Shown here piece by piece: positions 1 to 64,000 of a DNA stretch of 64,000 nucleotides (position 1 is its first letter; each line of letters starts with the position of its first letter). The notes under the pieces were generated by a model. That model was not told the DNA's origin. It searched no databases and saw nothing but the letters and a program-made list of their open reading frames with translations. The translations under genes and the position numbers were made by a program. Origin of the DNA: Chloroflexota bacterium (GTDB lineage: Bacteria > Chloroflexota > Anaerolineae > DUEN01); assembly GCA_013152435.1 (NCBI GenBank), contig JAADGJ010000106.1, positions 1 through 64,000 of the forward strand, written 5' to 3'.

Positions 1-91
1 TCATCCTGATCTCCTTGGTGTGGACGTGTTAGTATACGACTATGTTAGCAAACTCCCCCTTTCTTTGTAAACCTATATCAGGACGACACAA

Positions 92-132
92 CCCCCCTCA
101 GACACCTTGCCGGTACATTTTCAGACACGCCC
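92..132. repeat. Solo right end of the ~240-bp GAG-ended repeat family
   Basis: This segment matches the right-hand end of the repeat at 1614-1872 (CCTCAGACACC, TGCCGGTA, TTTTCAGACACGC). Nothing upstream of about 92 resembles the rest of the element, so it is a solo or truncated end. The triplet just outside is TTA, similar to the TNA/TNG triplets flanking the other copies. Confidence 0.7.
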
Positions 133-144
133 TTAGATGCCTAT

Positions 145-173
145 GGGGGTCAGCGTGCTGACCCCCTGCTTTT
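145..173 (+). terminator. Hairpin with short T-run
   Basis: GGGGGTCAGC (145-154) pairs with GCTGACCCCC (157-166) and is followed by TGCTTTT. It could end transcription of a gene lying upstream of the window, before the M20 peptidase. The T-run is weak and the apparent loop is only two bases, so the stem must open to 8-9 bp. Confidence 0.4.
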
Positions 174-218
174 GGGAAACGAACCGTCAATGGAAAGTCG
201 GAGATAGGGAGAAGCCAT

Positions 219-1592
219 ATGTCAGAACTCGATGCTGCCATCAACTACGCCAGGGAACACGAGCAGGCCTTCCTGGAAGATCTGAAGGCCCTGCTGCGCA
301 TTCCGTCGATCTCGGCCCTGCCCGAGTGGAAACCTGATATCCAACGGGCAGCCGAGTGGATCGCAGCCCAATTGCAGGACCTCGGCTTCGACGCCGTCCA
401 GGTCATGCCCACGAAGGGACACCCGGTCGTGTACGGCGAATGGTTGAAAGCCGGCCCGGACGCGCCCACCATCCTCTTCTATGGGCACTATGACGTGCAA
501 CCCGCCGACCCCCTGGAGCTATGGGAGACCGATCCCTTCGATCCCCAGGTGCGCGGGGATAACATCTTCGCCCGCGGGGCCTCCGACATGAAGGGACAGG
601 TGGTCGCCCACCTCAAGGCCATCGAGTCTCTGATCCGCACGACCGGGCTGCCAGTCAACGTGAAGTACATGATCGAGGGCGAGGAGGAGATCGGGTCGCC
701 CAGCCTGGGGGCTTTCATCGAGGAGCACCGAAGTCTGCTCTCATGCGATCTGTGCCTGAACGGCGACTCGGGCATCCTGGCCCCGGATCTCCCCTCCATC
801 GTCTACGCGCTGCGCGGCCTGGCCTATTTCGAGATCCACGTCCAGGGCCCGGCCAGCGATCTGCATTCGGGCACCTTCGGCGGCGTGGTGGAGAACCCGG
901 CCCAGGCGCTGTGCCGACTCATCGCCGGGATGAAGGACGAGCGCGGCCGAATCACGCTGCCCGGCTTCTACGACGATGTGCGTCCGCTGAGCGAGGAGGA
1001 GCGAGCCGATCTGGCGAAGCTGCCGCAGACGGATGCCTGGTGGCAGGAGCAGACGGGCGCCCCGGCGCTGTTCGGCGAGGAGGGATACACGGCCACCGAG
1101 CGAGCGACCGCGCGGCCGACGCTGGACGTGAACGGCCTGCTCAGCGGATTCATCGGCGAGGGCACGAAGACGGTGCTGCCCTCGAAGGCGATGGCCAAGA
1201 TCTCGATGCGGCTGGTGCCCGACCAGCACCCGGACCGGATCCACGAGGGATTGAGGGCCTACCTGGAGGCCAACGCCCCTCCGACGATCACGTGGGAGCT
1301 GGAGTACATAGCCAGCTGTCTCCCGGCGATCGTCGAGCGGGATTCCAAGGCCATCCGGGTCGCCAGCCAGGCGCTGGAGGCCGTGTGGGGCAAGCCGCCG
1401 CTCTTCACGCGGATGGGCGGCAGCGTCCCCGTGGTGGGCATGATCAAGGAGCTGTTGAACGTGGACAGCCTGATGTTGGGCTTCGGCCTGCCCGACGACA
1501 ACCTGCACGCCCCCAACGAGAAGTTCCACCTGCCCAACTTCTTCCGGGGGATTGAGACGTATATCCGGTTCATGCACGAGATAGCAGTCTGA
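219..1592 (+). CDS. M20-family metallopeptidase (dipeptidase-like)
   Basis: A 457-residue cytoplasmic zinc amidohydrolase of the M20/M25/M40 clan, which cleaves dipeptides or N-acylated amino acids. The expected metal and catalytic residues are visible: H90 and D92 in YGHYDVQ, D123 in RGASDMKG, and the EGEEEIGS acidic motif at 153-160. A C-terminal GLPDDNLHAPNE segment supplies the last histidine. A dimerisation (lid) domain lies between about 200 and 320. There is no signal peptide. The ATG is preceded by a GGAG-type ribosome site in GGAGATAGGGAG. Length and motifs fit the subgroup annotated as dipeptidase; the exact substrate cannot be read from sequence. It is monocistronic and convergent with the threonine synthase gene. 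Confidence 0.93.
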   Translation: MSELDAAINYAREHEQAFLEDLKALLRIPSISALPEWKPDIQRAAEWIAAQLQDLGFDAVQVMPTKGHPVVYGEWLKAGPDAPTILFYGHYDVQPADPLELWETDPFDPQVRGDNIFARGASDMKGQVVAHLKAIESLIRTTGLPVNVKYMIEGEEEIGSPSLGAFIEEHRSLLSCDLCLNGDSGILAPDLPSIVYALRGLAYFEIHVQGPASDLHSGTFGGVVENPAQALCRLIAGMKDERGRITLPGFYDDVRPLSEEERADLAKLPQTDAWWQEQTGAPALFGEEGYTATERATARPTLDVNGLLSGFIGEGTKTVLPSKAMAKISMRLVPDQHPDRIHEGLRAYLEANAPPTITWELEYIASCLPAIVERDSKAIRVASQALEAVWGKPPLFTRMGGSVPVVGMIKELLNVDSLMLGFGLPDDNLHAPNEKFHLPNFFRGIETYIRFMHEIAV

Positions 1593-1613
1593 TCGTCGCC
1601 ACACCACGCCTAA

Positions 1614-1872
1614 GAGTGTCTCTGAGAAATGCCATTGCTTCTGCCGTGGGGAGGCCCGGAGGGGCGGCGGAGCCCCTCCGGAAAAAGCCTTTCTCCCGCC
1701 TTCAACCTGCCTGGCCTCGGCCTGGGCCCTTCGGAAAGGGCCGAGAAAGGCAGGTGCAGGCAGGAAAAAATAGGCTTCCGTGGAGGGGAGATCCCCTCCA
1801 CACCACCCCCTGTAGAGCTGGTAGCTGAGGGAGACCCTCAGACACCGTGCCGGTAAATTTTCAGATACGCTC
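1614..1872. repeat. MITE-like repeat, copy A (259 bp)
   Basis: It starts GAGTGTCTCTGAGAAATG and ends, read on the opposite strand, GAGCGTATCTGAAAAT, which gives imperfect terminal inverted repeats. Inside are a GTGGAGGGGA/TCCCCTCCAC hairpin and long pyrimidine and purine arms (CTTTCTCCCGCCTTC with CGAGAAAGGCAGG). Flanking triplets are TAA on the left and TCA on the right (one mismatch). It is in opposite orientation to copies B and C. It contains no coding potential and accounts for most of the gap between the M20 and threonine synthase genes. Confidence 0.8.
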
Positions 1873-1931
1873 TCAGGGGGAACTCTCCTCCATACCTCCC
1901 TCTGGGGCGCGCCTACCGTGAAGACGCGACG

Positions 1932-1955
1932 AGGCCCCCGATCCGTCGGGGGCCT
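1932..1955. terminator. GC-rich hairpin between convergent genes
   Basis: AGGCCCCCG (1932-1940), loop ATCCGT, CGGGGGCCT (1947-1955). It sits between the convergent M20 and threonine synthase genes, so it could serve either strand. The trailing T tract (TTACTGCTT) is poor, so terminator function is inferred from position. Confidence 0.55.
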
Positions 1956-1996
1956 TACTGCTTCCAGCCGCTCATGAGATGGCCCGGGGAACCGCT

Positions 1997-3175
1997 CTAG
2001 CGATCCCCCTGCAACAGGTGCGCGTATTTCAGCCCGCTCCCGGTCAGGAAAAGTACCACCCGCTCATCGGGGGCGATCCATCCCTGAGCGAGCAGATGCC
2101 GGAGGGCGGCCAGGGTGGCGGCGGCCTCCGGAGCGACGAACAGCCCCTCCACGCGACCGATCTCCCACAACGCATCCAGGATCTCCTCGTCCGAGACGGC
2201 GATGGCCGTCCCGTCGCTCTCCCGAAGCGCCCGCAGGATGAGGAAATCGCCGATGGCCGATGGGACCCGCAGCCCGGCGGCGATGGTCGCCGCATGAGGC
2301 CAGGGTTCGGCCGTCTCCCGCCCGGCCTCGAAGGCCCGCACGATGGGGGCGCATCCGGCGCTCTGCACGCTCACCATGCGCGGGCGCTCCGGCCCGATCC
2401 AGCCCAGCGCCTCCATCTCCTGGAACGCCTTCCACATGCCGACGATCCCGGTCCCCCCGCCGGTGGGATAGATGATCACGTCGGGCAGGGTCCAGCCGAG
2501 CTGCTCGGCCAACTCGTACCCCATCGTCTTCTTTCCCTCCACCCGATACGGCTCACGCAGGGTTGAGACATCGAACCAGCGCCCTTCGGCAGCTCCCTCG
2601 CGCACATACCGGGCGCAGTCGGTGATCAGGCCGTCCACCAGCGTGACCTCGGCTCCTAGCGCTCGCATCTCCGTCACGAAAAGCGGAGGCGCATCACTGG
2701 GCAGGAAGATGTGAGCCGGCAATCCGGCGCGGGCGGCATAGGCGGCCAGGGCGCTGCCCGCGTTCCCCGCGCTGGGGATGGCCAGGGCCTCGACACCCAA
2801 CTCGGCGGCGCGAGCGACGGCCAGGCACAGCCCCCGAGCCTTGAAGGAAGCGGTCGGGTTGGCGCTCTCATCCTTGGCATACAGGTTGGCCAATCCCAGC
2901 TCAGCCCCCAACCGCTCCAGCCGCAACAGGGGCGTGAACCCCTCCCCCAGGGTCAGCTGGTAGGCGGGATCCCGCACCGGCAACATCTCGGCGTACCGCC
3001 ACAGCGTCGCCGGCCGATCCTGCAGCGCATCGACCGGGAATCCGGCGCAGGCCGCCGCCAGATCGTATCGGGCCAGCAACGGCCGTTCACAGGCCGGGCA
3101 GACGTTCCAGAGCCGATCCGCGTGATAGCTGGCCCCACACCACGAGCATTCCAGATGCGTCAAATAGGTCCGCAT
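1997..3175 (-). CDS. thrC: Threonine synthase
   Basis: A 392-residue PLP enzyme of fold type II that converts O-phospho-L-homoserine to threonine. A zinc ribbon is present at the N-terminus (C10, C13, C26, C29), as in many bacterial and archaeal threonine synthases. The PLP lysine is K112 in NPTASFKARG, the substrate loop is SAGNAGSALAAYAARAG, and the phosphate-binding glycine loop is PTGGGTGIVG. Other fold II enzymes such as cysteate synthase share this layout, but the zinc ribbon plus these motifs fit ThrC best. No other threonine-pathway gene is adjacent. The PHP gene lies upstream on the same strand, 49 bp away, so the two may be co-transcribed. Confidence 0.88.
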   Translation of the reverse strand: MRTYLTHLECSWCGASYHADRLWNVCPACERPLLARYDLAAACAGFPVDALQDRPATLWRYAEMLPVRDPAYQLTLGEGFTPLLRLERLGAELGLANLYAKDESANPTASFKARGLCLAVARAAELGVEALAIPSAGNAGSALAAYAARAGLPAHIFLPSDAPPLFVTEMRALGAEVTLVDGLITDCARYVREGAAEGRWFDVSTLREPYRVEGKKTMGYELAEQLGWTLPDVIIYPTGGGTGIVGMWKAFQEMEALGWIGPERPRMVSVQSAGCAPIVRAFEAGRETAEPWPHAATIAAGLRVPSAIGDFLILRALRESDGTAIAVSDEEILDALWEIGRVEGLFVAPEAAATLAALRHLLAQGWIAPDERVVLFLTGSGLKYAHLLQGDR

Positions 3176-3224
3176 GCCCCACCATCCTCACCGCAGGATC
3201 ACCCCGCCCGCTTTCGCCGGGCGA

Positions 3225-4118
3225 TCAGGGCGCCGGCATCCCATTCTGCTGCGCCCACACCGGCTGCGTCCACGCCGATCGCCCTTCGAAGTCAACCACC
3301 TCGATCCGGAAGTACTCCTGACGCGGGTGCAACGTCACGGTCACCTCGGTGATCGGCTTCCCATCCCAGGCATGCACGGCGTTGGGACAATAGTTGTAGC
3401 CCCCGGTCACGTACACCGAGCGGGCAGGCGAGCACCGCACGGTCACATCACGTCCGTCCAGCGTCACATCATGGATCTCCGGCCCCATGCTGGCGTAGAA
3501 GGCCCCCGCCCGCAGCGCGTCCAGGATGGCCCTCGGCTCGTTCTCAGCCGTCCGCACCACCACCCATCCCTTCCCGTGATCCGGATAACGCCAGTGACAA
3601 TCGTCCACGGCGAGGCCCCAGATGCGCTGGCCGCGTCGGAGCAACAGATCCCAGTGGACCAGCGAGTGCCCCTTCTGGATCTCCAGCCAACAGCCGGTGT
3701 TGAAGATCTCGATGCCCACGTGCCCATGCAGCGGGCGCAGGTCCTCCAGGGAATGATCGTGCCAGTACGGGTGGGCGATAAAGGCCAGCCCACCGGCCGC
3801 GTTGACCGCGTCGATGACCGCCTGCGGGTCCTCGCCGACGGCGATCGGCATCTCCGTGATCCCCAGGGCCACCACGTGATAGCCGACGTCGCCGCGCTGA
3901 GCGCTGATCTCCACGCCGGGGATCAGCGTGATGGGCGAGCCATCCACCGGCGGCGTGACCTGGTTGTGATCCGTGATGGCCAGGAAATCGTGGCCCTGTC
4001 CGGCGAACCAGTCGACGGCCTCGGCGGGGCTTACGCGACCATCGGAGGCCGTCGTATGCGTGTGCAGGTTCCCCTTCAGCCACACGCCCGGCTGGCCGAA
4101 CGGAGGAATGGATGGCAT
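3225..4118 (-). CDS. PHP-domain metal-dependent phosphoesterase-like protein
   Basis: A 297-residue protein with an N-terminal PHP domain. The metal ligands are visible in NLHTHTTASDG (H19, H21) and LAITDHN (D50, H51), with later histidines in IAHPYWHDHS. PHP proteins hydrolyse phosphomonoesters, including histidinol phosphate and nucleotides, but this sequence is not a clear match to HisK or polymerase PHP domains. The C-terminal ~90 residues look beta-rich (RDVTVRCSPARSVYVTGG) and may be a separate sandwich domain. No signal peptide is seen. The start is the first ATG before the PHP motif, with GGGAGGTGATCC just upstream as ribosome site. Substrate unknown; its neighbour is GH38, suggesting a carbohydrate context only by position. 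Confidence 0.8.
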   Translation of the reverse strand: MPSIPPFGQPGVWLKGNLHTHTTASDGRVSPAEAVDWFAGQGHDFLAITDHNQVTPPVDGSPITLIPGVEISAQRGDVGYHVVALGITEMPIAVGEDPQAVIDAVNAAGGLAFIAHPYWHDHSLEDLRPLHGHVGIEIFNTGCWLEIQKGHSLVHWDLLLRRGQRIWGLAVDDCHWRYPDHGKGWVVVRTAENEPRAILDALRAGAFYASMGPEIHDVTLDGRDVTVRCSPARSVYVTGGYNYCPNAVHAWDGKPITEVTVTLHPRQEYFRIEVVDFEGRSAWTQPVWAQQNGMPAP

Positions 4119-4148
4119 GGATCACCTCCCAGCTCTTTGCAGTTCGCA

Positions 4149-4265
4149 GGGGCACACGGCCGCGTGCCCCAGGGGAAGCCCCTCCGAGCCACCCCAGAGA
4201 TGCGGGGCCACGCTTCCGTATCGCTTAACTTGATACCTAATGAGGGCACACAGTCGCGTGCCCCC
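4149..4265. repeat. Second dispersed repeat family, copy 1, flanked by GGGCAC hairpins
   Basis: Positions 4174-4237, read on the minus strand, contain ATCAAGTTAAGCGATACGG followed by AAGCGTG and GGGGTGGCTCGGAGGGGC. The same sequence recurs at 11872-11940 in the opposite orientation with few mismatches. Two related hairpins, each with a GGGCAC stem, flank it at 4149-4170 and 4244-4263. It fills the gap between two same-strand genes (PHP and GH38). Confidence 0.75.
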
Positions 4266-4302
4266 ATCGTGCGATCGAGGCAACGCAGGCGTTACCCCGA
4301 CA

Positions 4303-7300
4303 TCACCCGAGGCGCAACCGCAACGTCCGGATCTGATATGGCGTGATATACAACGTGACGGCGTGGCCGTCAACCACGTCCAGCTCCGCCTCGTTCCGCT
4401 CGATGAGGTCGGTCTCCCACGCGGCCTCGATCGGCCGGCTGCATCGCAGCGTCACCGGCCCGCGCTGACGGTAGCACTCGTACAGGCGCAGGATCACGCC
4501 GTCCCCATCCTCGGCCTGCTTCACCGTCTCCAGGATGACGTTGGGCGCGTCGACCTGGAACAGGCTGTAGGCCAGGGGGAGTTCCCCACCCTGGCCGGTG
4601 AACGGTCGGACCACCAGGGGATCGTTCAGCTCGTAGCCGGCGCGCACCGTGCCGTTCCGCCAATCGCCGGAATGCGGGAACAGGGCATAGGTGAACTCAT
4701 GCTGCCCCTCGTCCGCGTGGGGATCGGGGAAGTTGGGAGAGCGGAGCAGCGACAGCCGCAGCACGTTGTCCCGTACATCGTTTCCGTACTTGCAATCGTT
4801 CAACAGGGAGACGCCGTAATCGCCCTCGGACAGATCGGCCCACTTGTGCACGGCCGTCTCAAAGCGGGCCCAATCCCACGACGTGTTGCGATGGGTCGGT
4901 CGCTCCACGTTGCCGAACTGGATGTCGAACGTGGCTCGCGGTGAGAGGACATCCACCGGGAAGGCGACCTTGAGCAGAATGTCCTTCTCCCGCCAGTCCA
5001 CTCGGGTGTGGAACTCCAGGCGGCGGCTATCGGCGTCCAGCGAGATGCGCTGCTCGATGGCGGAGTTCAGCAGCTTCAACCGCACGCGCAGCGTCTGGCG
5101 CAGCGGCCCTGCCTCGATCCGCTCGATCTCACCCGGTTCCTCCACCGTCCACATCTTGTCATCGAAGTAGACCTCCACATCCCACGCGGGCCAGTTCATC
5201 GGCTTGTCCTGGAAGGCCTGGAACTGGTTGGCGACGGCGCCCTCCGGCAGCACCTCCCGGTTGTGGTCCTTGTCGAACAGCCGGACGAGCTCACCCTTCT
5301 CGTTGAACTCCGCCCGGAGATGGGTGTTCTCCAGCACCAGCGGCTCCGCCGGGGCCGACGCCTCCCCCTCCTCCGGCGGCGCGTCCACGATCTTGTACAC
5401 GCGATAGCCGGTGGCCGGGACATGCGCCTGGAAGAGGATGCGGTCGCCCGATCGCTGCATGGGCGCCAGCGCGTCGGTCTCCGCGTCGGCCACCGCCTTG
5501 CCCTCCGGCACCCAATCCGCGGGCACGTCGATGATCCCCCGCCGATCCCAGCCCAGCGCGTTGTAAACCAACAGCCCCGGCCGCCCGGCGGAGAGGCTCG
5601 TCGCCGCCGCGATGCGATCCAGCGCCTCGCGCAGCGCCAGCCGCCCGATGGATAACACCTGCTCGTACTCCCGGGTGCTGTCCTCGTACACCTCGTGGAT
5701 GGAGGAGCCCGGGATGATGTCGTGGAACTGATTGCGACAGATGATGGTCCACGCCTCGGTGAAGTCCGCTGCCGGATAGGTCGCGCCCAACAGCGCGGCG
5801 CCCACCGCGGCCAGCTCCGCCTGGTGCATGAGCACCTCGCACTTGCGGTTGTATCGCTTATTGCGGGCCTGAGAGGTCAGCGTGCCCCGATGGTATTCCA
5901 GATACAGCTCCCCGTTCCACGTGGGCAGGTCCCGAGCGTTGCGCTCCAAACTGCGGAAGAACTCCTCCACGCTGCCCTGGCGCACCTGCGGCGTGCCGGG
6001 CACGGCGGCCAGGGCGCGGGCCCGCTCGATCATCTCCAGGGTGGGGCCGCCGCCGCCGTCGCCGAACCCATAGGCGGTCAGCAGCTCGTCGTGGTGCTCC
6101 TTCTGCTGGTAATTCTCCCAGGTGCCGATCGCCTGCTCGCCGGTCATCATGGCATTGTAGGTGGAAGCGTAGGCGCCGGGATCCGGCGTGGTGATGAAGT
6201 GGGTCAACACCCGGGTGCCATCCAGGCCCTGCCACCAGAAGGAGTCATAGGGCAGGCGATTGTACTGGCTCCAGCCGATCTTGATGGTCATGAAGTAGTC
6301 GAGGCCCGCCCGCTTGATGAGCTGGGGCAGCGCCCAGGCGTAGCCGAACACGTCGGGCAGCCACAGGACGGGGCTGTCCTCCCGGCCGAACTCCCGCTGG
6401 AAGAAGCGCCGGCCCAGGAGGAACTGTCGGGCCAGCGACTCAGCGCCGGAGATGTTGCAGTCCGCCTCCACCCACATGCCGCCGATGAGCTCCCAACGTC
6501 CCTCCGCCACCCGCTGTTTGATCTGCTCGTACAGGTGCGGGTAGTCCTCCTTGACGTACTGATAGAGCTGGGGCTGCGACTGGGTGAAGTGGAACTCCGG
6601 GTATTGCTCCATGAGGCGAAGCATGGTGGCGAAGGTGTGCGCCGCCTTCTCCCGCACCCGCTCCAGGGTCCACAGCCAGGCCACGTCGATGTGTGCGTGG
6701 CCGGTGGCCACGATCTTGACGGGCATCGGATCGTATCGGGCGAGGCCGGCCTGCAGCGCCTCCCATGCGGCGGCCACCGATCCGTAGAAGTCGCCGTTGA
6801 CGCGGAAGTCCAGGAGCTGGAAGGCGTCGTCCAGGGCGTTGAGGATGGCGTGGCGGGCGAAATCGTTCTCGTCCATGGCGCGGGCGGCCTGCAGCGCGGC
6901 CTCCGCCGTGTGATAAAACCGCCGCGTGGCCATGTCCACCGTCACCAACTCGACGCCCTGGAAGATCTGCTCGAAGGGCCAGGTGGGGTTCCAGCGATGC
7001 ATGGTACACCAGGCGTGCAAAGCCAAATCGAATCGCTCTCCGCCCTGCGCCGACTCGGCCAGCAACAGCTCCTTGTGATTGCGATCGATGCCCTGCACGG
7101 CCACGCCGTTCAGATAGGCCAGGGCTTCGGAGTGCACGGGCGCCATCGGATGGCTGAGGGCAACATGCGCAGCCACCCGCTGCCCGGCCCACTCCTCCGG
7201 GATGCGAAGCTCCGCCCGGAACCAGCGCCACTGATCCCAGCCGCCCCACATTTGCCCGTGCTCAATGATGGGCCAGGACGACGCATCGGCAGCGGCGCCA

Positions 7301-7425
7301 TCCAGCAGATCCTCCGGGCTGATGCGCACGGTGACCGGCCTGCGCTCCCGGTAGATGCGCGCCTCCACGTCACGCAGCAGGCGCTCCAGTTTCTCCACGG
7401 TGAATCGGATACGATGTTTGCCCAT
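4303..7425 (-). CDS. Alpha-mannosidase, GH38 family
   Basis: A 1040-residue retaining alpha-mannosidase of the bacterial/lysosomal-like GH38 group. The zinc-site motif ATGHAHIDVAWLW is near residue 240, and the nucleophile aspartate lies in LWLPDVFGYA near residue 350. After the catalytic barrel come the helical middle domain (RNQFHDIIPGSSIHEV) and large C-terminal beta-sandwich domains typical of this family. The N-terminal ~200 residues form an extra beta-rich domain. There is no signal peptide, so it is probably cytoplasmic and acts on imported mannosides or glycan fragments. Length matches the usual ~1000-1050 residues. No transporter is adjacent. The start is ATG at 7425, with GAGGTGACGA just before it. 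Confidence 0.95.
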   Translation of the reverse strand: MGKHRIRFTVEKLERLLRDVEARIYRERRPVTVRISPEDLLDGAAADASSWPIIEHGQMWGGWDQWRWFRAELRIPEEWAGQRVAAHVALSHPMAPVHSEALAYLNGVAVQGIDRNHKELLLAESAQGGERFDLALHAWCTMHRWNPTWPFEQIFQGVELVTVDMATRRFYHTAEAALQAARAMDENDFARHAILNALDDAFQLLDFRVNGDFYGSVAAAWEALQAGLARYDPMPVKIVATGHAHIDVAWLWTLERVREKAAHTFATMLRLMEQYPEFHFTQSQPQLYQYVKEDYPHLYEQIKQRVAEGRWELIGGMWVEADCNISGAESLARQFLLGRRFFQREFGREDSPVLWLPDVFGYAWALPQLIKRAGLDYFMTIKIGWSQYNRLPYDSFWWQGLDGTRVLTHFITTPDPGAYASTYNAMMTGEQAIGTWENYQQKEHHDELLTAYGFGDGGGGPTLEMIERARALAAVPGTPQVRQGSVEEFFRSLERNARDLPTWNGELYLEYHRGTLTSQARNKRYNRKCEVLMHQAELAAVGAALLGATYPAADFTEAWTIICRNQFHDIIPGSSIHEVYEDSTREYEQVLSIGRLALREALDRIAAATSLSAGRPGLLVYNALGWDRRGIIDVPADWVPEGKAVADAETDALAPMQRSGDRILFQAHVPATGYRVYKIVDAPPEEGEASAPAEPLVLENTHLRAEFNEKGELVRLFDKDHNREVLPEGAVANQFQAFQDKPMNWPAWDVEVYFDDKMWTVEEPGEIERIEAGPLRQTLRVRLKLLNSAIEQRISLDADSRRLEFHTRVDWREKDILLKVAFPVDVLSPRATFDIQFGNVERPTHRNTSWDWARFETAVHKWADLSEGDYGVSLLNDCKYGNDVRDNVLRLSLLRSPNFPDPHADEGQHEFTYALFPHSGDWRNGTVRAGYELNDPLVVRPFTGQGGELPLAYSLFQVDAPNVILETVKQAEDGDGVILRLYECYRQRGPVTLRCSRPIEAAWETDLIERNEAELDVVDGHAVTLYITPYQIRTLRLRLG

Positions 7426-7448
7426 TCGTCACCTCTATTATTGCGGTG

Positions 7449-7500
7449 TTACGTATTGCGTGTTGCGTATTGCGTACCGCGTATTGCGTTACGTGTTACG
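7449..7500. repeat. Degenerate tandem repeat of CGTATTGCGT
   Basis: This stretch repeats TACGTATTGCGTGT, GCGTATTGCGTAC and GCGTATTGCGTTACG, and ends at the stop codon of the EEP gene. Its last 12 bases, TTACGTGTTACG, recur in reverse complement near 25234 upstream of nuoEF. It is a low-complexity intergenic repeat with no coding role seen. Confidence 0.7.
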
Positions 7501-8266
7501 CTCCCCGCCCGACGTCTATCGTCACCACCAACCCGATGTGATCCGACGGGAACTCCCCGTCCTGGTCCGGCTGATCCGCCACCGGCTCAATAGCTCTCAG
7601 GTAGGGCACAAGCTCCGGGCTGGCCCAGGCGTAATCGATGCGCTGCCACGGCCCATCGGATCGATAGGTGTACCCGGGCTCGCGCGGCCTCAGCGCGGCC
7701 CACACATCTGTCCAGCCGGCATCGCGCAGCATCGCCATGGGCGCCTGATCCGGCAGCTCGTTCAGGTCTCCCACCAGCAGGCGAGGACCGGAAAACCGGT
7801 TCAGATAGGAAAGGGCCTCCCGCACGTTGCAAACCCGGGCCGCCCGGCTGAGTGATAGATGGGTATTGAAGAGGTGGAACAAGCCGTCCGGCAACTCGAA
7901 ATGCGCGTGCAGCACGATCCGCTGGTGTCGATCCTCCGGATCATCCGAATCCCGGGAGAGGCACACCCAATCACGGCCGGCGAAGGGGATCCGGGACAGG
8001 AAGGCCAGCCCCTCCCACGCTCCAGTGGGGTAATACATGGCGGGCTGGAAGGCCAGGTGCGGGTACTCGGGGAGCCGGGCGGCGATCTGTTGCGCCTGGT
8101 TCAGCCGCTGCCCATCATCGTCCCGCTCATCCCGTTCGGGATCGCTCCGGATCTCCTGAAAGGCCACCACGTCGGGGGCCGCCGCGCGCACCGCCTGGAC
8201 GATGAGCTCCCGGCGTCGCGGCCAGGGCTCGTTGTAGTTCCAGATGTTCAGGCTCATCACACGCAT
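7496..8266 (-). CDS. Endonuclease/exonuclease/phosphatase family hydrolase
   Basis: A 256-residue EEP-fold metal-dependent phosphodiesterase. Family motifs are present in order: MSLNIWN (Asn), VAFQEIR (Glu), FNTHLSLS (His), LLVGDLNELPDQ (Asp, Asn) and PSDHIGLVV (Asp-His pair) at the C-terminus. EEP proteins cleave nucleic acids, phosphoinositides or sphingomyelin; no feature here decides among them, and no signal peptide is seen. The chosen start is the ATG at 8266 because GGAG lies six bases upstream; an in-frame GTG at 8281 is possible but has no good ribosome site. It is divergent from the small membrane peptide gene at 8459. Confidence 0.85.
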   Translation of the reverse strand: MRVMSLNIWNYNEPWPRRRELIVQAVRAAAPDVVAFQEIRSDPERDERDDDGQRLNQAQQIAARLPEYPHLAFQPAMYYPTGAWEGLAFLSRIPFAGRDWVCLSRDSDDPEDRHQRIVLHAHFELPDGLFHLFNTHLSLSRAARVCNVREALSYLNRFSGPRLLVGDLNELPDQAPMAMLRDAGWTDVWAALRPREPGYTYRSDGPWQRIDYAWASPELVPYLRAIEPVADQPDQDGEFPSDHIGLVVTIDVGRGA

Positions 8267-8400
8267 GGAGTTCTCCAGCACGAGAGTTCAAGGTGGACCG
8301 GCACCGGCGCTCCATCGCCAGCGGCCGGCGAGGCGGCGACAGGATACCATGACCGCAAACAGGGAGCAAGTACAGATCCGATGACACACGGCCGGAGGCT

Positions 8401-8429
8401 TTGCCCGGAGGGTAGGCCTATGCTATAAT
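8401..8429 (+). promoter_or_regulatory. Sigma70-type promoter of the 55-residue peptide gene
   Basis: TTGCCC at 8401-8406 and TATAAT at 8424-8429 are separated by 17 bases. The -10 is extended (TGCTATAAT). The ATG follows at 8459 after a TAGGAG ribosome site. Confidence 0.75.
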
Positions 8430-8458
8430 CGCGCCAGCATCGTATAGGAGTGCTGCGA

Positions 8459-8626
8459 ATGGCGAAGCGCCGCCGCCGAAGCGCGGTGAGTCGATGGCAA
8501 CAGTGGGTGTTCTGGGGGATCAGCCTTCTGGTGGTGCTGAGCATGATCCTGGCGTACGTGCTGACGGGTTCGCCACCTCCGCCGCCACCTACGCCGACCC
8601 CCACGCCCATTGTCCAGGCACCGTAA
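8459..8626 (+). CDS. 55-residue single-pass membrane peptide, unknown function
   Basis: A short gene encoding MAKRRRRSAVSRWQQ, then one hydrophobic segment (WVFWGISLLVVLSMILAYVL, about residues 16-35), then a Pro/Thr-rich tail of about 18 residues (PPPPPPTPTPTP). The basic N-terminus predicts an N-in orientation with the tail outside. Support for expression is strong for such a small frame: an extended -10 promoter with a 17-nt spacer upstream, TAGGAG eight bases before ATG, and a perfect 13-bp terminator hairpin downstream. I do not recognise a family. Similar Pro/Thr linkers occur in the HtrA-like protease at 58188, so the tail may simply be an extracytoplasmic spacer. Confidence 0.7.
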   Translation: MAKRRRRSAVSRWQQWVFWGISLLVVLSMILAYVLTGSPPPPPPTPTPTPIVQAP

Positions 8627-8693
8627 TCGAAGAGGCTGGTCCGCCCCACGCGGCCGATCGCCGCGCGGGCTCACGCGGTGTACGAGATGATCT

Positions 8694-8732
8694 TTCGTCG
8701 CCTGTGCGATCTTCCACAGGCGACGAATTTTT
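8694..8732 (+). terminator. Rho-independent terminator
   Basis: TTCGTCGCCTGTG (8694-8706), an 8-base loop, then CACAGGCGACGAA (8715-8727) and TTTTT. The 13-bp stem is perfect. It closes the 55-residue peptide transcript and ends only 27 bp before the DMT transporter start, so any promoter for that gene must lie upstream of or within the hairpin. Confidence 0.9.
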
Positions 8733-8759
8733 GGGCTCGCCCTCCCGATAGAAACGCCC

Positions 8760-9614
8760 ATGACACAAGACGAACGAATCGGCCTCCTCTGGGGCGCCCT
8801 CGCTGTGGTCTTCTTCTCCACAAGCCCCGTGCTCACCCGGTGGGCGGCCCCGCTCTCCCCCTACGAGATCACCGCGTGGCGCCTCGGCGTGGCCGCCTGC
8901 GCTGTGATCGGGCTGGCCCGCCTGAACCGGCAATCGCTGAGGCTGCCCAGGGAGGATTGGCGCCGATTCCTGGCGTTTGGCCTGGTGACCGCGCTCCATT
9001 TCCTGTTCTATATCGCCTCCCTGAGCTTCACCACCATCGCGCACTCGTTGGCCCTGGTCTACACGGCGCCCATCTTCGTCACCATCGCCTCGGCCTGGTT
9101 CCTGCGCGAGCCGATCCCACGGCGCAAGTGGGTGGGCGTCATCATCGTCGTGCTGGGGGTCGCCGTCCTGGTCGGGTTTGAGCCCCAGATGAGCCGCCGC
9201 ATGTTTATCGGGGACCTGCTCGCGCTGGGCTCGGCCATCACGTTTGGGCTATACTCCGTGGCCGGACGCTCGCAACGCACCCAATACCCGCTGTTCACCT
9301 ACGCGAGCGCGGTGTACGGGCTGGCCGCCTTCTGGATGCTGCCGGCCGCGGCGTTGACCTTCACGCCCTCCGGCTACGGGGGGCGCCAGATCATCTCCCT
9401 CATCGCGCTGGGGATCTTCCCGCTGGGCTTCGGCCACACCCTTTACAACGCCGCCCTACGACGCACCCATGCCACTTATGTAAATCTCATCGCCACCCAG
9501 GAGGTGACCGGCGGCATCCTTTTGGGCGTGCTGTTGCTGCGCGAGATCCCCAGCCTGAACGCCATCGTCGGCGCGATCGTGACGCTGATCGGCATCGCAT
9601 TCGTCATCGTGTAA
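8760..9614 (+). CDS. EamA/DMT-family transporter
   Basis: A 284-residue inner-membrane protein with about ten hydrophobic segments arranged as two EamA repeats (about residues 5-140 and 150-284). It opens with the usual GLLWGALAVVFFSTSPVLTR helix, and the first repeat ends KWVGVIIVVLGVAVLVGF. Drug/metabolite transporters of this size export amino acids, nucleotides or other small metabolites; substrate cannot be assigned. It is followed after 16 bp by another membrane protein gene and then by lysA, so it may be part of a lysA operon and could export an amino acid, but that is inference from position only. Confidence 0.88.
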   Translation: MTQDERIGLLWGALAVVFFSTSPVLTRWAAPLSPYEITAWRLGVAACAVIGLARLNRQSLRLPREDWRRFLAFGLVTALHFLFYIASLSFTTIAHSLALVYTAPIFVTIASAWFLREPIPRRKWVGVIIVVLGVAVLVGFEPQMSRRMFIGDLLALGSAITFGLYSVAGRSQRTQYPLFTYASAVYGLAAFWMLPAAALTFTPSGYGGRQIISLIALGIFPLGFGHTLYNAALRRTHATYVNLIATQEVTGGILLGVLLLREIPSLNAIVGAIVTLIGIAFVIV

Positions 9615-9630
9615 GCAGGAGGAGGGGAAC

Positions 9631-10092
9631 ATGACGGGATTCCAGCTCGCCTCCATCGCGGCGATCATCTTCTCGGGCCTGTGCCTGGTGATCGGCTTCG
9701 TATGGATCATGGCCGGCCGGGCGAAGTGGCAACGTGACGACCAGGCCGCCCCCACGCTGATGTCGGAGGAGATCGATGACGAGACCCTCATCGAACGCAC
9801 AGCCTTCCGGGGCAAGGCCGTAGGCGCCTCCGGCGGCTACGAGATCAGCTTCGGGGAGATCCTCGAGATGCTGCGAGAGGGCCGATTCTACGAGGCAGCC
9901 CCGATCCTCCTCGCGTTCGTCGGCCTGTTCGGGATCCTCTGGTCCATCGGCCTGATCCTATTAGCCTTCCAGCAGACGATCATCGGTGCGATCATGCTGG
10001 CCATGGCCGCCTACACCACAGTGCAGACGACCCGATCGTTCCGTCGCTCCTCCCACGCACCAGGCGAGGGTCAAGACGCAGATGATGAATAA
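9631..10092 (+). CDS. Two-to-three-TM membrane protein of unknown function
   Basis: A 153-residue protein with a hydrophobic N-terminal segment (about residues 5-28), a soluble acidic middle (QRDDQAAPTLMSEEIDDE; EILEMLREGRFYEAA) and a C-terminal hydrophobic hairpin (about residues 88-125). The tail is polar (RRSSHAPGEGQDADDE). An AGGAGGAGGGG ribosome site precedes ATG. I do not recognise the family. Its stop codon overlaps the start of lysA, and it follows the DMT transporter closely, so the three genes are probably one transcript. Confidence 0.75.
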   Translation: MTGFQLASIAAIIFSGLCLVIGFVWIMAGRAKWQRDDQAAPTLMSEEIDDETLIERTAFRGKAVGASGGYEISFGEILEMLREGRFYEAAPILLAFVGLFGILWSIGLILLAFQQTIIGAIMLAMAAYTTVQTTRSFRRSSHAPGEGQDADDE

Positions 10093-11437
10093 CCTCTCCT
10101 CGTTACAACACATCCTGCCGATGACGGCGCAGGTGATCGACGGTCGGCTGTGGGTGGCGGGCTGTGATCTGACGGCGCTGGCCGACACGTATGGCACGCC
10201 GCTGTACGTCTACGATGCCGCCACGTTAGAGGCAGCGGTGGAAGCCTACGCGTCGGCCCTCCGTCGGCATTATCCGGGCCCCTGGGAGATCGCGTACGCG
10301 GCCAAGGCCTTCTGGTGCCTGGCGATGGCCCAATGGGCCTCGTCACGCGGCCTGGGGCTGGACGTGGTCTCGGGCGGGGAGCTGGCCATCGGTCTGCGGG
10401 CGGGCTTCCCGCCGGAGCGCATCCACTTCCACGGCAACTATAAGACGGACGCCGAGCTGGAGATAGCGCTGGACGCGAACGTCGGGCGCATCGTCCTGGA
10501 TCACGAGGGGGAGATCGAGCGCCTGGAGCGGCTGGCCGCGGCGCGGGGGACCGTGGTGGAGGTCTGGCTGCGCGTCTCCCCGGGCATCGACGTTCACACC
10601 CACGATTACGTCGTCACCGGCCGCGCGGATACCAAGTTCGGGATCCCATTGATGGGTGGGATGGCGAGGGAGGCCGCCCGGCGCGTCCTGCGCTCGCCTC
10701 ACCTGCGGCTGGTAGGGTTGCACACGCATTTGGGCTCCCAAATCCTCGATGCGACGCCCTTCGCCCGCGCCGTGCACACGCTCCTGGACCTCGCCGCCGA
10801 CCTGGAGGACGAGGGGTTCACACTTCGGGAGTTGAGCCCCGGGGGTGGATGGGGCGTACCCTATCGGCCGGATGACCCGCCCACCTCCGTAGACGCCTAC
10901 ATCGCCGCCATCGGGGAGGCGGTGGTCACGGGATGCCGCGAGCGCGGATGGCCGCTTCCCCGGCTGGTGATCGAGCCCGGGCGCAGCCTGGTCGCCCGGG
11001 CCGGCATAGCGCTGTATCGGGTGGGCAGCGTGAAGCGCCAGCCGGGACGCACCTACGTGCTGGTGGACGGCGGGCTGGCGGACAACCCTCGCCCCGCGCT
11101 GTACGGAGCGGCTTACACGGCGCTGCTGGCGAATCGAATGGAGGAGAAGGCTACAGAAACGGTGGCGGTGGCCGGGCCATACTGCGAAAGCGGCGACATC
11201 CTGATCCGGGAGCTCAGGCTGCCTCCCGCCCGGACGGGAGACCTGCTGGCCGTCCCGGTGGCGGGGGCGTATCAGCTGAGCATGGCGTCCAATTACAACG
11301 CGGCGCGACGGCCGGCCGTCCTGTGGCTGGCCAACGGACGGGCTCACCTCATTCGGGAACGCGAATCATACGAGGATCTGATGCGACGGGATCGGCCGTT
11401 GCCGGCGGAGGGAAGCGGTTCATGGCGAGACAGGTGA
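10085..11437 (+). CDS. lysA: Diaminopimelate decarboxylase
   Basis: About 450 residues; a fold III PLP enzyme that decarboxylates meso-diaminopimelate to lysine. The PLP lysine is in YAAKAFWCLA (about K74), and HTHLGSQI, GGGWGVPY, EPGRSLVARAG and the substrate-site GPYCESGDIL are all present. The start is ATG at 10085 (or the adjacent ATG at 10082), which gives the usual LysA N-terminus (LPMTAQV...GTPLYVYD). Longer in-frame extensions have no family counterpart. The start overlaps the previous gene by 8-11 bp, and the 3' end overlaps the next gene by 16 bp, implying translational coupling on both sides. Confidence 0.94.
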   Translation: MNNLSSLQHILPMTAQVIDGRLWVAGCDLTALADTYGTPLYVYDAATLEAAVEAYASALRRHYPGPWEIAYAAKAFWCLAMAQWASSRGLGLDVVSGGELAIGLRAGFPPERIHFHGNYKTDAELEIALDANVGRIVLDHEGEIERLERLAAARGTVVEVWLRVSPGIDVHTHDYVVTGRADTKFGIPLMGGMAREAARRVLRSPHLRLVGLHTHLGSQILDATPFARAVHTLLDLAADLEDEGFTLRELSPGGGWGVPYRPDDPPTSVDAYIAAIGEAVVTGCRERGWPLPRLVIEPGRSLVARAGIALYRVGSVKRQPGRTYVLVDGGLADNPRPALYGAAYTALLANRMEEKATETVAVAGPYCESGDILIRELRLPPARTGDLLAVPVAGAYQLSMASNYNAARRPAVLWLANGRAHLIRERESYEDLMRRDRPLPAEGSGSWRDR

Positions 11438-11754
11438 ACTGCCGCTACTATTACTACGACTACTTCCGGGGACAGGAGCGAGAGGAATGTCGGCTGATCA
11501 CCCGGAATCCGCACTCCCGCCCGTGGCGCCGGAGCCTATGCGACACATGCCCGGTGCCGGGGATCCTCCGCGAGACGAACTGCCGCCACCTGGTGTTGGA
11601 GGCCACCGTCGTGCGCAAGTGGAAGCTATTCGATCGGGTCGAGGTCTTCGCCGTGTGCACAGGGGCGATGGAGGAACTGCGTGACCCCCGACACTGCCCA
11701 TATTGCGCGGAGGAGGCCGACACCGGGTCCTCGTCGCCATCCGGCCAGGATTGA
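11422..11754 (+). CDS. Cysteine-rich protein overlapping lysA, unknown function
   Basis: A 110-residue protein beginning MARQVNCRYYYYDYFRGQ at an ATG inside the last codons of lysA, preceded by GGCGGAGGGAAG. Cysteines recur in recognisable pairs: EECRL, LCDTCPVP, NCRHL, VCTG and HCPYC. This suggests a zinc-binding or Fe-S fold. It has no membrane segment. I cannot name a family. Overlap with lysA implies coupled synthesis. Its function could relate to lysine or peptidoglycan metabolism, but nothing in the sequence proves this. The tail (SSSPSGQD) looks disordered. Confidence 0.75.
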   Translation: MARQVNCRYYYYDYFRGQEREECRLITRNPHSRPWRRSLCDTCPVPGILRETNCRHLVLEATVVRKWKLFDRVEVFAVCTGAMEELRDPRHCPYCAEEADTGSSSPSGQD

Positions 11755-11871
11755 CCCCTCTTGCGTCTCCCCAATCGGCTACAAACCGACTCCAAGCGCT
11801 CGATCGAACGATAACGGTCCTCTAATCCGACATGGGATCGGCAGGGACGTAGCGACACTGCATCCCATTGA

Positions 11872-12090
11872 TATCAAGTTAAGCGATACGGAAGCGTGAC
11901 TTCGCATCTCCGGGGTGGCTCGGAGGGGCTACCGCCTCTCCGAGGAAATCTATTTTCAGCCCCTCACCTGCCCCGTGGGGCCAGAGGCCATCGGCCAAAG
12001 CTCCAACCAGGCAGGGAAGAGGCGAGAGAAAGAGATTTTCTGCGGAGGGGCTTCCCCTCCGCACCTCTCCTTTCATTCGAGCCATCGGCT
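11872..12090. repeat. Second dispersed repeat family, copy 2, and flanking gap
   Basis: From 11872 the sequence ATCAAGTTAAGCGATACGG and AAGCGTG, then GGGGTGGCTCGGAGGGGCT, matches 4174-4237 in opposite orientation. Beyond this the element continues with pyrimidine and purine arms (CCCCTCACCTGCC; AGGCAGGGAAGAGG) and a GCGGAGGGG/CCCCTCCGC hairpin near 12040-12065. This architecture is like that of the GAG-ended family, though the sequence differs. The whole gap 11755-12150 holds no gene I can support. Confidence 0.7.
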
Positions 12091-12150
12091 TTCATTATGC
12101 TCCCCCACACCCCAGAGGGGCATGGGCTCCTCCATCGCATCACATACCTA

Positions 12151-13410
12151 TCATGGCCGATAGACACGTGTATCCGGCCGAAACGCGGCCCACGAGAACC
12201 AGAAGTGGTTGATGTTCACAACAGGAGTTAGCTGTTTCCCGGCCAGCTTGCCGCCAACGGCCCTGCCCAGCACATTCCACTCGCTGTTCGTCTGATCATC
12301 AATGACACGCTGACCGTCGTATCGGAACGTGAACACCTCGCCCTCCAGCTTCCGAGAGAACACATTTGCTGTGCCGACATCGCGCCCCTGCGCCACAGCG
12401 CCCACGTCCAGCGGCGATGCGATGCCCGGAGCCCAGAACACGACGATCGGGATGCCTCCCACCACATCGTTCACCACATGAACCCGCTGCAAGATGTCAT
12501 AAGGGTACGCCACAGCCTCGCCGTTCAGATCCACGGTCACCACACGAGCCATGGCGGGCAAAACACCCGGCGTCTCGGGCCCGTCGTACAGGAACGGCGA
12601 TTGATCCACATCATCGTAGCCGACATATGGATTGCGGCCGTAAGAACGCCGGTAACCGGTCTCGCGAGAGAGCACTTTGCCGTCGGGGTAGACGGTCTTG
12701 AAATCCGCCCAGGAGACGATCGCGGCGGGCAGAGGCATCAGACGACGCCCGGCGAAGTCGCCCGCTACGGCCTCGCCCGACGCCTGTTGCCACCAGGATT
12801 CCGTCTGTCGATCGTACATAATCAGATTGCTAAAGCGCAGCCGACCCGTGGTGCCGAAATCCAGAGCCCGTCCTCCAACCATTCGCTCAAAGGCGATGGC
12901 TGTATTGCACAACGGACAGAAGGTGACCACGACAGGGACGTTCCCCACTCGATCGTTGACGATCTCATGCCATATCAGGATCTGGATTGGATAGGCCCGC
13001 ACATCGTCGCCCACCTGGAGCAGGATCACCGGCTCCCGGGGTTCGAGCCACGCATCGGCTTCCTCCACACCAACGAATCGAGGCTCGTCGATGGCCGGGA
13101 TGCCGTCTTTGGGCGGCCCTCCGGACAGGATCTCCCGATATGAGACGGTATGTCTCGTGAAATCGGTGGTGAACTCTTCCTCGGCGCCGGCCGGAGGTGG
13201 CTCATCTGGGGACAAGAGCTCCTCCGCTCCAGGCGATGACTCCACCGGAGCAGGGGAGAAATCCGCCTCGTCAGAAGTCGAGGGGATCGCCAGCGAACTC
13301 CTCTCCGGGGCCGAATCTCCGGTGGGAAGCACCAGCGCGCAAGCCCCCACAATCAAAGCGAACAATACGATGCCCATCGATATGCTCAGTCGCATCAGTT
13401 TCCCTCCCAC
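12151..13410 (-). CDS. DUF3179-domain lipoprotein
   Basis: A 419-residue protein with an N-terminal signal sequence and a lipobox (VGAC, C24 from the first Met; C19 if the ATG at 13395 is used). It is probably a lipid-anchored extracytoplasmic protein. A low-complexity acidic/Pro linker covers about residues 30-80. The DUF3179 core follows, with its hallmark VTFCPLCNTAIAFER and the later SPFLYDG and WNVLGRAVGGKLAG segments. The biochemical role of DUF3179 is not established. It is monocistronic on the minus strand; the gap upstream carries the repeat at 13634. Confidence 0.85.
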   Translation of the reverse strand: MGGKLMRLSISMGIVLFALIVGACALVLPTGDSAPERSSLAIPSTSDEADFSPAPVESSPGAEELLSPDEPPPAGAEEEFTTDFTRHTVSYREILSGGPPKDGIPAIDEPRFVGVEEADAWLEPREPVILLQVGDDVRAYPIQILIWHEIVNDRVGNVPVVVTFCPLCNTAIAFERMVGGRALDFGTTGRLRFSNLIMYDRQTESWWQQASGEAVAGDFAGRRLMPLPAAIVSWADFKTVYPDGKVLSRETGYRRSYGRNPYVGYDDVDQSPFLYDGPETPGVLPAMARVVTVDLNGEAVAYPYDILQRVHVVNDVVGGIPIVVFWAPGIASPLDVGAVAQGRDVGTANVFSRKLEGEVFTFRYDGQRVIDDQTNSEWNVLGRAVGGKLAGKQLTPVVNINHFWFSWAAFRPDTRVYRP

Positions 13411-13633
13411 ACGATCACGGCGGGAGATCCCGCCGCGCGTTCAGCCTCCACCCGGGAGATCCGTAAACACAACGCCTTGCGCTGCAATCCCAGCGCTCAT
13501 GAGCATAGACGTGGCAAACCGGTGAACTCTTACTCACAGAACAGGGAATGAGAGAGGTGAGGGCACACGATTATGAGGGGAGCATACTCACAAGAGGAAA
13601 ACAACCAGGAGAAGCCTCCGCCCATCTCGCTCA
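13411..13633. other. Gap upstream of DUF3179 gene
   Basis: No gene is supportable here. It must contain the DUF3179 promoter on the minus strand, but I see no convincing -35/-10 pair. A GAGGGCACACGATTATGAG segment near 13558 faintly resembles the GGGCACAC hairpins at 4149 and 4244. Confidence 0.4.
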
Positions 13634-13871
13634 GAGCATGTCTGAAAATTTACCGGCAAGATGTCTGAGGGTCTCCCTCAACCCCGGCTCCACAGGGGGA
13701 GGTGTGGAGGGAACCTCCCCTCCACGGAAATCCCACTTTTCCGGCCTGTACCTGCCTTTCTCGGCCCTTCCCGAAGGATCCAGGCCGAGGCCAGGCAGGT
13801 CGAAGGCAAAAGAAGGGCTTTTTCCGGAGGGCTCCCCACAGCAGAAGCAACGGCATTTTTCAGGCACACTC
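13634..13871. repeat. MITE-like repeat, copy B (238 bp) with TCA direct repeats
   Basis: The left end is GAGCATGTCTGAAAATTTAC; the right end read on the minus strand is GAGTGTGCCTGAAAAATG. The triplet TCA flanks both sides (13631-13633 and 13872-13874). The right-hand TCA is, on the minus strand, the TGA stop codon of the anti-sigma gene. The inside carries the same GTGGAGGG hairpin and pyrimidine/purine arms as copies A and C. Confidence 0.85.
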
Positions 13872-14159
13872 TCAGGCAACGGCTTTCAGGGCAAGAAGAA
13901 GCGCCTCGAATTCCTCTCGGCAATCGTGGCAGCGATTCAGATGATCCTGGACTAAAGGCATCGCCTCGGCCGCGTCCTTGCCGGCCAGGGTCAACTCCAC
14001 GAATCGATCCAACTGCTCGAAACACTCGTCGCAACCGATCTCATCCGGGCGCGTGGACAGGATCCCCCGGACCATCTGCCCGAGGGTCTCGGGATCGATC
14101 GGCATCCCGCCCGCGGGATCCTCCCGGCGGAAAACCTTGCGCAGCCACCGTCGAATCAT
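13872..14159 (-). CDS. Zinc-finger-type anti-sigma factor
   Basis: A 95-residue protein with a CDECFEQLDRFVELTLAG segment and a HLNRCHDC (H-x3-C-x2-C) motif. This is the zinc-binding anti-sigma pattern that precedes a helix holding the cognate sigma factor. No membrane segment is present, so it is a soluble type (redox or zinc-responsive members are known in the family). It lies 42 bp downstream of the sigma gene on the same strand and is almost certainly its partner. Its TGA stop codon is also the flanking triplet of repeat copy B, so the repeat begins directly after the gene. Confidence 0.82.
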   Translation of the reverse strand: MIRRWLRKVFRREDPAGGMPIDPETLGQMVRGILSTRPDEIGCDECFEQLDRFVELTLAGKDAAEAMPLVQDHLNRCHDCREEFEALLLALKAVA

Positions 14160-14201
14160 CTTCCTCCCCCATCGATTCAGATGCCGCGAAGCGTCCTGCT
14201 C

Positions 14202-14828
14202 TTACCCCTCCGGCGGGCCAAACGCCGTCAGCAACTCCTCCGGCGACATCCCCTCGGCGATCATGCGGCGCTTCAGCCGCTGCCGGGCGTCATGCAGAAG
14301 CTTGTACAGGGCGTTGCGGTTGGTGCCCATCCGCCGCGCCACCTCCTCCAGCGGCATCCCGTGAATCCGCACGGCGACCAGGGCCAGCCGCTGCCGCTCG
14401 GTCAGCTCCTCCCGGATCATGCGGCCGAGCATCTCCAGCAACGAATTCTGCACCGCCCGCTGCTCCGGCCCCACGGCCGGGTCGGTCAACAGGCGCGGGA
14501 CGAATCCGGCGCCGGCGGCCTTCTCCACCATCGCGTCCAGAGAGCGATCCCGCCATCGGCGGCGCCGCAGCTCCGTGAAACTCACTCGCACGGCGATCTT
14601 CTGCGCCCAGGTGGTGAAACGGCTCTCCCCCCGGAAGGAACCCAGACCGCTCAGGACCTTGAGGAGGGCCTCCTGCACAAAGTCCTCCAGGTCGGCCTCG
14701 CGCACGCCGTGGTCGGCCAGCGCGTATCCCAGCCCGCGCAGAAGGATGGCCCGCAAATCCGCCAGGGCCTCGTCACGCTGAGGCCCGCGCAGGGCGGCCA
14801 GCCACTCCTCGTTGGTGCGTTCGGCCAT
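14202..14828 (-). CDS. Sigma-70 family (ECF-like) RNA polymerase sigma factor
   Basis: 208 residues with region 2 at about 45-90 (LEDFVQEALLKVLSGLGSF; RFTTWAQKIAVR) and region 4 at about 140-192 (LTERQRLALVAVRIHGMPLEEVA, with a GTNRNALYKLLHDARQRLKR recognition helix). Region 3 is absent, so it belongs with ECF-type alternative sigmas. The start is ATG at 14828, directly after GGGGAGGGGACCTC; the open frame extends further upstream into repeats but has no family match there. A TTGCCC/TATAAT promoter lies just upstream, so the pair is read by housekeeping sigma. Partner: the downstream zinc anti-sigma. Confidence 0.9.
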   Translation of the reverse strand: MAERTNEEWLAALRGPQRDEALADLRAILLRGLGYALADHGVREADLEDFVQEALLKVLSGLGSFRGESRFTTWAQKIAVRVSFTELRRRRWRDRSLDAMVEKAAGAGFVPRLLTDPAVGPEQRAVQNSLLEMLGRMIREELTERQRLALVAVRIHGMPLEEVARRMGTNRNALYKLLHDARQRLKRRMIAEGMSPEELLTAFGPPEG

Positions 14829-14853
14829 GAGGTCCCCTCCCCAGATGAGGGGC

Positions 14854-14883
14854 ATTATAGCATGGCCGCGCTCGCGTGGGCAA
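14854..14883 (-). promoter_or_regulatory. Promoter of the sigma/anti-sigma operon
   Basis: On the minus strand, TTGCCC (14883-14878) and TATAAT (14859-14854) are 18 bases apart with an extended TGC before the -10. It is the same pair of hexamers as the 8401-8429 promoter. The leader to the ATG is about 20 nt. Confidence 0.75.
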
Positions 14884-14900
14884 TCGATGATGAAATGAGG

Positions 14901-15636
14901 CAGGAGCGCCCACGCTGCCAACAGGCCGGGCATGAGAGCCCGGTCTGCTGACATCCCACAAGCACCAAGGGAGGGCAGATTTCCATATCTGCCCTCTACC
15001 ATTGAAAGCAGCGGCAGCACCCACGCTGCCACCCGGCCAGCAGAGGCGGCTATGGAAAGCCGCCCTACTGCTATGATGTCGATCGCTCGGAACTCGTCAA
15101 CACCAAGGGAGGGCAGATTTCCATATCTGCCCTCTACCTTTGAAAGCAGCGGCAGCTCCCACGCTGCCACCCGGCCGGACGTGGAGGCCCGGCCTGTTGG
15201 CATCCCACAAGCACCAGGTGAGGGCAGATTTCCCTATCTGCCCTCACCCCCGGAAATCGTCAGGCTGCTATGATATCGATCGCTCGGAACTCGTCAGTCC
15301 GGCTCGTGGCCCAGGTGGATGACCAGTCACCCGGCCGGGCATAGGAGCACCAGGGGAGGGCAGATTTCCATATCTGCCCTCTACCCTTGAAAGCAGCGGC
15401 AGCTCCCACGCTGCCACCCGGCCGGGCATGAGAGCCCGGTCTGCTGACATCCTACAAGCGCCAGGGGAGGGCAGATTCCCATATCTGCCCTCCCCCTTGA
15501 AAGCAGTGGCAGCTCCCACGCTGCCACCCGGCCGGGCATGAGAGCCCGGTCTGTACAAGCACCAAGGGAGGGCAGTATGGCAGAGGCGGCTATGGAAAGC
15601 CGCCCTACTGCTATGATATCGATCGCTCGGAACTCG
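14901..15636. repeat. Array of palindromic modules
   Basis: Five kinds of short module recur. m1: GGGCAGAT/ATCTGCCC stems with a six-base loop, at 14973, 15111, 15222, 15358 and 15469. m2: GGCAGC/GCTGCC with a CCCAC-type loop. m3: CCGGGC/GCCCGG around ATGAGA. m4: GGCGGCT/AGCCGCC around ATGGAA. m5: a non-palindromic CTATGATATCGATCGCTCGG block followed by AACTCGTCA. The m1 start-to-start distances are 138, 111, 136 and 111 bp, so there is a higher-order pattern. No gene is supportable in it. Confidence 0.85.
15266..15326. repeat. Duplicated 3' end of the GH114 gene inside the array
   Basis: This 61-bp segment repeats 15609-15669 almost exactly. It covers the flank plus the stop codon and last ten codons of the beta-helix/GH114 gene (TCAGTCCGGCTCGTGGCCC on the plus strand). 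The copy differs at two visible positions in the coding part, then breaks off into m3 sequence. Confidence 0.85.
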
Positions 15637-17949
15637 TCAGTCCGGCTCGTGGCCCGGGTGGATGATCAGCCGATCCAGATCGCGCACGGTGACGAAGGGC
15701 ACGTACCCCTTGGCCCTCGATCTGGCGTAGGCGTCGTCCACGTGCACCGGCGTGGTGGCGTAGTCGATGGTCAGCACGAGCTTGCCGGCGCGCTTGAACA
15801 CATCCAGATACCGCTCCAACTCCGCGGTCACCTCCGGCGGCGTGGGCCGGTCGTCCCCCTCGTAGCCGTAATAGATGTCCTCCTGGCCGATGCCGTCCAC
15901 GCTGTCCAGGTATCCCGGCACCCGCGTCGCCAGTTCGGGCGCGTTCTGCACGAAGATGTAGAAATCGGGATCGCGCCGGCGGGCATGAGCGGCGATGGCG
16001 GCTACGAAGTCGACCATCTCCCGGGCGGCCGACGTGCGACCCCGATCGGCGTAATACTCGTACGCGTCGATGAGGTCCAGGTACGCGCCATCGAATCCAG
16101 CATCGAGCAACCGATCCGTATATTGAAAGATGATCGCCTGCCAGGCCGGGTCCCAGTAATGCACCTTGTAGTTGCCCGGCCAGTCGGGATTCTCCCCATC
16201 CAGCCACGGCGGGTTGCCCGGGCGCCAGTCGTCCTGCCAGTAGAAGCGGTAATCCTCCGCCTCGCCGATGCTCATGTAGGCCAGCACGATCTTCTCGCCG
16301 CCGGAGCTGTGCTTCAGCACCTCAATCTGCGCGGCCGTGAACTCGCCCGCCTCCGTCCCATCCGCGGAGTAGTCCATGATGACCAGATCATAGGCCGTCG
16401 CACCGATGGCGGCCAGGTCCAGGTTCTGGAGCTGATACAGGAAATCGTTCACCAAGGAAAGGGCGGACGACGCGGAGCCCCCGGGGCCGCGCAGGATCAC
16501 CGGCAGGAAGGCCCGGATCTCGGGCGGCCGATACTCATACGGGCCGATATCCGGCGCGCTCCCCACCGGCCGCGGGCGGCCGTCCAGGTCCCTGGGCGGC
16601 GCCCAGGCCGCGATCCCCGCGTCCACCGCGGGGCTGTCGGCCGTCAGATGGAAGTCCTTGCCGGCCGCGTTCACGAACAGCGGATCCGCGTAGGCGCTGT
16701 GCTCTCCCTGGCCGGATCGGGCGAACCAGGTGCCGTCGTTGATCTGGGCGCCGCTGAAGCAGGTGCCCGCGCCCAGGAAGTCGGCGCAGATGACGTCAGA
16801 CTCCCGATAGGGGTTGTAGTAAAGGTTGTGGTCGGCCTGGAGCCGGACGCCGGACGAGAAGAAGACCGTCGTCCCGCCCATGACCGGGTTGTCGTTATAG
16901 AAGATGGTGTTGTACAGGCGGACGGGGGTCTCCGCGGCGTAGTCGTCCTCGCCGAACACGGCCAGGTAGCCGTACGTCCGCCGGTTGGCGATCAGGCTGT
17001 TGGTGATCGTGTAGCTGCCGCCGCCGGAGAGCACCAGATTGGTCAGGCCGGCGTCCACGGCCAGCCCGTTGATCAGGCTGCTGCGCTCGCCCCATAGCTT
17101 GATGTTGTTGCGAGCGTTGTTCCGGGCGATCACCCGGCGCAGGGTGGTGCCGGTGGACTTGAAGTCGAAGCCGTCGCCCGCGTTGCCCGACGCCTCGCAG
17201 TCCTCCACCAGGATGTCGTCGCCGCGCTCGATGGCGATGCCGTCCGCGGCGGTGTCCCCGCCCCCCGAGCCGTTGTTCATGGCGCGCACGCGGCGCAGGA
17301 CCCAGTGCCTGCACGGCCCGATCCCGCAATCCATGCCCACCAACGTGTTATCGTGGATGTAGACGTCCTCCACGGTAATGTAGTCGCTGTCCTGGTAGAA
17401 CTGGATCGCGCCGGAGCCGCAATCGTAGAACTCGGCGTTCCGCACCGTGATGTGGTCGCTATCCCGCCAGGAGGTGATGCAACTGCCGTCCCCGCCCTCG
17501 TCGTGCCAGTGGCGCATGTTCAGCCCGACGATGGTGATGTGGGACACGCCGTCGCCCAGGTCGAACGCATATTTCCAATCAATGCCCTGGCCGTCTAGCC
17601 AGACCGTCTCGCCCGGGTAGGCCGCGTAGGTGATGGGCCGGCCCGGCTCGCCGGAGCGGGTCAGCCGGACGTGTTGATGGTAGACGCCGCCGCGCACGTA
17701 GACGGTATCGCCGGGCTGGAGCACGTCGGCGGCGTGTTGCAGCGTGGCCCAGGGCCGGGTCAGCGTACCGGGGTTCGCGTCATCGCCGTCGAGGGCGACG
17801 TAGTAGGTGGACCCGAGGAGGCCGGCCGAGCGCGCGGCGACGACGGGGGACGAGCCGCTCACCGGCGGCGCCGGCATGCAGGCATCCCACAGGAGGATCA
17901 GCGCCAGCAGGAGCGGAACGAGCCTGCCGGGCATTGGCCCAATCATCAC
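15637..17949 (-). CDS. Exported right-handed beta-helix / GH114 (TM1410-like) glycosidase fusion
   Basis: 770 residues. An N-terminal hydrophobic signal (LVPLLLALILLWDAC, possibly a weak lipobox) is followed by a beta-helix of about residues 48-480. The helix opens STYYVALDGDDANPGT and has repeated VRN..F..CGSGAI coils. The C-terminal ~270 residues match the GH114 / TM1410-type barrel (LVIMDYSADG, IVLAYMSIGEAEDYR, FDGAYLDLIDAYEYY, GIGQEDIYYGYEGDD). GH114 members include endo-alpha-1,4-polygalactosaminidase. The beta-helix may bind or cleave a polysaccharide. The start codon lies seven bases after the vapC stop with AGGAGG between, so it may be translated from the vapBC transcript. Its 3' end is partly duplicated in the adjacent array. 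Confidence 0.85.
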   Translation of the reverse strand: MMIGPMPGRLVPLLLALILLWDACMPAPPVSGSSPVVAARSAGLLGSTYYVALDGDDANPGTLTRPWATLQHAADVLQPGDTVYVRGGVYHQHVRLTRSGEPGRPITYAAYPGETVWLDGQGIDWKYAFDLGDGVSHITIVGLNMRHWHDEGGDGSCITSWRDSDHITVRNAEFYDCGSGAIQFYQDSDYITVEDVYIHDNTLVGMDCGIGPCRHWVLRRVRAMNNGSGGGDTAADGIAIERGDDILVEDCEASGNAGDGFDFKSTGTTLRRVIARNNARNNIKLWGERSSLINGLAVDAGLTNLVLSGGGSYTITNSLIANRRTYGYLAVFGEDDYAAETPVRLYNTIFYNDNPVMGGTTVFFSSGVRLQADHNLYYNPYRESDVICADFLGAGTCFSGAQINDGTWFARSGQGEHSAYADPLFVNAAGKDFHLTADSPAVDAGIAAWAPPRDLDGRPRPVGSAPDIGPYEYRPPEIRAFLPVILRGPGGSASSALSLVNDFLYQLQNLDLAAIGATAYDLVIMDYSADGTEAGEFTAAQIEVLKHSSGGEKIVLAYMSIGEAEDYRFYWQDDWRPGNPPWLDGENPDWPGNYKVHYWDPAWQAIIFQYTDRLLDAGFDGAYLDLIDAYEYYADRGRTSAAREMVDFVAAIAAHARRRDPDFYIFVQNAPELATRVPGYLDSVDGIGQEDIYYGYEGDDRPTPPEVTAELERYLDVFKRAGKLVLTIDYATTPVHVDDAYARSRAKGYVPFVTVRDLDRLIIHPGHEPD

Positions 17950-17956
17950 TCCTCCT

Positions 17957-18322
17957 TTAAAGCGCCGTCTGCAACTGCTCGTCGAAGGTGACGAGAGGGA
18001 TCCCCAGGGAGCGCGCCAGGTAGAGATAGGCGGCGTCGTATGTGGTCAGGCCCGTCTGCAGGGAAAGAAGCAAAACGGCCTCGTGATCCACCTCCACCCG
18101 ATGAAGATCGAGTTGGAGTCCAAGGCTCACGGCCTTAAGAAGCTCTTCCTTTTGCTCGGGATACTTCAGTATCTTCTTACGGGCGATGCGGATCAGCTCG
18201 TAGTCGAGGAGTGAGGGGGCGTAGAGATCGGATCCCTGGAGGAGGGAGAGAGCTTCCTCGGCTCTCGGTTCTCCGAAGAGCAGGGCTCCCAGGACGGAGG
18301 CATCCACGACCTTAGCGGGCAT
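17957..18322 (-). CDS. VapC-type PIN-domain toxin
   Basis: A 121-residue PIN nuclease, predicted to be an Mg-dependent RNase. The acidic residues expected of an active PIN site are all present: D7 (VVDASVL), E42 (LLDYELIRIA), D96 (TTYDAAYL) and D114 (LVTFDEQL). Length is normal. Its ATG overlaps the last 11 nt of the upstream antitoxin frame (ATGCCCGCTAA), the usual coupling in these operons. The toxin frame is intact although the antitoxin frame is broken, which is odd unless the break is a sequencing error or the antitoxin N-terminus is enough. The beta-helix/GH114 gene follows at seven bases. Confidence 0.88.
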   Translation of the reverse strand: MPAKVVDASVLGALLFGEPRAEEALSLLQGSDLYAPSLLDYELIRIARKKILKYPEQKEELLKAVSLGLQLDLHRVEVDHEAVLLLSLQTGLTTYDAAYLYLARSLGIPLVTFDEQLQTAL

Positions 18323-18531
18323 CCCGGTCCTCCCGGATCATCCGGGCCGCCTCCGACTCGGTCTGAAGCCCCAGTTCCCTGACGCGTCGATAAGCCTCCT
18401 CCAGGGTGAGCCGCCTCCTCCAGGATGGTCAGCAACTCCCCTTGCAGTGAACGATGATGACGCCTGGCCCGCTCCCGCAATCGCTCGACCAACTCCTCAG
18501 GCACGTTCTTGATGGACAGGTTGATAGCCAT
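18312..18531 (-). pseudogene. VapB/FitA-like antitoxin with a one-base frameshift
   Basis: The ATG at 18531 opens a ribbon-helix-helix-like frame, MAINLSIKNVPEELVERL, continuing RERARRHHRSLQGELLTILEEA. The expected continuation, LTLEEAYRRVRELGLQTESE then AARMIREDRDAR-stop, lies in another frame. The total of 220 nt is one more than a whole number of codons. Removing one G at 18411-18412 (GCGGCTC) restores a 72-residue antitoxin that ends in the vapC start. The break could be real, programmed or an assembly error. The N-terminal DNA-binding half is intact; the toxin-binding half is lost in the literal reading. Confidence 0.8.
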
Positions 18532-18562
18532 CGTCACCCCCGAGTGGTTCCATTTCAGATGC

Positions 18563-18591
18563 ATTATAGATCCTGCCAGGGAGTCGGTCAA
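18563..18591 (-). promoter_or_regulatory. Promoter of vapBC
   Basis: TTGACC (18591-18586) and TATAAT (18568-18563) on the minus strand have a 17-nt spacer. The leader to the vapB ATG is about 25-30 nt. An autoregulatory operator is likely here, but I see no clear palindrome. Confidence 0.75.
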
Positions 18592-18714
18592 GCCACTGTC
18601 TTCAGCGGTGATGACTCGCATCTCACCGCGGAGTCGCAGAGGGCACTGAGGAGGGAAGATAAAGAGAGCCGCTCATAAGAATAGGCAACACCCGCTTCCT
18701 AAAAAGCGTGTTTT

Positions 18715-18742
18715 GTAGGGGCGACGCATGCGTCGCCCCTAC
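18715..18742. repeat. Perfect 28-bp palindrome
   Basis: GTAGGGGCGACG, CATG, CGTCGCCCCTAC is a perfect inverted repeat with no mismatches, flanked by TTTT on the left. It lies downstream of the metal-transport permease gene (minus strand) and upstream of vapB. It may act as a hairpin terminator or be a dispersed palindromic repeat. Nearby, at about 18620, CACCGCGGAGTCGCAGAGG resembles another intergenic sequence near 44033. Confidence 0.7.
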
Positions 18743-18794
18743 CGTGAGGAAATCGCCTGTGTTACCGAGGCGTGGCCGGATCGGCCGGGTGGGA

Positions 18795-19661
18795 TTACGA
18801 GGAGGCCTGCCGATCGCGCAGCCGCTGCCATACCAGGCCGCGGCCGGGCGCCAACAGGAACGCCAGCAGGAACAGCGCCGTGCAGGTGAGCACGATGGCC
18901 GATCCCGACGCGATGTTCATGTAGTACGACAGGTACAGGCCGACGACGCCCGAGCCCGCCCCGATGAGCGCGCCCAGCACCATCATGACGGGCAACCTTC
19001 GGGTGAGCATATAGGCCGTGGCCGCCGGCGTCACCAGCATGGCCACCATCAGGGCGATGCCAACCGTCTGCAACGAGACGACGATGGTGATCGCGATCAT
19101 GACCAGCAACAGATGGCGGAGGAAGGTGTCCGGCAGCCGCAATGTCTCCGCCAGGATCGGGTCGAAGGAGATCACCAGGAACTCCTTGTAGAAGGCCAGT
19201 ACCAGGAGCAGGACGAGCCCACCGAAGATCGCCGTCAGATACAGGTCCGCGTCGGTCACGCCCAACACGTTCCCGAAGAGGAAGTGGGTCAAATCCACCG
19301 TGTAACTGCGCACGGACGAGATCAATGCGATCCCCAAGGCGAACATGCCGGCGAACAGGATGCCGATGGCCGTGTCCTCCTTGATCTGCCCCCCGCGGGT
19401 GATGGCGCCGATCCCCAACGCGGTCCCCACGCCGGCCACCAGGCCGCCCCAGAACAGCGGCCCCTGCGCGCCGCCCCCCAGCAGGTAGGCGATCGCGACC
19501 CCCGGCAGGATGGCGTGGGCCAGCGCGTCCCCCAGGAAGGCCATCCCGCGCAGCACAACGTAGGTGCCGACCACCGCACACACGGTGCCCACCAGGATGG
19601 CGGCCGCGAGGCCCCGGATCATAAAGGTGTAGCGCAACGGCTCGATCAACCACTCAAACAT
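18795..19661 (-). CDS. Zinc/manganese ABC transporter, permease
   Basis: A 288-residue inner-membrane permease of the ABC-3 (ZnuB/MntB/TroC) family with about eight or nine hydrophobic segments. Family signatures include CAVVGTYVVLRGMAFLGDAL, HAILPGVAIAYLLGG and MLVTPAATAYMLTRRLP. It forms the channel with the ATPase encoded upstream, whose gene it overlaps by eight bases. Metal (zinc or manganese) cannot be told from the permease alone; linkage to a Fur-family regulator suggests zinc. It ends the four-gene regulator-transporter operon. Confidence 0.92.
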   Translation of the reverse strand: MFEWLIEPLRYTFMIRGLAAAILVGTVCAVVGTYVVLRGMAFLGDALAHAILPGVAIAYLLGGGAQGPLFWGGLVAGVGTALGIGAITRGGQIKEDTAIGILFAGMFALGIALISSVRSYTVDLTHFLFGNVLGVTDADLYLTAIFGGLVLLLVLAFYKEFLVISFDPILAETLRLPDTFLRHLLLVMIAITIVVSLQTVGIALMVAMLVTPAATAYMLTRRLPVMMVLGALIGAGSGVVGLYLSYYMNIASGSAIVLTCTALFLLAFLLAPGRGLVWQRLRDRQASS

Positions 19662-20517
19662 GATCCGCCCCCGGGCTACAGCAGGTATCGGGCACGACCA
19701 TCGTGCCCTGCTCGGTGTTCAGCGTCGTGAGCCGACCGCCATATGCCGCCGCGAGGTGGGTGAGATCCAACACCTCTTCGGCGCGCCCGATGGCGATCAG
19801 CCGCCGGTTCAGCAGCAGGATGCGATCGAACCGATCGGCCGCCTGGCTGAGATCGTGAGTGGAGATCAGGACCGTGACCTCCCGCTCCCGCAACTGGTCG
19901 AGGACGTGCAGGAGGGCCTCCTGCGAGGGCATGTCCAACCCGGTGAACGGCTCGTCCATCAGCAGGATCTCCGCCTCCTGGGCCAGCGCCCGGGCAATGA
20001 AGATCCGCTGCTGCTGCCCGCCGGAGAGCTCGCCGATCTGGCGATCAGCCATCTCCTCCATGCCCACCAGCCGCAGGCTCTCATGGACGATCTCCCAATC
20101 CCTGCGACGCGGCCATCGCAGCAGCCCCAACCGGCTCACCCGCCCCATCATCACCACATCGGCCACAGTGACGGGGAAGGACCAGTCCACCTGGTTCCGC
20201 TGCGGCACATAGGCGATGCAGATGTGGCCGCCCGGCTCGTGGCCGTAGATATCCACCCGGCCGGACGTGGGGTGCAGGATGCCAGCGATCACCTTGAGAA
20301 GCGTGCTCTTCCCCGCGCCGTTGGGCCCCACGACCGCCACCCGCTCGCCCCGCTGCAGGGTGAAGCTGATGTCCTCCAGGACGGGCGATCCACCGTTGTA
20401 GCGCACGGTGACGTTCGTCAGCCGAATGACCGGCTCGGCCTCCCGATGCGGAACCGGTCGCTGGAAAAGCTGCGTGATCCCCACGCCAGAACCCTTCCCT
20501 CTCCCTCGTCTGCTCAT
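19654..20517 (-). CDS. Zinc/manganese ABC transporter, ATP-binding protein
   Basis: A 287-residue ABC ATPase. Walker A is GPNGAGKST (about 72-80), the signature is LSGGQQQRIFIARALAQ, Walker B is ILLMDEPFTGLD, and the switch histidine is ISTHDL. The first ~28 residues (SRRGRGKGSGVG) are an unusual basic extension; a start nearer VIRLTNVTVRY is conceivable, but the ATG used here overlaps the substrate-binding protein stop by four bases (ATGA), typical of coupled genes. It energises uptake with the permease downstream. Confidence 0.92.
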   Translation of the reverse strand: MSRRGRGKGSGVGITQLFQRPVPHREAEPVIRLTNVTVRYNGGSPVLEDISFTLQRGERVAVVGPNGAGKSTLLKVIAGILHPTSGRVDIYGHEPGGHICIAYVPQRNQVDWSFPVTVADVVMMGRVSRLGLLRWPRRRDWEIVHESLRLVGMEEMADRQIGELSGGQQQRIFIARALAQEAEILLMDEPFTGLDMPSQEALLHVLDQLREREVTVLISTHDLSQAADRFDRILLLNRRLIAIGRAEEVLDLTHLAAAYGGRLTTLNTEQGTMVVPDTCCSPGADHV

Positions 20518-21527
20518 GAACGGGTCAACCCCTTCACAATGGTCTCCACATTCGTACGCATCATGCCGATGTAGTCCTCCGCGCCGCTCCCCGGCTCCCC
20601 CAACGACCCAATGTAAAGCGACAGCACGCGAACGCCCGCCTCCTTCGCCAGCACCTGGGTCATGCGAGGGTTCGTCGTCCGCCCGACGAAGACGGCCGGC
20701 ACCCCCGCCTCGCGCACCTGAGCCGTCAGCCTGGCCAGGTCAGAGGCGGAGGGCTCGGCGACGGTGCTGAAGCCGGGGATCACCGCGCCGATGACCTGGA
20801 ATCCGTAGCGGGCGGCGAAGTAGCCGAACGCCAGGTGATCGGTGACCAGCTTACGCCGCTCCGGCGGGATGCGCTCCACCTGCTCACGGATGTACGCGTC
20901 CAGCTCTCGCAACTGCTGACGATACGCCTCCGCCCGCGTCGCGTAGTCGGACGCGTGGGCCGGATCCAGGGCGGACAGCGTGCCCTCGATGTTGTCCACC
21001 CACACGAGGACGTTGTTGGGATCGAACCAGGTATGGGGGTCCGGCCGACCCGACTCCCCGTGCTCCGAGGAGTTCATCGTCAGCGTCTGCACGCCCGCGG
21101 ATACCGGCACCACCGGCTGGCCGCGATCGGCGGCCGCCCGGATGGTCCGCTCCAGCCCCTCCTCGAGCCCCAGGCCGTTGATGAAGATCACATGCGCCTC
21201 CGAGATGGCGGCGATGTCCCTGGCCGTCGGCTCGTAGCTATGGGGATCCTGTCCCGGCCCCATGAGCACCGTCAGATCGATGAGGTCGCCCCCCACATGC
21301 GCCACCACATCGCCGACGATGCTCGTGCTGGCCACCACGTGCAGCCTCTCCCCATCCTCCAGCGCCACCGGCGTCAGCGTCGGCAGAGCCTCCTGGCCGC
21401 CCTCCTCGGCTTCTCCCGCCGCCTCCGTCGGCGCAGGTCCCGCCTTCTCCCCGGAGGCGCACCCCGCCACCCACACCATGCCGATTAATAAAATGAGCAA
21501 CAGAGCCCGATACACGGACCGCGATCC
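20514..21527 (-). CDS. Zinc/manganese ABC transporter, substrate-binding lipoprotein
   Basis: A 337-residue ZnuA/TroA-type (cluster A-I) binding protein. The signal ends in a lipobox (WVAGC), then comes an Ala/Glu/Pro-rich linker. Metal-site motifs are present: DPHSYEPT, DPHTWFDPN, VTDHLAFGYFA and later acidic residues. The internal MNSSEHGESG stretch takes the place of the His-rich loop of zinc-specific members and is short. The start is ATG at 21527 (MGSRSVY), since the longer frame would overlap the regulator gene and add nonsense before the signal. It is eight bases downstream of the Fur-family gene, so co-transcribed. Confidence 0.92.
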   Translation of the reverse strand, partial: GSRSVYRALLLILLIGMVWVAGCASGEKAGPAPTEAAGEAEEGGQEALPTLTPVALEDGERLHVVASTSIVGDVVAHVGGDLIDLTVLMGPGQDPHSYEPTARDIAAISEAHVIFINGLGLEEGLERTIRAAADRGQPVVPVSAGVQTLTMNSSEHGESGRPDPHTWFDPNNVLVWVDNIEGTLSALDPAHASDYATRAEAYRQQLRELDAYIREQVERIPPERRKLVTDHLAFGYFAARYGFQVIGAVIPGFSTVAEPSASDLARLTAQVREAGVPAVFVGRTTNPRMTQVLAKEAGVRVLSLYIGSLGEPGSGAEDYIGMMRTNVETIVKGLTRS

Positions 21528-21535
21528 CATGATGT

Positions 21536-21985
21536 TCAACTCTCCCGGATATTCTGGCACTCATGACACAGCCCGAAGAACTCCACCAGGTGCCCCGTGA
21601 TCCGGAACCCGGAGGAGGCGGCCACCTCCTCCGCGAGCTCGACCAGCGGGCACTCGGGCAGCTCGACCATGGAGCCACAGTGTGTGCAGATCACGTGGTG
21701 ATGATGCCCTCCCCGCACGACCATGTACCGTTGCTCCCCCTTGCCCAACGGGAGGGGACGCAACAACCCCAGCAGGACCATCTGATGGATGGTGCGAAAG
21801 GTCGTCGCCCGCCCCAACGGCCGGTACAAGGAACGGGCCCTCTCCCATATCTCCTGGGTGCTCAGATGCCCGGGATACTCGCTCAGCACCTGCACGATGG
21901 CGAGACGGGGACGGGTGAGCTTCAACCCGTGTTTCGCCAGTTGCTTCGCCAGCGGCAGATCAGCCGCACTTCGATGATCCCACAT
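21536..21985 (-). CDS. Fur-family metalloregulator (Zur-like)
   Basis: A 149-residue repressor with an N-terminal winged helix (LTRPRLAIVQVLSEYPGHLS, with ATTFRTIHQMVLLGLL as recognition region) and a C-terminal dimerisation domain. Metal ligands are HHHHVICTHCG (structural CxxC), LPECPL and the final FFGLCHEC (second CxxC). Two CxxC pairs indicate a structural zinc site. Location upstream of znuA-C-B-type genes suggests zinc control; Mur or Fur is possible. A 7-1-7 Fur-type box sits in its own promoter, so autoregulation of the operon is likely. Confidence 0.9.
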   Translation of the reverse strand: MWDHRSAADLPLAKQLAKHGLKLTRPRLAIVQVLSEYPGHLSTQEIWERARSLYRPLGRATTFRTIHQMVLLGLLRPLPLGKGEQRYMVVRGGHHHHVICTHCGSMVELPECPLVELAEEVAASSGFRITGHLVEFFGLCHECQNIRES

Positions 21986-22000
21986 CGCCCCATCCGTAAA

Positions 22001-22052
22001 TGATACTCAATCTCAGTACATCGAGTATAACACAGGGGCAGGGAAGGCACAA
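22001..22052 (-). promoter_or_regulatory. Promoter and Fur-type operator of the metal-transport operon
   Basis: On the minus strand, TTGTGC (22052-22047), a 17-base spacer, and TATACT (22029-22024) form a promoter. Immediately downstream, TGAGATTGAGTATCA (22015-22001) is a 7-1-7 inverted repeat (TGAnAnT-n-AnTnTCA) like Fur/Zur boxes. A bound repressor would cover the transcription start. Confidence 0.65.
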
Positions 22053-22160
22053 ATACGCTGGCGACGTCGGGCCCTTCGTGGCAGTGGGTCGATGCTGCGC
22101 CTATGTCGGCATCGCCCCATCCCCGCCGGGGCCCAGAACGGTTACGGCGTCCCCCCTTCT

Positions 22161-22189
22161 TTGACACCTTCTCCGTTTTGTAATAGAAT
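22161..22189 (+). promoter_or_regulatory. Promoter of the nuo operon
   Basis: TTGACA at 22161-22166, a 17-base spacer, then TAGAAT at 22184-22189. The leader to nuoA is about 80 nt. It is the strongest -35 in this part of the window and the only promoter seen ahead of nuoA. Confidence 0.8.
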
Positions 22190-22278
22190 GCACGAAATTT
22201 CGAGGGAATAGGGAAAGGGATCGAGGTGCCAGCCGTCTCTCTTTCGGCGCGGCCGGCGCTATCACTATGGGAGGGAAC

Positions 22279-22635
22279 ATGCTCGTCGATTACGTGCCGA
22301 TCCTGATTTTGCTCTTCCTCTCCACGGCGTTGGCCGTGATCGCTTTGCTTTTTCCCACCCTGTTAGGACCTAAGCGTCCAACCCCCACCAAACTGGAGCC
22401 ATACGAGTCGGGCTTGCGGCCCTTCTCTCTTCCCCGTCGCCGCTTCCCCGTGCACTACTACATGGTGGCCATCCTCTTCGTGCTGTTCGATATCGAGGTG
22501 CTCTTCCTGTATCCGTGGGCCGTCCTCCTGCGTCGCCTGCGCTGGTTCGGCATCATCGAGATGGCCGTCTTCCTGGGGATCCTGCTGGTAGGTTACATCT
22601 ACGCGTGGCGAAAAGGGGGATTGGATTGGCTGTAA
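22279..22635 (+). CDS. nuoA: NADH-quinone oxidoreductase subunit A
   Basis: A 118-residue membrane subunit of complex I with three hydrophobic helices. Characteristic motifs are KLEPYESGLRPF (the quinone-site loop) and HYYMVAILFVLFDIEVLFLYPWA. The start is ATG at 22279 (MLVDYVP) because GGGAGG lies just before it; an in-frame ATG at 22267 would overlap that ribosome site. It is first in the nuo operon. NuoB follows after 167 bp, a rather long gap for this operon. Confidence 0.95.
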   Translation: MLVDYVPILILLFLSTALAVIALLFPTLLGPKRPTPTKLEPYESGLRPFSLPRRRFPVHYYMVAILFVLFDIEVLFLYPWAVLLRRLRWFGIIEMAVFLGILLVGYIYAWRKGGLDWL

Positions 22636-22802
22636 CGCCCACCAGCGCCTGCCGGGCGTTTTCCACCGGCAGTTGGATCTGACCTCACCGCCTCGATCCA
22701 TATCGCTCAGAGCGAAACAACCGATTGCATATCCTACCCGATCAGGGTTGACGACGCCGACGGGACGAAAGTTTTGTCAGAGGAGCTCAACCGAAGCCGG
22801 AG

Positions 22803-23399
22803 ATGAAAGCGAGGCGGAAGCCACAGGCATCCGCCCATGAGGAGCGAGCGATGGAGCATGACTTTTCCCTGGCCGCAGGGCAAGAGGGCATGAACTCGCA
22901 GGGATATGTGCTGACCACTCTGGAACAGATGATCAATTGGAGTCGGCGCTACTCGGTCTGGCCGCTGCTGTTCGGCCTGGCCTGCTGCGCCATCGAGATG
23001 ATCACCTCCGGCACCAGCCGCCACGACATCTCCCGCTTCGGCTCGGAGGTCTTCCGGGCCTCCCCACGACAGGCGGACCTGATGATCGTGGCCGGGCGGG
23101 TGTCCAACAAGATGGCCCCCGTCATCAAGCGCCTGTACGACCAGATGCTGGAGCCCAAGTGGGTCATCGCCATGGGCATCTGCGCCTCCGCCGGAGGGCC
23201 CTTCAACAACTACGCCATCATCCAGGGGGTGGACAAGATCATCCCGGTGGATGTGTATATCCCCGGCTGCCCTCCCAGGCCGGAGGCCCTCTTCTACGGC
23301 CTGGAGAAGCTGCAAGCCAAGATCTCTCGTGAGCGGGCGGCCATGCGCGGGGACCTCCCCTGGCTACGCAAGCAGGCCGCCATGCCGGAGGAGGGGTAA
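22803..23399 (+). CDS. nuoB: NADH-quinone oxidoreductase subunit B
   Basis: A 198-residue peripheral-arm subunit that carries the terminal cluster N2. Ligand cysteines are in LACCAIEM (adjacent pair), MGICASAGG and [11 protein letters not shown], matching the family. An N-terminal extension of about 30 residues precedes the conserved [18 protein letters not shown]. An alternative start, ATG at 22851 (MEHDF), has GGAG at a good distance and would shorten the protein by 16 residues. Its stop is followed three bases later by the GTG of nuoCD. Confidence 0.95.
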
Positions 23400-23402
23400 A
23401 CC

Positions 23403-25202
23403 GTGGCTTATAGGGCCATGAGCGAGACGGTCATGTCAGTCCCCTATAGCCCCGACGTGGAAGGGGAACGCCGGGTGGTCAACGAGCTCCAGAGGCGCTT
23501 CCCGGACGCCGTCCTGGCGACCGAGGAGTGCTGCGGCGACCAGATCGTGACCATCCAGCCCGACCACCTGCTGGAGATCGCTCGCTTCCTGCGGGACGAT
23601 CCGGAGATGCGCTTCGATCACTGCGTGGACGTCACCTCCTACGACCGGCTGGGCCTGGGCGAGGAGCCCCGCTTCGTAGCCGTCTACCAGCTTCACTCCA
23701 TTCCCTTCAACCGCCGCCTGCGGCTGTTGGTCCCCCTATCCGGCCGGGACAAGCCCACCGTCCCCTCGGTCGTGGATATCTGGCCGACGGCTAACTGGCT
23801 GGAGCGAGAGGTCTACGACTTGATGGGGATCCGTTTCCAGGGGCATCCGGACCTGCGCCGCATCCTGATGCCCAACGATTGGGAGGGACACCCCCTGCGC
23901 AAGGACTACCCGCGCGGGGGCGAGCCGATCCCCTTCACGGTAAACTGGTCCGACCCGGAGTTCGAGAGCCTGGGCCGCCAGATCCTTCGGCCGGAGATCC
24001 CGCCGCAGGAGATCCCCCCGGGCATGAACCCGGAGCAGCACCTGATCATCAACATGGGGCCACAGCACCCCTCCACCCACGGCGTGCTGCGGCTGATCGT
24101 GGAGCTGGAAGGGGAACGGGTCGTCCGGGTGACGCCGGACGTGGGCTACCTGCACTCCGGCTTTGAGAAGCAGGGGGAGAGCGTTCGCTACAAGGATTTC
24201 GTCTACTACACCGACCGCCTGGATTACACGGCGGCCATGAACAACAACCTGGGCTACGTCCTGGCCGTCGAGAAGCTGCTGGGGATCGAGGTGCCGCCGC
24301 GGGCGCAGGTCATCCGCGTTATCGTGGCCGAACTACAGCGCATCGCCGCCCACCTGGTCTGGCTGGGCACCCACGCCATGGACATCTCGGGCACCATCCA
24401 CGCGCTGCTGATGTACGTCTTCCGGGAGCGGGAGATGATCCTGGACATGTTCGAGATGATCTGCGGCGCCCGGCTGACCACCTCCTACATCCGCATCGGC
24501 GGCGTATGGCGCGATCTACCGCCCGCCTTCGAGTCCCGGGCGCGGGACTTCCTGGCGCTGATGCCCGCCCGCCTGGACGAGTACGAACGCATGCTGACGG
24601 ACAACCCCGTCTGGCGCAAGCGCACCCAGGGGATCGGCAAGCTGACGGCGAAGCAGGCCATCGCCCTGGGCGTCACCGGCCCCCTGCTGCGAGCGGCCGG
24701 CGTCCCCTATGACCTGCGCAAGGTGCGCCCCTACTCGGGGTATGAGAACTACGATTTCGAGATCCCGACGTCAACCGACGGGGACGCGTACGCACGCTAC
24801 CTGGTGCGCGTGAACGAGATGCGCCAGAGCCTGCGTATCATCGAGCAGGCTTTGGACAACCTCCCCGACGGGCCGTACAAGACGAGGAACCACAAGGTGG
24901 CGTTGCCCCCACGGGAGGAGCTGGACACCAGCATGGAGGCTCTGATCCACCACTTCAAACTGGTCACCGAGGGGCTCAAGCCGCCGCCCGGACAGGTTTA
25001 CATGAGCACGGAGAATCCCAAGGGAGAGTTCGGGATCTTCATCGTCAGCGATGGCAGCGCGCATCCATATCGGCTGCGGGTGCGCGGCCCCTCCTTCGTC
25101 AACCTCCAGGCGCTGGACCCCATGTCCCGCGGCCATCTGGTGGCGGATCTGGTGACCAACATCGGCTCCGTGGACATCGTGCTGGGCGAGGTGGATCGGT
25201 AA
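23403..25202 (+). CDS. nuoCD: NADH-quinone oxidoreductase, fused subunits C and D
   Basis: 599 residues. Residues about 20-180 are NuoC (30-kDa subunit; hallmark WLEREVYDLMGIRFQGHPDLRRIL, LRKDYP). After a short linker (RPEIPPQEIPPGMNP), residues about 205-599 are NuoD (49-kDa; NMGPQHPSTHGVLRL, YLHSGFEKQGE, ending MSRGHLVADLVTNIGSVDIVLGEVDR, split here as MSRGHLVADL then VTNIGSVDIV). NuoD forms the quinone pocket with NuoB. A CD fusion is known in enterobacteria, so this is unusual but not unique. The start is GTG at 23403, three bases after nuoB; ATG at 23418 is an alternative. Confidence 0.95.
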   Translation: MAYRAMSETVMSVPYSPDVEGERRVVNELQRRFPDAVLATEECCGDQIVTIQPDHLLEIARFLRDDPEMRFDHCVDVTSYDRLGLGEEPRFVAVYQLHSIPFNRRLRLLVPLSGRDKPTVPSVVDIWPTANWLEREVYDLMGIRFQGHPDLRRILMPNDWEGHPLRKDYPRGGEPIPFTVNWSDPEFESLGRQILRPEIPPQEIPPGMNPEQHLIINMGPQHPSTHGVLRLIVELEGERVVRVTPDVGYLHSGFEKQGESVRYKDFVYYTDRLDYTAAMNNNLGYVLAVEKLLGIEVPPRAQVIRVIVAELQRIAAHLVWLGTHAMDISGTIHALLMYVFREREMILDMFEMICGARLTTSYIRIGGVWRDLPPAFESRARDFLALMPARLDEYERMLTDNPVWRKRTQGIGKLTAKQAIALGVTGPLLRAAGVPYDLRKVRPYSGYENYDFEIPTSTDGDAYARYLVRVNEMRQSLRIIEQALDNLPDGPYKTRNHKVALPPREELDTSMEALIHHFKLVTEGLKPPPGQVYMSTENPKGEFGIFIVSDGSAHPYRLRVRGPSFVNLQALDPMSRGHLVADLVTNIGSVDIVLGEVDR

Positions 25203-25259
25203 AGCGCGAGACCAGGGGGACAGGAGCGCGGCGTAACACGTAAGGCGCGGGGGAACCAT

Positions 25260-27134
25260 ATGCTTTCGGACGCAACCAAGCAAGAGATCCAAACCCTGAT
25301 GCGAAGATACCCTCATCCCCGCTCGGCGTTGGGCCCGGCCCTCCACGTGGTGCAACGAGAGCTCGGCTGGGTGCCGCCGGAGGTGGAGGAGGAGGTGGCC
25401 GAGCTGTTCGGCCTGGACCCCGCGGAGGTACACGCCTTCGTCGGATTCTACAACATGTACTACAAAGCGCCCAAGGGGCTCTACCACCTGGAGATATGCA
25501 CCAACGTCTCCTGCAAACTCCGCGGGGCGGACGAATGCGCTCGTCACTTAATGGAGAGGCTGGGGTTGAAGGGATGGGGAGAAACCACCGAGGACGGCCT
25601 CTTCACATTGGATCACGCCGAATGCCTCGGATCGTGCGGGACCGCCCCGGTGATGAGCGTGCGCAAGCGGGGCCAGGAGCTCCCCCGCTACTACGAGGCG
25701 CTGACCCCGGAGCGGATCGACGAGATCCTGGCCGAGCTGCGAGCTAACGCCGAACAGCCCCTGCCCGTGGAGCCGGAGCCGATGGGGCCGGCCCACTTCG
25801 GGGGCATGGAGCCCAAGGTCCTGCTGGCGCGGGTGACGAAGCCGGACTCCCATCGCCTGGCGACCTACGTGGAGGACGGGGGATACCAGGCGCTGCGGAA
25901 AGCCCTCTCGGAGATGACGCCCGAGCAGGTGGTCGAGACCGTGAAGCTCTCCGGGCTGCGGGGGCGCGGCGGCGCCGGCTTCCCGGCGGGCGTGAAGTGG
26001 TCCTTCATCCCCCAGGGCGTCTTCCCACGCTACCTGGTGTGCAACGCCGACGAGAGCGAGCCGGGCACCTTCAAGGACCGCATCCTGATGGAATACGACC
26101 CCCACCAGGTGCTGGAGGGGATCATCATCGCCGCATACGCCATCCAGGCGGAGAAGGCGTTCATCTACATCCGGGGGGAGTACGGGTTCCCATACGCCCG
26201 GCTGCAGCAGGCGATCCAGGAGGCCTACGAGAACAACTACCTGGGGCGGAACATCCTCGGGAGCAACTACAGCCTGGATGTGATCGTCCATCGCGGCGCC
26301 GGCGCGTACATTTGCGGCGAGGAGACGGCGCTGCTCTCCTCGCTGGAGGGACAGCGCGGGCACCCGAGGCTGAAGCCCCCCTTCCCCGCGTCGGAGGGGC
26401 TCTACCGCAAGCCGACCATTGTGAACAACGTGGAGACCCTGGCCAACGTGCCACACATCGTGAAGCACGGGGTGGAATGGTATCGCTCCTTCGGGACGGA
26501 GAGGAGCCCAGGCTTCCGCCTCTTCGCCCTCAGCGGCGAGGTGCGAAAGCCCGGCGTCTACGAGCTGCCCCACGGCATCACGCTGCGGGAGCTGATCTAC
26601 GAGCACGCGGGGGGGACGCTGGATGATCGGCCGGTGAAGGCCATCGTCCCTGGCGGCCTCTCCATGCCCATACTGACCGCAGAGCATCTGGACACCCCCC
26701 TGGACTTCGAGTCCGTGCAGGAGGTCGGATCGCTCCTGGGCTCGGCCGGCATCATCGTCATGTGCGAAGGCACCTCGCTGATCGAGGTCATGGAGCGTAC
26801 CATCGCCTTCTACCGCGAGGAGTCGTGCGGGAAATGCGCCCCCTGCCGTGAGGGGACGGGATGGCTGGAGAAGATCCTCCAGCGTATCCGCTCCGGGGAG
26901 GGGCGCAAAGAGGACCTGGACGAGATCCTTCGCCTGGCGAAGTTCATCGAACAGCAGACCTTCTGTCCCTTCGGCCCCGCAGCGGTCTGGGGGATCACCA
27001 GCGCCATCAAGCGATTCCGGGCGGAGCTGGAAGCGTATATTGAAGAGACGAACCCTACCGGCGAAGTCCCTCCATTGCCCGTGCGACCGGTCTATCGGCC
27101 GGATGTGGGGATGCCGGCGCACGAACGCGACTGA
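25260..27134 (+). CDS. nuoEF: NADH-quinone oxidoreductase, fused subunits E and F
   Basis: 624 residues. The N-terminal ~165 are NuoE (24-kDa subunit) with [2Fe-2S] N1a ligands in CTNVSC and CLGSC. A short linker (QPLPVEPEPMGPAHFG) leads to NuoF (51-kDa), with the FMN/NADH motifs GLRGRGGAGFPAGVKW and GAGAYICGEETALLSSLEG, and N3 ligands in ESCGKCAPCREGT plus the later TFCPFGP. This is the NADH entry module. Separate nuoE and nuoF genes are the usual state; a clean in-frame fusion with no stop or start between them is uncommon. ATG at 25260, with GGGGGAAC upstream. Confidence 0.95.
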   Translation: MLSDATKQEIQTLMRRYPHPRSALGPALHVVQRELGWVPPEVEEEVAELFGLDPAEVHAFVGFYNMYYKAPKGLYHLEICTNVSCKLRGADECARHLMERLGLKGWGETTEDGLFTLDHAECLGSCGTAPVMSVRKRGQELPRYYEALTPERIDEILAELRANAEQPLPVEPEPMGPAHFGGMEPKVLLARVTKPDSHRLATYVEDGGYQALRKALSEMTPEQVVETVKLSGLRGRGGAGFPAGVKWSFIPQGVFPRYLVCNADESEPGTFKDRILMEYDPHQVLEGIIIAAYAIQAEKAFIYIRGEYGFPYARLQQAIQEAYENNYLGRNILGSNYSLDVIVHRGAGAYICGEETALLSSLEGQRGHPRLKPPFPASEGLYRKPTIVNNVETLANVPHIVKHGVEWYRSFGTERSPGFRLFALSGEVRKPGVYELPHGITLRELIYEHAGGTLDDRPVKAIVPGGLSMPILTAEHLDTPLDFESVQEVGSLLGSAGIIVMCEGTSLIEVMERTIAFYREESCGKCAPCREGTGWLEKILQRIRSGEGRKEDLDEILRLAKFIEQQTFCPFGPAAVWGITSAIKRFRAELEAYIEETNPTGEVPPLPVRPVYRPDVGMPAHERD

Positions 27135-27158
27135 GCTGGGCTGGCAGAGGATGCGTGC

Positions 27159-29757
27159 ATGACCGAATATGTCACCATCACGATAGACGGCAAAGAGATC
27201 AAGGCCCCCAAGGGGATCCCCTTGACGCGTGCGGCCAAAGCGGCCGGCATCGACATCCCGACCTTCTGCGCCCATCCAAAGCTGGAGCCCATCGGTGCCT
27301 GCCGCATGTGCCTGGTCGAGATCGAGACGCCGCGCGGGCTCCGGCTGACGACGGCGTGCACGACGCCCGTCACGGAGGGCCTGACGGTCCATTACGACAG
27401 CCCTCGCGCCCGAGAGGCCCGAGAGGCCACGCTGGAGTTCATCCTCGCCAACCACCCCCTGGATTGCCCCATCTGCGACAAGGGCGGCGAGTGCATCCTC
27501 CAGGACCAGGCGATGGAGCACGGGCCGGGAGAGAGCCACTTCATCGAGGAGAAGGTACACAAAGACAAACACCGCCTCATCTCCGACCTGATCCTGCTGG
27601 ACCAGGAGCGCTGCGTCGTCTGCTGGCGTTGCATCCGCTACCTGGAGGAGTGGGAGGACAAGCCGCAACTGGGGCTCTACCATCGGGGCGGGGAGACCGT
27701 GATCGACATCCACCCGGATCACCCGGTGACCGCCAAGACCAGCGGCAACATCATCGACATCTGCCCCGTGGGGGCGCTGACCAGCCGGATCTCCCGCTTC
27801 CAGTACCGGCCCTGGCGCCTGACCCGGGTGCCCAGCGTATGCATCCACTGCTCGCAGGGGTGCAATCTGCGCATCGATGTGCGCACCAACCAGGTACGGC
27901 GCATCGTCAGCCGGGAGAACGCGGCCGTCAACGATCAATGGATCTGCGACAAGGGGCGGTTCGCCCAGGGATTCTTCCACCATTCCGAGCGGCTCAGCCA
28001 GCCGCTCATCCGGGAGGGCGGAGAACTGCGTCCGGCCACATGGGACGAGGCGCTGCAGCGGGTCGTGGATGAGCTGTCCCGCAGGGCCCGGGAGCAACCG
28101 GAGGCGGTGGGCGCCATCGGATCGCCCAAGGCGAGCAATGAGGCCAACTACCTGCTGCAGAAGTTCTTCCGCCTGATGGTGGACACCAACAACATCGACC
28201 ATCGGGGCGGCGGGGACGTCCTGGCCGATCCCCGAGGGCTGTCCTCCATCGAGGAAATCCACCGGGCGGACCTGTTCGTCCTGGTGGGCGTACATCTGGC
28301 AGAGGAGCCGCCCGTCCTGGCCATGTTCTTCAAGCGGGCCGTCAAGCGGAACGGCGCCAGGGTGATCGTCATCCACCCGCGCCGGACCGAGGACGCGGCC
28401 TACGGATTGCACCTGCCCGCGCTGCCGGGCACGGAGGCGGTGGTCCTGAACGGCCTGATGGCCCTTCTGATCCAGCACGAGCGCTTCGAGCGGCTGGTGC
28501 GGCGCATAGCGGGCGGGCGAGAGCTCCTGGCGGAGCTGGAGGCGTTCCCGCCCCAGGTCGTCGCGGGCCTGAGCGAGGTGGACGCGAGCGCGCTGCAACA
28601 GGCGGCCGCGCTCCTACAGGAAAGCGAGCGTCCGCTGGTCCTATACGGCCCCGACGTGGTGCGCGGCCGGGAGGCCCAGGCCAGCGCGGCCGCGCTGGCC
28701 AATCTGGAGCTCCTGCTCGGGCGCGATCGTGTGGCCTACATGGGCCCCGACGCCAACAGCCAGGGCGCCCGAGACATGGGCGTGTTGCCCGCCTATCTGC
28801 CCGGCCATATGCCCGTCACCGACGCCGGGGCACGAGAGCGGCTCCGCCGCCTGTGGGGTAGCGAGGTGCCGGAGGAGCCGGGCCTGACCTATACGCAGAT
28901 GCTGACGGCGGCCGCGAACGGCGACCTGAAGGCGCTGTACGTCATGGGCGCCGACCCCGCGTCGGAGGGGGCCTGGGCAGCCGCCGCGCTGGAGAACCTG
29001 GACTTCCTGGTCGTCCAGGACGCGTTCCTGACCGAGACGGCGAAGCGGGCCGATGTGGTGCTGCCCGCGACGACGTACGCGGAGACGAACGGCACCTACA
29101 CCAATCTGGAGCGCCGGGTGCAGCGGGCGCCTCAGGCCTTTCGCCCCTGGCAGCAGGCGCGGCCGGATTGGGAGATTCTCACCGAGCTGGCCCGCCGCTG
29201 GCCTATCCGAACGGCCGGGGAGACGCGCCGACGCAAGCGCAAGAAGGCAAAGCGCTCCCCGCAGGAGCGATGGAGCTACGCCTCTATCCAGGAGGTGCTG
29301 CGCGAGATCACGCGAGCGGTGCCCCAATACGCCGGGCTGGAGTGGGAGGCCCTGGGCGAGCAGGGGCAGCAGTGGCCGCTGGACGACCTCGGCAGGCCCC
29401 GGAGATTCCAGGAGGTGGCCCCACCGCACGCACTCACGGATCCGGAACGCCCATTCCGGCTGCTGGTCGATCGGCTCCTGTACGACCACGGGACGCTGAT
29501 CCGCACGACGCCACAACTCGGCAGCCTGCTGGCGGAGCCGGCGGCGCGCCTGAACCCCGAGGATATGAAGCGTCTGGGGATTCAGGACGGGGATCCGGTG
29601 CGGGTGTCCTCGCCGCACGGGGCTGCCCGCCCGGCCGGATCGCACGGTGCGCCCGGGCGTGGTGGCCCTGGCGTACAGCCTGCCCGGGGCGCCGGCGGAG
29701 ACGCTGATGGGGACCACCGGGCCGGGGATACTCGTCGACGTCCAGAAGAGGGGATAA
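27159..29757 (+). CDS. nuoG: NADH-quinone oxidoreductase subunit G (C-terminus frameshifted in this sequence)
   Basis: The large Fe-S subunit. [2Fe-2S] N1b cysteines are in GACRMC and TACTTP; N5 ligands are HPLDCPIC and GGEC; N4 ligands are CVVCWRC and ICPVGAL. An extra N7 motif C-x2-C-x3-C-x27-C (CIHCSQGC to WICDKGR) is complete. A molybdopterin-oxidoreductase-like domain follows. The frame literally read runs to 29792 with a nonfamily tail, but shifting by one at GGGG (29619-29622) gives LPARPDRTVRPGVVALAYSL then PGAPAETLMGTT and ILVDVQKRG-stop at 29757. That is the natural C-terminus and clears the next gene. Either a G-run miscall or a real lesion. Confidence 0.9.
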
Positions 29758-29766
29758 GGATCTGGT

Positions 29767-30069
29767 ATGTCTACGAGAGAACAGATCATTGAACTGCTCC
29801 GTGAGCATTACCCTTTCCTTGCCGCTGAATATGGCGTCAAGAGGGTGGGGATTTTTGGTTCCTACGCCAAAGGCCAACCCGATGAGACCAGCGACGTGGA
29901 CATCATTGTGGAGTTTGAGCATCCCATTGGGTTCAGGTTCATCGAGCTTGTAGAGTACCTGGAACGCTTGCTGGGCAGAAGGGTAGATGTATTAACTCCC
30001 GATGGCCTTCGAACAATCCGGATATCCCGCGTTGCCCAGGACATTGCGGAGAGCATCATATATGTCTGA
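29767..30069 (+). CDS. Minimal nucleotidyltransferase (MNT) antitoxin-like protein
   Basis: A 100-residue protein of the MNT family. The active-site pattern GIFGSYAKGQ...SDVDIIVEF (GSx(9-10)DxD) is at about residues 38-60. In characterised MNT-HEPN pairs this protein AMPylates or otherwise silences the HEPN RNase. It lies nine bases after the corrected nuoG stop, overlaps the HEPN gene by eight bases, and is visibly AT-richer than its complex I neighbours (GAA, ATT, AAA codons). It looks like a recent arrival in the nuo operon. The toxin partner is frameshifted. Confidence 0.85.
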   Translation: MSTREQIIELLREHYPFLAAEYGVKRVGIFGSYAKGQPDETSDVDIIVEFEHPIGFRFIELVEYLERLLGRRVDVLTPDGLRTIRISRVAQDIAESIIYV

Positions 30070-30413
30070 GCGGGCAGATAGGGACTTTCTAAGCGACATT
30101 CAAGAAGCTATTCGCCGCATAGGGGAATACATCACAGGGATGACATATCAAACCTTCTCGGAGGACACAAAGACGCAAGATGCTGTCATTCGTAATCTGG
30201 AAATCATCGGCGAAGCGACCAAGAATCTGACGAGAGATTTACGGGAAAGGCATCCGGACGTTCCATAGGAAGGGTATGGCCGGGGTCCGAGATCGGCTAA
30301 TTCACCATTACTTCGGTGTCAATCTGGACATTGTGTGGCAAATCGCCGTAGACGAGTTGCCCAAGGTGGCCTTGCAACTGGAAGAGATTTTGCGAGAAGA
30401 GAGTGACGTTTAA
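30062..30413 (+). pseudogene. HEPN-domain toxin (HepT-like), frameshifted before its active site
   Basis: The ATG at 30062 opens MSERADRDFLSDIQEAIRRI, followed by GEYITGMTYQTFSEDTKTQD and IRNLEIIGEATKNL, typical HepT. The frame stops at a TAG within PDVP. The natural continuation GMAGVRDRLIHHYFGVNLDI, which carries the HEPN R-x4-H motif (RDRLIH), is in another frame and ends at TAA 30413. One inserted or two lost bases near 30265 explain it. As written, the toxin lacks its catalytic motif. It sits between nuoG and nuoH. Confidence 0.82.
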
Positions 30414-30489
30414 CATCCGTGGCAATCCTTTGTCGAGATTCTAAGGGGGTGGCCTTGCGCCAGGCCTCGAGGGACCGTGGAGTCGCCTT

Positions 30490-31494
30490 ATGGATTGGAT
30501 AGGGCTCATCGTCATACCAGTAATCAAGGGCATCATCATCCTGTTGGCGCTGCTGGCCGCTACAGCCTACCTGACCCTGTTCGAACGCAAGCTGGTGGCG
30601 CGTTTCCAGATCCGGTACGGCCCCAACCGGGCGGGCAAATACGGGATCCTGCAGCCGCTGGCGGATGCGGGGAAGCTAATGCTGAAAGAGGAGATCATTC
30701 CGGGGCACGTGGATAAGCCAGTCTACCTGCTGGCCCCGATCCTGGCCATGGTGCCGGCGTTCGCCATCTTCGCGGTGGTGCCCATCGGACCCGATCTCCA
30801 TCTGTTCGGCCGGGTGATCCCGCTGCACATGGGGGACGTGAACGTGGCCCTGCTCTACGTGGCGGCCATCGCCTCGGTGGGCACGTATGGGGTGATGTTG
30901 GCCGGCTGGGCCAGCAACAACAACTACTCCCTGCTGGGGGCCCTGCGCACCAGCGCCCAGATGATCTCCTACGAACTGCCGATGGGGATCATGGTGGCCA
31001 GCCTGCTGCTCATCACCGGCACCCTGAGCCTGGTGCAGATCGTGCATGGCCCTCGCCCGCTGTGGGCCTGGATCTGGCTGTGGCTGGGATTCCCCTTCTA
31101 CTTCATCTGCGCCCTGGCCGAAACGAACCGCTCGCCGTTCGACCTGCCGGAGACGGAGAACGAGCTGGTCGCCGGGTATCAGACGGAGTACGGCGGCATC
31201 AAGTTCGCCCTGTTCTACCTGTCCGAATACCTACACATGATCACGTCCAGCGCCATCATGGCGACGCTGTTCTTCGGCGGCTGGCGCGGCCCCTTCGTGG
31301 ACCAGCTGCCCTTCCTGTCGGTGATCTACCTGGGCATCAAGATCGTCCTGCTGCTCTTCCTGTTCGTCTGGGTGCGGTCCAGCATCCCCCGCGTGCGCTA
31401 CGATCAACTGATGAACTTCGGCTGGCGGTACCTGCTGCCGATGTCGCTGATCTACCTGGCCATCACGGCGATCCTGGTCGTGATGCTGGGATAA
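30490..31494 (+). CDS. nuoH: NADH-quinone oxidoreductase subunit H
   Basis: A 334-residue membrane subunit of eight helices that links the quinone cavity to the proton channels. Hallmarks are ERKLVARFQIRYGPNRAGKY, GWASNNNYSLLGALRTSAQM, AETNRSPFDLPETENELVAGY and RSSIPRVRYDQLMNFGWRYLL. The ATG has only a GGAG-like site (GTGGAGTC) upstream, and the 76 bp after the HEPN remnant show no obvious promoter. Insertion of the MNT/HEPN module may therefore affect coupling with nuoG. Confidence 0.96.
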   Translation: MDWIGLIVIPVIKGIIILLALLAATAYLTLFERKLVARFQIRYGPNRAGKYGILQPLADAGKLMLKEEIIPGHVDKPVYLLAPILAMVPAFAIFAVVPIGPDLHLFGRVIPLHMGDVNVALLYVAAIASVGTYGVMLAGWASNNNYSLLGALRTSAQMISYELPMGIMVASLLLITGTLSLVQIVHGPRPLWAWIWLWLGFPFYFICALAETNRSPFDLPETENELVAGYQTEYGGIKFALFYLSEYLHMITSSAIMATLFFGGWRGPFVDQLPFLSVIYLGIKIVLLLFLFVWVRSSIPRVRYDQLMNFGWRYLLPMSLIYLAITAILVVMLG

Positions 31495-31516
31495 GGCGCA
31501 AAGGAGTAAAGCGTAG

Positions 31517-31990
31517 ATGTCGATCAAGGACTTCATCGAGGGGACACGAGAGATCGCGAAGGCGATGGGGGTGACGCTGAAACACCTGGCGACGCCTCCG
31601 CTCACCGTGGAGTCCCCCGATCAGCCGATCCTGGTGTATCCGCGCTTTCGCGGGCGCCACTATCTGCGGCGATACGAGAACGGACTGGAGCGCTGCATCG
31701 GATGCCAGCTATGCGAGGCAGCGTGCCCTACGGGGGCGATTTACGTGGAGGCGGCCGAGGACGATCCGGAGAATCCGGTCTCGCCCGGCGATCGCTATGC
31801 CCGGGTATACGAGATCAACCTGCTGCGCTGCGTCTTCTGCGGCGATTGCGAGGAGGCCTGCCCGGTGGAGGCGATCGTGCTGGGACACGAATACGCGCTG
31901 GCGAATTACGATCGCAAGGACTTCGTCCTCACCAAGGAGGACCTGCTCAACCCGCCGGAGCCCAACGTGATTATCCGGCCGGAGGAGTAA
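31517..31990 (+). CDS. nuoI: NADH-quinone oxidoreductase subunit I
   Basis: A 157-residue ferredoxin-like subunit with two [4Fe-4S] clusters (N6a, N6b): [16 protein letters not shown] and [16 protein letters not shown]. Electrons pass from NuoG to NuoB through it. The intervening insert ([18 protein letters not shown]) is normal. It lies 22 bp after nuoH and 4 bp before nuoJ, in operon order. Confidence 0.96.
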
Positions 31991-31994
31991 GCCC

Positions 31995-32513
31995 ATGGAG
32001 TGGTTCCTGTTTATTCTCTTCGCCTTGACCGCCGTGGCCGGCGGCGCGGGCGTGGTGCTGAGCCGCAACGCGGTCCATAGCGCCCTGTTCCTGCTCCTCA
32101 ACTTCGCCTCCATGGCTCTGCTGTACCTGTTGCTGGGCGCGCAGTTCCTGGCCATGGCGCAGATCCTGGTATACGCCGGAGCGATCGTCGTGCTCTTCAT
32201 CTTCGTCGTCATGCTGATCGGGAACGAATCGGTCAACGACATCGTAGCCCGGGAGAGATCGGTGCTTCGAGCCCTGGCCCTGGTGCTGGCGATCCTGTTC
32301 CTGGGGGGCGGGACCTACGCCCTGATCACGGGAGCGCAGGGCTCGCCGGCGGGTGCACCGGAGCAGGGGAGCATCCAGGCGGTGGGCTACCTGCTGTACA
32401 CGCGCTACCTGCTGCCGTTCGAGCTGGCCTCGGTGCTGCTCCTGGCTGCGATGATCGGCGCCATGGTGGTCGCAAGCCGTATCAAGCCGCCGTTAGGACG
32501 GCCGAAGGAGTAG
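31995..32513 (+). CDS. nuoJ: NADH-quinone oxidoreductase subunit J
   Basis: A 172-residue membrane subunit with five predicted helices. LSRNAVHSALFLLLNFASMA and LLGAQFLAMAQILVYAGAIV are the family's central helices (the latter forms the pi-bulge TM3 in known structures). The C-terminus ends KPPLGRPKE. Four bases separate it from nuoI and three from nuoK. Confidence 0.95.
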   Translation: MEWFLFILFALTAVAGGAGVVLSRNAVHSALFLLLNFASMALLYLLLGAQFLAMAQILVYAGAIVVLFIFVVMLIGNESVNDIVARERSVLRALALVLAILFLGGGTYALITGAQGSPAGAPEQGSIQAVGYLLYTRYLLPFELASVLLLAAMIGAMVVASRIKPPLGRPKE

Positions 32514-32516
32514 GGG

Positions 32517-32819
32517 ATGGTCTCGACAACGCTCTACCTGGTCCTGGCAGGGGTCATTTTCACCATCGGAGCGCTGGGGGTGCTCGTCCGGCGCAACGCC
32601 CTCATCATCTTCATGTGCATCGAGATGATGATGAACGCGGTGAACCTGACCTTCGTCGCCCTGTCACGCCAGTTCGGCACCCTGGACGGTCAGGTATTCG
32701 TCTTCTTGATCATGGCTGTGGCAGCCGCGGAGGTTGCCATCGGGCTGGCCATCGTGATGGGGATCACCCGACACCGCGATACCACCAACGTGGACCAGAT
32801 TCACCTGCTGCGCTGGTAA
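32517..32819 (+). CDS. nuoK: NADH-quinone oxidoreductase subunit K
   Basis: A 100-residue MrpC-like subunit with three helices. Key membrane glutamates are in FMCIEMMMNAVNLTFVA and VAAAEVAIGLAIVMG, the two conserved positions of the E-channel. Normal length. It follows nuoJ directly; a 74-bp gap with a hairpin separates it from nuoL. Confidence 0.96.
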   Translation: MVSTTLYLVLAGVIFTIGALGVLVRRNALIIFMCIEMMMNAVNLTFVALSRQFGTLDGQVFVFLIMAVAAAEVAIGLAIVMGITRHRDTTNVDQIHLLRW

Positions 32820-32825
32820 TCTCCC

Positions 32826-32872
32826 ATCCCCAATCTCCCATCGCTCATCTCTGAGGCTGGAGATTGGGGGAT
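32826..32872 (+). promoter_or_regulatory. Intergenic hairpin between nuoK and nuoL
   Basis: ATCCCCAATCTCC (32826-32838) pairs with GGAGATTGGGGGAT (32859-32872) with one bulged G. No T-run follows, so it is not a standard terminator; it may stabilise or process the mRNA. Similar GGAGATTGG/CCAATCTCC phrases occur at 50920-50952. Confidence 0.5.
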
Positions 32873-32893
32873 AGCGAGGAAGCGTAAGGGACT

Positions 32894-34780
32894 ATGATGG
32901 AATACGCCTGGCTTTCACTGGCATTCCCCGTGCTGGGGATCATTCTGAACCTGGCCTTCGGGCGTCGCTGGGGAAAGAACGTCACCGGCATAGTGGCCTC
33001 GGCCGCGGTGTTGCTCTCTTTCCTGGTGGCGGTGGCCCTGTTCATCGCCCTGAACGGCATGCCGCCCGAGGAGCGAACCGTAGAGCAGGTGCTGTGGCGC
33101 TGGATCACCATCGGCTCATTCCAGACGGACATCGGCCTGCTCATCGACCCCCTGTCCGTGCTTATGACGCTGGTGGTCACCGGCGTGGGGTTCCTGATCC
33201 ACGTGTACTCCATTGGCTACATGTGGGAGGACGAGCGCTACGTGCGCTACTTCGTCTACCTGAACCTCTTCGTCCTCATGATGCTCACCCTGGTCCTGGC
33301 CAACGACTTCGTCCAGATGTTCATCGGCTGGGAGGGCGTAGGGCTAGCCTCGTACCTGCTCATCGGGTTCTGGTTCTTCAAACCGAGCGCGGCAGACGCG
33401 GGCAAGAAGGCCTTCCTGGTCAATCGCATCGGCGACGCGGGGTTCATCATCGCCATGATCTGGATCTTTGCGCTCAGCGGCCAGCTGAACTTCCAGGCCC
33501 TGTTCGAGCCCCAAGCCCTGTCCGCCCTGGGGCTGTCGGCCACAGCGATCGGGCTCCTGCTGCTGGTGGCCGCCACGGGGAAATCCGCTCAGATCCCCCT
33601 GTACGTCTGGCTCCCGGACGCCATGGAGGGCCCGACCCCGGTCAGCGCCCTCATCCATGCGGCGACCATGGTGACGGCCGGCGTGTACATGATCGCCCGC
33701 ATGGCGCCGCTCTACGCCATGACGCCGACGGCCATGACCTGGGTGGCCACGATCGGCGTGCTGACGGCCTTCTTCGCCGCCACCATCGCGCTGGCCCAGA
33801 CGGACCTGAAGCGCATCCTGGCCTATTCCACCGTCTCGCAACTGGGGTACATGTTCCTGGGCGTCGGCGTGGGGTCCTTCACCGCCGGCATCTTCCACCT
33901 CTACACGCACGCCTTCTTCAAGGCGCTGCTCTTCCTGGGCGCCGGAAGCGTCATGCACGCGCTGCACGGAGAGCTGGACATCCGCCGGATGGGCGGGCTT
34001 AGGGACAAGCTGCCCACCACGTACAAGACGTTCCTCGTCGGCGCGGCCGCGCTGGCGGGATTCCCGCTGCTCTCCGGCTTCTTCTCCAAGGATGAGATCC
34101 TCCTGGGCGCGTGGGAGCGCTCCCCCCTGTTGTGGCTGATTGGGATCGCGACCGCCTTCATGACGGCCGTGTATTCCTTCCGAGCGGTGTTCACGGTCTT
34201 CTGGGGCACCCCGCGTGACCGCCGGCTGCATACACACGCGCACGAGGCCCCCCGGGTGATGACGGTGCCGCTGATCATCCTGGCCGTCGGCGCCGCGATC
34301 GGAGGGGTGATCGGCCTGCCGCACCTCTCCTGGCTGCACGGCTGGCTGACGCCCGTCTTCGAGGGGGTCATGCACGAGGGGGAGGCGGGGGCCATCGCCT
34401 GGGCCCTGATGGGCGTCTCCGCCCTGGTGGCCCTGGGTGGCATCTATTTCGCCTACTACGCCTTCGTGAGCCATCCCCGCCTGGTGTCCGATATCCGGCA
34501 GACGCTGGGGCCGCTGGACAGCCTGGTACAACACCGATACTACGTGGACGAGATCTACATGGCCGCCATTGTGAACCCGCTGAAAGCCCTGGGCGACTGG
34601 CTGGCGCAGTCCTTCGATCAACAGGGCATTGACGGAGCGGTGAATGGCGTGGCCCAGGGCACCGGCTGGATCGGAGATCGCGTGCGGCGGCTGCAGACGG
34701 GATGGGTGGGCACGTACGCCCTGACGCTGTTCACGGGCGTCGTCCTGCTGGTCCTCTACTTCCTCTGGGTGGCACGTTAG
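32894..34780 (+). CDS. nuoL: NADH-quinone oxidoreductase subunit L
   Basis: A 628-residue antiporter-like proton channel with about 16 helices and the long lateral amphipathic helix near the C-terminus (VNPLKALGDWLAQSFDQQG region). Family motifs are FIGWEGVGLASYLLIGFWF (Glu of TM5), LYVWLPDAMEGPTPVSALIH and RILAYSTVSQLGYMFLG (channel Lys/His). Length is usual. ATG at 32894, with a second ATG directly after; GAGGAAGCG upstream. Confidence 0.96.
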   Translation: MMEYAWLSLAFPVLGIILNLAFGRRWGKNVTGIVASAAVLLSFLVAVALFIALNGMPPEERTVEQVLWRWITIGSFQTDIGLLIDPLSVLMTLVVTGVGFLIHVYSIGYMWEDERYVRYFVYLNLFVLMMLTLVLANDFVQMFIGWEGVGLASYLLIGFWFFKPSAADAGKKAFLVNRIGDAGFIIAMIWIFALSGQLNFQALFEPQALSALGLSATAIGLLLLVAATGKSAQIPLYVWLPDAMEGPTPVSALIHAATMVTAGVYMIARMAPLYAMTPTAMTWVATIGVLTAFFAATIALAQTDLKRILAYSTVSQLGYMFLGVGVGSFTAGIFHLYTHAFFKALLFLGAGSVMHALHGELDIRRMGGLRDKLPTTYKTFLVGAAALAGFPLLSGFFSKDEILLGAWERSPLLWLIGIATAFMTAVYSFRAVFTVFWGTPRDRRLHTHAHEAPRVMTVPLIILAVGAAIGGVIGLPHLSWLHGWLTPVFEGVMHEGEAGAIAWALMGVSALVALGGIYFAYYAFVSHPRLVSDIRQTLGPLDSLVQHRYYVDEIYMAAIVNPLKALGDWLAQSFDQQGIDGAVNGVAQGTGWIGDRVRRLQTGWVGTYALTLFTGVVLLVLYFLWVAR

Positions 34781-34823
34781 GTGCGGGAAGCCACAGGAGA
34801 TCAGAGATCGGAGACGGAGACTT

Positions 34824-36332
34824 ATGACATCGGCTAGTGGCATACCGTGGCTGAGCCTCATCACGTTCCTCCCGCTGGTGGGAGCGCTGATCCTGTTGCT
34901 GCTTCCCAGGCAGGGACGTACGCCCTGGTACTGGGCGATGCTGGTCACGACGGCGACGTTCCTGATCTCCCTGCCGCTGTTCTTCCAGTGGGAGATGGGC
35001 GAGGCCGGATATCAGTTCGTGGAGCGGCTGCCCTGGGCTCCGGAGCTGGGCCTGAATTACATCCTGGGGGTCGATGGCATCAGCCTGCTCCTGGTGCTGT
35101 TGACCACGTTCCTCGGCCCCATCGTGATCCTCTCCTCGTGGAACAGCATCACGGATCGCCCGGTTACGTATCTGTTCCTGATGCTGGTGCTGGAGACGGG
35201 GATCCTGGGGGTGTTCCTGGCCCTGGATCTGGTGCTTTTCTACCTGTTCTGGGAGGCGACCCTGATCCCCATGTACTTCATCATCGGGGTATGGGGCGGG
35301 CCACGCCGGATCTACGCCGCGGTGAAGTTCTTCATCTACACCATGGCGGGCAGCGCCCTCATGCTGGTCGCCATCCTGGTGCTCCGCCAGGCGACCGGCA
35401 CCTTCGACCTGACGGCCATCCTGGGACAGGCGCAGCTGGACCCGAACCTGCAGCGCTGGTTGTTCCTGGCCTTCGCCCTGGCCTTCGCCATCAAGGTCCC
35501 TCTGTTCCCGTTCCACACCTGGCTGCCCGATGCGCATGTGGAGGCCCCCACCGCGGGCTCGGTGATCCTGGCCGGCGTCCTGCTGAAGATGGGCACGTAC
35601 GGCTACGTGCGCTTCGCGCTACCCCTGTTCCCGGAGGCGGCGACCAGCCTGGCCGAGCTGTTCATCGTGCTGGCGGTCATCGGCATCCTCTACGGCGGGA
35701 TCGTGGCGCTGCGCCAGCGGGATTTCAAGAGCCTGGTGGCCTACTCCTCGGTCGCCCATCTGGGGTTCGTCATGCTGGGCATCTTCGCCATGACGCCCCA
35801 GGGGCTGAGCGGCGCCGTGATCCAGATGGTCAACCATGGGCTGAGCACGGGGGCGCTCTTCCTCCTGGTGGGCATGATCTACGAGCGACGGCACACCCGC
35901 CTTCTATCGGACTTCGGCGGCGTGTGGGCGGTGATGCCGATCTATGGGGCGTTCCTGCTGGTGACGATCCTGAGCTCGGCCGGGCTGCCGGGGCTCAACG
36001 GCTTCGTGGGCGAATTCAGCATCCTGGTGGGCGCCTTCCAGACCCACCGCTGGGCGGCCGCCCTGTCAGCGCTGGGCGTGATCGTGGCCGCCTGGTACCT
36101 GCTTCACGCCTTCCGGGAGGTCATGCAAGGGCCGCTGGACAAGCAGGAGAACAAGCACCTGACGGACCTCTCCAGGCGAGAGGTGCTGATCCTGGTGCCC
36201 ATCACGGTCATGTTCCTCATCATCGGGCTGTTCCCGAGCCTGTTCCTGGATCGCATCAACCCGACGGTGATGGAGCTCCAGCAGCACATCGCCCAATATC
36301 AGGCGCCCGCCATCACGTTCCTGTGGAAGTAG
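34824..36332 (+). CDS. nuoM: NADH-quinone oxidoreductase subunit M
   Basis: A 502-residue antiporter-like subunit with about 14 helices. Motifs are FLFWEATLIPMYFIIGVWGG (channel Glu), FHTWLPDAHVEAPTAGSVIL and FKSLVAYSSVAHLGFVMLG. It pairs with NuoL and NuoN in the membrane arm. 43 bp separate it from nuoL, a stretch containing the GGAGATCAGAGATCGGAGAC phrase. The C-terminus is intact. Confidence 0.96.
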   Translation: MTSASGIPWLSLITFLPLVGALILLLLPRQGRTPWYWAMLVTTATFLISLPLFFQWEMGEAGYQFVERLPWAPELGLNYILGVDGISLLLVLLTTFLGPIVILSSWNSITDRPVTYLFLMLVLETGILGVFLALDLVLFYLFWEATLIPMYFIIGVWGGPRRIYAAVKFFIYTMAGSALMLVAILVLRQATGTFDLTAILGQAQLDPNLQRWLFLAFALAFAIKVPLFPFHTWLPDAHVEAPTAGSVILAGVLLKMGTYGYVRFALPLFPEAATSLAELFIVLAVIGILYGGIVALRQRDFKSLVAYSSVAHLGFVMLGIFAMTPQGLSGAVIQMVNHGLSTGALFLLVGMIYERRHTRLLSDFGGVWAVMPIYGAFLLVTILSSAGLPGLNGFVGEFSILVGAFQTHRWAAALSALGVIVAAWYLLHAFREVMQGPLDKQENKHLTDLSRREVLILVPITVMFLIIGLFPSLFLDRINPTVMELQQHIAQYQAPAITFLWK

Positions 36333-36436
36333 AGGGCGAACATGCCGGACATGGAGGACGGCAGATCGCACACGATCGTACCCAATCGCCGTGTTTGATT
36401 CCTGCACGTTGCACGCCTGAGAACAGGTGAACCCGT

Positions 36437-37864
36437 ATGGATAGCATTCAAGTTTCGCTCGTTCCCGTGTTACCCGAAGTCATCCTTCTGGTCACCGCCA
36501 TCGCGGTCCTGGCCGTGGACACCCTCATCGGCGACAAGCGGTGGCTGACGTGGGTCGGCCTGCTGGGGGTCGTCCTGGCCGGGGGCGCCGCGTACAGGCT
36601 GGCATCCCAGCCCCCGCAGGACTTCCAGGGGATGGCCGTATCCGACGCGTATACGGCGTTCTTCCGCCTCATCATCTTCACCGCCACCGGCCTGGGCCTG
36701 CTGGTGGCGATGAACTGGCTGGACGCCCACGGCGAGCAGCAGGGGGAATACAACGGATTGCTCTTGCTGGCAGCCCTCGGCATGACATTGATGGCCGCGG
36801 CCACGCACCTGGTGCTGGTCTTCGTCGCCCTGGAGGTGCTCTCCCTGAGCCTGTATATCCTGGCCGGCTTCGAGCGTGAGCGGGCGACTTCCGGAGAGGC
36901 CGCGCTGAAGTACCTGTTGCTGGGCGCCTTCTCCTCGGCCTTCTTCCTCTACGGAATCGCGCTGGTGTACGCGGGCACGGGAGCGCTGGATTTCGCCGGC
37001 ATCGCGCAGGCCGCCTCCCTCACGCCCACCTTCCTGATCGGCATCGCGCTGCTGATCGTGGGCTTTGGGTTCAAGGTGGCCGCCGTCCCCTTCCACATGT
37101 GGACGCCGGATGTGTACCAGGGCGCGCCAACCCCCATCACGGCGTTCATGTCGGTGGGGGCCAAGGCGGCCGGGTTCGCCGCCTTCCTGCGCCTCTTCAC
37201 GGGGGCGCTTCAGGCCGGCAGGGCGACGTGGGTGCCCGCGATCGCGGCGCTGGCGGTGCTCACCATGACGGTGGGCAATCTGGCCGCGCTGCGACAGAGC
37301 AGCCTCAAGCGTATGCTGGCCTACTCCTCCATCGCCCACGCGGGCTACATCCTGATCGGCCTGGCCGCGGCCAACGCCAGCGGCGTGGCCGCCGTGCTCT
37401 TCTACCTCTTCGTGTACGCCTTCATGAACATCGGCGCGTTCGCCGTCGTCATCGCCCTGGAACGCCAGGGGGAGGGGGACGTGCTGGCCGACCAGGCCCG
37501 GGGCCTGGCCCGGTCCCACCCCGTACTGGCGGCGGCCATGGCGATCTTCATGCTCGCCCTGACCGGGATCCCCCCTCTGGCGGGGTTCTTCGGCAAGCTC
37601 TACCTGTTCCAGGCGGCCGTGGAGGCGGACCTCGCCTGGCTGGCCATCGTCGGGGTGATCAACTCGGCCATCTCCGCCTACTACTACCTGCGCGTGGTGG
37701 TGGCCATGTACATGTCCGAGGAGGAGGTCCCACCGACGGTGGCCTGGCGACCGGTCCTGGCGGTGGTCACCGGGATCGCGGCCCTGTTGGTCATCATCAT
37801 CGGGCTGTACCCGGGGGTGTGGCTGGACCTGGCCCAGCGCGGTATCCAGGCCATCCTGGGGTGA
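36437..37864 (+). CDS. nuoN: NADH-quinone oxidoreductase subunit N
   Basis: A 475-residue antiporter-like subunit and the last gene of the operon. Motifs are LVFVALEVLSLSLYILAGFE (channel Glu), FHMWTPDVYQGAPTPITAFM and KRMLAYSSIAHAGYILIG. It follows nuoM after 104 bp, in which I see no gene. A strong bidirectional hairpin follows at 37892. Confidence 0.96.
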   Translation: MDSIQVSLVPVLPEVILLVTAIAVLAVDTLIGDKRWLTWVGLLGVVLAGGAAYRLASQPPQDFQGMAVSDAYTAFFRLIIFTATGLGLLVAMNWLDAHGEQQGEYNGLLLLAALGMTLMAAATHLVLVFVALEVLSLSLYILAGFERERATSGEAALKYLLLGAFSSAFFLYGIALVYAGTGALDFAGIAQAASLTPTFLIGIALLIVGFGFKVAAVPFHMWTPDVYQGAPTPITAFMSVGAKAAGFAAFLRLFTGALQAGRATWVPAIAALAVLTMTVGNLAALRQSSLKRMLAYSSIAHAGYILIGLAAANASGVAAVLFYLFVYAFMNIGAFAVVIALERQGEGDVLADQARGLARSHPVLAAAMAIFMLALTGIPPLAGFFGKLYLFQAAVEADLAWLAIVGVINSAISAYYYLRVVVAMYMSEEEVPPTVAWRPVLAVVTGIAALLVIIIGLYPGVWLDLAQRGIQAILG

Positions 37865-37891
37865 TCCCCCGCAGATCATTACGACAACAAA

Positions 37892-37921
37892 AGGGCCTCT
37901 GTCAGCTAAGACAGAGGCCCT
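37892..37921. terminator. Bidirectional terminator between nuoN and trxB
   Basis: AGGGCCTCTGTC (37892-37903), loop AGCTAA, GACAGAGGCCCT (37910-37921); a perfect 12-bp stem. On the minus strand it is followed by TTTGTTGTCG, a better T tract than on the plus strand, so it best terminates trxB but can also end the nuo operon. Confidence 0.88.
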
Positions 37922-37947
37922 GGTGATTTCATCGGGATCAGCACCGG

Positions 37948-38919
37948 CTACGAGGCCAGCGCCTCCTCCTTGATCCCCTCGTACGTGCGGTCCTCCAGCT
38001 CGGCGATGAACTTCTCCGCCTCCATCGCCGCCGCACATCCCTGTCCCACGGACGTGGCGACCTGTCGGAAGATCCGATCCTGGATCTCGCCGGCGGCGAA
38101 CACGCCGGGCACGCTGGTATGTCCACGCTTATCGGTGATCACATAGCCCAGATCGTCCATCTCCAGCTGGCCTACGAAGAGCTCGCTGTTGGGCACGTGG
38201 CCGATGTAGATGAAGACGCCGTCGGTCTTGAGCTCGCTCACCTCTCCCGTCTTCACGTTCTTCAACGTGACCGACTGGACCATGCTGTCGCCGTTGATCG
38301 ATGTGACCACCGAGTTCCAGATGAACTCGATCTTGTCATTGGCAAACGCGCGACGCTGGAGCACCTGGCTGGCGCGCAGTTGATCACGGCGATGAACGAT
38401 GCGCACCTTGGAGGCGAAGCGGGTCAGGAAGATTCCTTCCTCCAGCGCGCTGTCCCCCCCACCTACGACCACGATCTCCTTTCCACGGAAGAAGAAGCCA
38501 TCGCAGGTGGCGCAATAGGAGACGCCTCGCCCGGTGAACTCCTGCTCTCCCGGCACGCCCAGCTTACGCGGCGTGGCACCTGTCGCCACGATCACGGCTT
38601 TGGCCGCGTATTGCTTCCCGCTGGAGGTCTCCACCACAAAGGGATGCCGCTGGAAATCCACCTTCGTCACGTAATCATACTCAATGCGGCAGCCGAACTT
38701 CTCCGCCTGTTGCTGCATGCGCTCCACCAGCTCAGGGCCGGTGACCCCCTCCGGAAACCCGGGGTAGTTCTCCACCTCGTTCGTGATGGACACCTGACCG
38801 CCCACCTCGTTGCCGGTGAACAGCAAAGGGTTCAGCTCCGCCCGGGCCGTATACAGCCCGGCCGTGAGCCCTGCCGGTCCGCTACCGATGATGATGACGT
38901 TCTCCACCTGCTCGCTCAT
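37948..38919 (-). CDS. trxB: Thioredoxin reductase
   Basis: A 323-residue FAD/NADPH disulfide reductase of the low-molecular-weight class. FAD motif [17 protein letters not shown], active-site CATC in [18 protein letters not shown] motif [10 protein letters not shown] followed by HRRDQLRA, and the C-terminal FAD contact [12 protein letters not shown] are all present. The ATG at 38919 ([11 protein letters not shown]) is chosen because GAGGAGAAAGAG precedes it; an open extension of 34 codons upstream lacks family similarity. It reduces thioredoxin in the cytoplasm. rsmE, prmA and dnaJ lie upstream on the same strand. Confidence 0.94.
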
Positions 38920-39010
38920 CTCTTTCTCCTCGCCATGAAAATTCGCAATAGGATCCCATCTTTTTCTCATCGCAATCCACGATGCCCACCCGACCCGGCT
39001 GCCGGAACGA

Positions 39011-39763
39011 CTACGCCGCATGGACGCCCGGCGGCGCCAGCTCGCCCGCGTGGTACATCACCAGGGCCACGGCCACGATGGCAGCCGTCTCCGCACGCAA
39101 CGTGCGCGGCCCCAGCGAGAAGGGGAGGAGCCCCTGGGCCCTCGCCAGCGCCACCTCCTCCGGCGTGAATCCGCCCTCCGGGCCGATCAACAGGGCCACG
39201 TCGCCCGGCCGGTCGGTGAACAGGGAGTCCAGAGAGCGCTGCGATTCCCCCGCCCAGCCGATCAGGCCCAGATCAGCCGTGGCCGCCTGCTGACAGGCGG
39301 CCGCAAACGTCACCGGCTCCACGATCTGGGGGACGCGGGCCCGGCCGCACTGCTCGGCGGCCTCCTGCGCGATGCGCTCCCACCGGGCCATCCGGTGAGA
39401 CGAGAGGGGGAGATCACGAACCACGGTCCGCTCGGTGACCATCGGCACGAAGCGGGCCACGCCCAACTCGGTCCCCTTCTGCACGATCCACTCAAAGCGA
39501 GAGCCCTTGATCAGCGCGGCGTACAGGACCAACGAGACACGGGGCTCACCGGTCGCATCCTCCCGTCCGACCACCCGGCCGACGGCCTCATCCCGCTCCA
39601 CACGCTGCAGGGTCACGCGATAGAGCGAGCCCCGCCCGTCCAGCACGGCCACCATGTCGCCCGGCCGTAACCGGAGCACCCGGGCCATCTGCCGCGCCGC
39701 GGGTTTCGGGAAACGGACCTGTCCCTGCCGGATCGCCTCGGGGGGCACAAAGAAACGATGCAT
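39011..39763 (-). CDS. rsmE: 16S rRNA (uracil1498-N3)-methyltransferase
   Basis: A 250-residue SPOUT methyltransferase. N-terminal PUA-like domain ([19 protein letters not shown]...HVLRL-type motif seen as [11 protein letters not shown]), then the trefoil-knot domain with [16 protein letters not shown] and [19 protein letters not shown] at 39763 overlaps the TGA of prmA by one base (TGATG), a common prmA-rsmE arrangement. An open extension of 26 codons inside prmA is not part of the protein. Confidence 0.93.
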
Positions 39764-40665
39764 CAGCCTGCATCCGGGGCCCGAGCCGCCAGCGCAGCCC
39801 AGTCGCCCTCCTCCTGCTGCTCCAACACGCGCAATCCACACGACGTGATGGCCGAGACCACATCGTCCACCTGTGAGGTGAGCATCCCGGAGGTGATCAA
39901 GACGCCGTTCGCCTTCAACCGATCGGCCAAACCGTCCGCCAACAGTTTGATGACGACATCGGCCAAAATGTTACACAGGATCAGATCATAGCGGCCCTCC
40001 GGGGGGAGGGCTCCCATGGTGACCTGGATCCGATCGCTCAGGCCATTGCGCTCCGCGTTCTCCCGGGTCGCCTGGACCGCAGCCGGATCGATATCCCGGG
40101 CGTGAACCCGGGCAGCGCCCAGTTTGGCGGCCGCCAGGGAGAGGATGCCGGATCCCGAGCCCTGGTCCAGGACGCAGATCCCCGGGCGAAGGTAGCGCTC
40201 CAACAGCCTCAGACAAAGACGTGTGGTCGGGTGTAGCCCGGTGCCGAACGCCATGCCCGGGTCGAGCTCGATCACCACGTCGTTCGGGGAGGGCTCCCAG
40301 GCGTGCCAGCTCGGCTTGATCACCAGGCGAGCTCCAACGCGCAACGGCTGGAACTGGGATTTCCAGCCGTCGATCCAGTCCTCCTGGGCCAACTCCCGAA
40401 ACTGGGGCTCAGGGATCGGATAGATCTGCCCCAGATGCCAAAGGCCCTCCTCCACGCGCTGCCGGATCGCATCCACGCGCTCGTCGATCGGCAGATAGGT
40501 CTTCACGACGACGGAGGAGTCTTTGAGCTCGCCGCGAGCGTCGTATCCATTGATCTCGACCACCGCGCCGCCGTTGCCCTCCGGAGGAGCGAACCGATTG
40601 AACAGCTCACAGACGGCCTCGGCTGCCTCCTGGTCCACGCGAACGCTGATCTCCAGCCACCTCAT
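39763..40665 (-). CDS. prmA: Ribosomal protein L11 methyltransferase
   Basis: A 300-residue class I SAM methyltransferase that modifies L11. The N-terminal substrate-recognition domain is followed by the SAM motif VLDQGSGSGILSLAAAKLGA (about 170-190) and the post-I acidic residue in ARDIDPAAVQ. DLILCNILADVV matches the PrmA NPPF-like segment (N-I-L-A). Immediately followed by rsmE and 11 bp downstream of dnaJ on the same strand, so dnaJ-prmA-rsmE is a conserved transcription unit. Confidence 0.94.
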   Translation of the reverse strand: MRWLEISVRVDQEAAEAVCELFNRFAPPEGNGGAVVEINGYDARGELKDSSVVVKTYLPIDERVDAIRQRVEEGLWHLGQIYPIPEPQFRELAQEDWIDGWKSQFQPLRVGARLVIKPSWHAWEPSPNDVVIELDPGMAFGTGLHPTTRLCLRLLERYLRPGICVLDQGSGSGILSLAAAKLGAARVHARDIDPAAVQATRENAERNGLSDRIQVTMGALPPEGRYDLILCNILADVVIKLLADGLADRLKANGVLITSGMLTSQVDDVVSAITSCGLRVLEQQEEGDWAALAARAPDAG

Positions 40666-40676
40666 CGCTCGCCGGC

Positions 40677-41858
<1,182 letters not shown>

Positions 41859-41939
41859 TCACAAACTCAGCCCCCCTATCGTTATCACATACGGAACGAG
41901 ACGGGGGGCTCATACTGCTATACCGGACAAACCGCTAGC

Positions 41940-41968
41940 ATCATACGTCAAGATCTGTTGTTTGTCAA
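41940..41968 (-). promoter_or_regulatory. Promoter of dnaJ-prmA-rsmE
   Basis: On the minus strand, TTGACA (41968-41963), a 17-base spacer, then TATGAT (41945-41940). The leader is about 100 nt. No heat-shock-type inverted repeat was recognised. Confidence 0.8.
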
Positions 41969-42029
41969 TGTGGCAAAAGTCCGCTATTTCCGCCGAAACA
42001 GGCGCATCTTCCACGCCGCGATGGTGTAT

Positions 42030-42215
42030 CCTTTTCGGTGGAAACGCGGCAGGAGCCTTGAGGGGCACACCCCCTCAAAAGAAACCTCCCGGTTTCCGCC
42101 TCTCACCCGCCTCGACCGACCTCGTCCACCCGAATCAGGCCGGGAAAGGGCAGGTGCCAGGCAGAGAAGAGGGTGATTGGGCGGAGGGAGGTCCTTCCGC
42201 ATCTCCCTTGAGGGC
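42030..42215. repeat. Diverged hairpin-bearing repeat in the dnaJ/flavodoxin gap
   Basis: TTGAGGGGCACACCCCCTCAA is a hairpin here, described as stems GAGGGG and CCCCTC. It is followed by CTCTCACCCGCCTCGACC, then GGGAAAGGGCAGGTGCCAGG and a GGGAGG/CCTTCC pair. The order (hairpin, pyrimidine arm, purine arm, hairpin) parallels the repeats at 11872 and 43776, but sequence identity is low. The gap 41835-42340 otherwise holds the dnaJ promoter and, near 42304, a weak TACACT -10 for the flavodoxin gene. Confidence 0.45.
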
Positions 42216-42340
42216 TTGCGATGAGGTCGCGGGTCGTCTCGCGGAATTCCCACCATTTTGGATACACTATCGCGCCCACCGGGCAAGAGCATCGCAGATA
42301 TGGTACACTATGTAGGATCCTAAGTCAGTGAGGAGGGAAC

Positions 42341-42895
42341 ATGAACGTGATCGTGCTCAGCTCCAGTCCAAATCGAGATGGCCTGACGGCAGCCTGCGCG
42401 GCCGCGGCGGTAGAAGGCATCCGCCAGGCCGGCGGCCAGGCCGAAGAGGTACGGCTCAACGACCTGGACATCGGATTGTGCCAGGCATGTGGCAACGGCT
42501 GGGGAACCTGTCTGAACGAGCATGAATGCCAGGAAGAGGACGATTTCCAACCCCTGCACGCTCGCGTCCGGGGGGCGGATGCGCTGGTCCTGGTCACCCC
42601 GGTCTACTGGGGGGATCTGAGCGAGTCCGCGAAGGCGTTCACGGACCGGCTGCGACGATGTGAGGCGCCCCGGCGGGAGGAAAGCGCCCTCTTCGGGAAG
42701 CCGGTCATCGCCGTGGCAGCCGCTGGCGGCAGCGGCGGCGGCATGATCACCTGTCTGCTGAGCATGGAACGCTGGATCCAGCACATCCGGGCCCGCGTGT
42801 TCGATCTCATCCCGGTGAACCGCTGGAGCCGAGACTACAAGCTGGTGGCGATCCGGGAGGCCGCCCGGGCGATGGCGGAGGAGTTGATGTCCTGA
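42341..42895 (+). CDS. Flavodoxin-family NAD(P)H-dependent FMN reductase-like protein
   Basis: 184 residues. N-terminal phosphate loop SSSPNRDGLTAACAAAA binds FMN phosphate, and VTPVYWGDLSESAKAFTDR is the second flavin contact. A cysteine cluster CQACGNGWGTC...EC (C-x2-C-x6-C-x5-C) follows residue ~45 and resembles the motif of iron-sulfur flavoproteins, though spacing differs from the published compact motif. GGGMITCLLSMERW is near the C-terminus. AGTGAGGAGGGAAC precedes ATG. It may supply redox equivalents in the following sugar cluster; role unproven. Confidence 0.82.
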   Translation: MNVIVLSSSPNRDGLTAACAAAAVEGIRQAGGQAEEVRLNDLDIGLCQACGNGWGTCLNEHECQEEDDFQPLHARVRGADALVLVTPVYWGDLSESAKAFTDRLRRCEAPRREESALFGKPVIAVAAAGGSGGGMITCLLSMERWIQHIRARVFDLIPVNRWSRDYKLVAIREAARAMAEELMS

Positions 42896-42923
42896 GGGCT
42901 CCGTCGCGGGGAGGGGGTTTGCG

Positions 42924-43775
42924 ATGCGCACATTTGGATTTCTGGCCTCTCTGGACTTCTCCAGCTGGAGGCCTGAGGAGGTCGTTCGTGAGCTGGGCTA
43001 CCAGGCCGTGGAATGGCCGCTGGATCACTATCACCCTCAGCGGAAGGGACGCGATGCGCTGTCCCATCTGGTGAAGGTGTCGGCCGAGGCCGGGCTGGAG
43101 GTATCGGAGGTCGTCGCACAGCATGACATACTGACGCCGGACAGGGACCTGCATCGCACCCGCCTGAACCTGGTGCGGGAATGCATCCAGGTGGCCGGAG
43201 ATGCGGGGGTACAGGTCGTCAACGTATTCACCGGGCCGGCCCCCTGGGATCCCCAGGCGCCCAGGCTGGGGGTGGACATCAGCGAGGGGGAGGCCTGGGA
43301 CATCCTGCAGCGGGCCTTCGACGAACTGGTGCCGCTGGCCGAGCGCTCGGGTGTCTACCTGGCCGTCGAGGCCGTGTTCGGGCATCTGGCCCACGACTAC
43401 TACACCGTCCAGGAGCTTCTGCGGCGCTACGACAGCCCCCATCTGGGGATCAACATGGACCCCTCCCACTACCGCCTCTACGACAACGACGTCCCGTGGG
43501 TCATCCGACAGCTTGGCCCCCGCATCTACCACGTCCACCTCAAGGACGTGATCGGTCGGCCGGGCGTGCACGGCCGGGATTTCATGTTCCCCATGCTGGG
43601 CGAGGGGATGATCGACTGGGAGGCGTTCGCGTCGGCCCTCGACGAGGTAGGGTACACGGGGGCGCTCTCGGTGGAGTTCGAGTCGTTCACCTACTACCGG
43701 ACCGTCCTCAAGGGCGATCCGGCGAAGGCCGCGGCCATCAGCATGGAACAGATCCGGGCGCTGTTCCCGGCCTAG
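42924..43775 (+). CDS. Sugar phosphate isomerase/epimerase family protein (AP-endonuclease-2-like barrel)
   Basis: A 283-residue TIM-barrel protein. Metal-ligand motifs typical of the family are YLAVEAVFGHLAHD (Glu), NMDPSHYRLY (Asp/His), YHVHLKDVIGRPG (His-x-His) and ALSVEFESFTYY (Glu). Such proteins isomerise or epimerise sugars, inosose or hydroxypyruvate. It starts 28 bp after the flavodoxin-family gene. Its TAG stop codon is also the 3-bp repeat flanking repeat copy C, so the element abuts the coding end exactly. Substrate unknown; neighbours suggest sugar or polyol catabolism. Confidence 0.87.
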   Translation: MRTFGFLASLDFSSWRPEEVVRELGYQAVEWPLDHYHPQRKGRDALSHLVKVSAEAGLEVSEVVAQHDILTPDRDLHRTRLNLVRECIQVAGDAGVQVVNVFTGPAPWDPQAPRLGVDISEGEAWDILQRAFDELVPLAERSGVYLAVEAVFGHLAHDYYTVQELLRRYDSPHLGINMDPSHYRLYDNDVPWVIRQLGPRIYHVHLKDVIGRPGVHGRDFMFPMLGEGMIDWEAFASALDEVGYTGALSVEFESFTYYRTVLKGDPAKAAAISMEQIRALFPA

Positions 43776-44014
43776 GAGTGTGTCTGAAATTTACCGGCAA
43801 GGTGCCTGAGGGGGCTCCCTCAGCTACCAGCCCCACAGGGGGAGGTGTGGAGGGGGCCTCCCCTCCACGGAAATCCCACTTTTCCGGCCTGCACCTGCCT
43901 TTCTCGGCCCTTCCCGAAGGACCCGGGCCGAGGCCGGGCAGGTCGAAGGCAGAAGAGGGACTTTTTCCGGGGGGCTCCCCACAGCAGAAGCAACGGCATT
44001 TCTCAGACGCGCTC
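43776..44014. repeat. MITE-like repeat, copy C (239 bp) with TAG direct repeats
   Basis: It starts GAGTGTGTCTGAAATTTACC and ends, on the minus strand, GAGCGCGTCTGAGAAATG. TAG flanks both ends (43773-43775 and 44015-44017); the left TAG is the stop codon of the upstream gene. Internal hairpins GTGGAGGGGG/CCTCCCCTCCAC and pyrimidine/purine arms are as in the other copies. After it, 44030-44095 carries an ACCGCAGAGACGCC...GGCGGTG inverted repeat. Confidence 0.88.
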
Positions 44015-44165
44015 TAGGGGATACTGACAAACCGCAGAGACGCCGGGGGCGCGGAGAATTGAGCATCTCCACGCTCTCTGCGCCTCGGCGGTGCATCTTC
44101 ATCATCAAACTCCTAGCCTTCACTGCACATGAAAGTGCCCAACCAGATTTGGGCAGGAGGCGACC

Positions 44166-45161
44166 ATGGGTCTTCATGTGGGTCTTATCGGCGGGGGGAT
44201 GGTGGCCCGCGTCCACCTGGACGCGCTGGCCACCCACCCGGATGTCACGGCCATCTCCCTGGCGGAGCCAAATCGAGCGGCGCAGGAGGCGATGGCTCGC
44301 CAGCACACCCTGCGGCGGATCGAGTCCGATTACCGCCGGCTGTTGGAGGATCCCTCGATCGATGTGGTGGACATCTGCCTGCCTCACGACCTGCACCACC
44401 CGGTGGGGATCGCCGCGCTGGAGGCGGGCAAGCACCTCCTCAGCGAGAAGCCGATCGCGCTGACGCTGCAGGAGGCAGATGAACTCATCGCCGCGGCCGA
44501 GCGGGCGGGAAAGCGCTATTTCGTGGCGCTGAACCAGCGCTTCCTGCCGGCCCACGAGGAGGTCCAGCGCCAGCTCCGCGCGGGGGCCATCGGGCGCCCG
44601 TTCATGGCGACGGTGACGGTCATCGGGAACGAGCTGGAGCGCATGAACCAGCCAGGGCACTGGAAGGGATCCTGGGCGAGGGCCGGTGGGGGCGTGCTGG
44701 CCGATACCGGCACCCACGTGGTGGATCTGATGCTGTGGTGGTTCGGCGCGCCCGAACGCGTGACGTGTCGCTGGCAGCGCACGGTGGTCGAGGCGGAGGA
44801 CAAAGGGGACGACACCACCGTCGTCGTGATGGAATACCCGGACGGCCCGCTGGTCACGCTGGCGATGACCTACGCCGCGGCCGACCCCTGGAGCGAGCGC
44901 AAGCGGATCTACGGGACCACCGGATCCCTGCACGTCGTGAGCGAGGATGCCGAGCCGCTCGTCATCTTCCAGGGCGGCGAGCGCAAAGTCCTCCCGGTGG
45001 AGCACGATCCGAACTGGTGGCCCTTTTCGGTGAAGCGTGGGGTGCATCACTTCGTGGACTGTCTGGTCCACGAACGGGAGTTCCGCGTCACGCCTCAGGA
45101 CGCCCGGGAGACGCTGCGGGTGATCCTGGACGCATACCAGGCAGCACGAAGGGAGGTGTGA
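44166..45161 (+). CDS. Gfo/Idh/MocA-family oxidoreductase
   Basis: 331 residues. Rossmann NAD(P) motif GLIGGGMVARVHLDAL at the N-terminus, the catalytic-lysine motif SEKPIALT (about 100), and DTGTHVVDLMLWWFG (catalytic His/Asp region) at about 180. These enzymes oxidise sugars, inositols or sugar acids. AGGAGG lies seven bases before ATG. It is two bases from the downstream TPP enzyme gene, hence co-transcribed. It resembles myo-inositol 2-dehydrogenase-type enzymes only generally. Confidence 0.9.
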   Translation: MGLHVGLIGGGMVARVHLDALATHPDVTAISLAEPNRAAQEAMARQHTLRRIESDYRRLLEDPSIDVVDICLPHDLHHPVGIAALEAGKHLLSEKPIALTLQEADELIAAAERAGKRYFVALNQRFLPAHEEVQRQLRAGAIGRPFMATVTVIGNELERMNQPGHWKGSWARAGGGVLADTGTHVVDLMLWWFGAPERVTCRWQRTVVEAEDKGDDTTVVVMEYPDGPLVTLAMTYAAADPWSERKRIYGTTGSLHVVSEDAEPLVIFQGGERKVLPVEHDPNWWPFSVKRGVHHFVDCLVHEREFRVTPQDARETLRVILDAYQAARREV

Positions 45162-45163
45162 GC

Positions 45164-46972
45164 ATGTTGACCGGATCGGAAGTGATCGTTGAGTATCTGG
45201 TTCGTGAGGGGGTCCCCTATGCGATCGGCATCCCGGGCCACGGGAACCTGGGGCTGGTGGACGCGCTGCGCCGCCGCCAGGACGCGATCCGCACGATCCA
45301 GGTGCGCCATGAGCAGGCAGCCGCCCACCTGGCCGATGGATACTTCCGCGTGGCCGGCCGGCCGCTGGCCATCTTCACCTCCATCGGCCCGGGTGCGATC
45401 AACACTGTCGTGGGGGTGGCCACCGCCTACGTGGACTCGACCGCCATGCTGGTGCTGACGGGCAACGTGCACACCTACATGCGCGGCACCGGCGTCCTGC
45501 AGGAGATCGAACGGGTGCGCTGGGCGGACTGGCCGCGCATCCTGGAGCCGGTCGTGAAGGCGTACTGGTCCGTGACGCGTGTGGATCAACTCCCCCGCAT
45601 CCTGCCGCAGGCGTTCAGCTCCATGCTCCACGGCCGGCCGGGGCCCGTGCTGATCGACCTGCCCATGGACATCCAGTGTGAGGCGGCCGAGGTGGAGCTG
45701 CCGCTGCCCATATCGGCCCGCGTCGCGGGCGGGCCGGGCGGCGATCCGGAGGCCATCGCCCGTGCGGCCGATCTCCTGTGGAACGCACGAAGGCCCGTGA
45801 TCCTGGCCGGTGGCGGCGTCATCCTGGCCCGCGCGGAGGGGGAGCTGCGGCGCCTGGCGGAGCACCTGGGCGCGGCCGTGGTCACCACCATGATGGGCAA
45901 GGGCGCCTTCCCGGAGGATCACCCGCTGTACGGATGGCACGTCGGCGCCAACGGCTCCACCGTGGGCAACGCCCTCTGCACGTCGGCCGATGTGTTGCTC
46001 GCCGTGGGCTGCCGCTTCTCCGACAAGACGGCCTCCTCGTACAAGCCGGGGGCTTCCCTCGCCATCCCGCCCACCCGGCTGATCCACGTGGACCTGGACC
46101 CGCACGAGATCGGCAAGAACTACCCGGTAGAGGTCGGGATCATCGGAGACGCCCGCGCCACGCTGCAGGCGCTGGCGGACGCCGTCGCCGAGCGCGGCCC
46201 GGCCAGAGATTACACGGACAGCGAATACACCGTGGAGATCCGCTCGCTCCGGGAGGAGTGGCTGACGACGGTGCGAAAGGCACAGGAGGCCGACGTGCGC
46301 CCGATCACCATCGCCCGCGCCCTGAAGGAGCTGCGACGGGTCCTGCCCGAGGATGCGATGGTGCTCACCTCGTCGGGGCACTCCCAGGCCGAGGTCTTCC
46401 AGTCCATGGCGTTCACCCGGCCGCGCACCTACCTCAGCGCGGGGGGCTTCTCCACGATGGGATGGTCGGTGCCCGCGGCGATGGGGGCCAAGCTGGCCGC
46501 TCCCGAGCAGCCCGCCGTCGCCATCGTGGGGGATGGCGATTTCCTGCAGACGGTCCAGGAGCTGGCGACGGCCGTGCAGTATCACATCCCCATCCTGGTG
46601 GTCGTCATGAACAACGCCGGGTGGCAGTCCATCACGGATTTGCAGATCGCCGCCTTTGGGCCGGAGAGTGCGTTCGCCACCCGGTTCCACGGTCCGAGCG
46701 GCGAGCCCACCACGCCCCATCTGGCCGACGTCGCCCGCGCGTTTGGGGTGGAGGCCGTGCGCGTGACTGAGCCCGATGAGCTGGCCGACGCGGCCGCACG
46801 CGCGCTGAAGCAGGAGGCGCCCTTCGTGATCGAGGTGATGGTGAACCGCGAGTTCGGCCTGAGCGGCGGCGTCGCGGCCGGCTGGTGGGACGTGCCGGTG
46901 CCTGTGTATCTGAAGGAGCGCTACGAAGCCTACACCCGCGAGCGGACCCGGGAGCGCGTGTTCGCCGAGTGA
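45164..46972 (+). CDS. Thiamine-pyrophosphate enzyme (acetolactate synthase-like)
   Basis: 602 residues with the three-domain layout of the POX/AHAS superfamily: N-terminal Pyr domain with the activating Glu in [14 protein letters not shown] (about 50), a central Rossmann-like domain ([13 protein letters not shown]), and a C-terminal PP domain with the TPP motif [10 protein letters not shown]...VMNNAGW (about 455-485). It is not obviously biosynthetic IlvB, since the flanking genes are sugar dehydrogenases and kinases. A role like IolD (inositol ring hydrolase) or another C-C lyase is possible. GGGAGG precedes ATG at 45164. Confidence 0.87.
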
Positions 46973-47016
46973 AAGGCGATCACAGGCCGCAGGGGGTGAG
47001 ATAGACCTCAAAACTG

Positions 47017-47045
47017 TTGACATTCCATGGCTCCCGCCCTATACT
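47017..47045 (+). promoter_or_regulatory. Promoter of the zinc dehydrogenase gene
   Basis: TTGACA at 47017-47022, a 17-base spacer, then TATACT at 47040-47045. It starts a new transcript after the TPP enzyme gene; the leader to the ATG is about 75 nt. Confidence 0.8.
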
Positions 47046-47126
47046 GGGCACACGTCTGGACACGCTCGCGGTCGGATCCGGCCGCGAGCCCATACGATAA
47101 GATCACGGAACCCGAGAGATCATCCC

Positions 47127-48239
47127 ATGACGGTGCCACAAGAGAACATCACGACCGCTCCAACGAAGCTGACCGAGGATGGACGGATGTGGGCGGCCCG
47201 ACTGCACGGGCCACGGGACATGCGAGTCGAGAGGGTGCCGCTACCGCCCGAGCCGGGCCCGGGCGAGGCGCTGTTGCAGGTCACGGTGACCACCATCTGC
47301 GGATCGGACCTGCACACCTACCTGGACGCGCGCATCGGGGACACGGACCTGCAATCCCCCCTGATCCTGGGGCATGAGTTCGCCGGCGTGGTGATCGCGG
47401 TGGGGCCGGACGCCCGCGACGGTAACGACGAGCCCCTGCGACCCGGGCAGCGAGTCGCCGTGGACCCGTCCATGCCCTGCGGCCACTGCGAGTTCTGCAA
47501 AAAGGGGCACCCCAACCTGTGTACCCGCCTGCGCTTTTGCGGTCTGTGGCCGGACGATGGATCGCTGTGCGAATACATGGTGATGCCCGCGCATAGCTGC
47601 TTCCCAGTGCCGGACACGATCAACGACACCGAGGCCGCCCTGTTAGAGCCGCTGGGCATCGCCATCCACGCGGTGGACCTGGCCAAGCTGAAGGTAGAGG
47701 AGAGCGTGGCCATCCTGGGAGCCGGCCCCATCGGGCTCATGATCCTGGAGATGGCCCGAATCGCCGGGGCGCACCCCATCTTCGTGACGGAGCGATTGCC
47801 ATGGCGGGTGGAGCTGGCTCGTCGCTACGGGGCCGATGCGGTGGTGAACGTCCAGGAGGCCGATCCCGTGCAGGCGATCATGGAGGCCACCGACGGGCGC
47901 GGGGTGGATGTCGTCTTTGAAGCGGCGTGGGGCAGCGAGACGGTGGCGGAAGCGGCGGAGATCGCCTGTCTCGGCGGGCGGGTCATCCTGGTGGGCATCC
48001 CCAGCGAGGACGTGATGACCATGCGCGCCTCGGCCGCGCGGCGCAAGGGGCTGACCATCAAGATGTGCCGCCGTATGAAGCACACCTACCCGCGGGCCAT
48101 CCGGCTGGCCGAGCAGCGCAAGGTCGACCTGATGAGCCTGATCACCCACCGCTTTCCTCTATCCCAGGTCGCCGAGGCCTATGAGCTGAACGCCGAATAC
48201 CGAGACGGCGTCGTGAAAGTGGCGGTGGAGGTCACGTGA
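47127..48239 (+). CDS. Zinc-dependent alcohol/polyol dehydrogenase (MDR family)
   Basis: 370 residues. Catalytic zinc Cys in [10 protein letters not shown] (about 56) and [11 protein letters not shown]; structural zinc site [15 protein letters not shown] (four Cys). Nucleotide motif [16 protein letters not shown]. This is the threonine/sorbitol dehydrogenase subgroup. Substrate may be a sugar alcohol given neighbours. A consensus promoter is ahead. Its stop overlaps the next gene's GTG start. Confidence 0.92.
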
Positions 48240-49081
48240 CGATGAAGGTAGCGGTCACCGGAGGAAGCGGCCGCATCGGGGGCTTCGTCATCAAGGAGCT
48301 GCTGGCGCACGGCCACGAGATCGTGAACCTGGACGTGACACCGCCTTCCGAGCCGAGCGGCCGCTTCGTTCGCACCGATCTGGAGGATCTGGGCCAGACC
48401 TACGGCGGGTTATCCGGGATGGACGCGGTGATCCACCTGGCGGCCATCCCTCACCCCCTAAGCGACCCGCCAGAGGTGGTGTTCCGTAACAACGTGATGA
48501 GCACGTACAACGTGCTGGAGGCCGCCAGCGCGTTGGGCATCTCGCGCGTGGTGTTGACTTCCAGCGACTCCGCCGTGGGGTTTCCCTTCGCCCGCCACGC
48601 CATGGCGCCCGAGTACGTCCCCATGGATGAGGACCACCCGCTGTGGCCCCAAGACCCCTATGGCCTCTCCAAGCAGGTGGGCGAGGTGATCGCGGACAGC
48701 TTCGTTCGTCGCACGCCCGCGATGACGGTGATCACGCTACGTCCCTCGTTTGTGGTCTTCCCCGAGATGTACGCTCGCTTTCCACAGGAGTGGCAGGATC
48801 CCGCCCGCGGCAGCTTTAACCTGTGGGCCTACACCGATGTGCGCGACCTGGCCACCGCCTTCCGGCTGGCCCTGACGGCGCCTCTCACCGGCCATCACCG
48901 ATTCTTCATCGCCGCGCCCAACTCGCGCATCAAGGACGTGCCCACGGCCGATCTGGTTCGGCGCTACTTCCCGGATACCAAGCGCATCGAGCTGACGGGG
49001 ACACAGTCGGCGCTGGATTGCCGCCGAGCCGAACGGCTTCTGGGCTGGCGGGCCCAACATACCTGGGAGATGTACGTCTAA
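48236..49081 (+). CDS. NAD-dependent epimerase/dehydratase (extended SDR)
   Basis: 281 residues. Rossmann motif [20 protein letters not shown]; active-site Tyr/Lys in YGLSKQVGE (about 143-147), with TSSDS upstream as the Ser position. Extended-SDR members of this size include uronate dehydrogenases and sugar epimerases. Start is GTG at 48236 with GGAGG four bases before; ATG at 48242 is an alternative. It overlaps the dehydrogenase stop by four bases, so the two are coupled. Confidence 0.88.
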
Positions 49082-49236
49082 TCGGATTCATCACCATGCC
49101 CCCGCGGGCCGCCATGAAGTCATGAAGTGATGAACAATGAGCGCGGGACCGCCGGGGGCACGGTCAGGAGGCCGGCTCCGACAAGCTCGTCCTTCGCTCT
49201 TCGTCTATCGTCGCATTTTCAGACAGGAGGCAGACC

Positions 49237-50916
49237 ATGGGTACCCGCAAGTACGTGATCGGCATCGACTTCGGCACGGAATCCGGGCGGGCGTTGCTGG
49301 TGGACGTGGCCGACGGCAGCGAGATCGCCACGGCCGTCCACCCCTATGCCAACGGCGTCATCGATGAGAAGCTCCCCGGGACAGATATCCGCCTGGAGCC
49401 GGACTGGGCGCTGCAAGATCCCAACGATTACATCGAGGTACTCAAACAGGCGGTGCCGGCCGTCCTCCAGGAGAGCGGCGTGGACCCGGAGGACGTCATC
49501 GGCCTGGGCATCGACTTCACAGCGTGCACCATGCTCCCCACCAAGGCCGACGGCACCCCGCTGTGCTTCCTGCCCGAGTGGCGTGACCATCCCCACGCCT
49601 GGGTCAAGCTCTGGAAACACCACGCGGCCCAGCCGGAGGCCAACAAGCTGAACGAGATCGCCCGGGAGCTGGGATACAAGTTCCTGGATCGCTATGGCGG
49701 CAAGATCAGCTCCGAGTGGTTCTTCCCCAAGGCGTGGCAGATCCTGGACGAGGCACCGGAGATCTACGAGGCCGCCGATCGGCTGATCGAGGCCGCGGAC
49801 TGGATCGTGTGGCAGCTCACCGGCGCCGAGAAGCGGAATCTGTGTACCGCGGGCTACAAGGCCATCTGGTCCAAGCGAGAGGGGTTCCCGCCGAACGAGT
49901 TCTTCAAGGCGCTGGATCCCCGCATGGAGCACATCGTCGACGAGAAGATGTCCCGCACGATCTACCCGCTGGGGGCGAAGGCCGGAGGGCTGACCGAGCA
50001 GGCCGTCCAGTGGACGGGGTTGAAGCCGGGCACCGCGGTGGCCATCGCCAACGTGGATGCCCACGTCTCCGTCCCCGCGGCCACCGTCACGGAGCCTGGC
50101 CGAATGGTCATCATCATGGGGACCTCCAACTGCCACATGGTGCTGGGCACCGAGGAGCGCTTCGTCCCCGGGATGTGTGGCGTGGTGGAGGACGGCATCA
50201 TCCCCGGATACTTCGGCTTCGAGGCCGGGCAGTCGTGCGTGGGCGATCACTTCGCCTGGTTCGTGGAGAACTGCGTGCCGGCCGCATACGAGGAGGAGGC
50301 CAAAGCTCGTGGGCTGAACCTCCATCAACTGCTGGAGGAGAAGGCCGCGCGCCTGAAGCCGGGGGAGAGCGGGCTGCTGGCCCTGGACTGGTGGAACGGG
50401 AACCGCAGCGTCCTGGTCGACGCGGAGCTCACCGGCCTGCTGATCGGCGCCACGCTGGCCACCAAGCCGGAGGAGATCTACCGGGCGCTGATCGAGGCCA
50501 CGGCCTACGGCACGCGGGTCATCATCGAGACGCTCGGCGAGTACGGCGTGACGGTGGACGAGATCGTCGCCACGGGCGGGCTGCCGGATCGCAACAAGCT
50601 GCTCATGCAGATCTACGCCGACGTCACCGGCCGGACGATCCGGGTCGCGGAGACACGCCAGGCGGGCGCGCTGGGCTCGGCCATGCATGGCGCCGTCGCG
50701 GCGGGCAAGGAGGCCGGCGGCTATGAGACGATCGCCGAGGCCGCCAAGCACATGGCCCGGTTGGGGGACGCCGTCTACCACCCGATCCCCGAGCACACGG
50801 CCATCTACGACCGTCTCTACGCCGAGTACATCACCTTGCACGACTACTTCGGGCGTGGCGCCAACGACGTGATGAAGCGGCTGAAAGCGCTCCGGGCGGA
50901 GATCCTGGCAGGATAG
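49237..50916 (+). CDS. araB: Ribulokinase (FGGY carbohydrate kinase)
   Basis: 559 residues, the normal length of ribulokinase. FGGY N-terminal motif [28 protein letters not shown] and the C-terminal [20 protein letters not shown] support the assignment. It phosphorylates L-ribulose (and some ribitol-like sugars in this family). AGGAGG lies before ATG. The downstream class II aldolase is likely the matching 4-epimerase. No araA is in the window, so L-ribulose may come from another route such as arabinitol or ribulose uptake. Confidence 0.9.
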
Positions 50917-50967
50917 AAGAACGGAGATAGGAGAATCCCCAATCTCCATCTCAAGGAGGCTCCTGCA

Positions 50968-51612
50968 TTGCTTGAATCCCTGCGCGAGGAACTGTGGCGG
51001 CTGCACCTGGAGCTCCCGAAGAACCACCTGGTGACCTGGACCAGCGGCAACGTGAGCGCCCGTGACCCCGAGACCGGCTACGTGGTCATCAAGCCCTCGG
51101 GGGTACGCTACGAGGAGCTGCGGCCGGAGCACATGGTCGTCGTGGACCTAGAGGGGAACGTCATCGAGGGGAAGCTCAAGCCGTCGTCCGACACGGCCAG
51201 CCACCTTTACATCTACCGCCACCGGCCGGACGTCAACGGCGTCGTGCACACGCACTCCCCCTACGCCACCGCCTTCGCCGCGCTGGGGCGCCCGATCCCC
51301 GTCTACCTGACGGCCATCGCCGACGAGTTCGGCGGCCCGATCCCATGCGGCGGGTTCGCGCTCATCGGCGGCGAGGAGATCGGCCGGGTGGTGGTGGAAT
51401 CCATCGGCGACTCGCCCGCCGTGCTCTTGAAGAACCACGGCGTCTTCACCGTCGGCCCCAGCGCGGAGGCCGCGGTGAAGGCGGCGGTGATGGTGGAGGA
51501 CGTGGCGCGCACGGTGTGGATCGCGCTGCAGATCGGACAGCCAGACGAGATCCCACCGGAGGACGTGGCGAAGCTGCGGCAACGATACGCCACGGAGTAC
51601 GGGCAGCCATAG
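50968..51612 (+). CDS. araD: Class II aldolase family, probable L-ribulose-5-phosphate 4-epimerase
   Basis: 214 residues, slightly short for AraD. Substrate and zinc motifs are TWTSGNVSARDPETG, VIKPSGV, VVHTHSPYATAFAALG (two zinc His) and LLKNHGVFTVG (third His). Fuculose-phosphate aldolase shares this fold, but partnership with ribulokinase favours the 4-epimerase. The start is TTG at 50968, with AAGGAGG upstream; there is no ATG in a suitable position. It yields xylulose 5-phosphate for the pentose phosphate pathway. Confidence 0.85.
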   Translation: MLESLREELWRLHLELPKNHLVTWTSGNVSARDPETGYVVIKPSGVRYEELRPEHMVVVDLEGNVIEGKLKPSSDTASHLYIYRHRPDVNGVVHTHSPYATAFAALGRPIPVYLTAIADEFGGPIPCGGFALIGGEEIGRVVVESIGDSPAVLLKNHGVFTVGPSAEAAVKAAVMVEDVARTVWIALQIGQPDEIPPEDVAKLRQRYATEYGQP

Positions 51613-51705
51613 AGCGCATGACGAAAGACCAAGGACGGACGACCAGGGGGATAAGCCCTCGGCCGTTCGTCCTTCGTCTATCGTCTTTTCTCACCCGCCT
51701 CTGAC

Positions 51706-52419
51706 ATGGACAGAACCACAACGCGAGGGCCGGAAAAGGAAGTGGAGGAACACACGATCGAACAACAGCCACGCGCCGTCTTATGGGATCTGGATGGCGT
51801 CATCGCCGACACGAAAGCGTTGCACCTGGAGAGCTGGCGCGTCACGCTGGCGGAATTGGGCGTCAGGCTGGATGAGGAAGCGTTTCACCAGGCCTTCGGC
51901 ATGCGCAATAGCGAGGGAATCCCCCGGATGCTGGGGAGGCCGGCCTCATCAGAGGAGATCCAGCGCATCGGACAGCGCAAAGAGGCGCTCTTTCGGGAGA
52001 TGTTGCGCGGCCGCCTGCAGCCCGTGCCGGGAGTGCGCGAGTGGATCGCCCGGCTGCGAGAGCGGGGATGGCGACAGGCGGTGGCCTCCTCGGCGCCACG
52101 GCGGAACATCACCGCCATGCTGGAGGAGCTGGGATTGAGCGAGGCGTTCGATGCCACCATCTGCGGCGAGGAGCTGAACACGGGCAAGCCCGATCCGGAG
52201 ATCTTCCTTCGGGCTGCGGAGGCGGTGGGCGTGCCGCCGGAGCGATGCGTCGTGGTAGAGGACGCTATGGTGGGGGTCGAGGCGGCCCGCCGGGCAGGCA
52301 TGAAGTGCATCGCTGTGACCACGACGCACCCCGCGCCCGACCTGGTCGCGGCCGATCTCGTCGTGGATACGCCGGCGGCGTTGCCAGACGACGCCTTCGA
52401 CGCGCTGCTAGACAGATGA
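51706..52419 (+). CDS. HAD-superfamily sugar phosphatase / beta-phosphoglucomutase-like
   Basis: 237 residues. HAD motifs are LWDLDGVIADT (DxD at about 25), SSAPRRN (motif II Ser), NTGKPDPE (motif III Lys) and VVEDAMVGVEAARRAGM (motif IV Asp). The helical cap between motifs I and II places it in subfamily IA with beta-phosphoglucomutases. An N-terminal ~20-residue tail looks disordered. An ATG at 51706 is used; a start nearer the HAD core is possible. It closes the sugar cluster and is followed by a strong hairpin. Confidence 0.87.
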   Translation: MDRTTTRGPEKEVEEHTIEQQPRAVLWDLDGVIADTKALHLESWRVTLAELGVRLDEEAFHQAFGMRNSEGIPRMLGRPASSEEIQRIGQRKEALFREMLRGRLQPVPGVREWIARLRERGWRQAVASSAPRRNITAMLEELGLSEAFDATICGEELNTGKPDPEIFLRAAEAVGVPPERCVVVEDAMVGVEAARRAGMKCIAVTTTHPAPDLVAADLVVDTPAALPDDAFDALLDR

Positions 52420-52436
52420 GGATAAAGCCTCAACAG

Positions 52437-52470
52437 AAAAAAACCCGGCGCCTCTGGGGCGCCGGGTTTT
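52437..52470. terminator. Bidirectional terminator
   Basis: A-tract, then AACCCGGCGCC (52442-52452), loop TCTGG, GGCGCCGGGTT (52458-52468), then TT. T tracts occur on both strands. It lies between the HAD gene and the convergent trmB. Confidence 0.9.
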
Positions 52471-52476
52471 CGCATC

Positions 52477-53400
52477 TCATTCTCCCCCACGCGCCGCCTC
52501 ATACACCAGGTCTAACGCGCGCTGAACGGCCGCGGTCGGAACGAAGCCGCAGCCGGGGGCCGGCCGGATCACCCACGCCCCCTCACGAGGGACGATCTCG
52601 ATCCAAAAGCTCTGCGTCAGCCCCTCCTCCGCCGCGATCACGTGGACCATCCCCGTCTGGCGCTTGGGGTCATAGAGAAACGACTTGAAGACGACCGTGA
52701 TCTCCCCTCGCGCCTCCGCCGGCTGAAAGCGATCCGGATCGAAACGATCGATGCGATATGTCCTCAACGAGATGTCCTCTTTGACCGGGATATCGATATG
52801 AGCCTGCTTGGACAGCGATAGTTCGTAGAATCGCCTCTGCCCCTGTTCGGACCACTTGCGCTCATACTTGGTGCCGAAGCGAGGGGGAACCTCCTCCACC
52901 CGGACCCCGAACCCGGTGTCCGGCACCTGCTCGAGGATCCAATCCACGTAAGGCCGATAATCGGTGACCACCTGAACGTCCCCACCATCGACCAGCCGGC
53001 TGTTCAGCAGCCTGAGGAAACCGTGGCCGAACAGGCGATGCTTGACGTGCTTCTCCTTGCGCCAGGGACAGGGGAACAGGGAGTAGACATGCTGCACGGA
53101 TCGTTGGGTAAAGAGCCGTTCGAACGCGACCCGGGCGTCCACCTGGATGATCCGGACGTTGGACACGCCCGCCTGAGCGATGCGCCGCAGCCCCCTCTGG
53201 ACGGAGGGCCATTCCATCTCGATCCCGACGAAGTCCCGGTCCGGATGCGCCAGGGCCTGCTGCACCAGATACGCGCCGTTTCCAAACCCGATCTCCACGA
53301 TCAACGGCGCTTCACGGCCGAACCGCTGTCGCCAGTCGATGGGCCGCTCCGACTGCCGCCAGGGAATGAAAGGCTCCAGCGAAAGATAACGTCGTCTCAT
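52477..53400 (-). CDS. trmB: tRNA (guanine-N7)-methyltransferase, long form
   Basis: 307 residues from ATG 53400 (MRRRYLSLEP). SAM motif EIGFGNGAYLV; motif GIEMEWPSVQRG; IIQVDARVAFERLF. The family motif FPDPWPKxRHxKRR is here FPCPWRKEKHVKHR, so the Asp is replaced by Cys. A C-terminal extension of about 100 residues follows the core (AEARGEITVVFKSFLYDPKR and onward). Such extensions are known in thermophile TrmB proteins. The enzyme makes m7G46 in tRNA. The missing Asp makes activity uncertain. Confidence 0.85.
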   Translation of the reverse strand: MRRRYLSLEPFIPWRQSERPIDWRQRFGREAPLIVEIGFGNGAYLVQQALAHPDRDFVGIEMEWPSVQRGLRRIAQAGVSNVRIIQVDARVAFERLFTQRSVQHVYSLFPCPWRKEKHVKHRLFGHGFLRLLNSRLVDGGDVQVVTDYRPYVDWILEQVPDTGFGVRVEEVPPRFGTKYERKWSEQGQRRFYELSLSKQAHIDIPVKEDISLRTYRIDRFDPDRFQPAEARGEITVVFKSFLYDPKRQTGMVHVIAAEEGLTQSFWIEIVPREGAWVIRPAPGCGFVPTAAVQRALDLVYEAARGGE

Positions 53401-53420
53401 CGAATCGATATTAGCCCATC

Positions 53421-53478
53421 CCATGAGGGCGGGATCCCTCCCCCTCTACCAACTCTTCAGGATATCCCGCCCTCATGG
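53421..53478. promoter_or_regulatory. 15-bp perfect inverted repeat between trmB and AOR genes
   Basis: CCATGAGGGCGGGAT (53421-53435) and ATCCCGCCCTCATGG (53464-53478) are separated by 28 pyrimidine-rich bases. It lies just upstream of trmB and just after the AOR stop (both minus strand), so it may be an AOR terminator-like hairpin or a leader structure for trmB. No T-run follows. Confidence 0.6.
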
Positions 53479-53495
53479 ATCGCCACCAGCGTTTC

Positions 53496-55376
53496 TCAGC
53501 TCCCATAGAGCAGATCGGCCACCCAGCTAATTCCCAGCTCGCGCAGCTTGCCCGCGGTGGGCGCTCCCGTCTCCTTGTCCCATCCGTTCATCTCATAATA
53601 GAGCTCGATCGCCTCCTGGATATCCTCGGCGGGCACGGCCACTCCCTTCGCCGGGCCGGACTCGAACGGCGTGGAGAAGCGCCAGGGCGCCACGTCGTCC
53701 TTGGCAGTAAACCCCTCCCGATAGTTGAAGGCACGGGCCATAGCCAGCGCCCGCTCTCCCACCTTCATCAGCTCGAAGACGGAGCTATTCCACCCCGTCA
53801 CGCCCCTCACGATGTCCCGCATCTGCTCCTTGCTATAGGGCATGAACATGCACAGCCCCATGCAGTTCCAGAACACCTGCCAGTCGATATGGTACTTGGC
53901 CAGACGCACCTTCTCGATGCCCAACGTGTCGGCCGGCAGGGGATCCAGGATGCCCAAAGAGCGCATATCCTGAATGGCCTTGCCCTCCGATTCGTAGCTG
54001 GTGTCGTGGATGTTATGCATGTGATCGGCGCCGGTGGGCGAGGTGGCATATCCCAGGTCCAGGGCGAACTTGATTCGGGGCTCGTGCATGGGGACCTCCT
54101 GGCCCTTGACCTGCATGGCGTACTTCTCGGTCCCACGACCGATCTTCTGAGCCGCCCGCAAGGAGCCCTCCGCCAGCAGATCGCCGAACCCCTCGCGACG
54201 AGCGATCTGCTCGAGCAGGGTGATCATGGCCTCCGCATTGCCGAAGTGCAGGTCAAGCCCGCCCGTGTCTTCCTTGGTCAGTAGTCCCCGCTCAAAGCAC
54301 TCCATAGCCCAGGCGATAGTCACACCGGCGGAGATGGTGTCCATCCCATAGGCGTTGCACAGCTGGTTCCCGTAAGAAATGGCCTCCAGATCGTCGATGC
54401 CGCAGCAGGAGCCCAGCGAGCCCGCCGTCTCATACTCCGGCCCTCCATAGACCGGGTCCACCTTATACCGGTTATCCGTCTTCACCTTGCGCTTACAGGT
54501 CACCGGGCAGGCATAACAGGTATCGCGGCCCACCAGGATGGTGTTCGTCATCGTCTCGCCGGTGATCTTCTGCGCGCCCTCAAAGGCCCCCTCCTGGAAG
54601 TTGCGGGTGGGCAATCCGCCCGACTCGCTGAGGAACAACAGCCCGCCATCGGTGCCATGGTCATGCAGGCCGCCCGTCCACTCCTCCATGAAGTGCTCCC
54701 GCAGCCAGCCGCCCACTTCCATCACCTTCTCCCGATCGGCGAGCGCCACCTGCCCCGTCCCGCGCACGGCGATGGCCTTGAGTCGCTTGGAGCCCATCAC
54801 CGCGCCCAGCCCGGTGCGACCGGCGGCCCGGGTGGTGTCGTTGATGACGCAGGCATAACGGACCAGATTCTCGCCGGCCAGGCCGCACTGAGTCACCCGA
54901 AGGCGGCCGTCCCCCAACTCCTCCTTCAGGAGATTCTCCACCTCGGCGGTCTCCTTGCCCCACAGATGAGAGGCATCCCGAATCTCCACCTGGTCATCGC
55001 GGATCCACAGGTAGACCGGCTTCTCAGCTTGCCCCGTGACGATGATCGCATCCCATCCGGCGTGCTTCAGCTCCGCTCCCCAGAAGCCGCCCACATCCCC
55101 CTCGCCGAAGCCACCGGTGAGCGGAGATTTCGCCCCCACAGCGTTGCGGCCGCTGCCGCCGATGGGGATGCCCGTGGTGACTCCCGGGGCGAAGATGAGC
55201 AGGTTCTCCGGCCCCAGGGGATCGGTGCCCGGCTTTAATTCCTTGAGCAGATAATAGGCGATGAGCCCCCAACCACCCAGATAGGTACGGAAGAACTTCT
55301 CGCCCGGCTGCTCAATTCGGGTCTCTCCCGTCGACAGATCGACACGCAGGATCTTGTTGTGGAATCCATAAGGCAT
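53496..55376 (-). CDS. Aldehyde:ferredoxin oxidoreductase, tungsten type
   Basis: 626 residues from ATG 55376 (MPYGFHNKILRVDLSTGE), after GGAGGAAGCC. N-terminal pterin-binding beta domain (YLGGWGLIAYYLLKELKPG; FAPGVTTGIPIGGSGRNAVG). [4Fe-4S] ligands are CYACPVTCKRK (C-x2-C-x3-C) with the fourth Cys in NCMGLCMF near residue 480. These enzymes oxidise aldehydes to acids with ferredoxin and need a tungstopterin cofactor. No ferredoxin or cofactor gene is adjacent. It points to anaerobic metabolism in the host. Confidence 0.93.
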   Translation of the reverse strand: MPYGFHNKILRVDLSTGETRIEQPGEKFFRTYLGGWGLIAYYLLKELKPGTDPLGPENLLIFAPGVTTGIPIGGSGRNAVGAKSPLTGGFGEGDVGGFWGAELKHAGWDAIIVTGQAEKPVYLWIRDDQVEIRDASHLWGKETAEVENLLKEELGDGRLRVTQCGLAGENLVRYACVINDTTRAAGRTGLGAVMGSKRLKAIAVRGTGQVALADREKVMEVGGWLREHFMEEWTGGLHDHGTDGGLLFLSESGGLPTRNFQEGAFEGAQKITGETMTNTILVGRDTCYACPVTCKRKVKTDNRYKVDPVYGGPEYETAGSLGSCCGIDDLEAISYGNQLCNAYGMDTISAGVTIAWAMECFERGLLTKEDTGGLDLHFGNAEAMITLLEQIARREGFGDLLAEGSLRAAQKIGRGTEKYAMQVKGQEVPMHEPRIKFALDLGYATSPTGADHMHNIHDTSYESEGKAIQDMRSLGILDPLPADTLGIEKVRLAKYHIDWQVFWNCMGLCMFMPYSKEQMRDIVRGVTGWNSSVFELMKVGERALAMARAFNYREGFTAKDDVAPWRFSTPFESGPAKGVAVPAEDIQEAIELYYEMNGWDKETGAPTAGKLRELGISWVADLLYGS

Positions 55377-55737
55377 GAGGCTTCCTCCTTCACTTGTCTG
55401 GACATCGATCACCCATTAAAAGCATCACACACCGAACCACCGAGAGAACCCAGTTCCCCAACGCGAGTGGACCCAATCCCCCTCGGGGTCAGATGCGACC
55501 CGGGGACCACCTGATAACCATAGCCTATACAATTTAGGGGCATTCGTCAAGCAGGGTCATTCGCGTCAACTTCAAGACTCTTCTCAGCCTTTCCTTGCCC
55601 GGCTGGAGCGGGGGCTCTGGCCTACGGCCCAAGCTCCGCCGGACAACAGTCCGGCGACTCCAAGCGGACTGTCGTCCGCTTGGAGCACGTATGGGCAGGT
55701 GGGGTATTCGTCAAGCAGGGTATGAATCCGGACGCGA
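55377..55737. other. Intergenic region with two hairpins and a 16-bp direct repeat
   Basis: ATTCGTCAAGCAGGGT occurs at 55542-55557 and 55706-55721. On the minus strand each copy contains TTGACG; the first has TAGGCT 17 bases downstream and may be the AOR promoter. Between them are GCCGGAC/GTCCGGC (55638-55655, loop AACA) and CTCCAAGCGGAC/GTCCGCTTGGAG (55658-55685, loop TGTC). No gene is seen. Confidence 0.6.
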
Positions 55738-56427
55738 TCATGAGGATGGGGCTCGGGCGAAGACAACTTCCTGGTTTCCAACGGCAGCATAATACGCCGT
55801 CAGCCCTCCGGCGACAACGGGATCGATCACCGGGCACCCCAACTGCTCCTGAAGATATGGGGCCAGGCCAATGGTCGAGAATCCCGTGCAGGCCAGGAGG
55901 ATCACGCCGGCACCGCGATCGAGCAGGCGCCGGGCCGCGACCACGGCGCGCTCCTTCCCCTCCGGCGACATTAGATCCAGGGTCGTCTTCACGCCATCCG
56001 GCACCCCCCAACCGACCAGGCGATCGCCGAGCACCCCGGCGACCGGGGCCAGCACGCCCTCTACGATACTGATGGCGCCCACCGGCCTCCCCAGGGACAA
56101 CGCCATGGCAGCCGCGGCCGAGCCAGCACCGACGACGGGTACCGACACGGCCTGGCGCAGCTCCGGCACGCCAGGATCCGCCGCACAGCTCACGAACAGC
56201 GCATCGGCTCCAGCATCCCGCACCAGGGCCTGCCCCAGAGCCACGATGGCGGGCACCGCCTCTCGCTCCAACCGTTCATTCCACAATCCTTCTGGATAGC
56301 CCTCAATGCACCGATTGACGACCCGCAGTTCCGGGTCGTCGATGAACGCCTCGATCAACCGCCCATGCCGAGCCAGGACGTCCGGATCGTCGGTGGTCAG
56401 CACGCGAATCAGGCCGATGGTGGTCAT
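55738..56427 (-). CDS. Asp/Glu racemase superfamily protein
   Basis: 229 residues. The two catalytic cysteines expected of the superfamily are in LFVSCAADPG (about 80) and ILLACTGFSTIG (about 180). The GYPEGLWNERLEREAV segment and the AIVALGQALVRDAGADALF helix resemble the hydantoin/aspartate racemase branch. It may racemise an amino acid or hydantoin; substrate not determined. Monocistronic; the AOR gene is downstream on the same strand with the hairpin region between. Confidence 0.83.
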   Translation of the reverse strand: MTTIGLIRVLTTDDPDVLARHGRLIEAFIDDPELRVVNRCIEGYPEGLWNERLEREAVPAIVALGQALVRDAGADALFVSCAADPGVPELRQAVSVPVVGAGSAAAAMALSLGRPVGAISIVEGVLAPVAGVLGDRLVGWGVPDGVKTTLDLMSPEGKERAVVAARRLLDRGAGVILLACTGFSTIGLAPYLQEQLGCPVIDPVVAGGLTAYYAAVGNQEVVFARAPSS

Positions 56428-56656
56428 AGAGCCAGCTCCCTTCAGAAGAGATGAGTCATGGAGCCCACACAGTCGCGCTCCACATGAAAGCGGACCTCAT
56501 TGTATCACGTCGCCCATGGGCCTCCAAAGTCACACCGATCCAAAACCCGCCGATGGCGTATCCAAACGGGCGGGGTAGGTCAAAGACGGAAACAGGGAGG
56601 TTTCGCTCCCCGCCGCATTTCACCGAAAAAGATACACGACCAACCCACCGAACGCG

Positions 56657-56685
56657 TTGACAGGCGCGAGTGCCTGTGTTATTCT
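56657..56685 (+). promoter_or_regulatory. Promoter of the MATE exporter gene
   Basis: TTGACA at 56657-56662, 17 bases, TATTCT at 56680-56685. In the predicted leader, GTTCAGCCC (56694-56702) pairs with GGGCTGAAC (56707-56715) around GAGT, a perfect 9-bp hairpin starting near +1. The rest of the gap 56428-56656 shows nothing I can assign. Confidence 0.75.
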
Positions 56686-56740
56686 GCGCGGGCGTTCAGC
56701 CCGAGTGGGCTGAACCTACCCCGAGGCGGAGATAACAACG

Positions 56741-58144
56741 GTGAAACGGCCACAGCAATGGGGTCTCCCTCATGTGACAACCTGGTGGGTGGGGATCCAG
56801 CGAATCGCCACGGGCGGTGACGAGATCGGCCGGGTCGTGAACCAACTGGCCTGGCCGGTGATCATGGAGAACCTGCTACAGACGCTGTTGGGCGTCGTCG
56901 ACATGATGATGGTCTCCCACCTGGGCGCCAGCGCGGTCGCCGGGGTAGGGGCGGCCAATCAGGTGATCTGGGTGCTGGGCGCCTCCTTCTCCGCGGTGAT
57001 GGTGGGCACGACCGTGCTAGTCGCCCACGCCATCGGGGCGGGCGATCGGGCACAGGCGAACCGAGTCGTGAAACAATCGGTGCTGCTGGCCCTGCTCATC
57101 GCCGCCGTCCTCGGCACCCTGGGCCACCTCTACGCCGAGGAGATCATCTTCCTCATGGGCGCGGAGCCGGATGTAGCCGCGGCGGGCGGCACCTACCTGC
57201 GGATCATCATGCAGATGGTCTTCTTCATGATCACCATGTTCGTGGTGGGCGCCGCCCTGCGCGGCGCCGGGGACACCCAAACCCCCATGAAGGTGACCGC
57301 CTTCATCAACCTGGTGCATGTCGCGATCGCCTACGGGCTGATCTTCGGCCACTTCGGCCTGCCACGTCTGGGCGTGGCGGGCTCGGCATGGGCCGCCAGT
57401 TTCTCCCGCATGACGGGCACGGCGATCCTGGTGGCCGTCCTGCTCCGCGGCAGAGCCCCCGTCAGCCTGCGCGGCCGGGGCGGATGGCGGCCGGATCTGC
57501 AACTAATCCAGCGGCTGTTCCGTATCGGGGTCCCCTCCATGGTCGAGCAGGGGCTTCTCAGCGTCGGCATGCTCCTGTACGGCGTGCTGGTCATCCGGAT
57601 GGGGACCAAGATCTATGCCGCCCAGCGGATCACCTTCCAGATGATCTCCCTGTCCTTCATGCCGGGCATCGGCTTCGCCACGGCGGCCACCACGCTGGTC
57701 GGCCAGAGCCTGGGAGCGGGGGACCCGGAGCGCGCGGAGCGAGGGGCCTGGCGGGCCACGTTCTCCGCGCTGACCTGGATGTCCACAATGGGGTTCCTGG
57801 TGGCCGCCTTCGGCCGCCCCCTCATGCGGCTTTTCATCGACGACCCGGAGATCATCCAGATGGGAGCCGACGCGCTGAAGGTGATCGCCCTCACACAGCC
57901 TCCCCAGGCCTTCGCTCAGGTGCTGGCCGGCGCCCTGCGCGGGGCAGGGGACACCCGCTTCCCCATGTGGGTAACCACGGCCGGCATCTGGCTGATACGG
58001 CTGCCCCTGGCCTATCTGTTCGGCCCGGTGATGCGACTGAGCCTGGCGATGATTTACGTATCCAACATCGTCGACGGCACGATCAGGGCCATTCTGGTAT
58101 ATATACGTTTCCAGCGCGGGCACTGGAAAGAGATCGAGGTATGA
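56741..58144 (+). CDS. MATE-family efflux transporter
   Basis: 467 residues with twelve hydrophobic segments in two related halves (about 30-240 and 255-460). Hallmarks are VNQLAWPVIMENLLQTLLGVVD, GAALRGAGDTQTPMKV and the second-half echo GALRGAGDTRFPMWV. It exchanges cations for drugs or cationic metabolites across the inner membrane. The start is GTG at 56741, with GGCGGAGATAAC upstream; an N-terminal ~20-residue extension precedes the first helix. An active promoter-like pair lies 55 bp upstream. The HtrA-like protease follows after 43 bp on the same strand. Confidence 0.92.
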   Translation: MKRPQQWGLPHVTTWWVGIQRIATGGDEIGRVVNQLAWPVIMENLLQTLLGVVDMMMVSHLGASAVAGVGAANQVIWVLGASFSAVMVGTTVLVAHAIGAGDRAQANRVVKQSVLLALLIAAVLGTLGHLYAEEIIFLMGAEPDVAAAGGTYLRIIMQMVFFMITMFVVGAALRGAGDTQTPMKVTAFINLVHVAIAYGLIFGHFGLPRLGVAGSAWAASFSRMTGTAILVAVLLRGRAPVSLRGRGGWRPDLQLIQRLFRIGVPSMVEQGLLSVGMLLYGVLVIRMGTKIYAAQRITFQMISLSFMPGIGFATAATTLVGQSLGAGDPERAERGAWRATFSALTWMSTMGFLVAAFGRPLMRLFIDDPEIIQMGADALKVIALTQPPQAFAQVLAGALRGAGDTRFPMWVTTAGIWLIRLPLAYLFGPVMRLSLAMIYVSNIVDGTIRAILVYIRFQRGHWKEIEV

Positions 58145-58187
58145 CCGCCCGCAGAGGAGAGGAGATCGAATTGATGAGGGCTTTGGG

Positions 58188-59147
58188 ATGAGAAAAATCC
58201 TCGGAGGGCTCGCCCGCCTGTTGGGCTGGCTGATGATCGCAGTGATCGGCGGGGCGGTCGGGGCGCTGATCACGGTGTGGTATCTGCAGGCGAACCCGAC
58301 CGCGCAACGTACCGACCTGATTCTGTGGTCACACAGGGCCGAGCCAACGACTTTGCGCGTGGCCATCGCATCGCCCGAGCTCCCCACCCCAACGGCCACC
58401 CCAACTCATACACCGACGCCCACGCGCACGCCCACCCCCGAGCCCACGCCCGCCCACACGAGGGATTCCGCGCCGACGCCAACGCCCTCCATCGCGGAGG
58501 TCGTGCAACGGGTAGGGGCTGCCGTCGTGACCGTCGTCAATTACCAGGGGACGATCGATCACTTCGGCGTCGAGATGGAATCTGAGGTCCGGGGATCCGG
58601 CGTGATCGTACACCCGCAGGGATACATCGTAACGAACCACCACGTCATCGCGGATCACCAGAATCTGGAGGTGATCCTGGCGGACGGGAAGGTGATGGAG
58701 GCCCGCTGGGTGGCCAGTGATCCCGATCGGGACTTGGCGCTGATCCAGATAGACGGGACGACGACGCAGCTCCCGGTGGCCTCCTGGGGGGATTCAGACT
58801 CGCTGCGTCCTGGCGAGTGGGTTTTGGCCATCGGCAGCGCGCTGGGGGATCTGACCAACACGGTGACGTTCGGCATCGTCAGCGGGGTGAATCGGCAATT
58901 GGACCTGGAAGAGGGCAGGACCATCGAGGGGCTGATCCAGACGGATGCCGCGATCAATCGCGGCAACTCCGGAGGTCCCCTGGTGAATCTACACGGGGAG
59001 ATCGTCGGCATCAACGCGTGGATCATCCGGCAGGACGACGGCCCCGACCACACGGTAGCAGAGGGGTTGGGATTTGCCATCCCCAGCCGGGTGGCCCACC
59101 AGATCGTCAGCCAGTGGATCGCCATCGACAGCAACAATCCGGAGTGA
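58188..59147 (+). CDS. HtrA/DegP-like trypsin-fold serine protease without PDZ domain
   Basis: 319 residues. One N-terminal transmembrane helix (LLGWLMIAVIGGAVGALITV, about 11-30) is followed by a Pro/Thr-rich linker (about 62-100) and a chymotrypsin-fold domain with the full triad: H152 (VTNHHVIADH), D182 (DPDRDLALIQ) and S261 (NRGNSGGPLVN). The PDZ domain usual in DegP/HtrA is absent; the protein ends shortly after the protease core. It is probably a membrane-anchored extracytoplasmic quality-control or regulated protease. ATG follows GAGG in GATGAGGGC. A terminator hairpin lies 13 bp after the stop. Confidence 0.93.
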   Translation: MRKILGGLARLLGWLMIAVIGGAVGALITVWYLQANPTAQRTDLILWSHRAEPTTLRVAIASPELPTPTATPTHTPTPTRTPTPEPTPAHTRDSAPTPTPSIAEVVQRVGAAVVTVVNYQGTIDHFGVEMESEVRGSGVIVHPQGYIVTNHHVIADHQNLEVILADGKVMEARWVASDPDRDLALIQIDGTTTQLPVASWGDSDSLRPGEWVLAIGSALGDLTNTVTFGIVSGVNRQLDLEEGRTIEGLIQTDAAINRGNSGGPLVNLHGEIVGINAWIIRQDDGPDHTVAEGLGFAIPSRVAHQIVSQWIAIDSNNPE

Positions 59148-59160
59148 CCCTCGCAAAAAG

Positions 59161-59190
59161 AAATCCCCATCGCCTTCACGATGGGGATTT
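59161..59190. terminator. Bidirectional terminator
   Basis: AAATCCCCATCG (59161-59172), loop CCTTCA, CGATGGGGATTT (59179-59190). On the minus strand it is followed by CTTTTTGCG, suiting tRNA-Asn; on the plus strand TTTTC ends the protease gene. Confidence 0.9.
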
Positions 59191-59205
59191 TCATCGGTAG
59201 GGAGC

Positions 59206-59277
59206 TCCCCGGGCAGGACTCGAACCTGCAACCAACCGGTTAACAGCCGGCCGCTCTGCCAATTGAGCTACCGAGGA
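59206..59277 (-). tRNA. tRNA-Asn (anticodon GTT)
   Basis: On the minus strand a 72-nt cloverleaf reads TCCTCGG (acceptor), GCTCAATTGGCAGAGC (D arm), GCCGG-CTGTTAA-CCGGT (anticodon arm, anticodon GTT), GCAGGTTCGAGTCCTGC (T arm) and CCGGGGA. All stems pair, with G-T wobble in the acceptor and anticodon stems. CCA is not encoded. A promoter and terminator flank it. Confidence 0.96.
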
Positions 59278-59288
59278 TTACCGTCGCA

Positions 59289-59317
59289 ATTATACTGCAA
59301 CCACCTACCCAGGTCAA
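59289..59317 (-). promoter_or_regulatory. Promoter of tRNA-Asn
   Basis: On the minus strand TTGACC (59317-59312), 17 bases, TATAAT (59294-59289). The tRNA starts 11 bases downstream of the -10. Confidence 0.85.
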
Positions 59318-59389
59318 ATCTTCACCAAGCAGCGAAGGTCCCCTGAGCGAAGCGACCGAGGGAGCCATCTCCTCAGGGCCGCAAAAGCT

Positions 59390-60508
<1,119 letters not shown>

Positions 60509-60734
60509 CCGCCAAGCAAGAAACGACAGATCACGTAGCTGTAGTTACCAACCGGGCTTACCGTGAACAGCTTTCCTCACCCAAGCAATCGGATGAGACG
60601 ACAACGGGAGCGGCTACTGCGCTCACCCAGGTCTTCAGGAACACGCGCCAGGGGGCCCTGTGCATGACGATGACGAGATAACCTGTACCTTGTCGCCCCG
60701 CTAGGAACGACCGACGCGGCCCCGATCGCCCGGG

Positions 60735-62621
60735 TTACCCGCGCTTTCCTACCAGAGTGCGCTGTGCGAGGATCGTCTGCAACCGGCCGATCTCTCGCGT
60801 GCGGTCCCGGACCAGCTGCCCATAATCATGGGCGGCCACGTCGTCCTCCGCCTCCTGGGCCTCCGCGAGCAGCCGTTGCAGCTCGCTTAAAGACCGGCGC
60901 ACACGCGCGGCGCGCAGGCGCAGGATCGTATCCACCATGTCCTTGACGGCGTGCTCCGTCGGCAGCACGGGCATCCGGGCTACGGCCTGAGACAATCTGG
61001 TCCATTGCGGCTGCAAAGCGGCCGAAAGCCGCTCCGCGAACTCCGCCCCCCGCCAGGAACCCTCCGCGGACTGGATCGCCTCGAAGATCTCGCGATTCTC
61101 CGTCCGTTCAAAGTCGTCGGCCTCAAGCGGCGTCAGGGATACCCGGGCCAACTCCTCGATCACCTGAGGGATCAGCTCCGGCCGGGCGATGATCTGAGCC
61201 AGACAATACTCTTCGACGTCCAGCCGCTCGGACTTGGGGACATCGGCGGGCATGGCGCGTGAAACAGGCTGCCGCCCGTTCCGCGTCCGCCGGGCGACCT
61301 GTTGCTCGATGATACGCTCATCGACCTGCACCCGACGCGCCAGGAGCTGGATATAATGCTGCCGCATCACCTCATCGGAGAGCTCCCGGATCAGAGGTAC
61401 GATCTCGGCCACGGCTGAGGCTTTCCCCCGAGCCGTGTTCAGGTCATAGGTCTCAACGGCCCTCTGCAAATAGAAGTCGATAATCGGGAGCGCCCGATCC
61501 ACCAGGGCGGGCCACCCATCCGGGTCGCCGCGGATCACCTCGTCCGGGTCCTGGCCATCCGGCAGAGAGAGGATCCGAAGCTCCGCCTGCAACCGACGCT
61601 CGTAGCGCACCAGACCATCCGGGGAGGGGACGGGTACCATCTCCCGATCCAACGCCTGCCGCGCTTGCTCCAACCCCCGAAGCGTGGCCTGCTGACCCGC
61701 CGTGTCGGGATCCAATGCCAGGGTGAAGTTCTTGGTATACCGCTTGAGCTGGCGCAGTTGCGCCTCGGTGAGCGCCGTCCCCATAGAGGCGACGACGTTG
61801 GCATATCCGTGCTGGTGCGCGGCGATCACATCCATGTACCCTTCCACAATGATGACCTGATCGGCCGCGCGGATGGCCTGACGCGCCTTGTCCAGGCCAA
61901 ACAACGCACGGCTCTTGTCAAAGATGGGCGATTGGGGGGAATTCATGTACTTGGGCTGGCTGCCATCGAGCGAACGAGCGCCGAAGGCGATGACCCGTCC
62001 CTGCACATCGCAGATGGGAATCATCACGCGGCCCCGAAAGCGATCGTAGTATCCACTGCCGCGCTGCCGCTCAATGACCAGACCCGCAGCCGCGATGTCC
62101 TCCAGAGCATACCCTTGCTCCAGCAGATATCGCTGGCCTGCCTCCCAATCATCCAAAGCGTAACCGAGCTGGAAGGAGCGTATCGCCTCCTCGTTCACGC
62201 CGCGTCCAGCCAGATACGCTCGCGCCCGTTCCGCCTCGGGGTGATGAAGCAACAAGTGGTGGTAGTAGAGGGCAGCGGCGGCACATACCGCCCGGAGCCG
62301 ATCACGCTGCTGCTCCGCCTCCGAGTCACTCGGCCGGGGGGGCTCCAACTCGACGCCCGCCTGGCGCGCCAATAGCTCCAGCGCCTCGCGAAAATCCAGA
62401 TTCTCGCGGCGCATGATGAAGGTGAAGATATCACCTCCGGTGCCGCACGCTCCGAAACAGTGCCAGGTGCCCGTCTCCGGGAAGACCACAAAGGAAGGGG
62501 TCTTCTCGGTGTGAAATGGGCACAACCCCTTGTAACGACGCCCGGCGCGTTTTAGAGGAACGTAAGCGGAGATGACCTCGACGATGTCGAGACGCTCTTT
62601 GATCTCATCGACGACGCTCAT
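60735..62621 (-). CDS. dnaG: DNA primase
   Basis: 628 residues. N-terminal CHC2 zinc finger (CPFHTEKTPSF, then CFGACGTGGDIFTFIM; the second pair is C-x3-C rather than C-x2-C), the RNA polymerase-like core (IPICDVQGRVIAFGARSL) and the Toprim motif IIVEGYMDVIAAHQHG, then DPDTAGQQATLRG. The C-terminal helicase-binding region is present. It makes RNA primers at the replication fork. The ATG at 62621 lies about 50 nt downstream of a consensus promoter. Confidence 0.95.
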   Translation of the reverse strand: MSVVDEIKERLDIVEVISAYVPLKRAGRRYKGLCPFHTEKTPSFVVFPETGTWHCFGACGTGGDIFTFIMRRENLDFREALELLARQAGVELEPPRPSDSEAEQQRDRLRAVCAAAALYYHHLLLHHPEAERARAYLAGRGVNEEAIRSFQLGYALDDWEAGQRYLLEQGYALEDIAAAGLVIERQRGSGYYDRFRGRVMIPICDVQGRVIAFGARSLDGSQPKYMNSPQSPIFDKSRALFGLDKARQAIRAADQVIIVEGYMDVIAAHQHGYANVVASMGTALTEAQLRQLKRYTKNFTLALDPDTAGQQATLRGLEQARQALDREMVPVPSPDGLVRYERRLQAELRILSLPDGQDPDEVIRGDPDGWPALVDRALPIIDFYLQRAVETYDLNTARGKASAVAEIVPLIRELSDEVMRQHYIQLLARRVQVDERIIEQQVARRTRNGRQPVSRAMPADVPKSERLDVEEYCLAQIIARPELIPQVIEELARVSLTPLEADDFERTENREIFEAIQSAEGSWRGAEFAERLSAALQPQWTRLSQAVARMPVLPTEHAVKDMVDTILRLRAARVRRSLSELQRLLAEAQEAEDDVAAHDYGQLVRDRTREIGRLQTILAQRTLVGKRG

Positions 62622-62673
62622 CGTCGATAGATGGCTCCATAAAGGACTCTGTTACCACCACCCCGGGTGTTGC

Positions 62674-62703
62674 ATTATACGCTGTAGGGTATCGCGTTGT
62701 CAA
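62674..62703 (-). promoter_or_regulatory. Promoter of dnaG(-rpoD)
   Basis: On the minus strand TTGACA (62703-62698), an 18-base spacer, TATAAT (62679-62674). Confidence 0.82.
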
Positions 62704-62775
62704 AATGTGGTCGGATGGAACGCTCTGCTCGGTGTGAGGCGAACCGTGGTGGGGGAAGGAAAATGCGATGTCGTC

Positions 62776-63624
62776 CTATCGGCGCCGCGCCGCCTGCTGA
62801 CGCAACGCCTCCAGCTGATCCATGACGGCCCGCACCTGCTCGGCGCGCTCCTCCGCCTCCGGCCTGGGATGCAACAGGGACAGGATGTGGGCTATGGAGA
62901 CCAACAGGACGAGCCCGCAGGTGAGATGGGGGAGTTCGGCCTGTGGGCATGTGATGGCAACTTCGGCCGAGCGAGCCAGCGTGGAGCTCGGGACCCCCAC
63001 GAACGCGGCGGTAAAGGCGCCGCGATCTCGAGCCAACTGGACGGCGGCAGCGAGGTCGTATCCATCGTCGTCCAGGAGCATGCCGATGACGACATCCCCC
63101 TCCCCGACGTCACACATCGCCTCCGCTATGGCGCGCTGGCCGGGCGGGACCGCCTGGGCATCCAGGCCCTGCCGCCGCAACAAAGCGGCGAACAAAGCGA
63201 CCGCGTGCGCCTCCGTCCCCTCGCTCAGCAGATAGATGTGACGAGCCTCGGCCAGATGCCGGACGATCTCGGTGATCGCCTGCCCGGCGTCCAGCACCAC
63301 CATCTGAGAGAGCAGCTCGCGCGCGTTGTGGACCGTCCTACGGTACAGCTCGCCCGGGGTCTCCTCCTCCGTCAACGGCTGGTAGCGCGCTCGGATCTCC
63401 TGGCGCACGAGTTCCTGCATCTCCTGGCGTAGCTGGGGATAGCCGGAGTATCCCAAACGCTGTGAGAACCGAACCACAGTCGCGGGGTCGACTTGCAGGT
63501 GCTGGGCCAGCTGGGAGCCAGACATGAAGGCCGCCTCCTGATACGAGTTCAGGAGGAAATCCGCAATGACCTGGTGGCTGGGCGGCAGGATCGGGTAGAT
63601 CCGGCGGATTCTTTCCTGGAACAT
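62776..63624 (-). CDS. MurR/RpiR-family transcriptional regulator
   Basis: 282 residues. N-terminal helix-turn-helix of the RpiR type (about 1-80; MSGSQLAQHLQVDPATVVRF, QRLGYSGYPQLRQEM) and a C-terminal SIS sugar-phosphate-binding domain (about 120-260; ARHIYLLSEGTEAHAVALFA, GDVVIGMLLDDDGYDL). The usual S-x-S of the SIS loop is LSEGTEA here. It probably senses a phosphosugar. No sugar gene is adjacent. A weak promoter (TTTCGC, 17 bases, TACAAT at 63776-63771) lies upstream. Confidence 0.88.
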   Translation of the reverse strand: MFQERIRRIYPILPPSHQVIADFLLNSYQEAAFMSGSQLAQHLQVDPATVVRFSQRLGYSGYPQLRQEMQELVRQEIRARYQPLTEEETPGELYRRTVHNARELLSQMVVLDAGQAITEIVRHLAEARHIYLLSEGTEAHAVALFAALLRRQGLDAQAVPPGQRAIAEAMCDVGEGDVVIGMLLDDDGYDLAAAVQLARDRGAFTAAFVGVPSSTLARSAEVAITCPQAELPHLTCGLVLLVSIAHILSLLHPRPEAEERAEQVRAVMDQLEALRQQAARRR

Positions 63625-63855
63625 GTGATCCCCCTTTCAATCGGCCGAGAGGTGTTGCCCCTCCTGATGTCCACTGCGCAATGGTGAGCACTCTCAACCA
63701 GGATGCCAGGAGCGTTTGGAGAGGTGATCCGACGTTGAGATGGACGATACGCGGGCACACGGCAATCCCTATTGTACCATGGAGAGCCCGGGAGCGAAAG
63801 TGAACGCGATCCCGGCTCGCCTCGCCCGGCAGACAGATCATCCGGCCAGGTCTCA

Positions 63856-64000
63856 GAGAGTATCTGAGAAAAGCCGTTGCCTCTGCCGTGGGGAGGCCCG
63901 GAGGGGCGCTGCCCCCCCGGAAAAAGCCCTTCTTCCGCCTTCGACCTGCCCGGCCCCGGCCCGGGTCCTGCGGAAAGGGCCGAGAAAGGCAGGTACAAGC
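63856..64000. repeat. MITE-like repeat, copy D, cut by the window end
   Basis: It begins GAGAGTATCTGAGAAAAGCC after a TCA triplet (63853-63855) and continues with the GGGGAGGCCCGGAGGGGC, CTTCTTCCGCCTTCGACC and AGGGCCGAGAAAGGCAGG blocks of copy A, in the same orientation. Its right end lies outside. The rest of the gap 63625-63855 holds only the weak RpiR promoter. Confidence 0.8.

Follow-up and report, generated by a model that had tools for sequence, protein, structure and literature searches.

An IS5/IS1031-type MITE family whose TNA target, with selection against insertions in genes, probably accounts for most of its insertions at stop codons

Introduction

Members of the IS1031 group, which belongs to the IS5 family, are known to target the triplet 5'-TNA-3' and to leave a 3-bp repeat of it (PMC12016507). 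Among the shorter mobile elements of bacteria, the MITEs Chunjie (235 bp, 38 full copies) and QMITE2 of Coxiella have been reviewed (PMC10969869). In eukaryotes, the NuwaII group of the PHIS (PIF/Harbinger) superfamily, whose DDE lineage is related to IS5, cuts its target as C|TNA|G (PMC4482050).

Here, we describe a repeat family of a Chloroflexota draft genome and compare it with these systems. Like the IS1031 group, it has terminal repeats of ~15–17 bp that begin with GA(G/A) and a 3-bp TNA duplication (PMC12016507), whereas the element is geneless and ~250 bp long, as against ~850 bp. Its likeness to Chunjie and QMITE2 lies in a size of ~180–240 bp, in tens of full and many partial copies and in the intergenic location (PMC10969869); it differs in having ends of its own and a target that is defined as C|TNA|G, the comparison covering size, copy number and location. 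With the eukaryotic NuwaII it has only the target palindrome in common, and no common descent of the elements is claimed.

Results

Copies of the repeat in the window

The window, by which we mean the whole stretch of DNA analysed, is 64 kb long and is part of contig 106; the draft genome comprises 149 contigs and totals 4.97 Mb. The features relevant to this work are as follows.

95–136, minus strand: isolated left-end stub of the MITE, ~40 bp
1614–1872, minus strand: MITE copy A, flanks TAA/TCA, 21 bp past the stop of an M20 peptidase gene (219–1592)
13631–13633: left target duplication of copy B, TCA (direct reading)
13634–13871, plus strand: MITE copy B, 238 bp, ends GAGCATGTCTGAAAA ... 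CAGGCACACTC, both intact (profile alignment and nhmmer)
13872–13874: right target duplication of copy B, TCA, which on the minus strand is the TGA stop of the 95-aa gene
13872–14159, minus strand: 95-aa gene (gene call, translation), Cys-containing, adjoining the sigma-70-type gene; putative anti-sigma factor
14202–14930, minus strand: sigma-70-type gene, neighbour of the 95-aa gene
42924–43775, plus strand: xylose isomerase-like TIM-barrel gene of the sugar isomerase/epimerase type (Pfam PF01261, E=5.7e-38), its end abutting copy C
43773–43775, plus strand: left target duplication of copy C, TAG, the stop codon of gene 42924–43775; the stop here is TAA in the relative G001
43776–44014, plus strand: MITE copy C, 239 bp, missing from the orthologous site in G001
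44015–44017: right target duplication of copy C, TAG
63856–64111, minus strand: MITE copy D, flanks TCA/TTA, intergenic; the window edge is at 64000 and the rest lies beyond it on the contig

The sequence-only reading had described copies B and C as bounded by TCA/TCA and TAG/TAG, with the gene-side triplet serving as the stop of the neighbouring gene. Both observations held for both copies at the positions listed. Of the four window copies placed, A and D are not located at a gene stop. A Pfam search of the 95-aa gene gave no match.

A cluster of a different repeat, with units of ~60–149 bp containing GGCAGCTCCCACGCTGCCACCCGGCCGGGCATGAGAGCCCGG, occupies 14852–15669, between the sigma-factor-type gene and the gene at 15637–17949; a sequence similar to it also flanks a MITE copy elsewhere (locus L013, contig C15).

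Ends, copy number and target of the family

The element is 240–260 bp long, contains no gene and is bounded by inverted terminal repeats, GAGYGTGTCTGAAAA, as is characteristic of a MITE. A 17-base pattern of the left end had 163 matches in the genome as against 32 for the reversed control, and a 22-base pattern of the right end had 132 as against 0. With ~130 right ends in 4.97 Mb, this is a dispersed, high-copy family, as MITEs are. We examined 120 stretches around the end matches and built a profile from 29 copies, which identified 94 full-length copies in these stretches. Mean pairwise difference among 25 aligned copies was 14%, with a minimum of 5%.

Tabulating the flanks of the 94 copies, as the earlier reading had proposed, bore out its claim of a triplet duplication: the 3-bp flanks were identical in 45 of them, and TNA made up 141 of the 188 flank triplets as against 3.1% of background trinucleotides. 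From the joined flanks of 43 copies having identical triplets and intact ends (both strands read, symmetrised), we obtained an empty-site logo of C-TNA-G, in which T and A each stood at 97% and the flanking C and G at 71%. As judged from these joined flanks, the duplicated target is the 3-bp TNA within a C|TNA|G palindrome. The MITE family is real and well defined; its properties are of the IS5/IS1031 type, and it stays within the known kind of MITE.

Several contigs, including C25, C70, C76 and C87, end inside or beside a MITE copy; the repeat therefore seems to break the assembly, and the true copy number may be higher. At one locus (L128, C112:20408–20892), two MITE copies are arranged in tandem with a common triplet between them, the outer left flank lying on the stop of a gene. 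As CTC-TNA-GAG, the ends of the element are similar to its target CTNAG, a likeness that could favour nested insertion. Many loci (for example the left flank of L026, the right flank of L027 and 2400–2446 of L154) carry a further repeat family, probably another MITE subfamily, whose ends are likewise GAG..GTGTCTGAAAAA but whose interior resembles CACACCACGAAGCCACTAAGACACC.

Candidate mobilising transposase

From the ends and the target, it is very probable that the repeat is a non-autonomous MITE and that a transposase of the IS5 family, IS1031 type (NCBIfam IS5_3), moves it in trans. The properties by which the IS1031 group is recognised were found here, namely ends starting with GAG/GAA and the TNA duplication, and close relatives carry IS5-type transposases with matching ends. 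IS5_3 genes (DUF4096 plus DDE transposase) occur in relatives from this genus and class behind GAGNNTGTCTGAAAA-like ends with TNA flanks. In the same-genus relative G001, CTTA|GAGTGTGTCTGAATATTT stands ahead of an IS5_3 (DUF4096) transposase gene on contig C190, which starts inside the element, so that the second end is unseen. The IS on contig C56 of G018 is 837 bp long, with 16-bp ends that match perfectly, GAGCCTGTCTGAAAAG, and flanks TTA/TTA; its transposase gene is broken. G040 has an 874-bp IS with ends GAGGGTGTTTAAGAA and flanks TAA/TAA. The IS5_3 model was run on the proteins of G001, G017 and G050, and the other transposases were found by DUF4096.

In this draft genome, searches with PF01609 and PF13340 found no intact IS with the exact ends of the MITE, so the partner is inferred; it may have disappeared, may be concealed where contigs break off or may be located elsewhere. 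An autonomous partner in the same genome is usual for an active MITE family, but an old one need not have it. Pairing the end repeats at 600–4000 bp in 0.9 Mb of the genome gave few pairs, some of them bracketing separate MITE copies, and none was recognised as one element. Among the at least 80 loci listed for the end sequence in named genomes, no autonomous IS was found, the pairs with identical TNA flanks being all MITE-sized. The only two elements that the PF01609 and PF13340 searches gave were considered as the partner and rejected: an unrelated IS5 element on C67, which is the only DUF4096 element of this genome, has different ends, GAGCCTGTTATGCAC, and the ends of an IS701-type element on C12 also differ. 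This IS701-family element, with ends GCTCGACTTTGTACG (L043/L154, C12:129922–131900), lies directly beside a 358-bp MITE copy and was apparently inserted at the TAA of its TAAG flank.

MITEs with GAGCGTGTCTGAAAAWT ends and TNA duplications were also present, among the matches listed, in Chloroflexota, Verrucomicrobiota, a gammaproteobacterial MAG and Methanosarcina. Those of other phyla, compared by length and by the sequence adjacent to the ends, differ in length (72–301 bp) and in this part of the interior. Likewise among the matches listed, TNA-GAGYGTGTCTGAAAAWT ends (L185–L264) occur across many phyla, including Lachnospiraceae, Verrucomicrobiota, Chloroflexota, Desulfobacteraceae and Methanosarcina, and several of these loci bound MITEs of 72–301 bp with identical TNA flanks.

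Empty sites in a relative

Among 30 relatives, the element was found only in G001 (one copy, 78% identity), together with a weak match in G021, which points to an expansion particular to this lineage within the genomes searched. The orthologous G001 site of copy C, aligned at 86% identity across 807 columns, lacks the element and reads GGCC-TAA-GGGGATAC, with one stop codon; by comparison, TAG occurs twice in the window genome, which is also one base shorter here. Most simply, one base changed first and the element then inserted, which would give an off-consensus TAG target. It is also possible that the target was TAA and that two changes followed.

An insertion on the stop of another gene (C75:7205) likewise corresponds to an empty G001 site with a single TTA. 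At C13:34604, the G001 sequence is conserved across the insertion point and has a single TGA, and at the sites on C143, C87 and C102 the insert is also absent. No region of G001 orthologous to copy B was found. The duplication and the empty sites in a relative thus agree with what is expected of a MITE. One copy of the triplet stands at the empty sites of copy C, C75:7205 and C13:34604 in the relative.

Insertions at stop codons

The transposase would make a 3-bp staggered cut around TNA, the excised MITE would be joined at the cut, and host repair would duplicate the triplet. If the TNA struck is a gene's own stop, the gene side would keep a stop and the protein would be unchanged. Insertions within genes would be purged, while those at stops or elsewhere between genes would persist. 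Every TNA (TAA, TGA, TCA, TTA) is a stop triplet on one strand, and insertions on stops are therefore expected fairly often. The figure of 1 in 4096 given earlier for a chance match of both triplets is wrong, as the expected share of insertions falling exactly on a gene stop is ~8–12% once TNA targeting is allowed for and coding sequence is excluded.

Genes were called with a simple Markov-model gene finder once the elements had been excised from the sequences (calls unreviewed). We then compared the insertions with all usable TNA sites, the element remains being masked. Coding sequence held 2 of 83 insertions as against an expectation from ~75% of the available sites (P ~1e-46), and 69 of the 83 were ordinary intergenic insertions. 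In the first test, 10 of 67 non-coding insertions were on a stop, where 6.2 (TNA) to 7.8 (exact CTNAG) were expected (P 0.09–0.24; 0.24 with the exact-CTNAG null). After addition of 14 end-paired elements, the count was 12 of 81 as against 6.4–6.6 (P 0.025–0.032), and in the subset with identical TSDs it was 10 of 54 as against 4.3–4.4 (P 0.009–0.012); these versions are not independent of each other. A null without masking (11 of 69 as against 7%) was discarded as falsely strong, masking having raised the null to 8–12%. As the tests are dependent and the gene calls unreviewed, we read the excess as at most roughly two-fold and possibly none. The coincidence with stops is largely the product of the TNA target and of purifying selection against insertions in genes.

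The sequence-only reading had left two options. Targeting of TNA-like triplets with best survival outside genes is supported by the C-TNA-G empty sites, the near absence from coding sequence and the single triplets in the relative. The other option, that the transposition machinery or the element prefers stop contexts beyond the choice of TNA, for example the transcribed or translated 3' end of a gene, could draw on the excesses in the enlarged test and its identical-TSD subset. However, this excess vanishes with the exact-CTNAG null, most insertions are ordinary intergenic ones, and the end facing the gene within 100 bp of a stop is not consistent (21 versus 18). Moreover, the excess would equally arise if insertions at 3' ends survived modestly better, and the gene calls were made in this analysis. 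We therefore consider a stop preference highly improbable, and the element is an ordinary MITE, not one hunting stop codons. It may also be asked whether chance alone, acting on ordinary intergenic insertions, produced the coincidence seen in the window, a reading compatible with the MITE explanation. Two of four window copies on stops has a probability of ~0.04–0.07 at 8–12% per insertion; copies B and C had been singled out at the first reading, and the genome-wide excess is marginal. On the other hand, that excess, though weak, has the same direction in every version of the test, and we hold pure chance to be a serious possibility of somewhat less than even probability. The genome-wide copies did not lack both triplet duplication and any enrichment at stops, which had been named as the outcome telling against the sequence-only reading, but the significance of the coincidence had been greatly overstated.

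Selection on the RNA would offer another account, in which the element is retained for its function as a hairpin in the 3' UTR (a terminator, an mRNA stabiliser or an RNase III site) and the stop-adjacent copies are those selected. Copies B and C do fold far better than shuffled sequence (z −4.3 for the minus strand of copy B and −5.8 for the plus strand of copy C), yet both strands form the hairpin because the ends and the interior are inverted repeats, as in any MITE. Covariation was slight, with any double change in 7 of 62 pairs and a term of −1.42 of −66.5 kcal/mol (25 copies). A simple scan found no terminator-like site inside copy C, and an Rfam search of the element gave no match. Orientation to genes is not fixed, and the insertions over upstream and downstream flanks were distributed much like random TNA sites. 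There is no sign of selection on the RNA in the fold, covariation, Rfam and terminator results, and we regard a functional hairpin as highly improbable, slightly more so than a stop preference. Inverted ends and internal palindromes, of which it would be a by-product, give the best account of the large hairpin.

A second in-frame stop at the element ends

In the frame set by the TNA, both ends read GAG-YGT-GTC-TGA, which places a second in-frame TGA four codons in; the gene ending at copy C reads ...LFPA*ECV*, with its second stop four codons on. The end sequence accounts for this second stop, for which no adaptation need be invoked. One may speculate that a C|TNA|G-targeting IS5-type transposase makes gene stops a self-preserving safe harbour, where the duplicated triplet would regenerate the stop, both ends would supply a second TGA (TNA-GAG-YGT-GTC-TGA), and the rate at which stops are struck or kept would be about double that of other usable sites. 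We consider this unlikely.

Discussion

These observations illustrate that, with a target as short and partly degenerate as TNA, insertions at stop codons look designed when they are largely to be expected. They also extend the IS5/IS1031 picture by a MITE family that is high in copy number, expanded in this lineage and well defined in its C|TNA|G target. As NuwaII, a eukaryotic relative of IS5, is reported to have the same target, target choice may be compared across domains. The many copies, together with a relative that has empty sites, make this a natural data set in which target preference and selection could practicably be told apart.

Follow-up and report, generated by a model that had tools for sequence, protein, structure and literature searches.

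Two interleaved families of REP-type hairpins in an intergenic array of a Chloroflexota genome

Layout of the array and a rule common to its hairpins

The window analysed here, a whole stretch of 64,000 nucleotides, covers positions 1-64000 of contig 106 in a Chloroflexota assembly of 4.97 Mb and 149 contigs. Between a gene for an ECF-type sigma factor with Sigma70 r2 and r4 domains, which starts at 14828 on the minus strand, and the 3' end of a GH114/beta-helix gene (15637-17949, also on the minus strand) lies an array of short hairpins at 14901..15636. A re-scan of this region found the same hairpin modules, m1 to m4, where the initial annotation had placed them. Specifically, m1 (REP-A1) is present as five copies on the plus strand with 6-nt loops, at 14970..14997 (GGAG-GGCAGAT-TTCCAT-ATCTGCC), 15108..15135, 15217..15248 (loop TTCCCT), 15355..15382 and 15464..15495 (loop TCCCAT). 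A plain hairpin scan recovers all five, and direct-repeat analysis reveals a further, truncated copy at 15555..15575 (+) that consists of the left arm only and is fused to m4. The m2 hairpins (REP-B), also on the plus strand, are at 15013..15030 (variant loop ACCCAC), 15151..15168 (GCAG-CGGCAGC-TCCCAC-GCTGCC), 15398..15415 and 15506..15527, with a degenerate m2 at 14902. Located on the minus strand are m3 (REP-B), at 14926..14943 (GCAG-ACCGGGC-TCTCAT-GCCCGG), 15173..15194 (a variant with loop CTCCAC), 15422..15439 and 15532..15549, and m4 (REP-A2), at 15044..15065 (GTAG-GGCGGCT-TTCCAT-AGCCGCC) and 15584..15605.

Read on the strand with the pyrimidine-rich loop, all four types follow one rule, namely a 5'-GNRG tetranucleotide, a 7-nt arm, a 6-nt loop YYYCAY and a complementary arm, with the first base of the 7-nt arm being unpaired or weakly paired in m2 and m3. 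A search of the window for 6-nt YYYCAY loops with at least six stem pairs returned 14 hairpins, 13 of them inside the array. When the pattern GNRG-N7-YYYCAY was required, again with at least six stem pairs, all 11 hairpins in the 64 kb fell inside it. The same pattern was absent from 36 of 40 dinucleotide shuffles of the window and occurred once in each of the other four. Thus, the array is real and far above chance expectation.

The initial annotation had observed that two hairpin types share the loop core TTTCCAT/ATGGAAA despite differing stems and had proposed that the loop is conserved. The shared core is indeed seen in m1 and m4, which carry T-TTCCAT-A in opposite orientations, and loop conservation extends further than proposed, since the loops of m2 (TCCCAC) and m3 (TCTCAT, minus strand) are also related and all four types therefore fit YYYCAY. 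In a set of 40 distinct sequences, every one of the seven stem pairs varies on both sides by compensatory changes while the loops hold; the loop C, the loop A and the G that precedes the stem are invariant. Note that the hairpins had been selected for pairing and by loop class, which in part builds in both the pairing percentage and the invariant C and A of the loop. The enrichment of the tetranucleotide is unaffected by this selection, the hairpins for that count having been picked by stem and loop with the 5' flank ignored: GNRG precedes 33 of 37 hairpins of the m2/m3 kind (family B) and 17 of 26 of the m1/m4 kind (family A), against a background of 5%.

Two families, their inverted doublets and the growth of the array

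The hairpins fall into two families. Family A (m1 and m4) has the loop TTCCAT, a closing T-A pair and GGAG or GTAG as tetranucleotide, and family B (m2 and m3) has the loop TCCCAY, a closing C-G pair and GCAG or GCGG. The 5' tetranucleotide typical of GTAG-type REPs is present, with m4 and the copies that flank a RAYT gene (see below) carrying GTAG and family B the GYRG forms; the m1 copies of the array mostly carry GGAG, which lies outside the published degenerate forms (GYAG, GYRG), and with GGAG in place of GTAG they may be poor substrates. Both families form inverted doublets of the REPIN/BIME kind that fold, as DNA, into two hairpins and occur in this genome and several others. REPIN-A pairs m1 with m4 (GKAG, loop TTCCAT) as GTAG-GGCAGGT-TTCCAT-ACCTGCC, a 5-11 nt spacer and GGCGGCT-ATGGAA-AGCCGCC-CTAC, or close variants, and is present in this genome, in a same-genus genome and in genomes of several other Anaerolineae families. 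REPIN-B pairs m2 with m3 (GCAG, loops TCCCAC/TCTCAT) as GCAG...CTGC with a 2-4 nt spacer and recurs in other Anaerolineae genomes; in the array, the m2 at 15398 and the m3 at 15422 form an intact REPIN-B.

As expected of REPs, these are palindromes of 20-40 bp repeated across the genome and mostly intergenic, the intergenic position having been read off individual loci. For example, m1 has 26 genomic sites at three or fewer mismatches (0 for the reversed-pattern control) and m2 has 74 (control 15), and a covariance model of both families run over the same genome gave at least 53 matches at E<=0.001 and at least 97 at E<=0.01. The modules are thus dispersed well beyond the array, which disposes of the possibility, left open by the initial annotation, that they are found nowhere else. 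In the class as a whole, an exact family A pattern is patchily distributed, being found in 21 of 396 members, and its reversed control was zero throughout. A genome of the same genus (G001) has 32 family A copies and Anaerolineales UBA3082 has 20, where the reversed control was again 0. The near-identical GTAG-GTCCGGT-TTCCAT-ACCGGAC copies in G170, a distant class member, suggest recent activity in that genome. Further tandem REP-A arrays occur elsewhere in our genome at G000:C35:3000-3900, G000:C122 and G000:C12:142900-143500, with units of ~100, ~115 and ~85 bp, respectively.

The m1 copies are spaced, start to start, by 138, 111, 136 and 111 bp, as the initial annotation had reported in proposing that larger units were duplicated, and then by 101 bp to the truncated copy. 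We likewise read the composite as duplicated. The unit repeated is either m1-m2-m3 (111 bp) or a version with m4, its outer flank or both (136-138 bp), and the units are 75-99% identical to each other. The first m1-m4 pair of the window suggests how the composite arose. The spacer of the REPIN beside the RAYT gene is TACCATTG; in the array pair, CTC-TACCATTG is followed by 40 nt of family B sequence, which include the m2 at 15013, and then by m4. The simplest reading of this occupied site is that a REPIN-B would have been inserted into the spacer of a REPIN-A. The m4 outer flank is first seen at 15068..15099 (+; TATGATGTCGATCGCTCGG...) and forms part of the non-palindromic block that had been counted, next to the four hairpin types, as a component of the array. 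The hairpin types stand, and the block as an independent module does not: it joins the m4 outer flank to the final 30 bp of the GH114 coding sequence, with the original at 15608..15669 (+; stop codon 15637-15639) and a 97% identical copy at 15265..15326 (+). A search for it as a separate module turned it up in this array and, next to an m4-type REP, in a same-genus genome, and nowhere else. The copied gene end within the block shows local duplication, and REP clusters that take up neighbouring DNA have been described (PMC3733652). When the sigma factor was used to look for this locus in genomes of the same genus and family, only distant paralogues (~25-35% identity) were found. The window also holds an unrelated dispersed repeat of ~270 bp, at 13629-13874 (-), 1613-1876 (+), 43776-44015 (-), 63855-64000 (+) and 93-136 (+), which is MITE-like, has GTGGAGGGG..CCCCTCCAC palindromes and is 83-89% identical to a copy located between two family B sites (L078).

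The position of the array directly upstream of the sigma factor gene, together with promoter-like matches near and within it, would fit a regulatory region of that gene, in which the hairpins serve as conserved sites of protein binding or RNA regulation. However, the same modules sit in many unrelated intergenic contexts in both orientations, the array hairpins have no match in Rfam, and the copies are degenerate and truncated in an array that includes a copied gene end; we consider this explanation very unlikely. A role in transcription termination, also proposed initially, found no backing, as intrinsic terminators are not enriched (one terminator-like site versus 0.4 expected).

RAYT genes and family A hairpins

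The initial annotation had called for a search for a REP-associated tyrosine transposase, and a PF01797 search of the genome returned two genes, one of which, on contig C91, is a clear RAYT flanked by REP-A. The gene encodes a complete RAYT, scoring 149.5 bits with NF047646 (cut-off 80), and matches PDB 4ER8 (E = 5e-26 over 157 residues), the structure of the E. coli TnpAREP. The alignment keeps the HxH motif, the region of the catalytic tyrosine and the equivalents of W94, Q95 and R104, residues that contact GTAG in E. coli TnpAREP (PMC6006769). The gene has family A hairpins to either side, with a textbook REPIN on one of them. Its closest relative, 55% identical, is in Anaerolineales UBA3082 and is directly flanked by GTAG-GGCAGGT-TTCTAT and GTAG-GTCAGGT-TTCTAT, one on either side. 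In a scan of 116 RAYT/Y1 loci (PF01797/NF047646 genes), GNRG-guided loops of the family A type were found only at these two genes, and a RAYT flanked by REPs of its own family, the arrangement of a REPtron, was seen for family A only, at the same two places. A 47% identical relative in G029 has GTAG hairpins with a different loop. Hairpin and enzyme thus appear to change together, in the few cases that the sequences offer.

Twenty further RAYT-type regions yielded one family A hairpin, ~1 kb from the gene (G050:C394), and 60 stretches with family A copies in other class members had no RAYT of the C91 type beside them. For family B, neither this genome nor the same 20 regions, which come from genomes with model matches, had a RAYT beside a copy. 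At the level of whole genomes the link is weak, with an over-cut-off RAYT in 6 of 12 model-positive versus 13 of 48 negative genomes, and G001, with its 32 family A copies, has no RAYT above 57 bits. Possible explanations are loss of the RAYT, action in trans and incomplete MAGs. Other Y1 genes have palindromes of their own. Another Y1-transposase gene of the genome (G000:C49) is flanked on both sides (L231 2557-2589, 3212-3244) by ACCTTTAGGGTTT..AAACCCTAAAGGT palindromes as a separate element, and GTAG hairpins with different loops lie inside the reading frames of the Y1 genes C15 and C143 (L235 3115-3147; L232 1179-1203), similar to the REP insertions described within tnpAREP genes (PMC6006769).

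Subterminal hairpins with a 5' guide serve IS200 TnpA as well as the closely related RAYTs (PMC6006769), and the hairpins might instead be ends or MITE-like remnants of IS200/IS605 elements moved by a classical TnpA. The hairpin-flanked gene fits the RAYT model and the TnpAREP structure, and inverted doublets with outward GTAG/CTAC are typical of REPINs; within the PF01797/NF047646 genes covered by the scan, an IS200/IS605 origin appears highly improbable. Least probable is an assembly artefact, for although arrays of near-identical copies assemble poorly and this MAG is in 149 contigs, the unit copies differ by substitutions and single copies and doublets occur on many contigs and in other genomes; the exact copy number of the array could nonetheless be wrong.

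Origin of the array and comparison with known systems

Overall, the array is a local cluster of two REP-type mobile hairpin families, in line with the REP/BIME-like family suggested by the initial annotation, which genome-wide dispersal, the 5' tetranucleotide, inverted doublets and a hairpin-flanked RAYT in the same genome all bear out. It is a new example of an already known bacterial selfish repeat and not a new kind of element. Taken as a whole, we are confident in an account in which both families occur as inverted doublets, family A is most likely served by a C91-type RAYT, family B probably moves in the same way, and nesting was followed by tandem multiplication. Specifically, family A is most likely a substrate of the C91-type RAYT/TnpAREP HuH-Y1 enzyme, which, by analogy with characterized relatives, would use the GNAG guide and the loop to recognise the hairpin in single-stranded form, and would nick and rejoin DNA at the hairpin edge. 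Family B has the same architecture and is probably moved in the same way, by an enzyme that the search of RAYT-type loci did not turn up. REPIN-B material in the spacer of a REPIN-A is consistent with insertion of one doublet into the other, and the composite, together with 62 bp reaching into the neighbouring gene end, was then amplified in place through tandem duplication and deletion, which produced the 111 and 136-138 bp periods; recombination, slippage or the RAYT itself are candidate causes. For the host, a neutral, selfish repeat is the default assumption. RAYT-driven activity is what we infer from sequence for these REP families. A bolder proposal, possible though doubtful, is that the RAYT of this lineage reads loop and guide and not the stem, that one enzyme type serves REPs with diverged stems, and that two coexisting populations, GTAG/TTCCAT and GCAG/TCCCAY, insert into one another, the enzyme of the second being unrecognised or acting in trans.

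These results provide a clear REP-RAYT pair in the Anaerolineae, a group for which REPs are sparsely described in the literature searched, where no paper was found that combines 'repetitive extragenic palindromic' with Anaerolineae. The recognition code is legible from sequence, with guide and loop fixed and the stem free save for pairing, so whether RAYT recognition depends on loop or stem can be tested directly in a new enzyme. The array further illustrates how nested REPINs can give rise to compound arrays of hairpins and to copies of gene ends. What it adds is this legible rule, two interleaved families and, so far, a family B without an enzyme.

The GTAG-tagged REP superfamily includes Chloroflexi members, such as GTAG-23 of T. 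roseum (PMC3733652). Our hairpins resemble its members in being short, with an unpaired 5' tetranucleotide, head-to-head doublets and clusters that include flanking DNA, and, set against the superfamily as described there, they differ in their conserved 6-nt loops, variable stems, the GCAG of family B and the frequent GGAG of family A. The E. coli REP/BIME-TnpAREP system (4ER8; PMC8266576) has an enzyme of the same family, whose HxH motif, region around the catalytic tyrosine and W, Q and R contacts to GTAG are kept in ours, whereas the stem bulge of its REPs is absent here; loop sequence is unimportant for recognition in E. coli (PMC8266576). As in Pseudomonas REPINs, the dispersed unit is two inverted REPs with outward tetranucleotides, and the interleaving of two REPIN families in one array sets the present case apart (PMC3116915). 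Finally, the group 3 REPtrons of Stenotrophomonas and Marinomonas have perfect palindromes with loops of 3-4 nt, compared with 6 nt here, in which loop positions are essential for cleavage (PMC8266576). This loop dependence fits the conserved loop of our hairpins, and suggests, as a prediction by analogy, that their recognition would be loop-dependent as in the group 3 systems.
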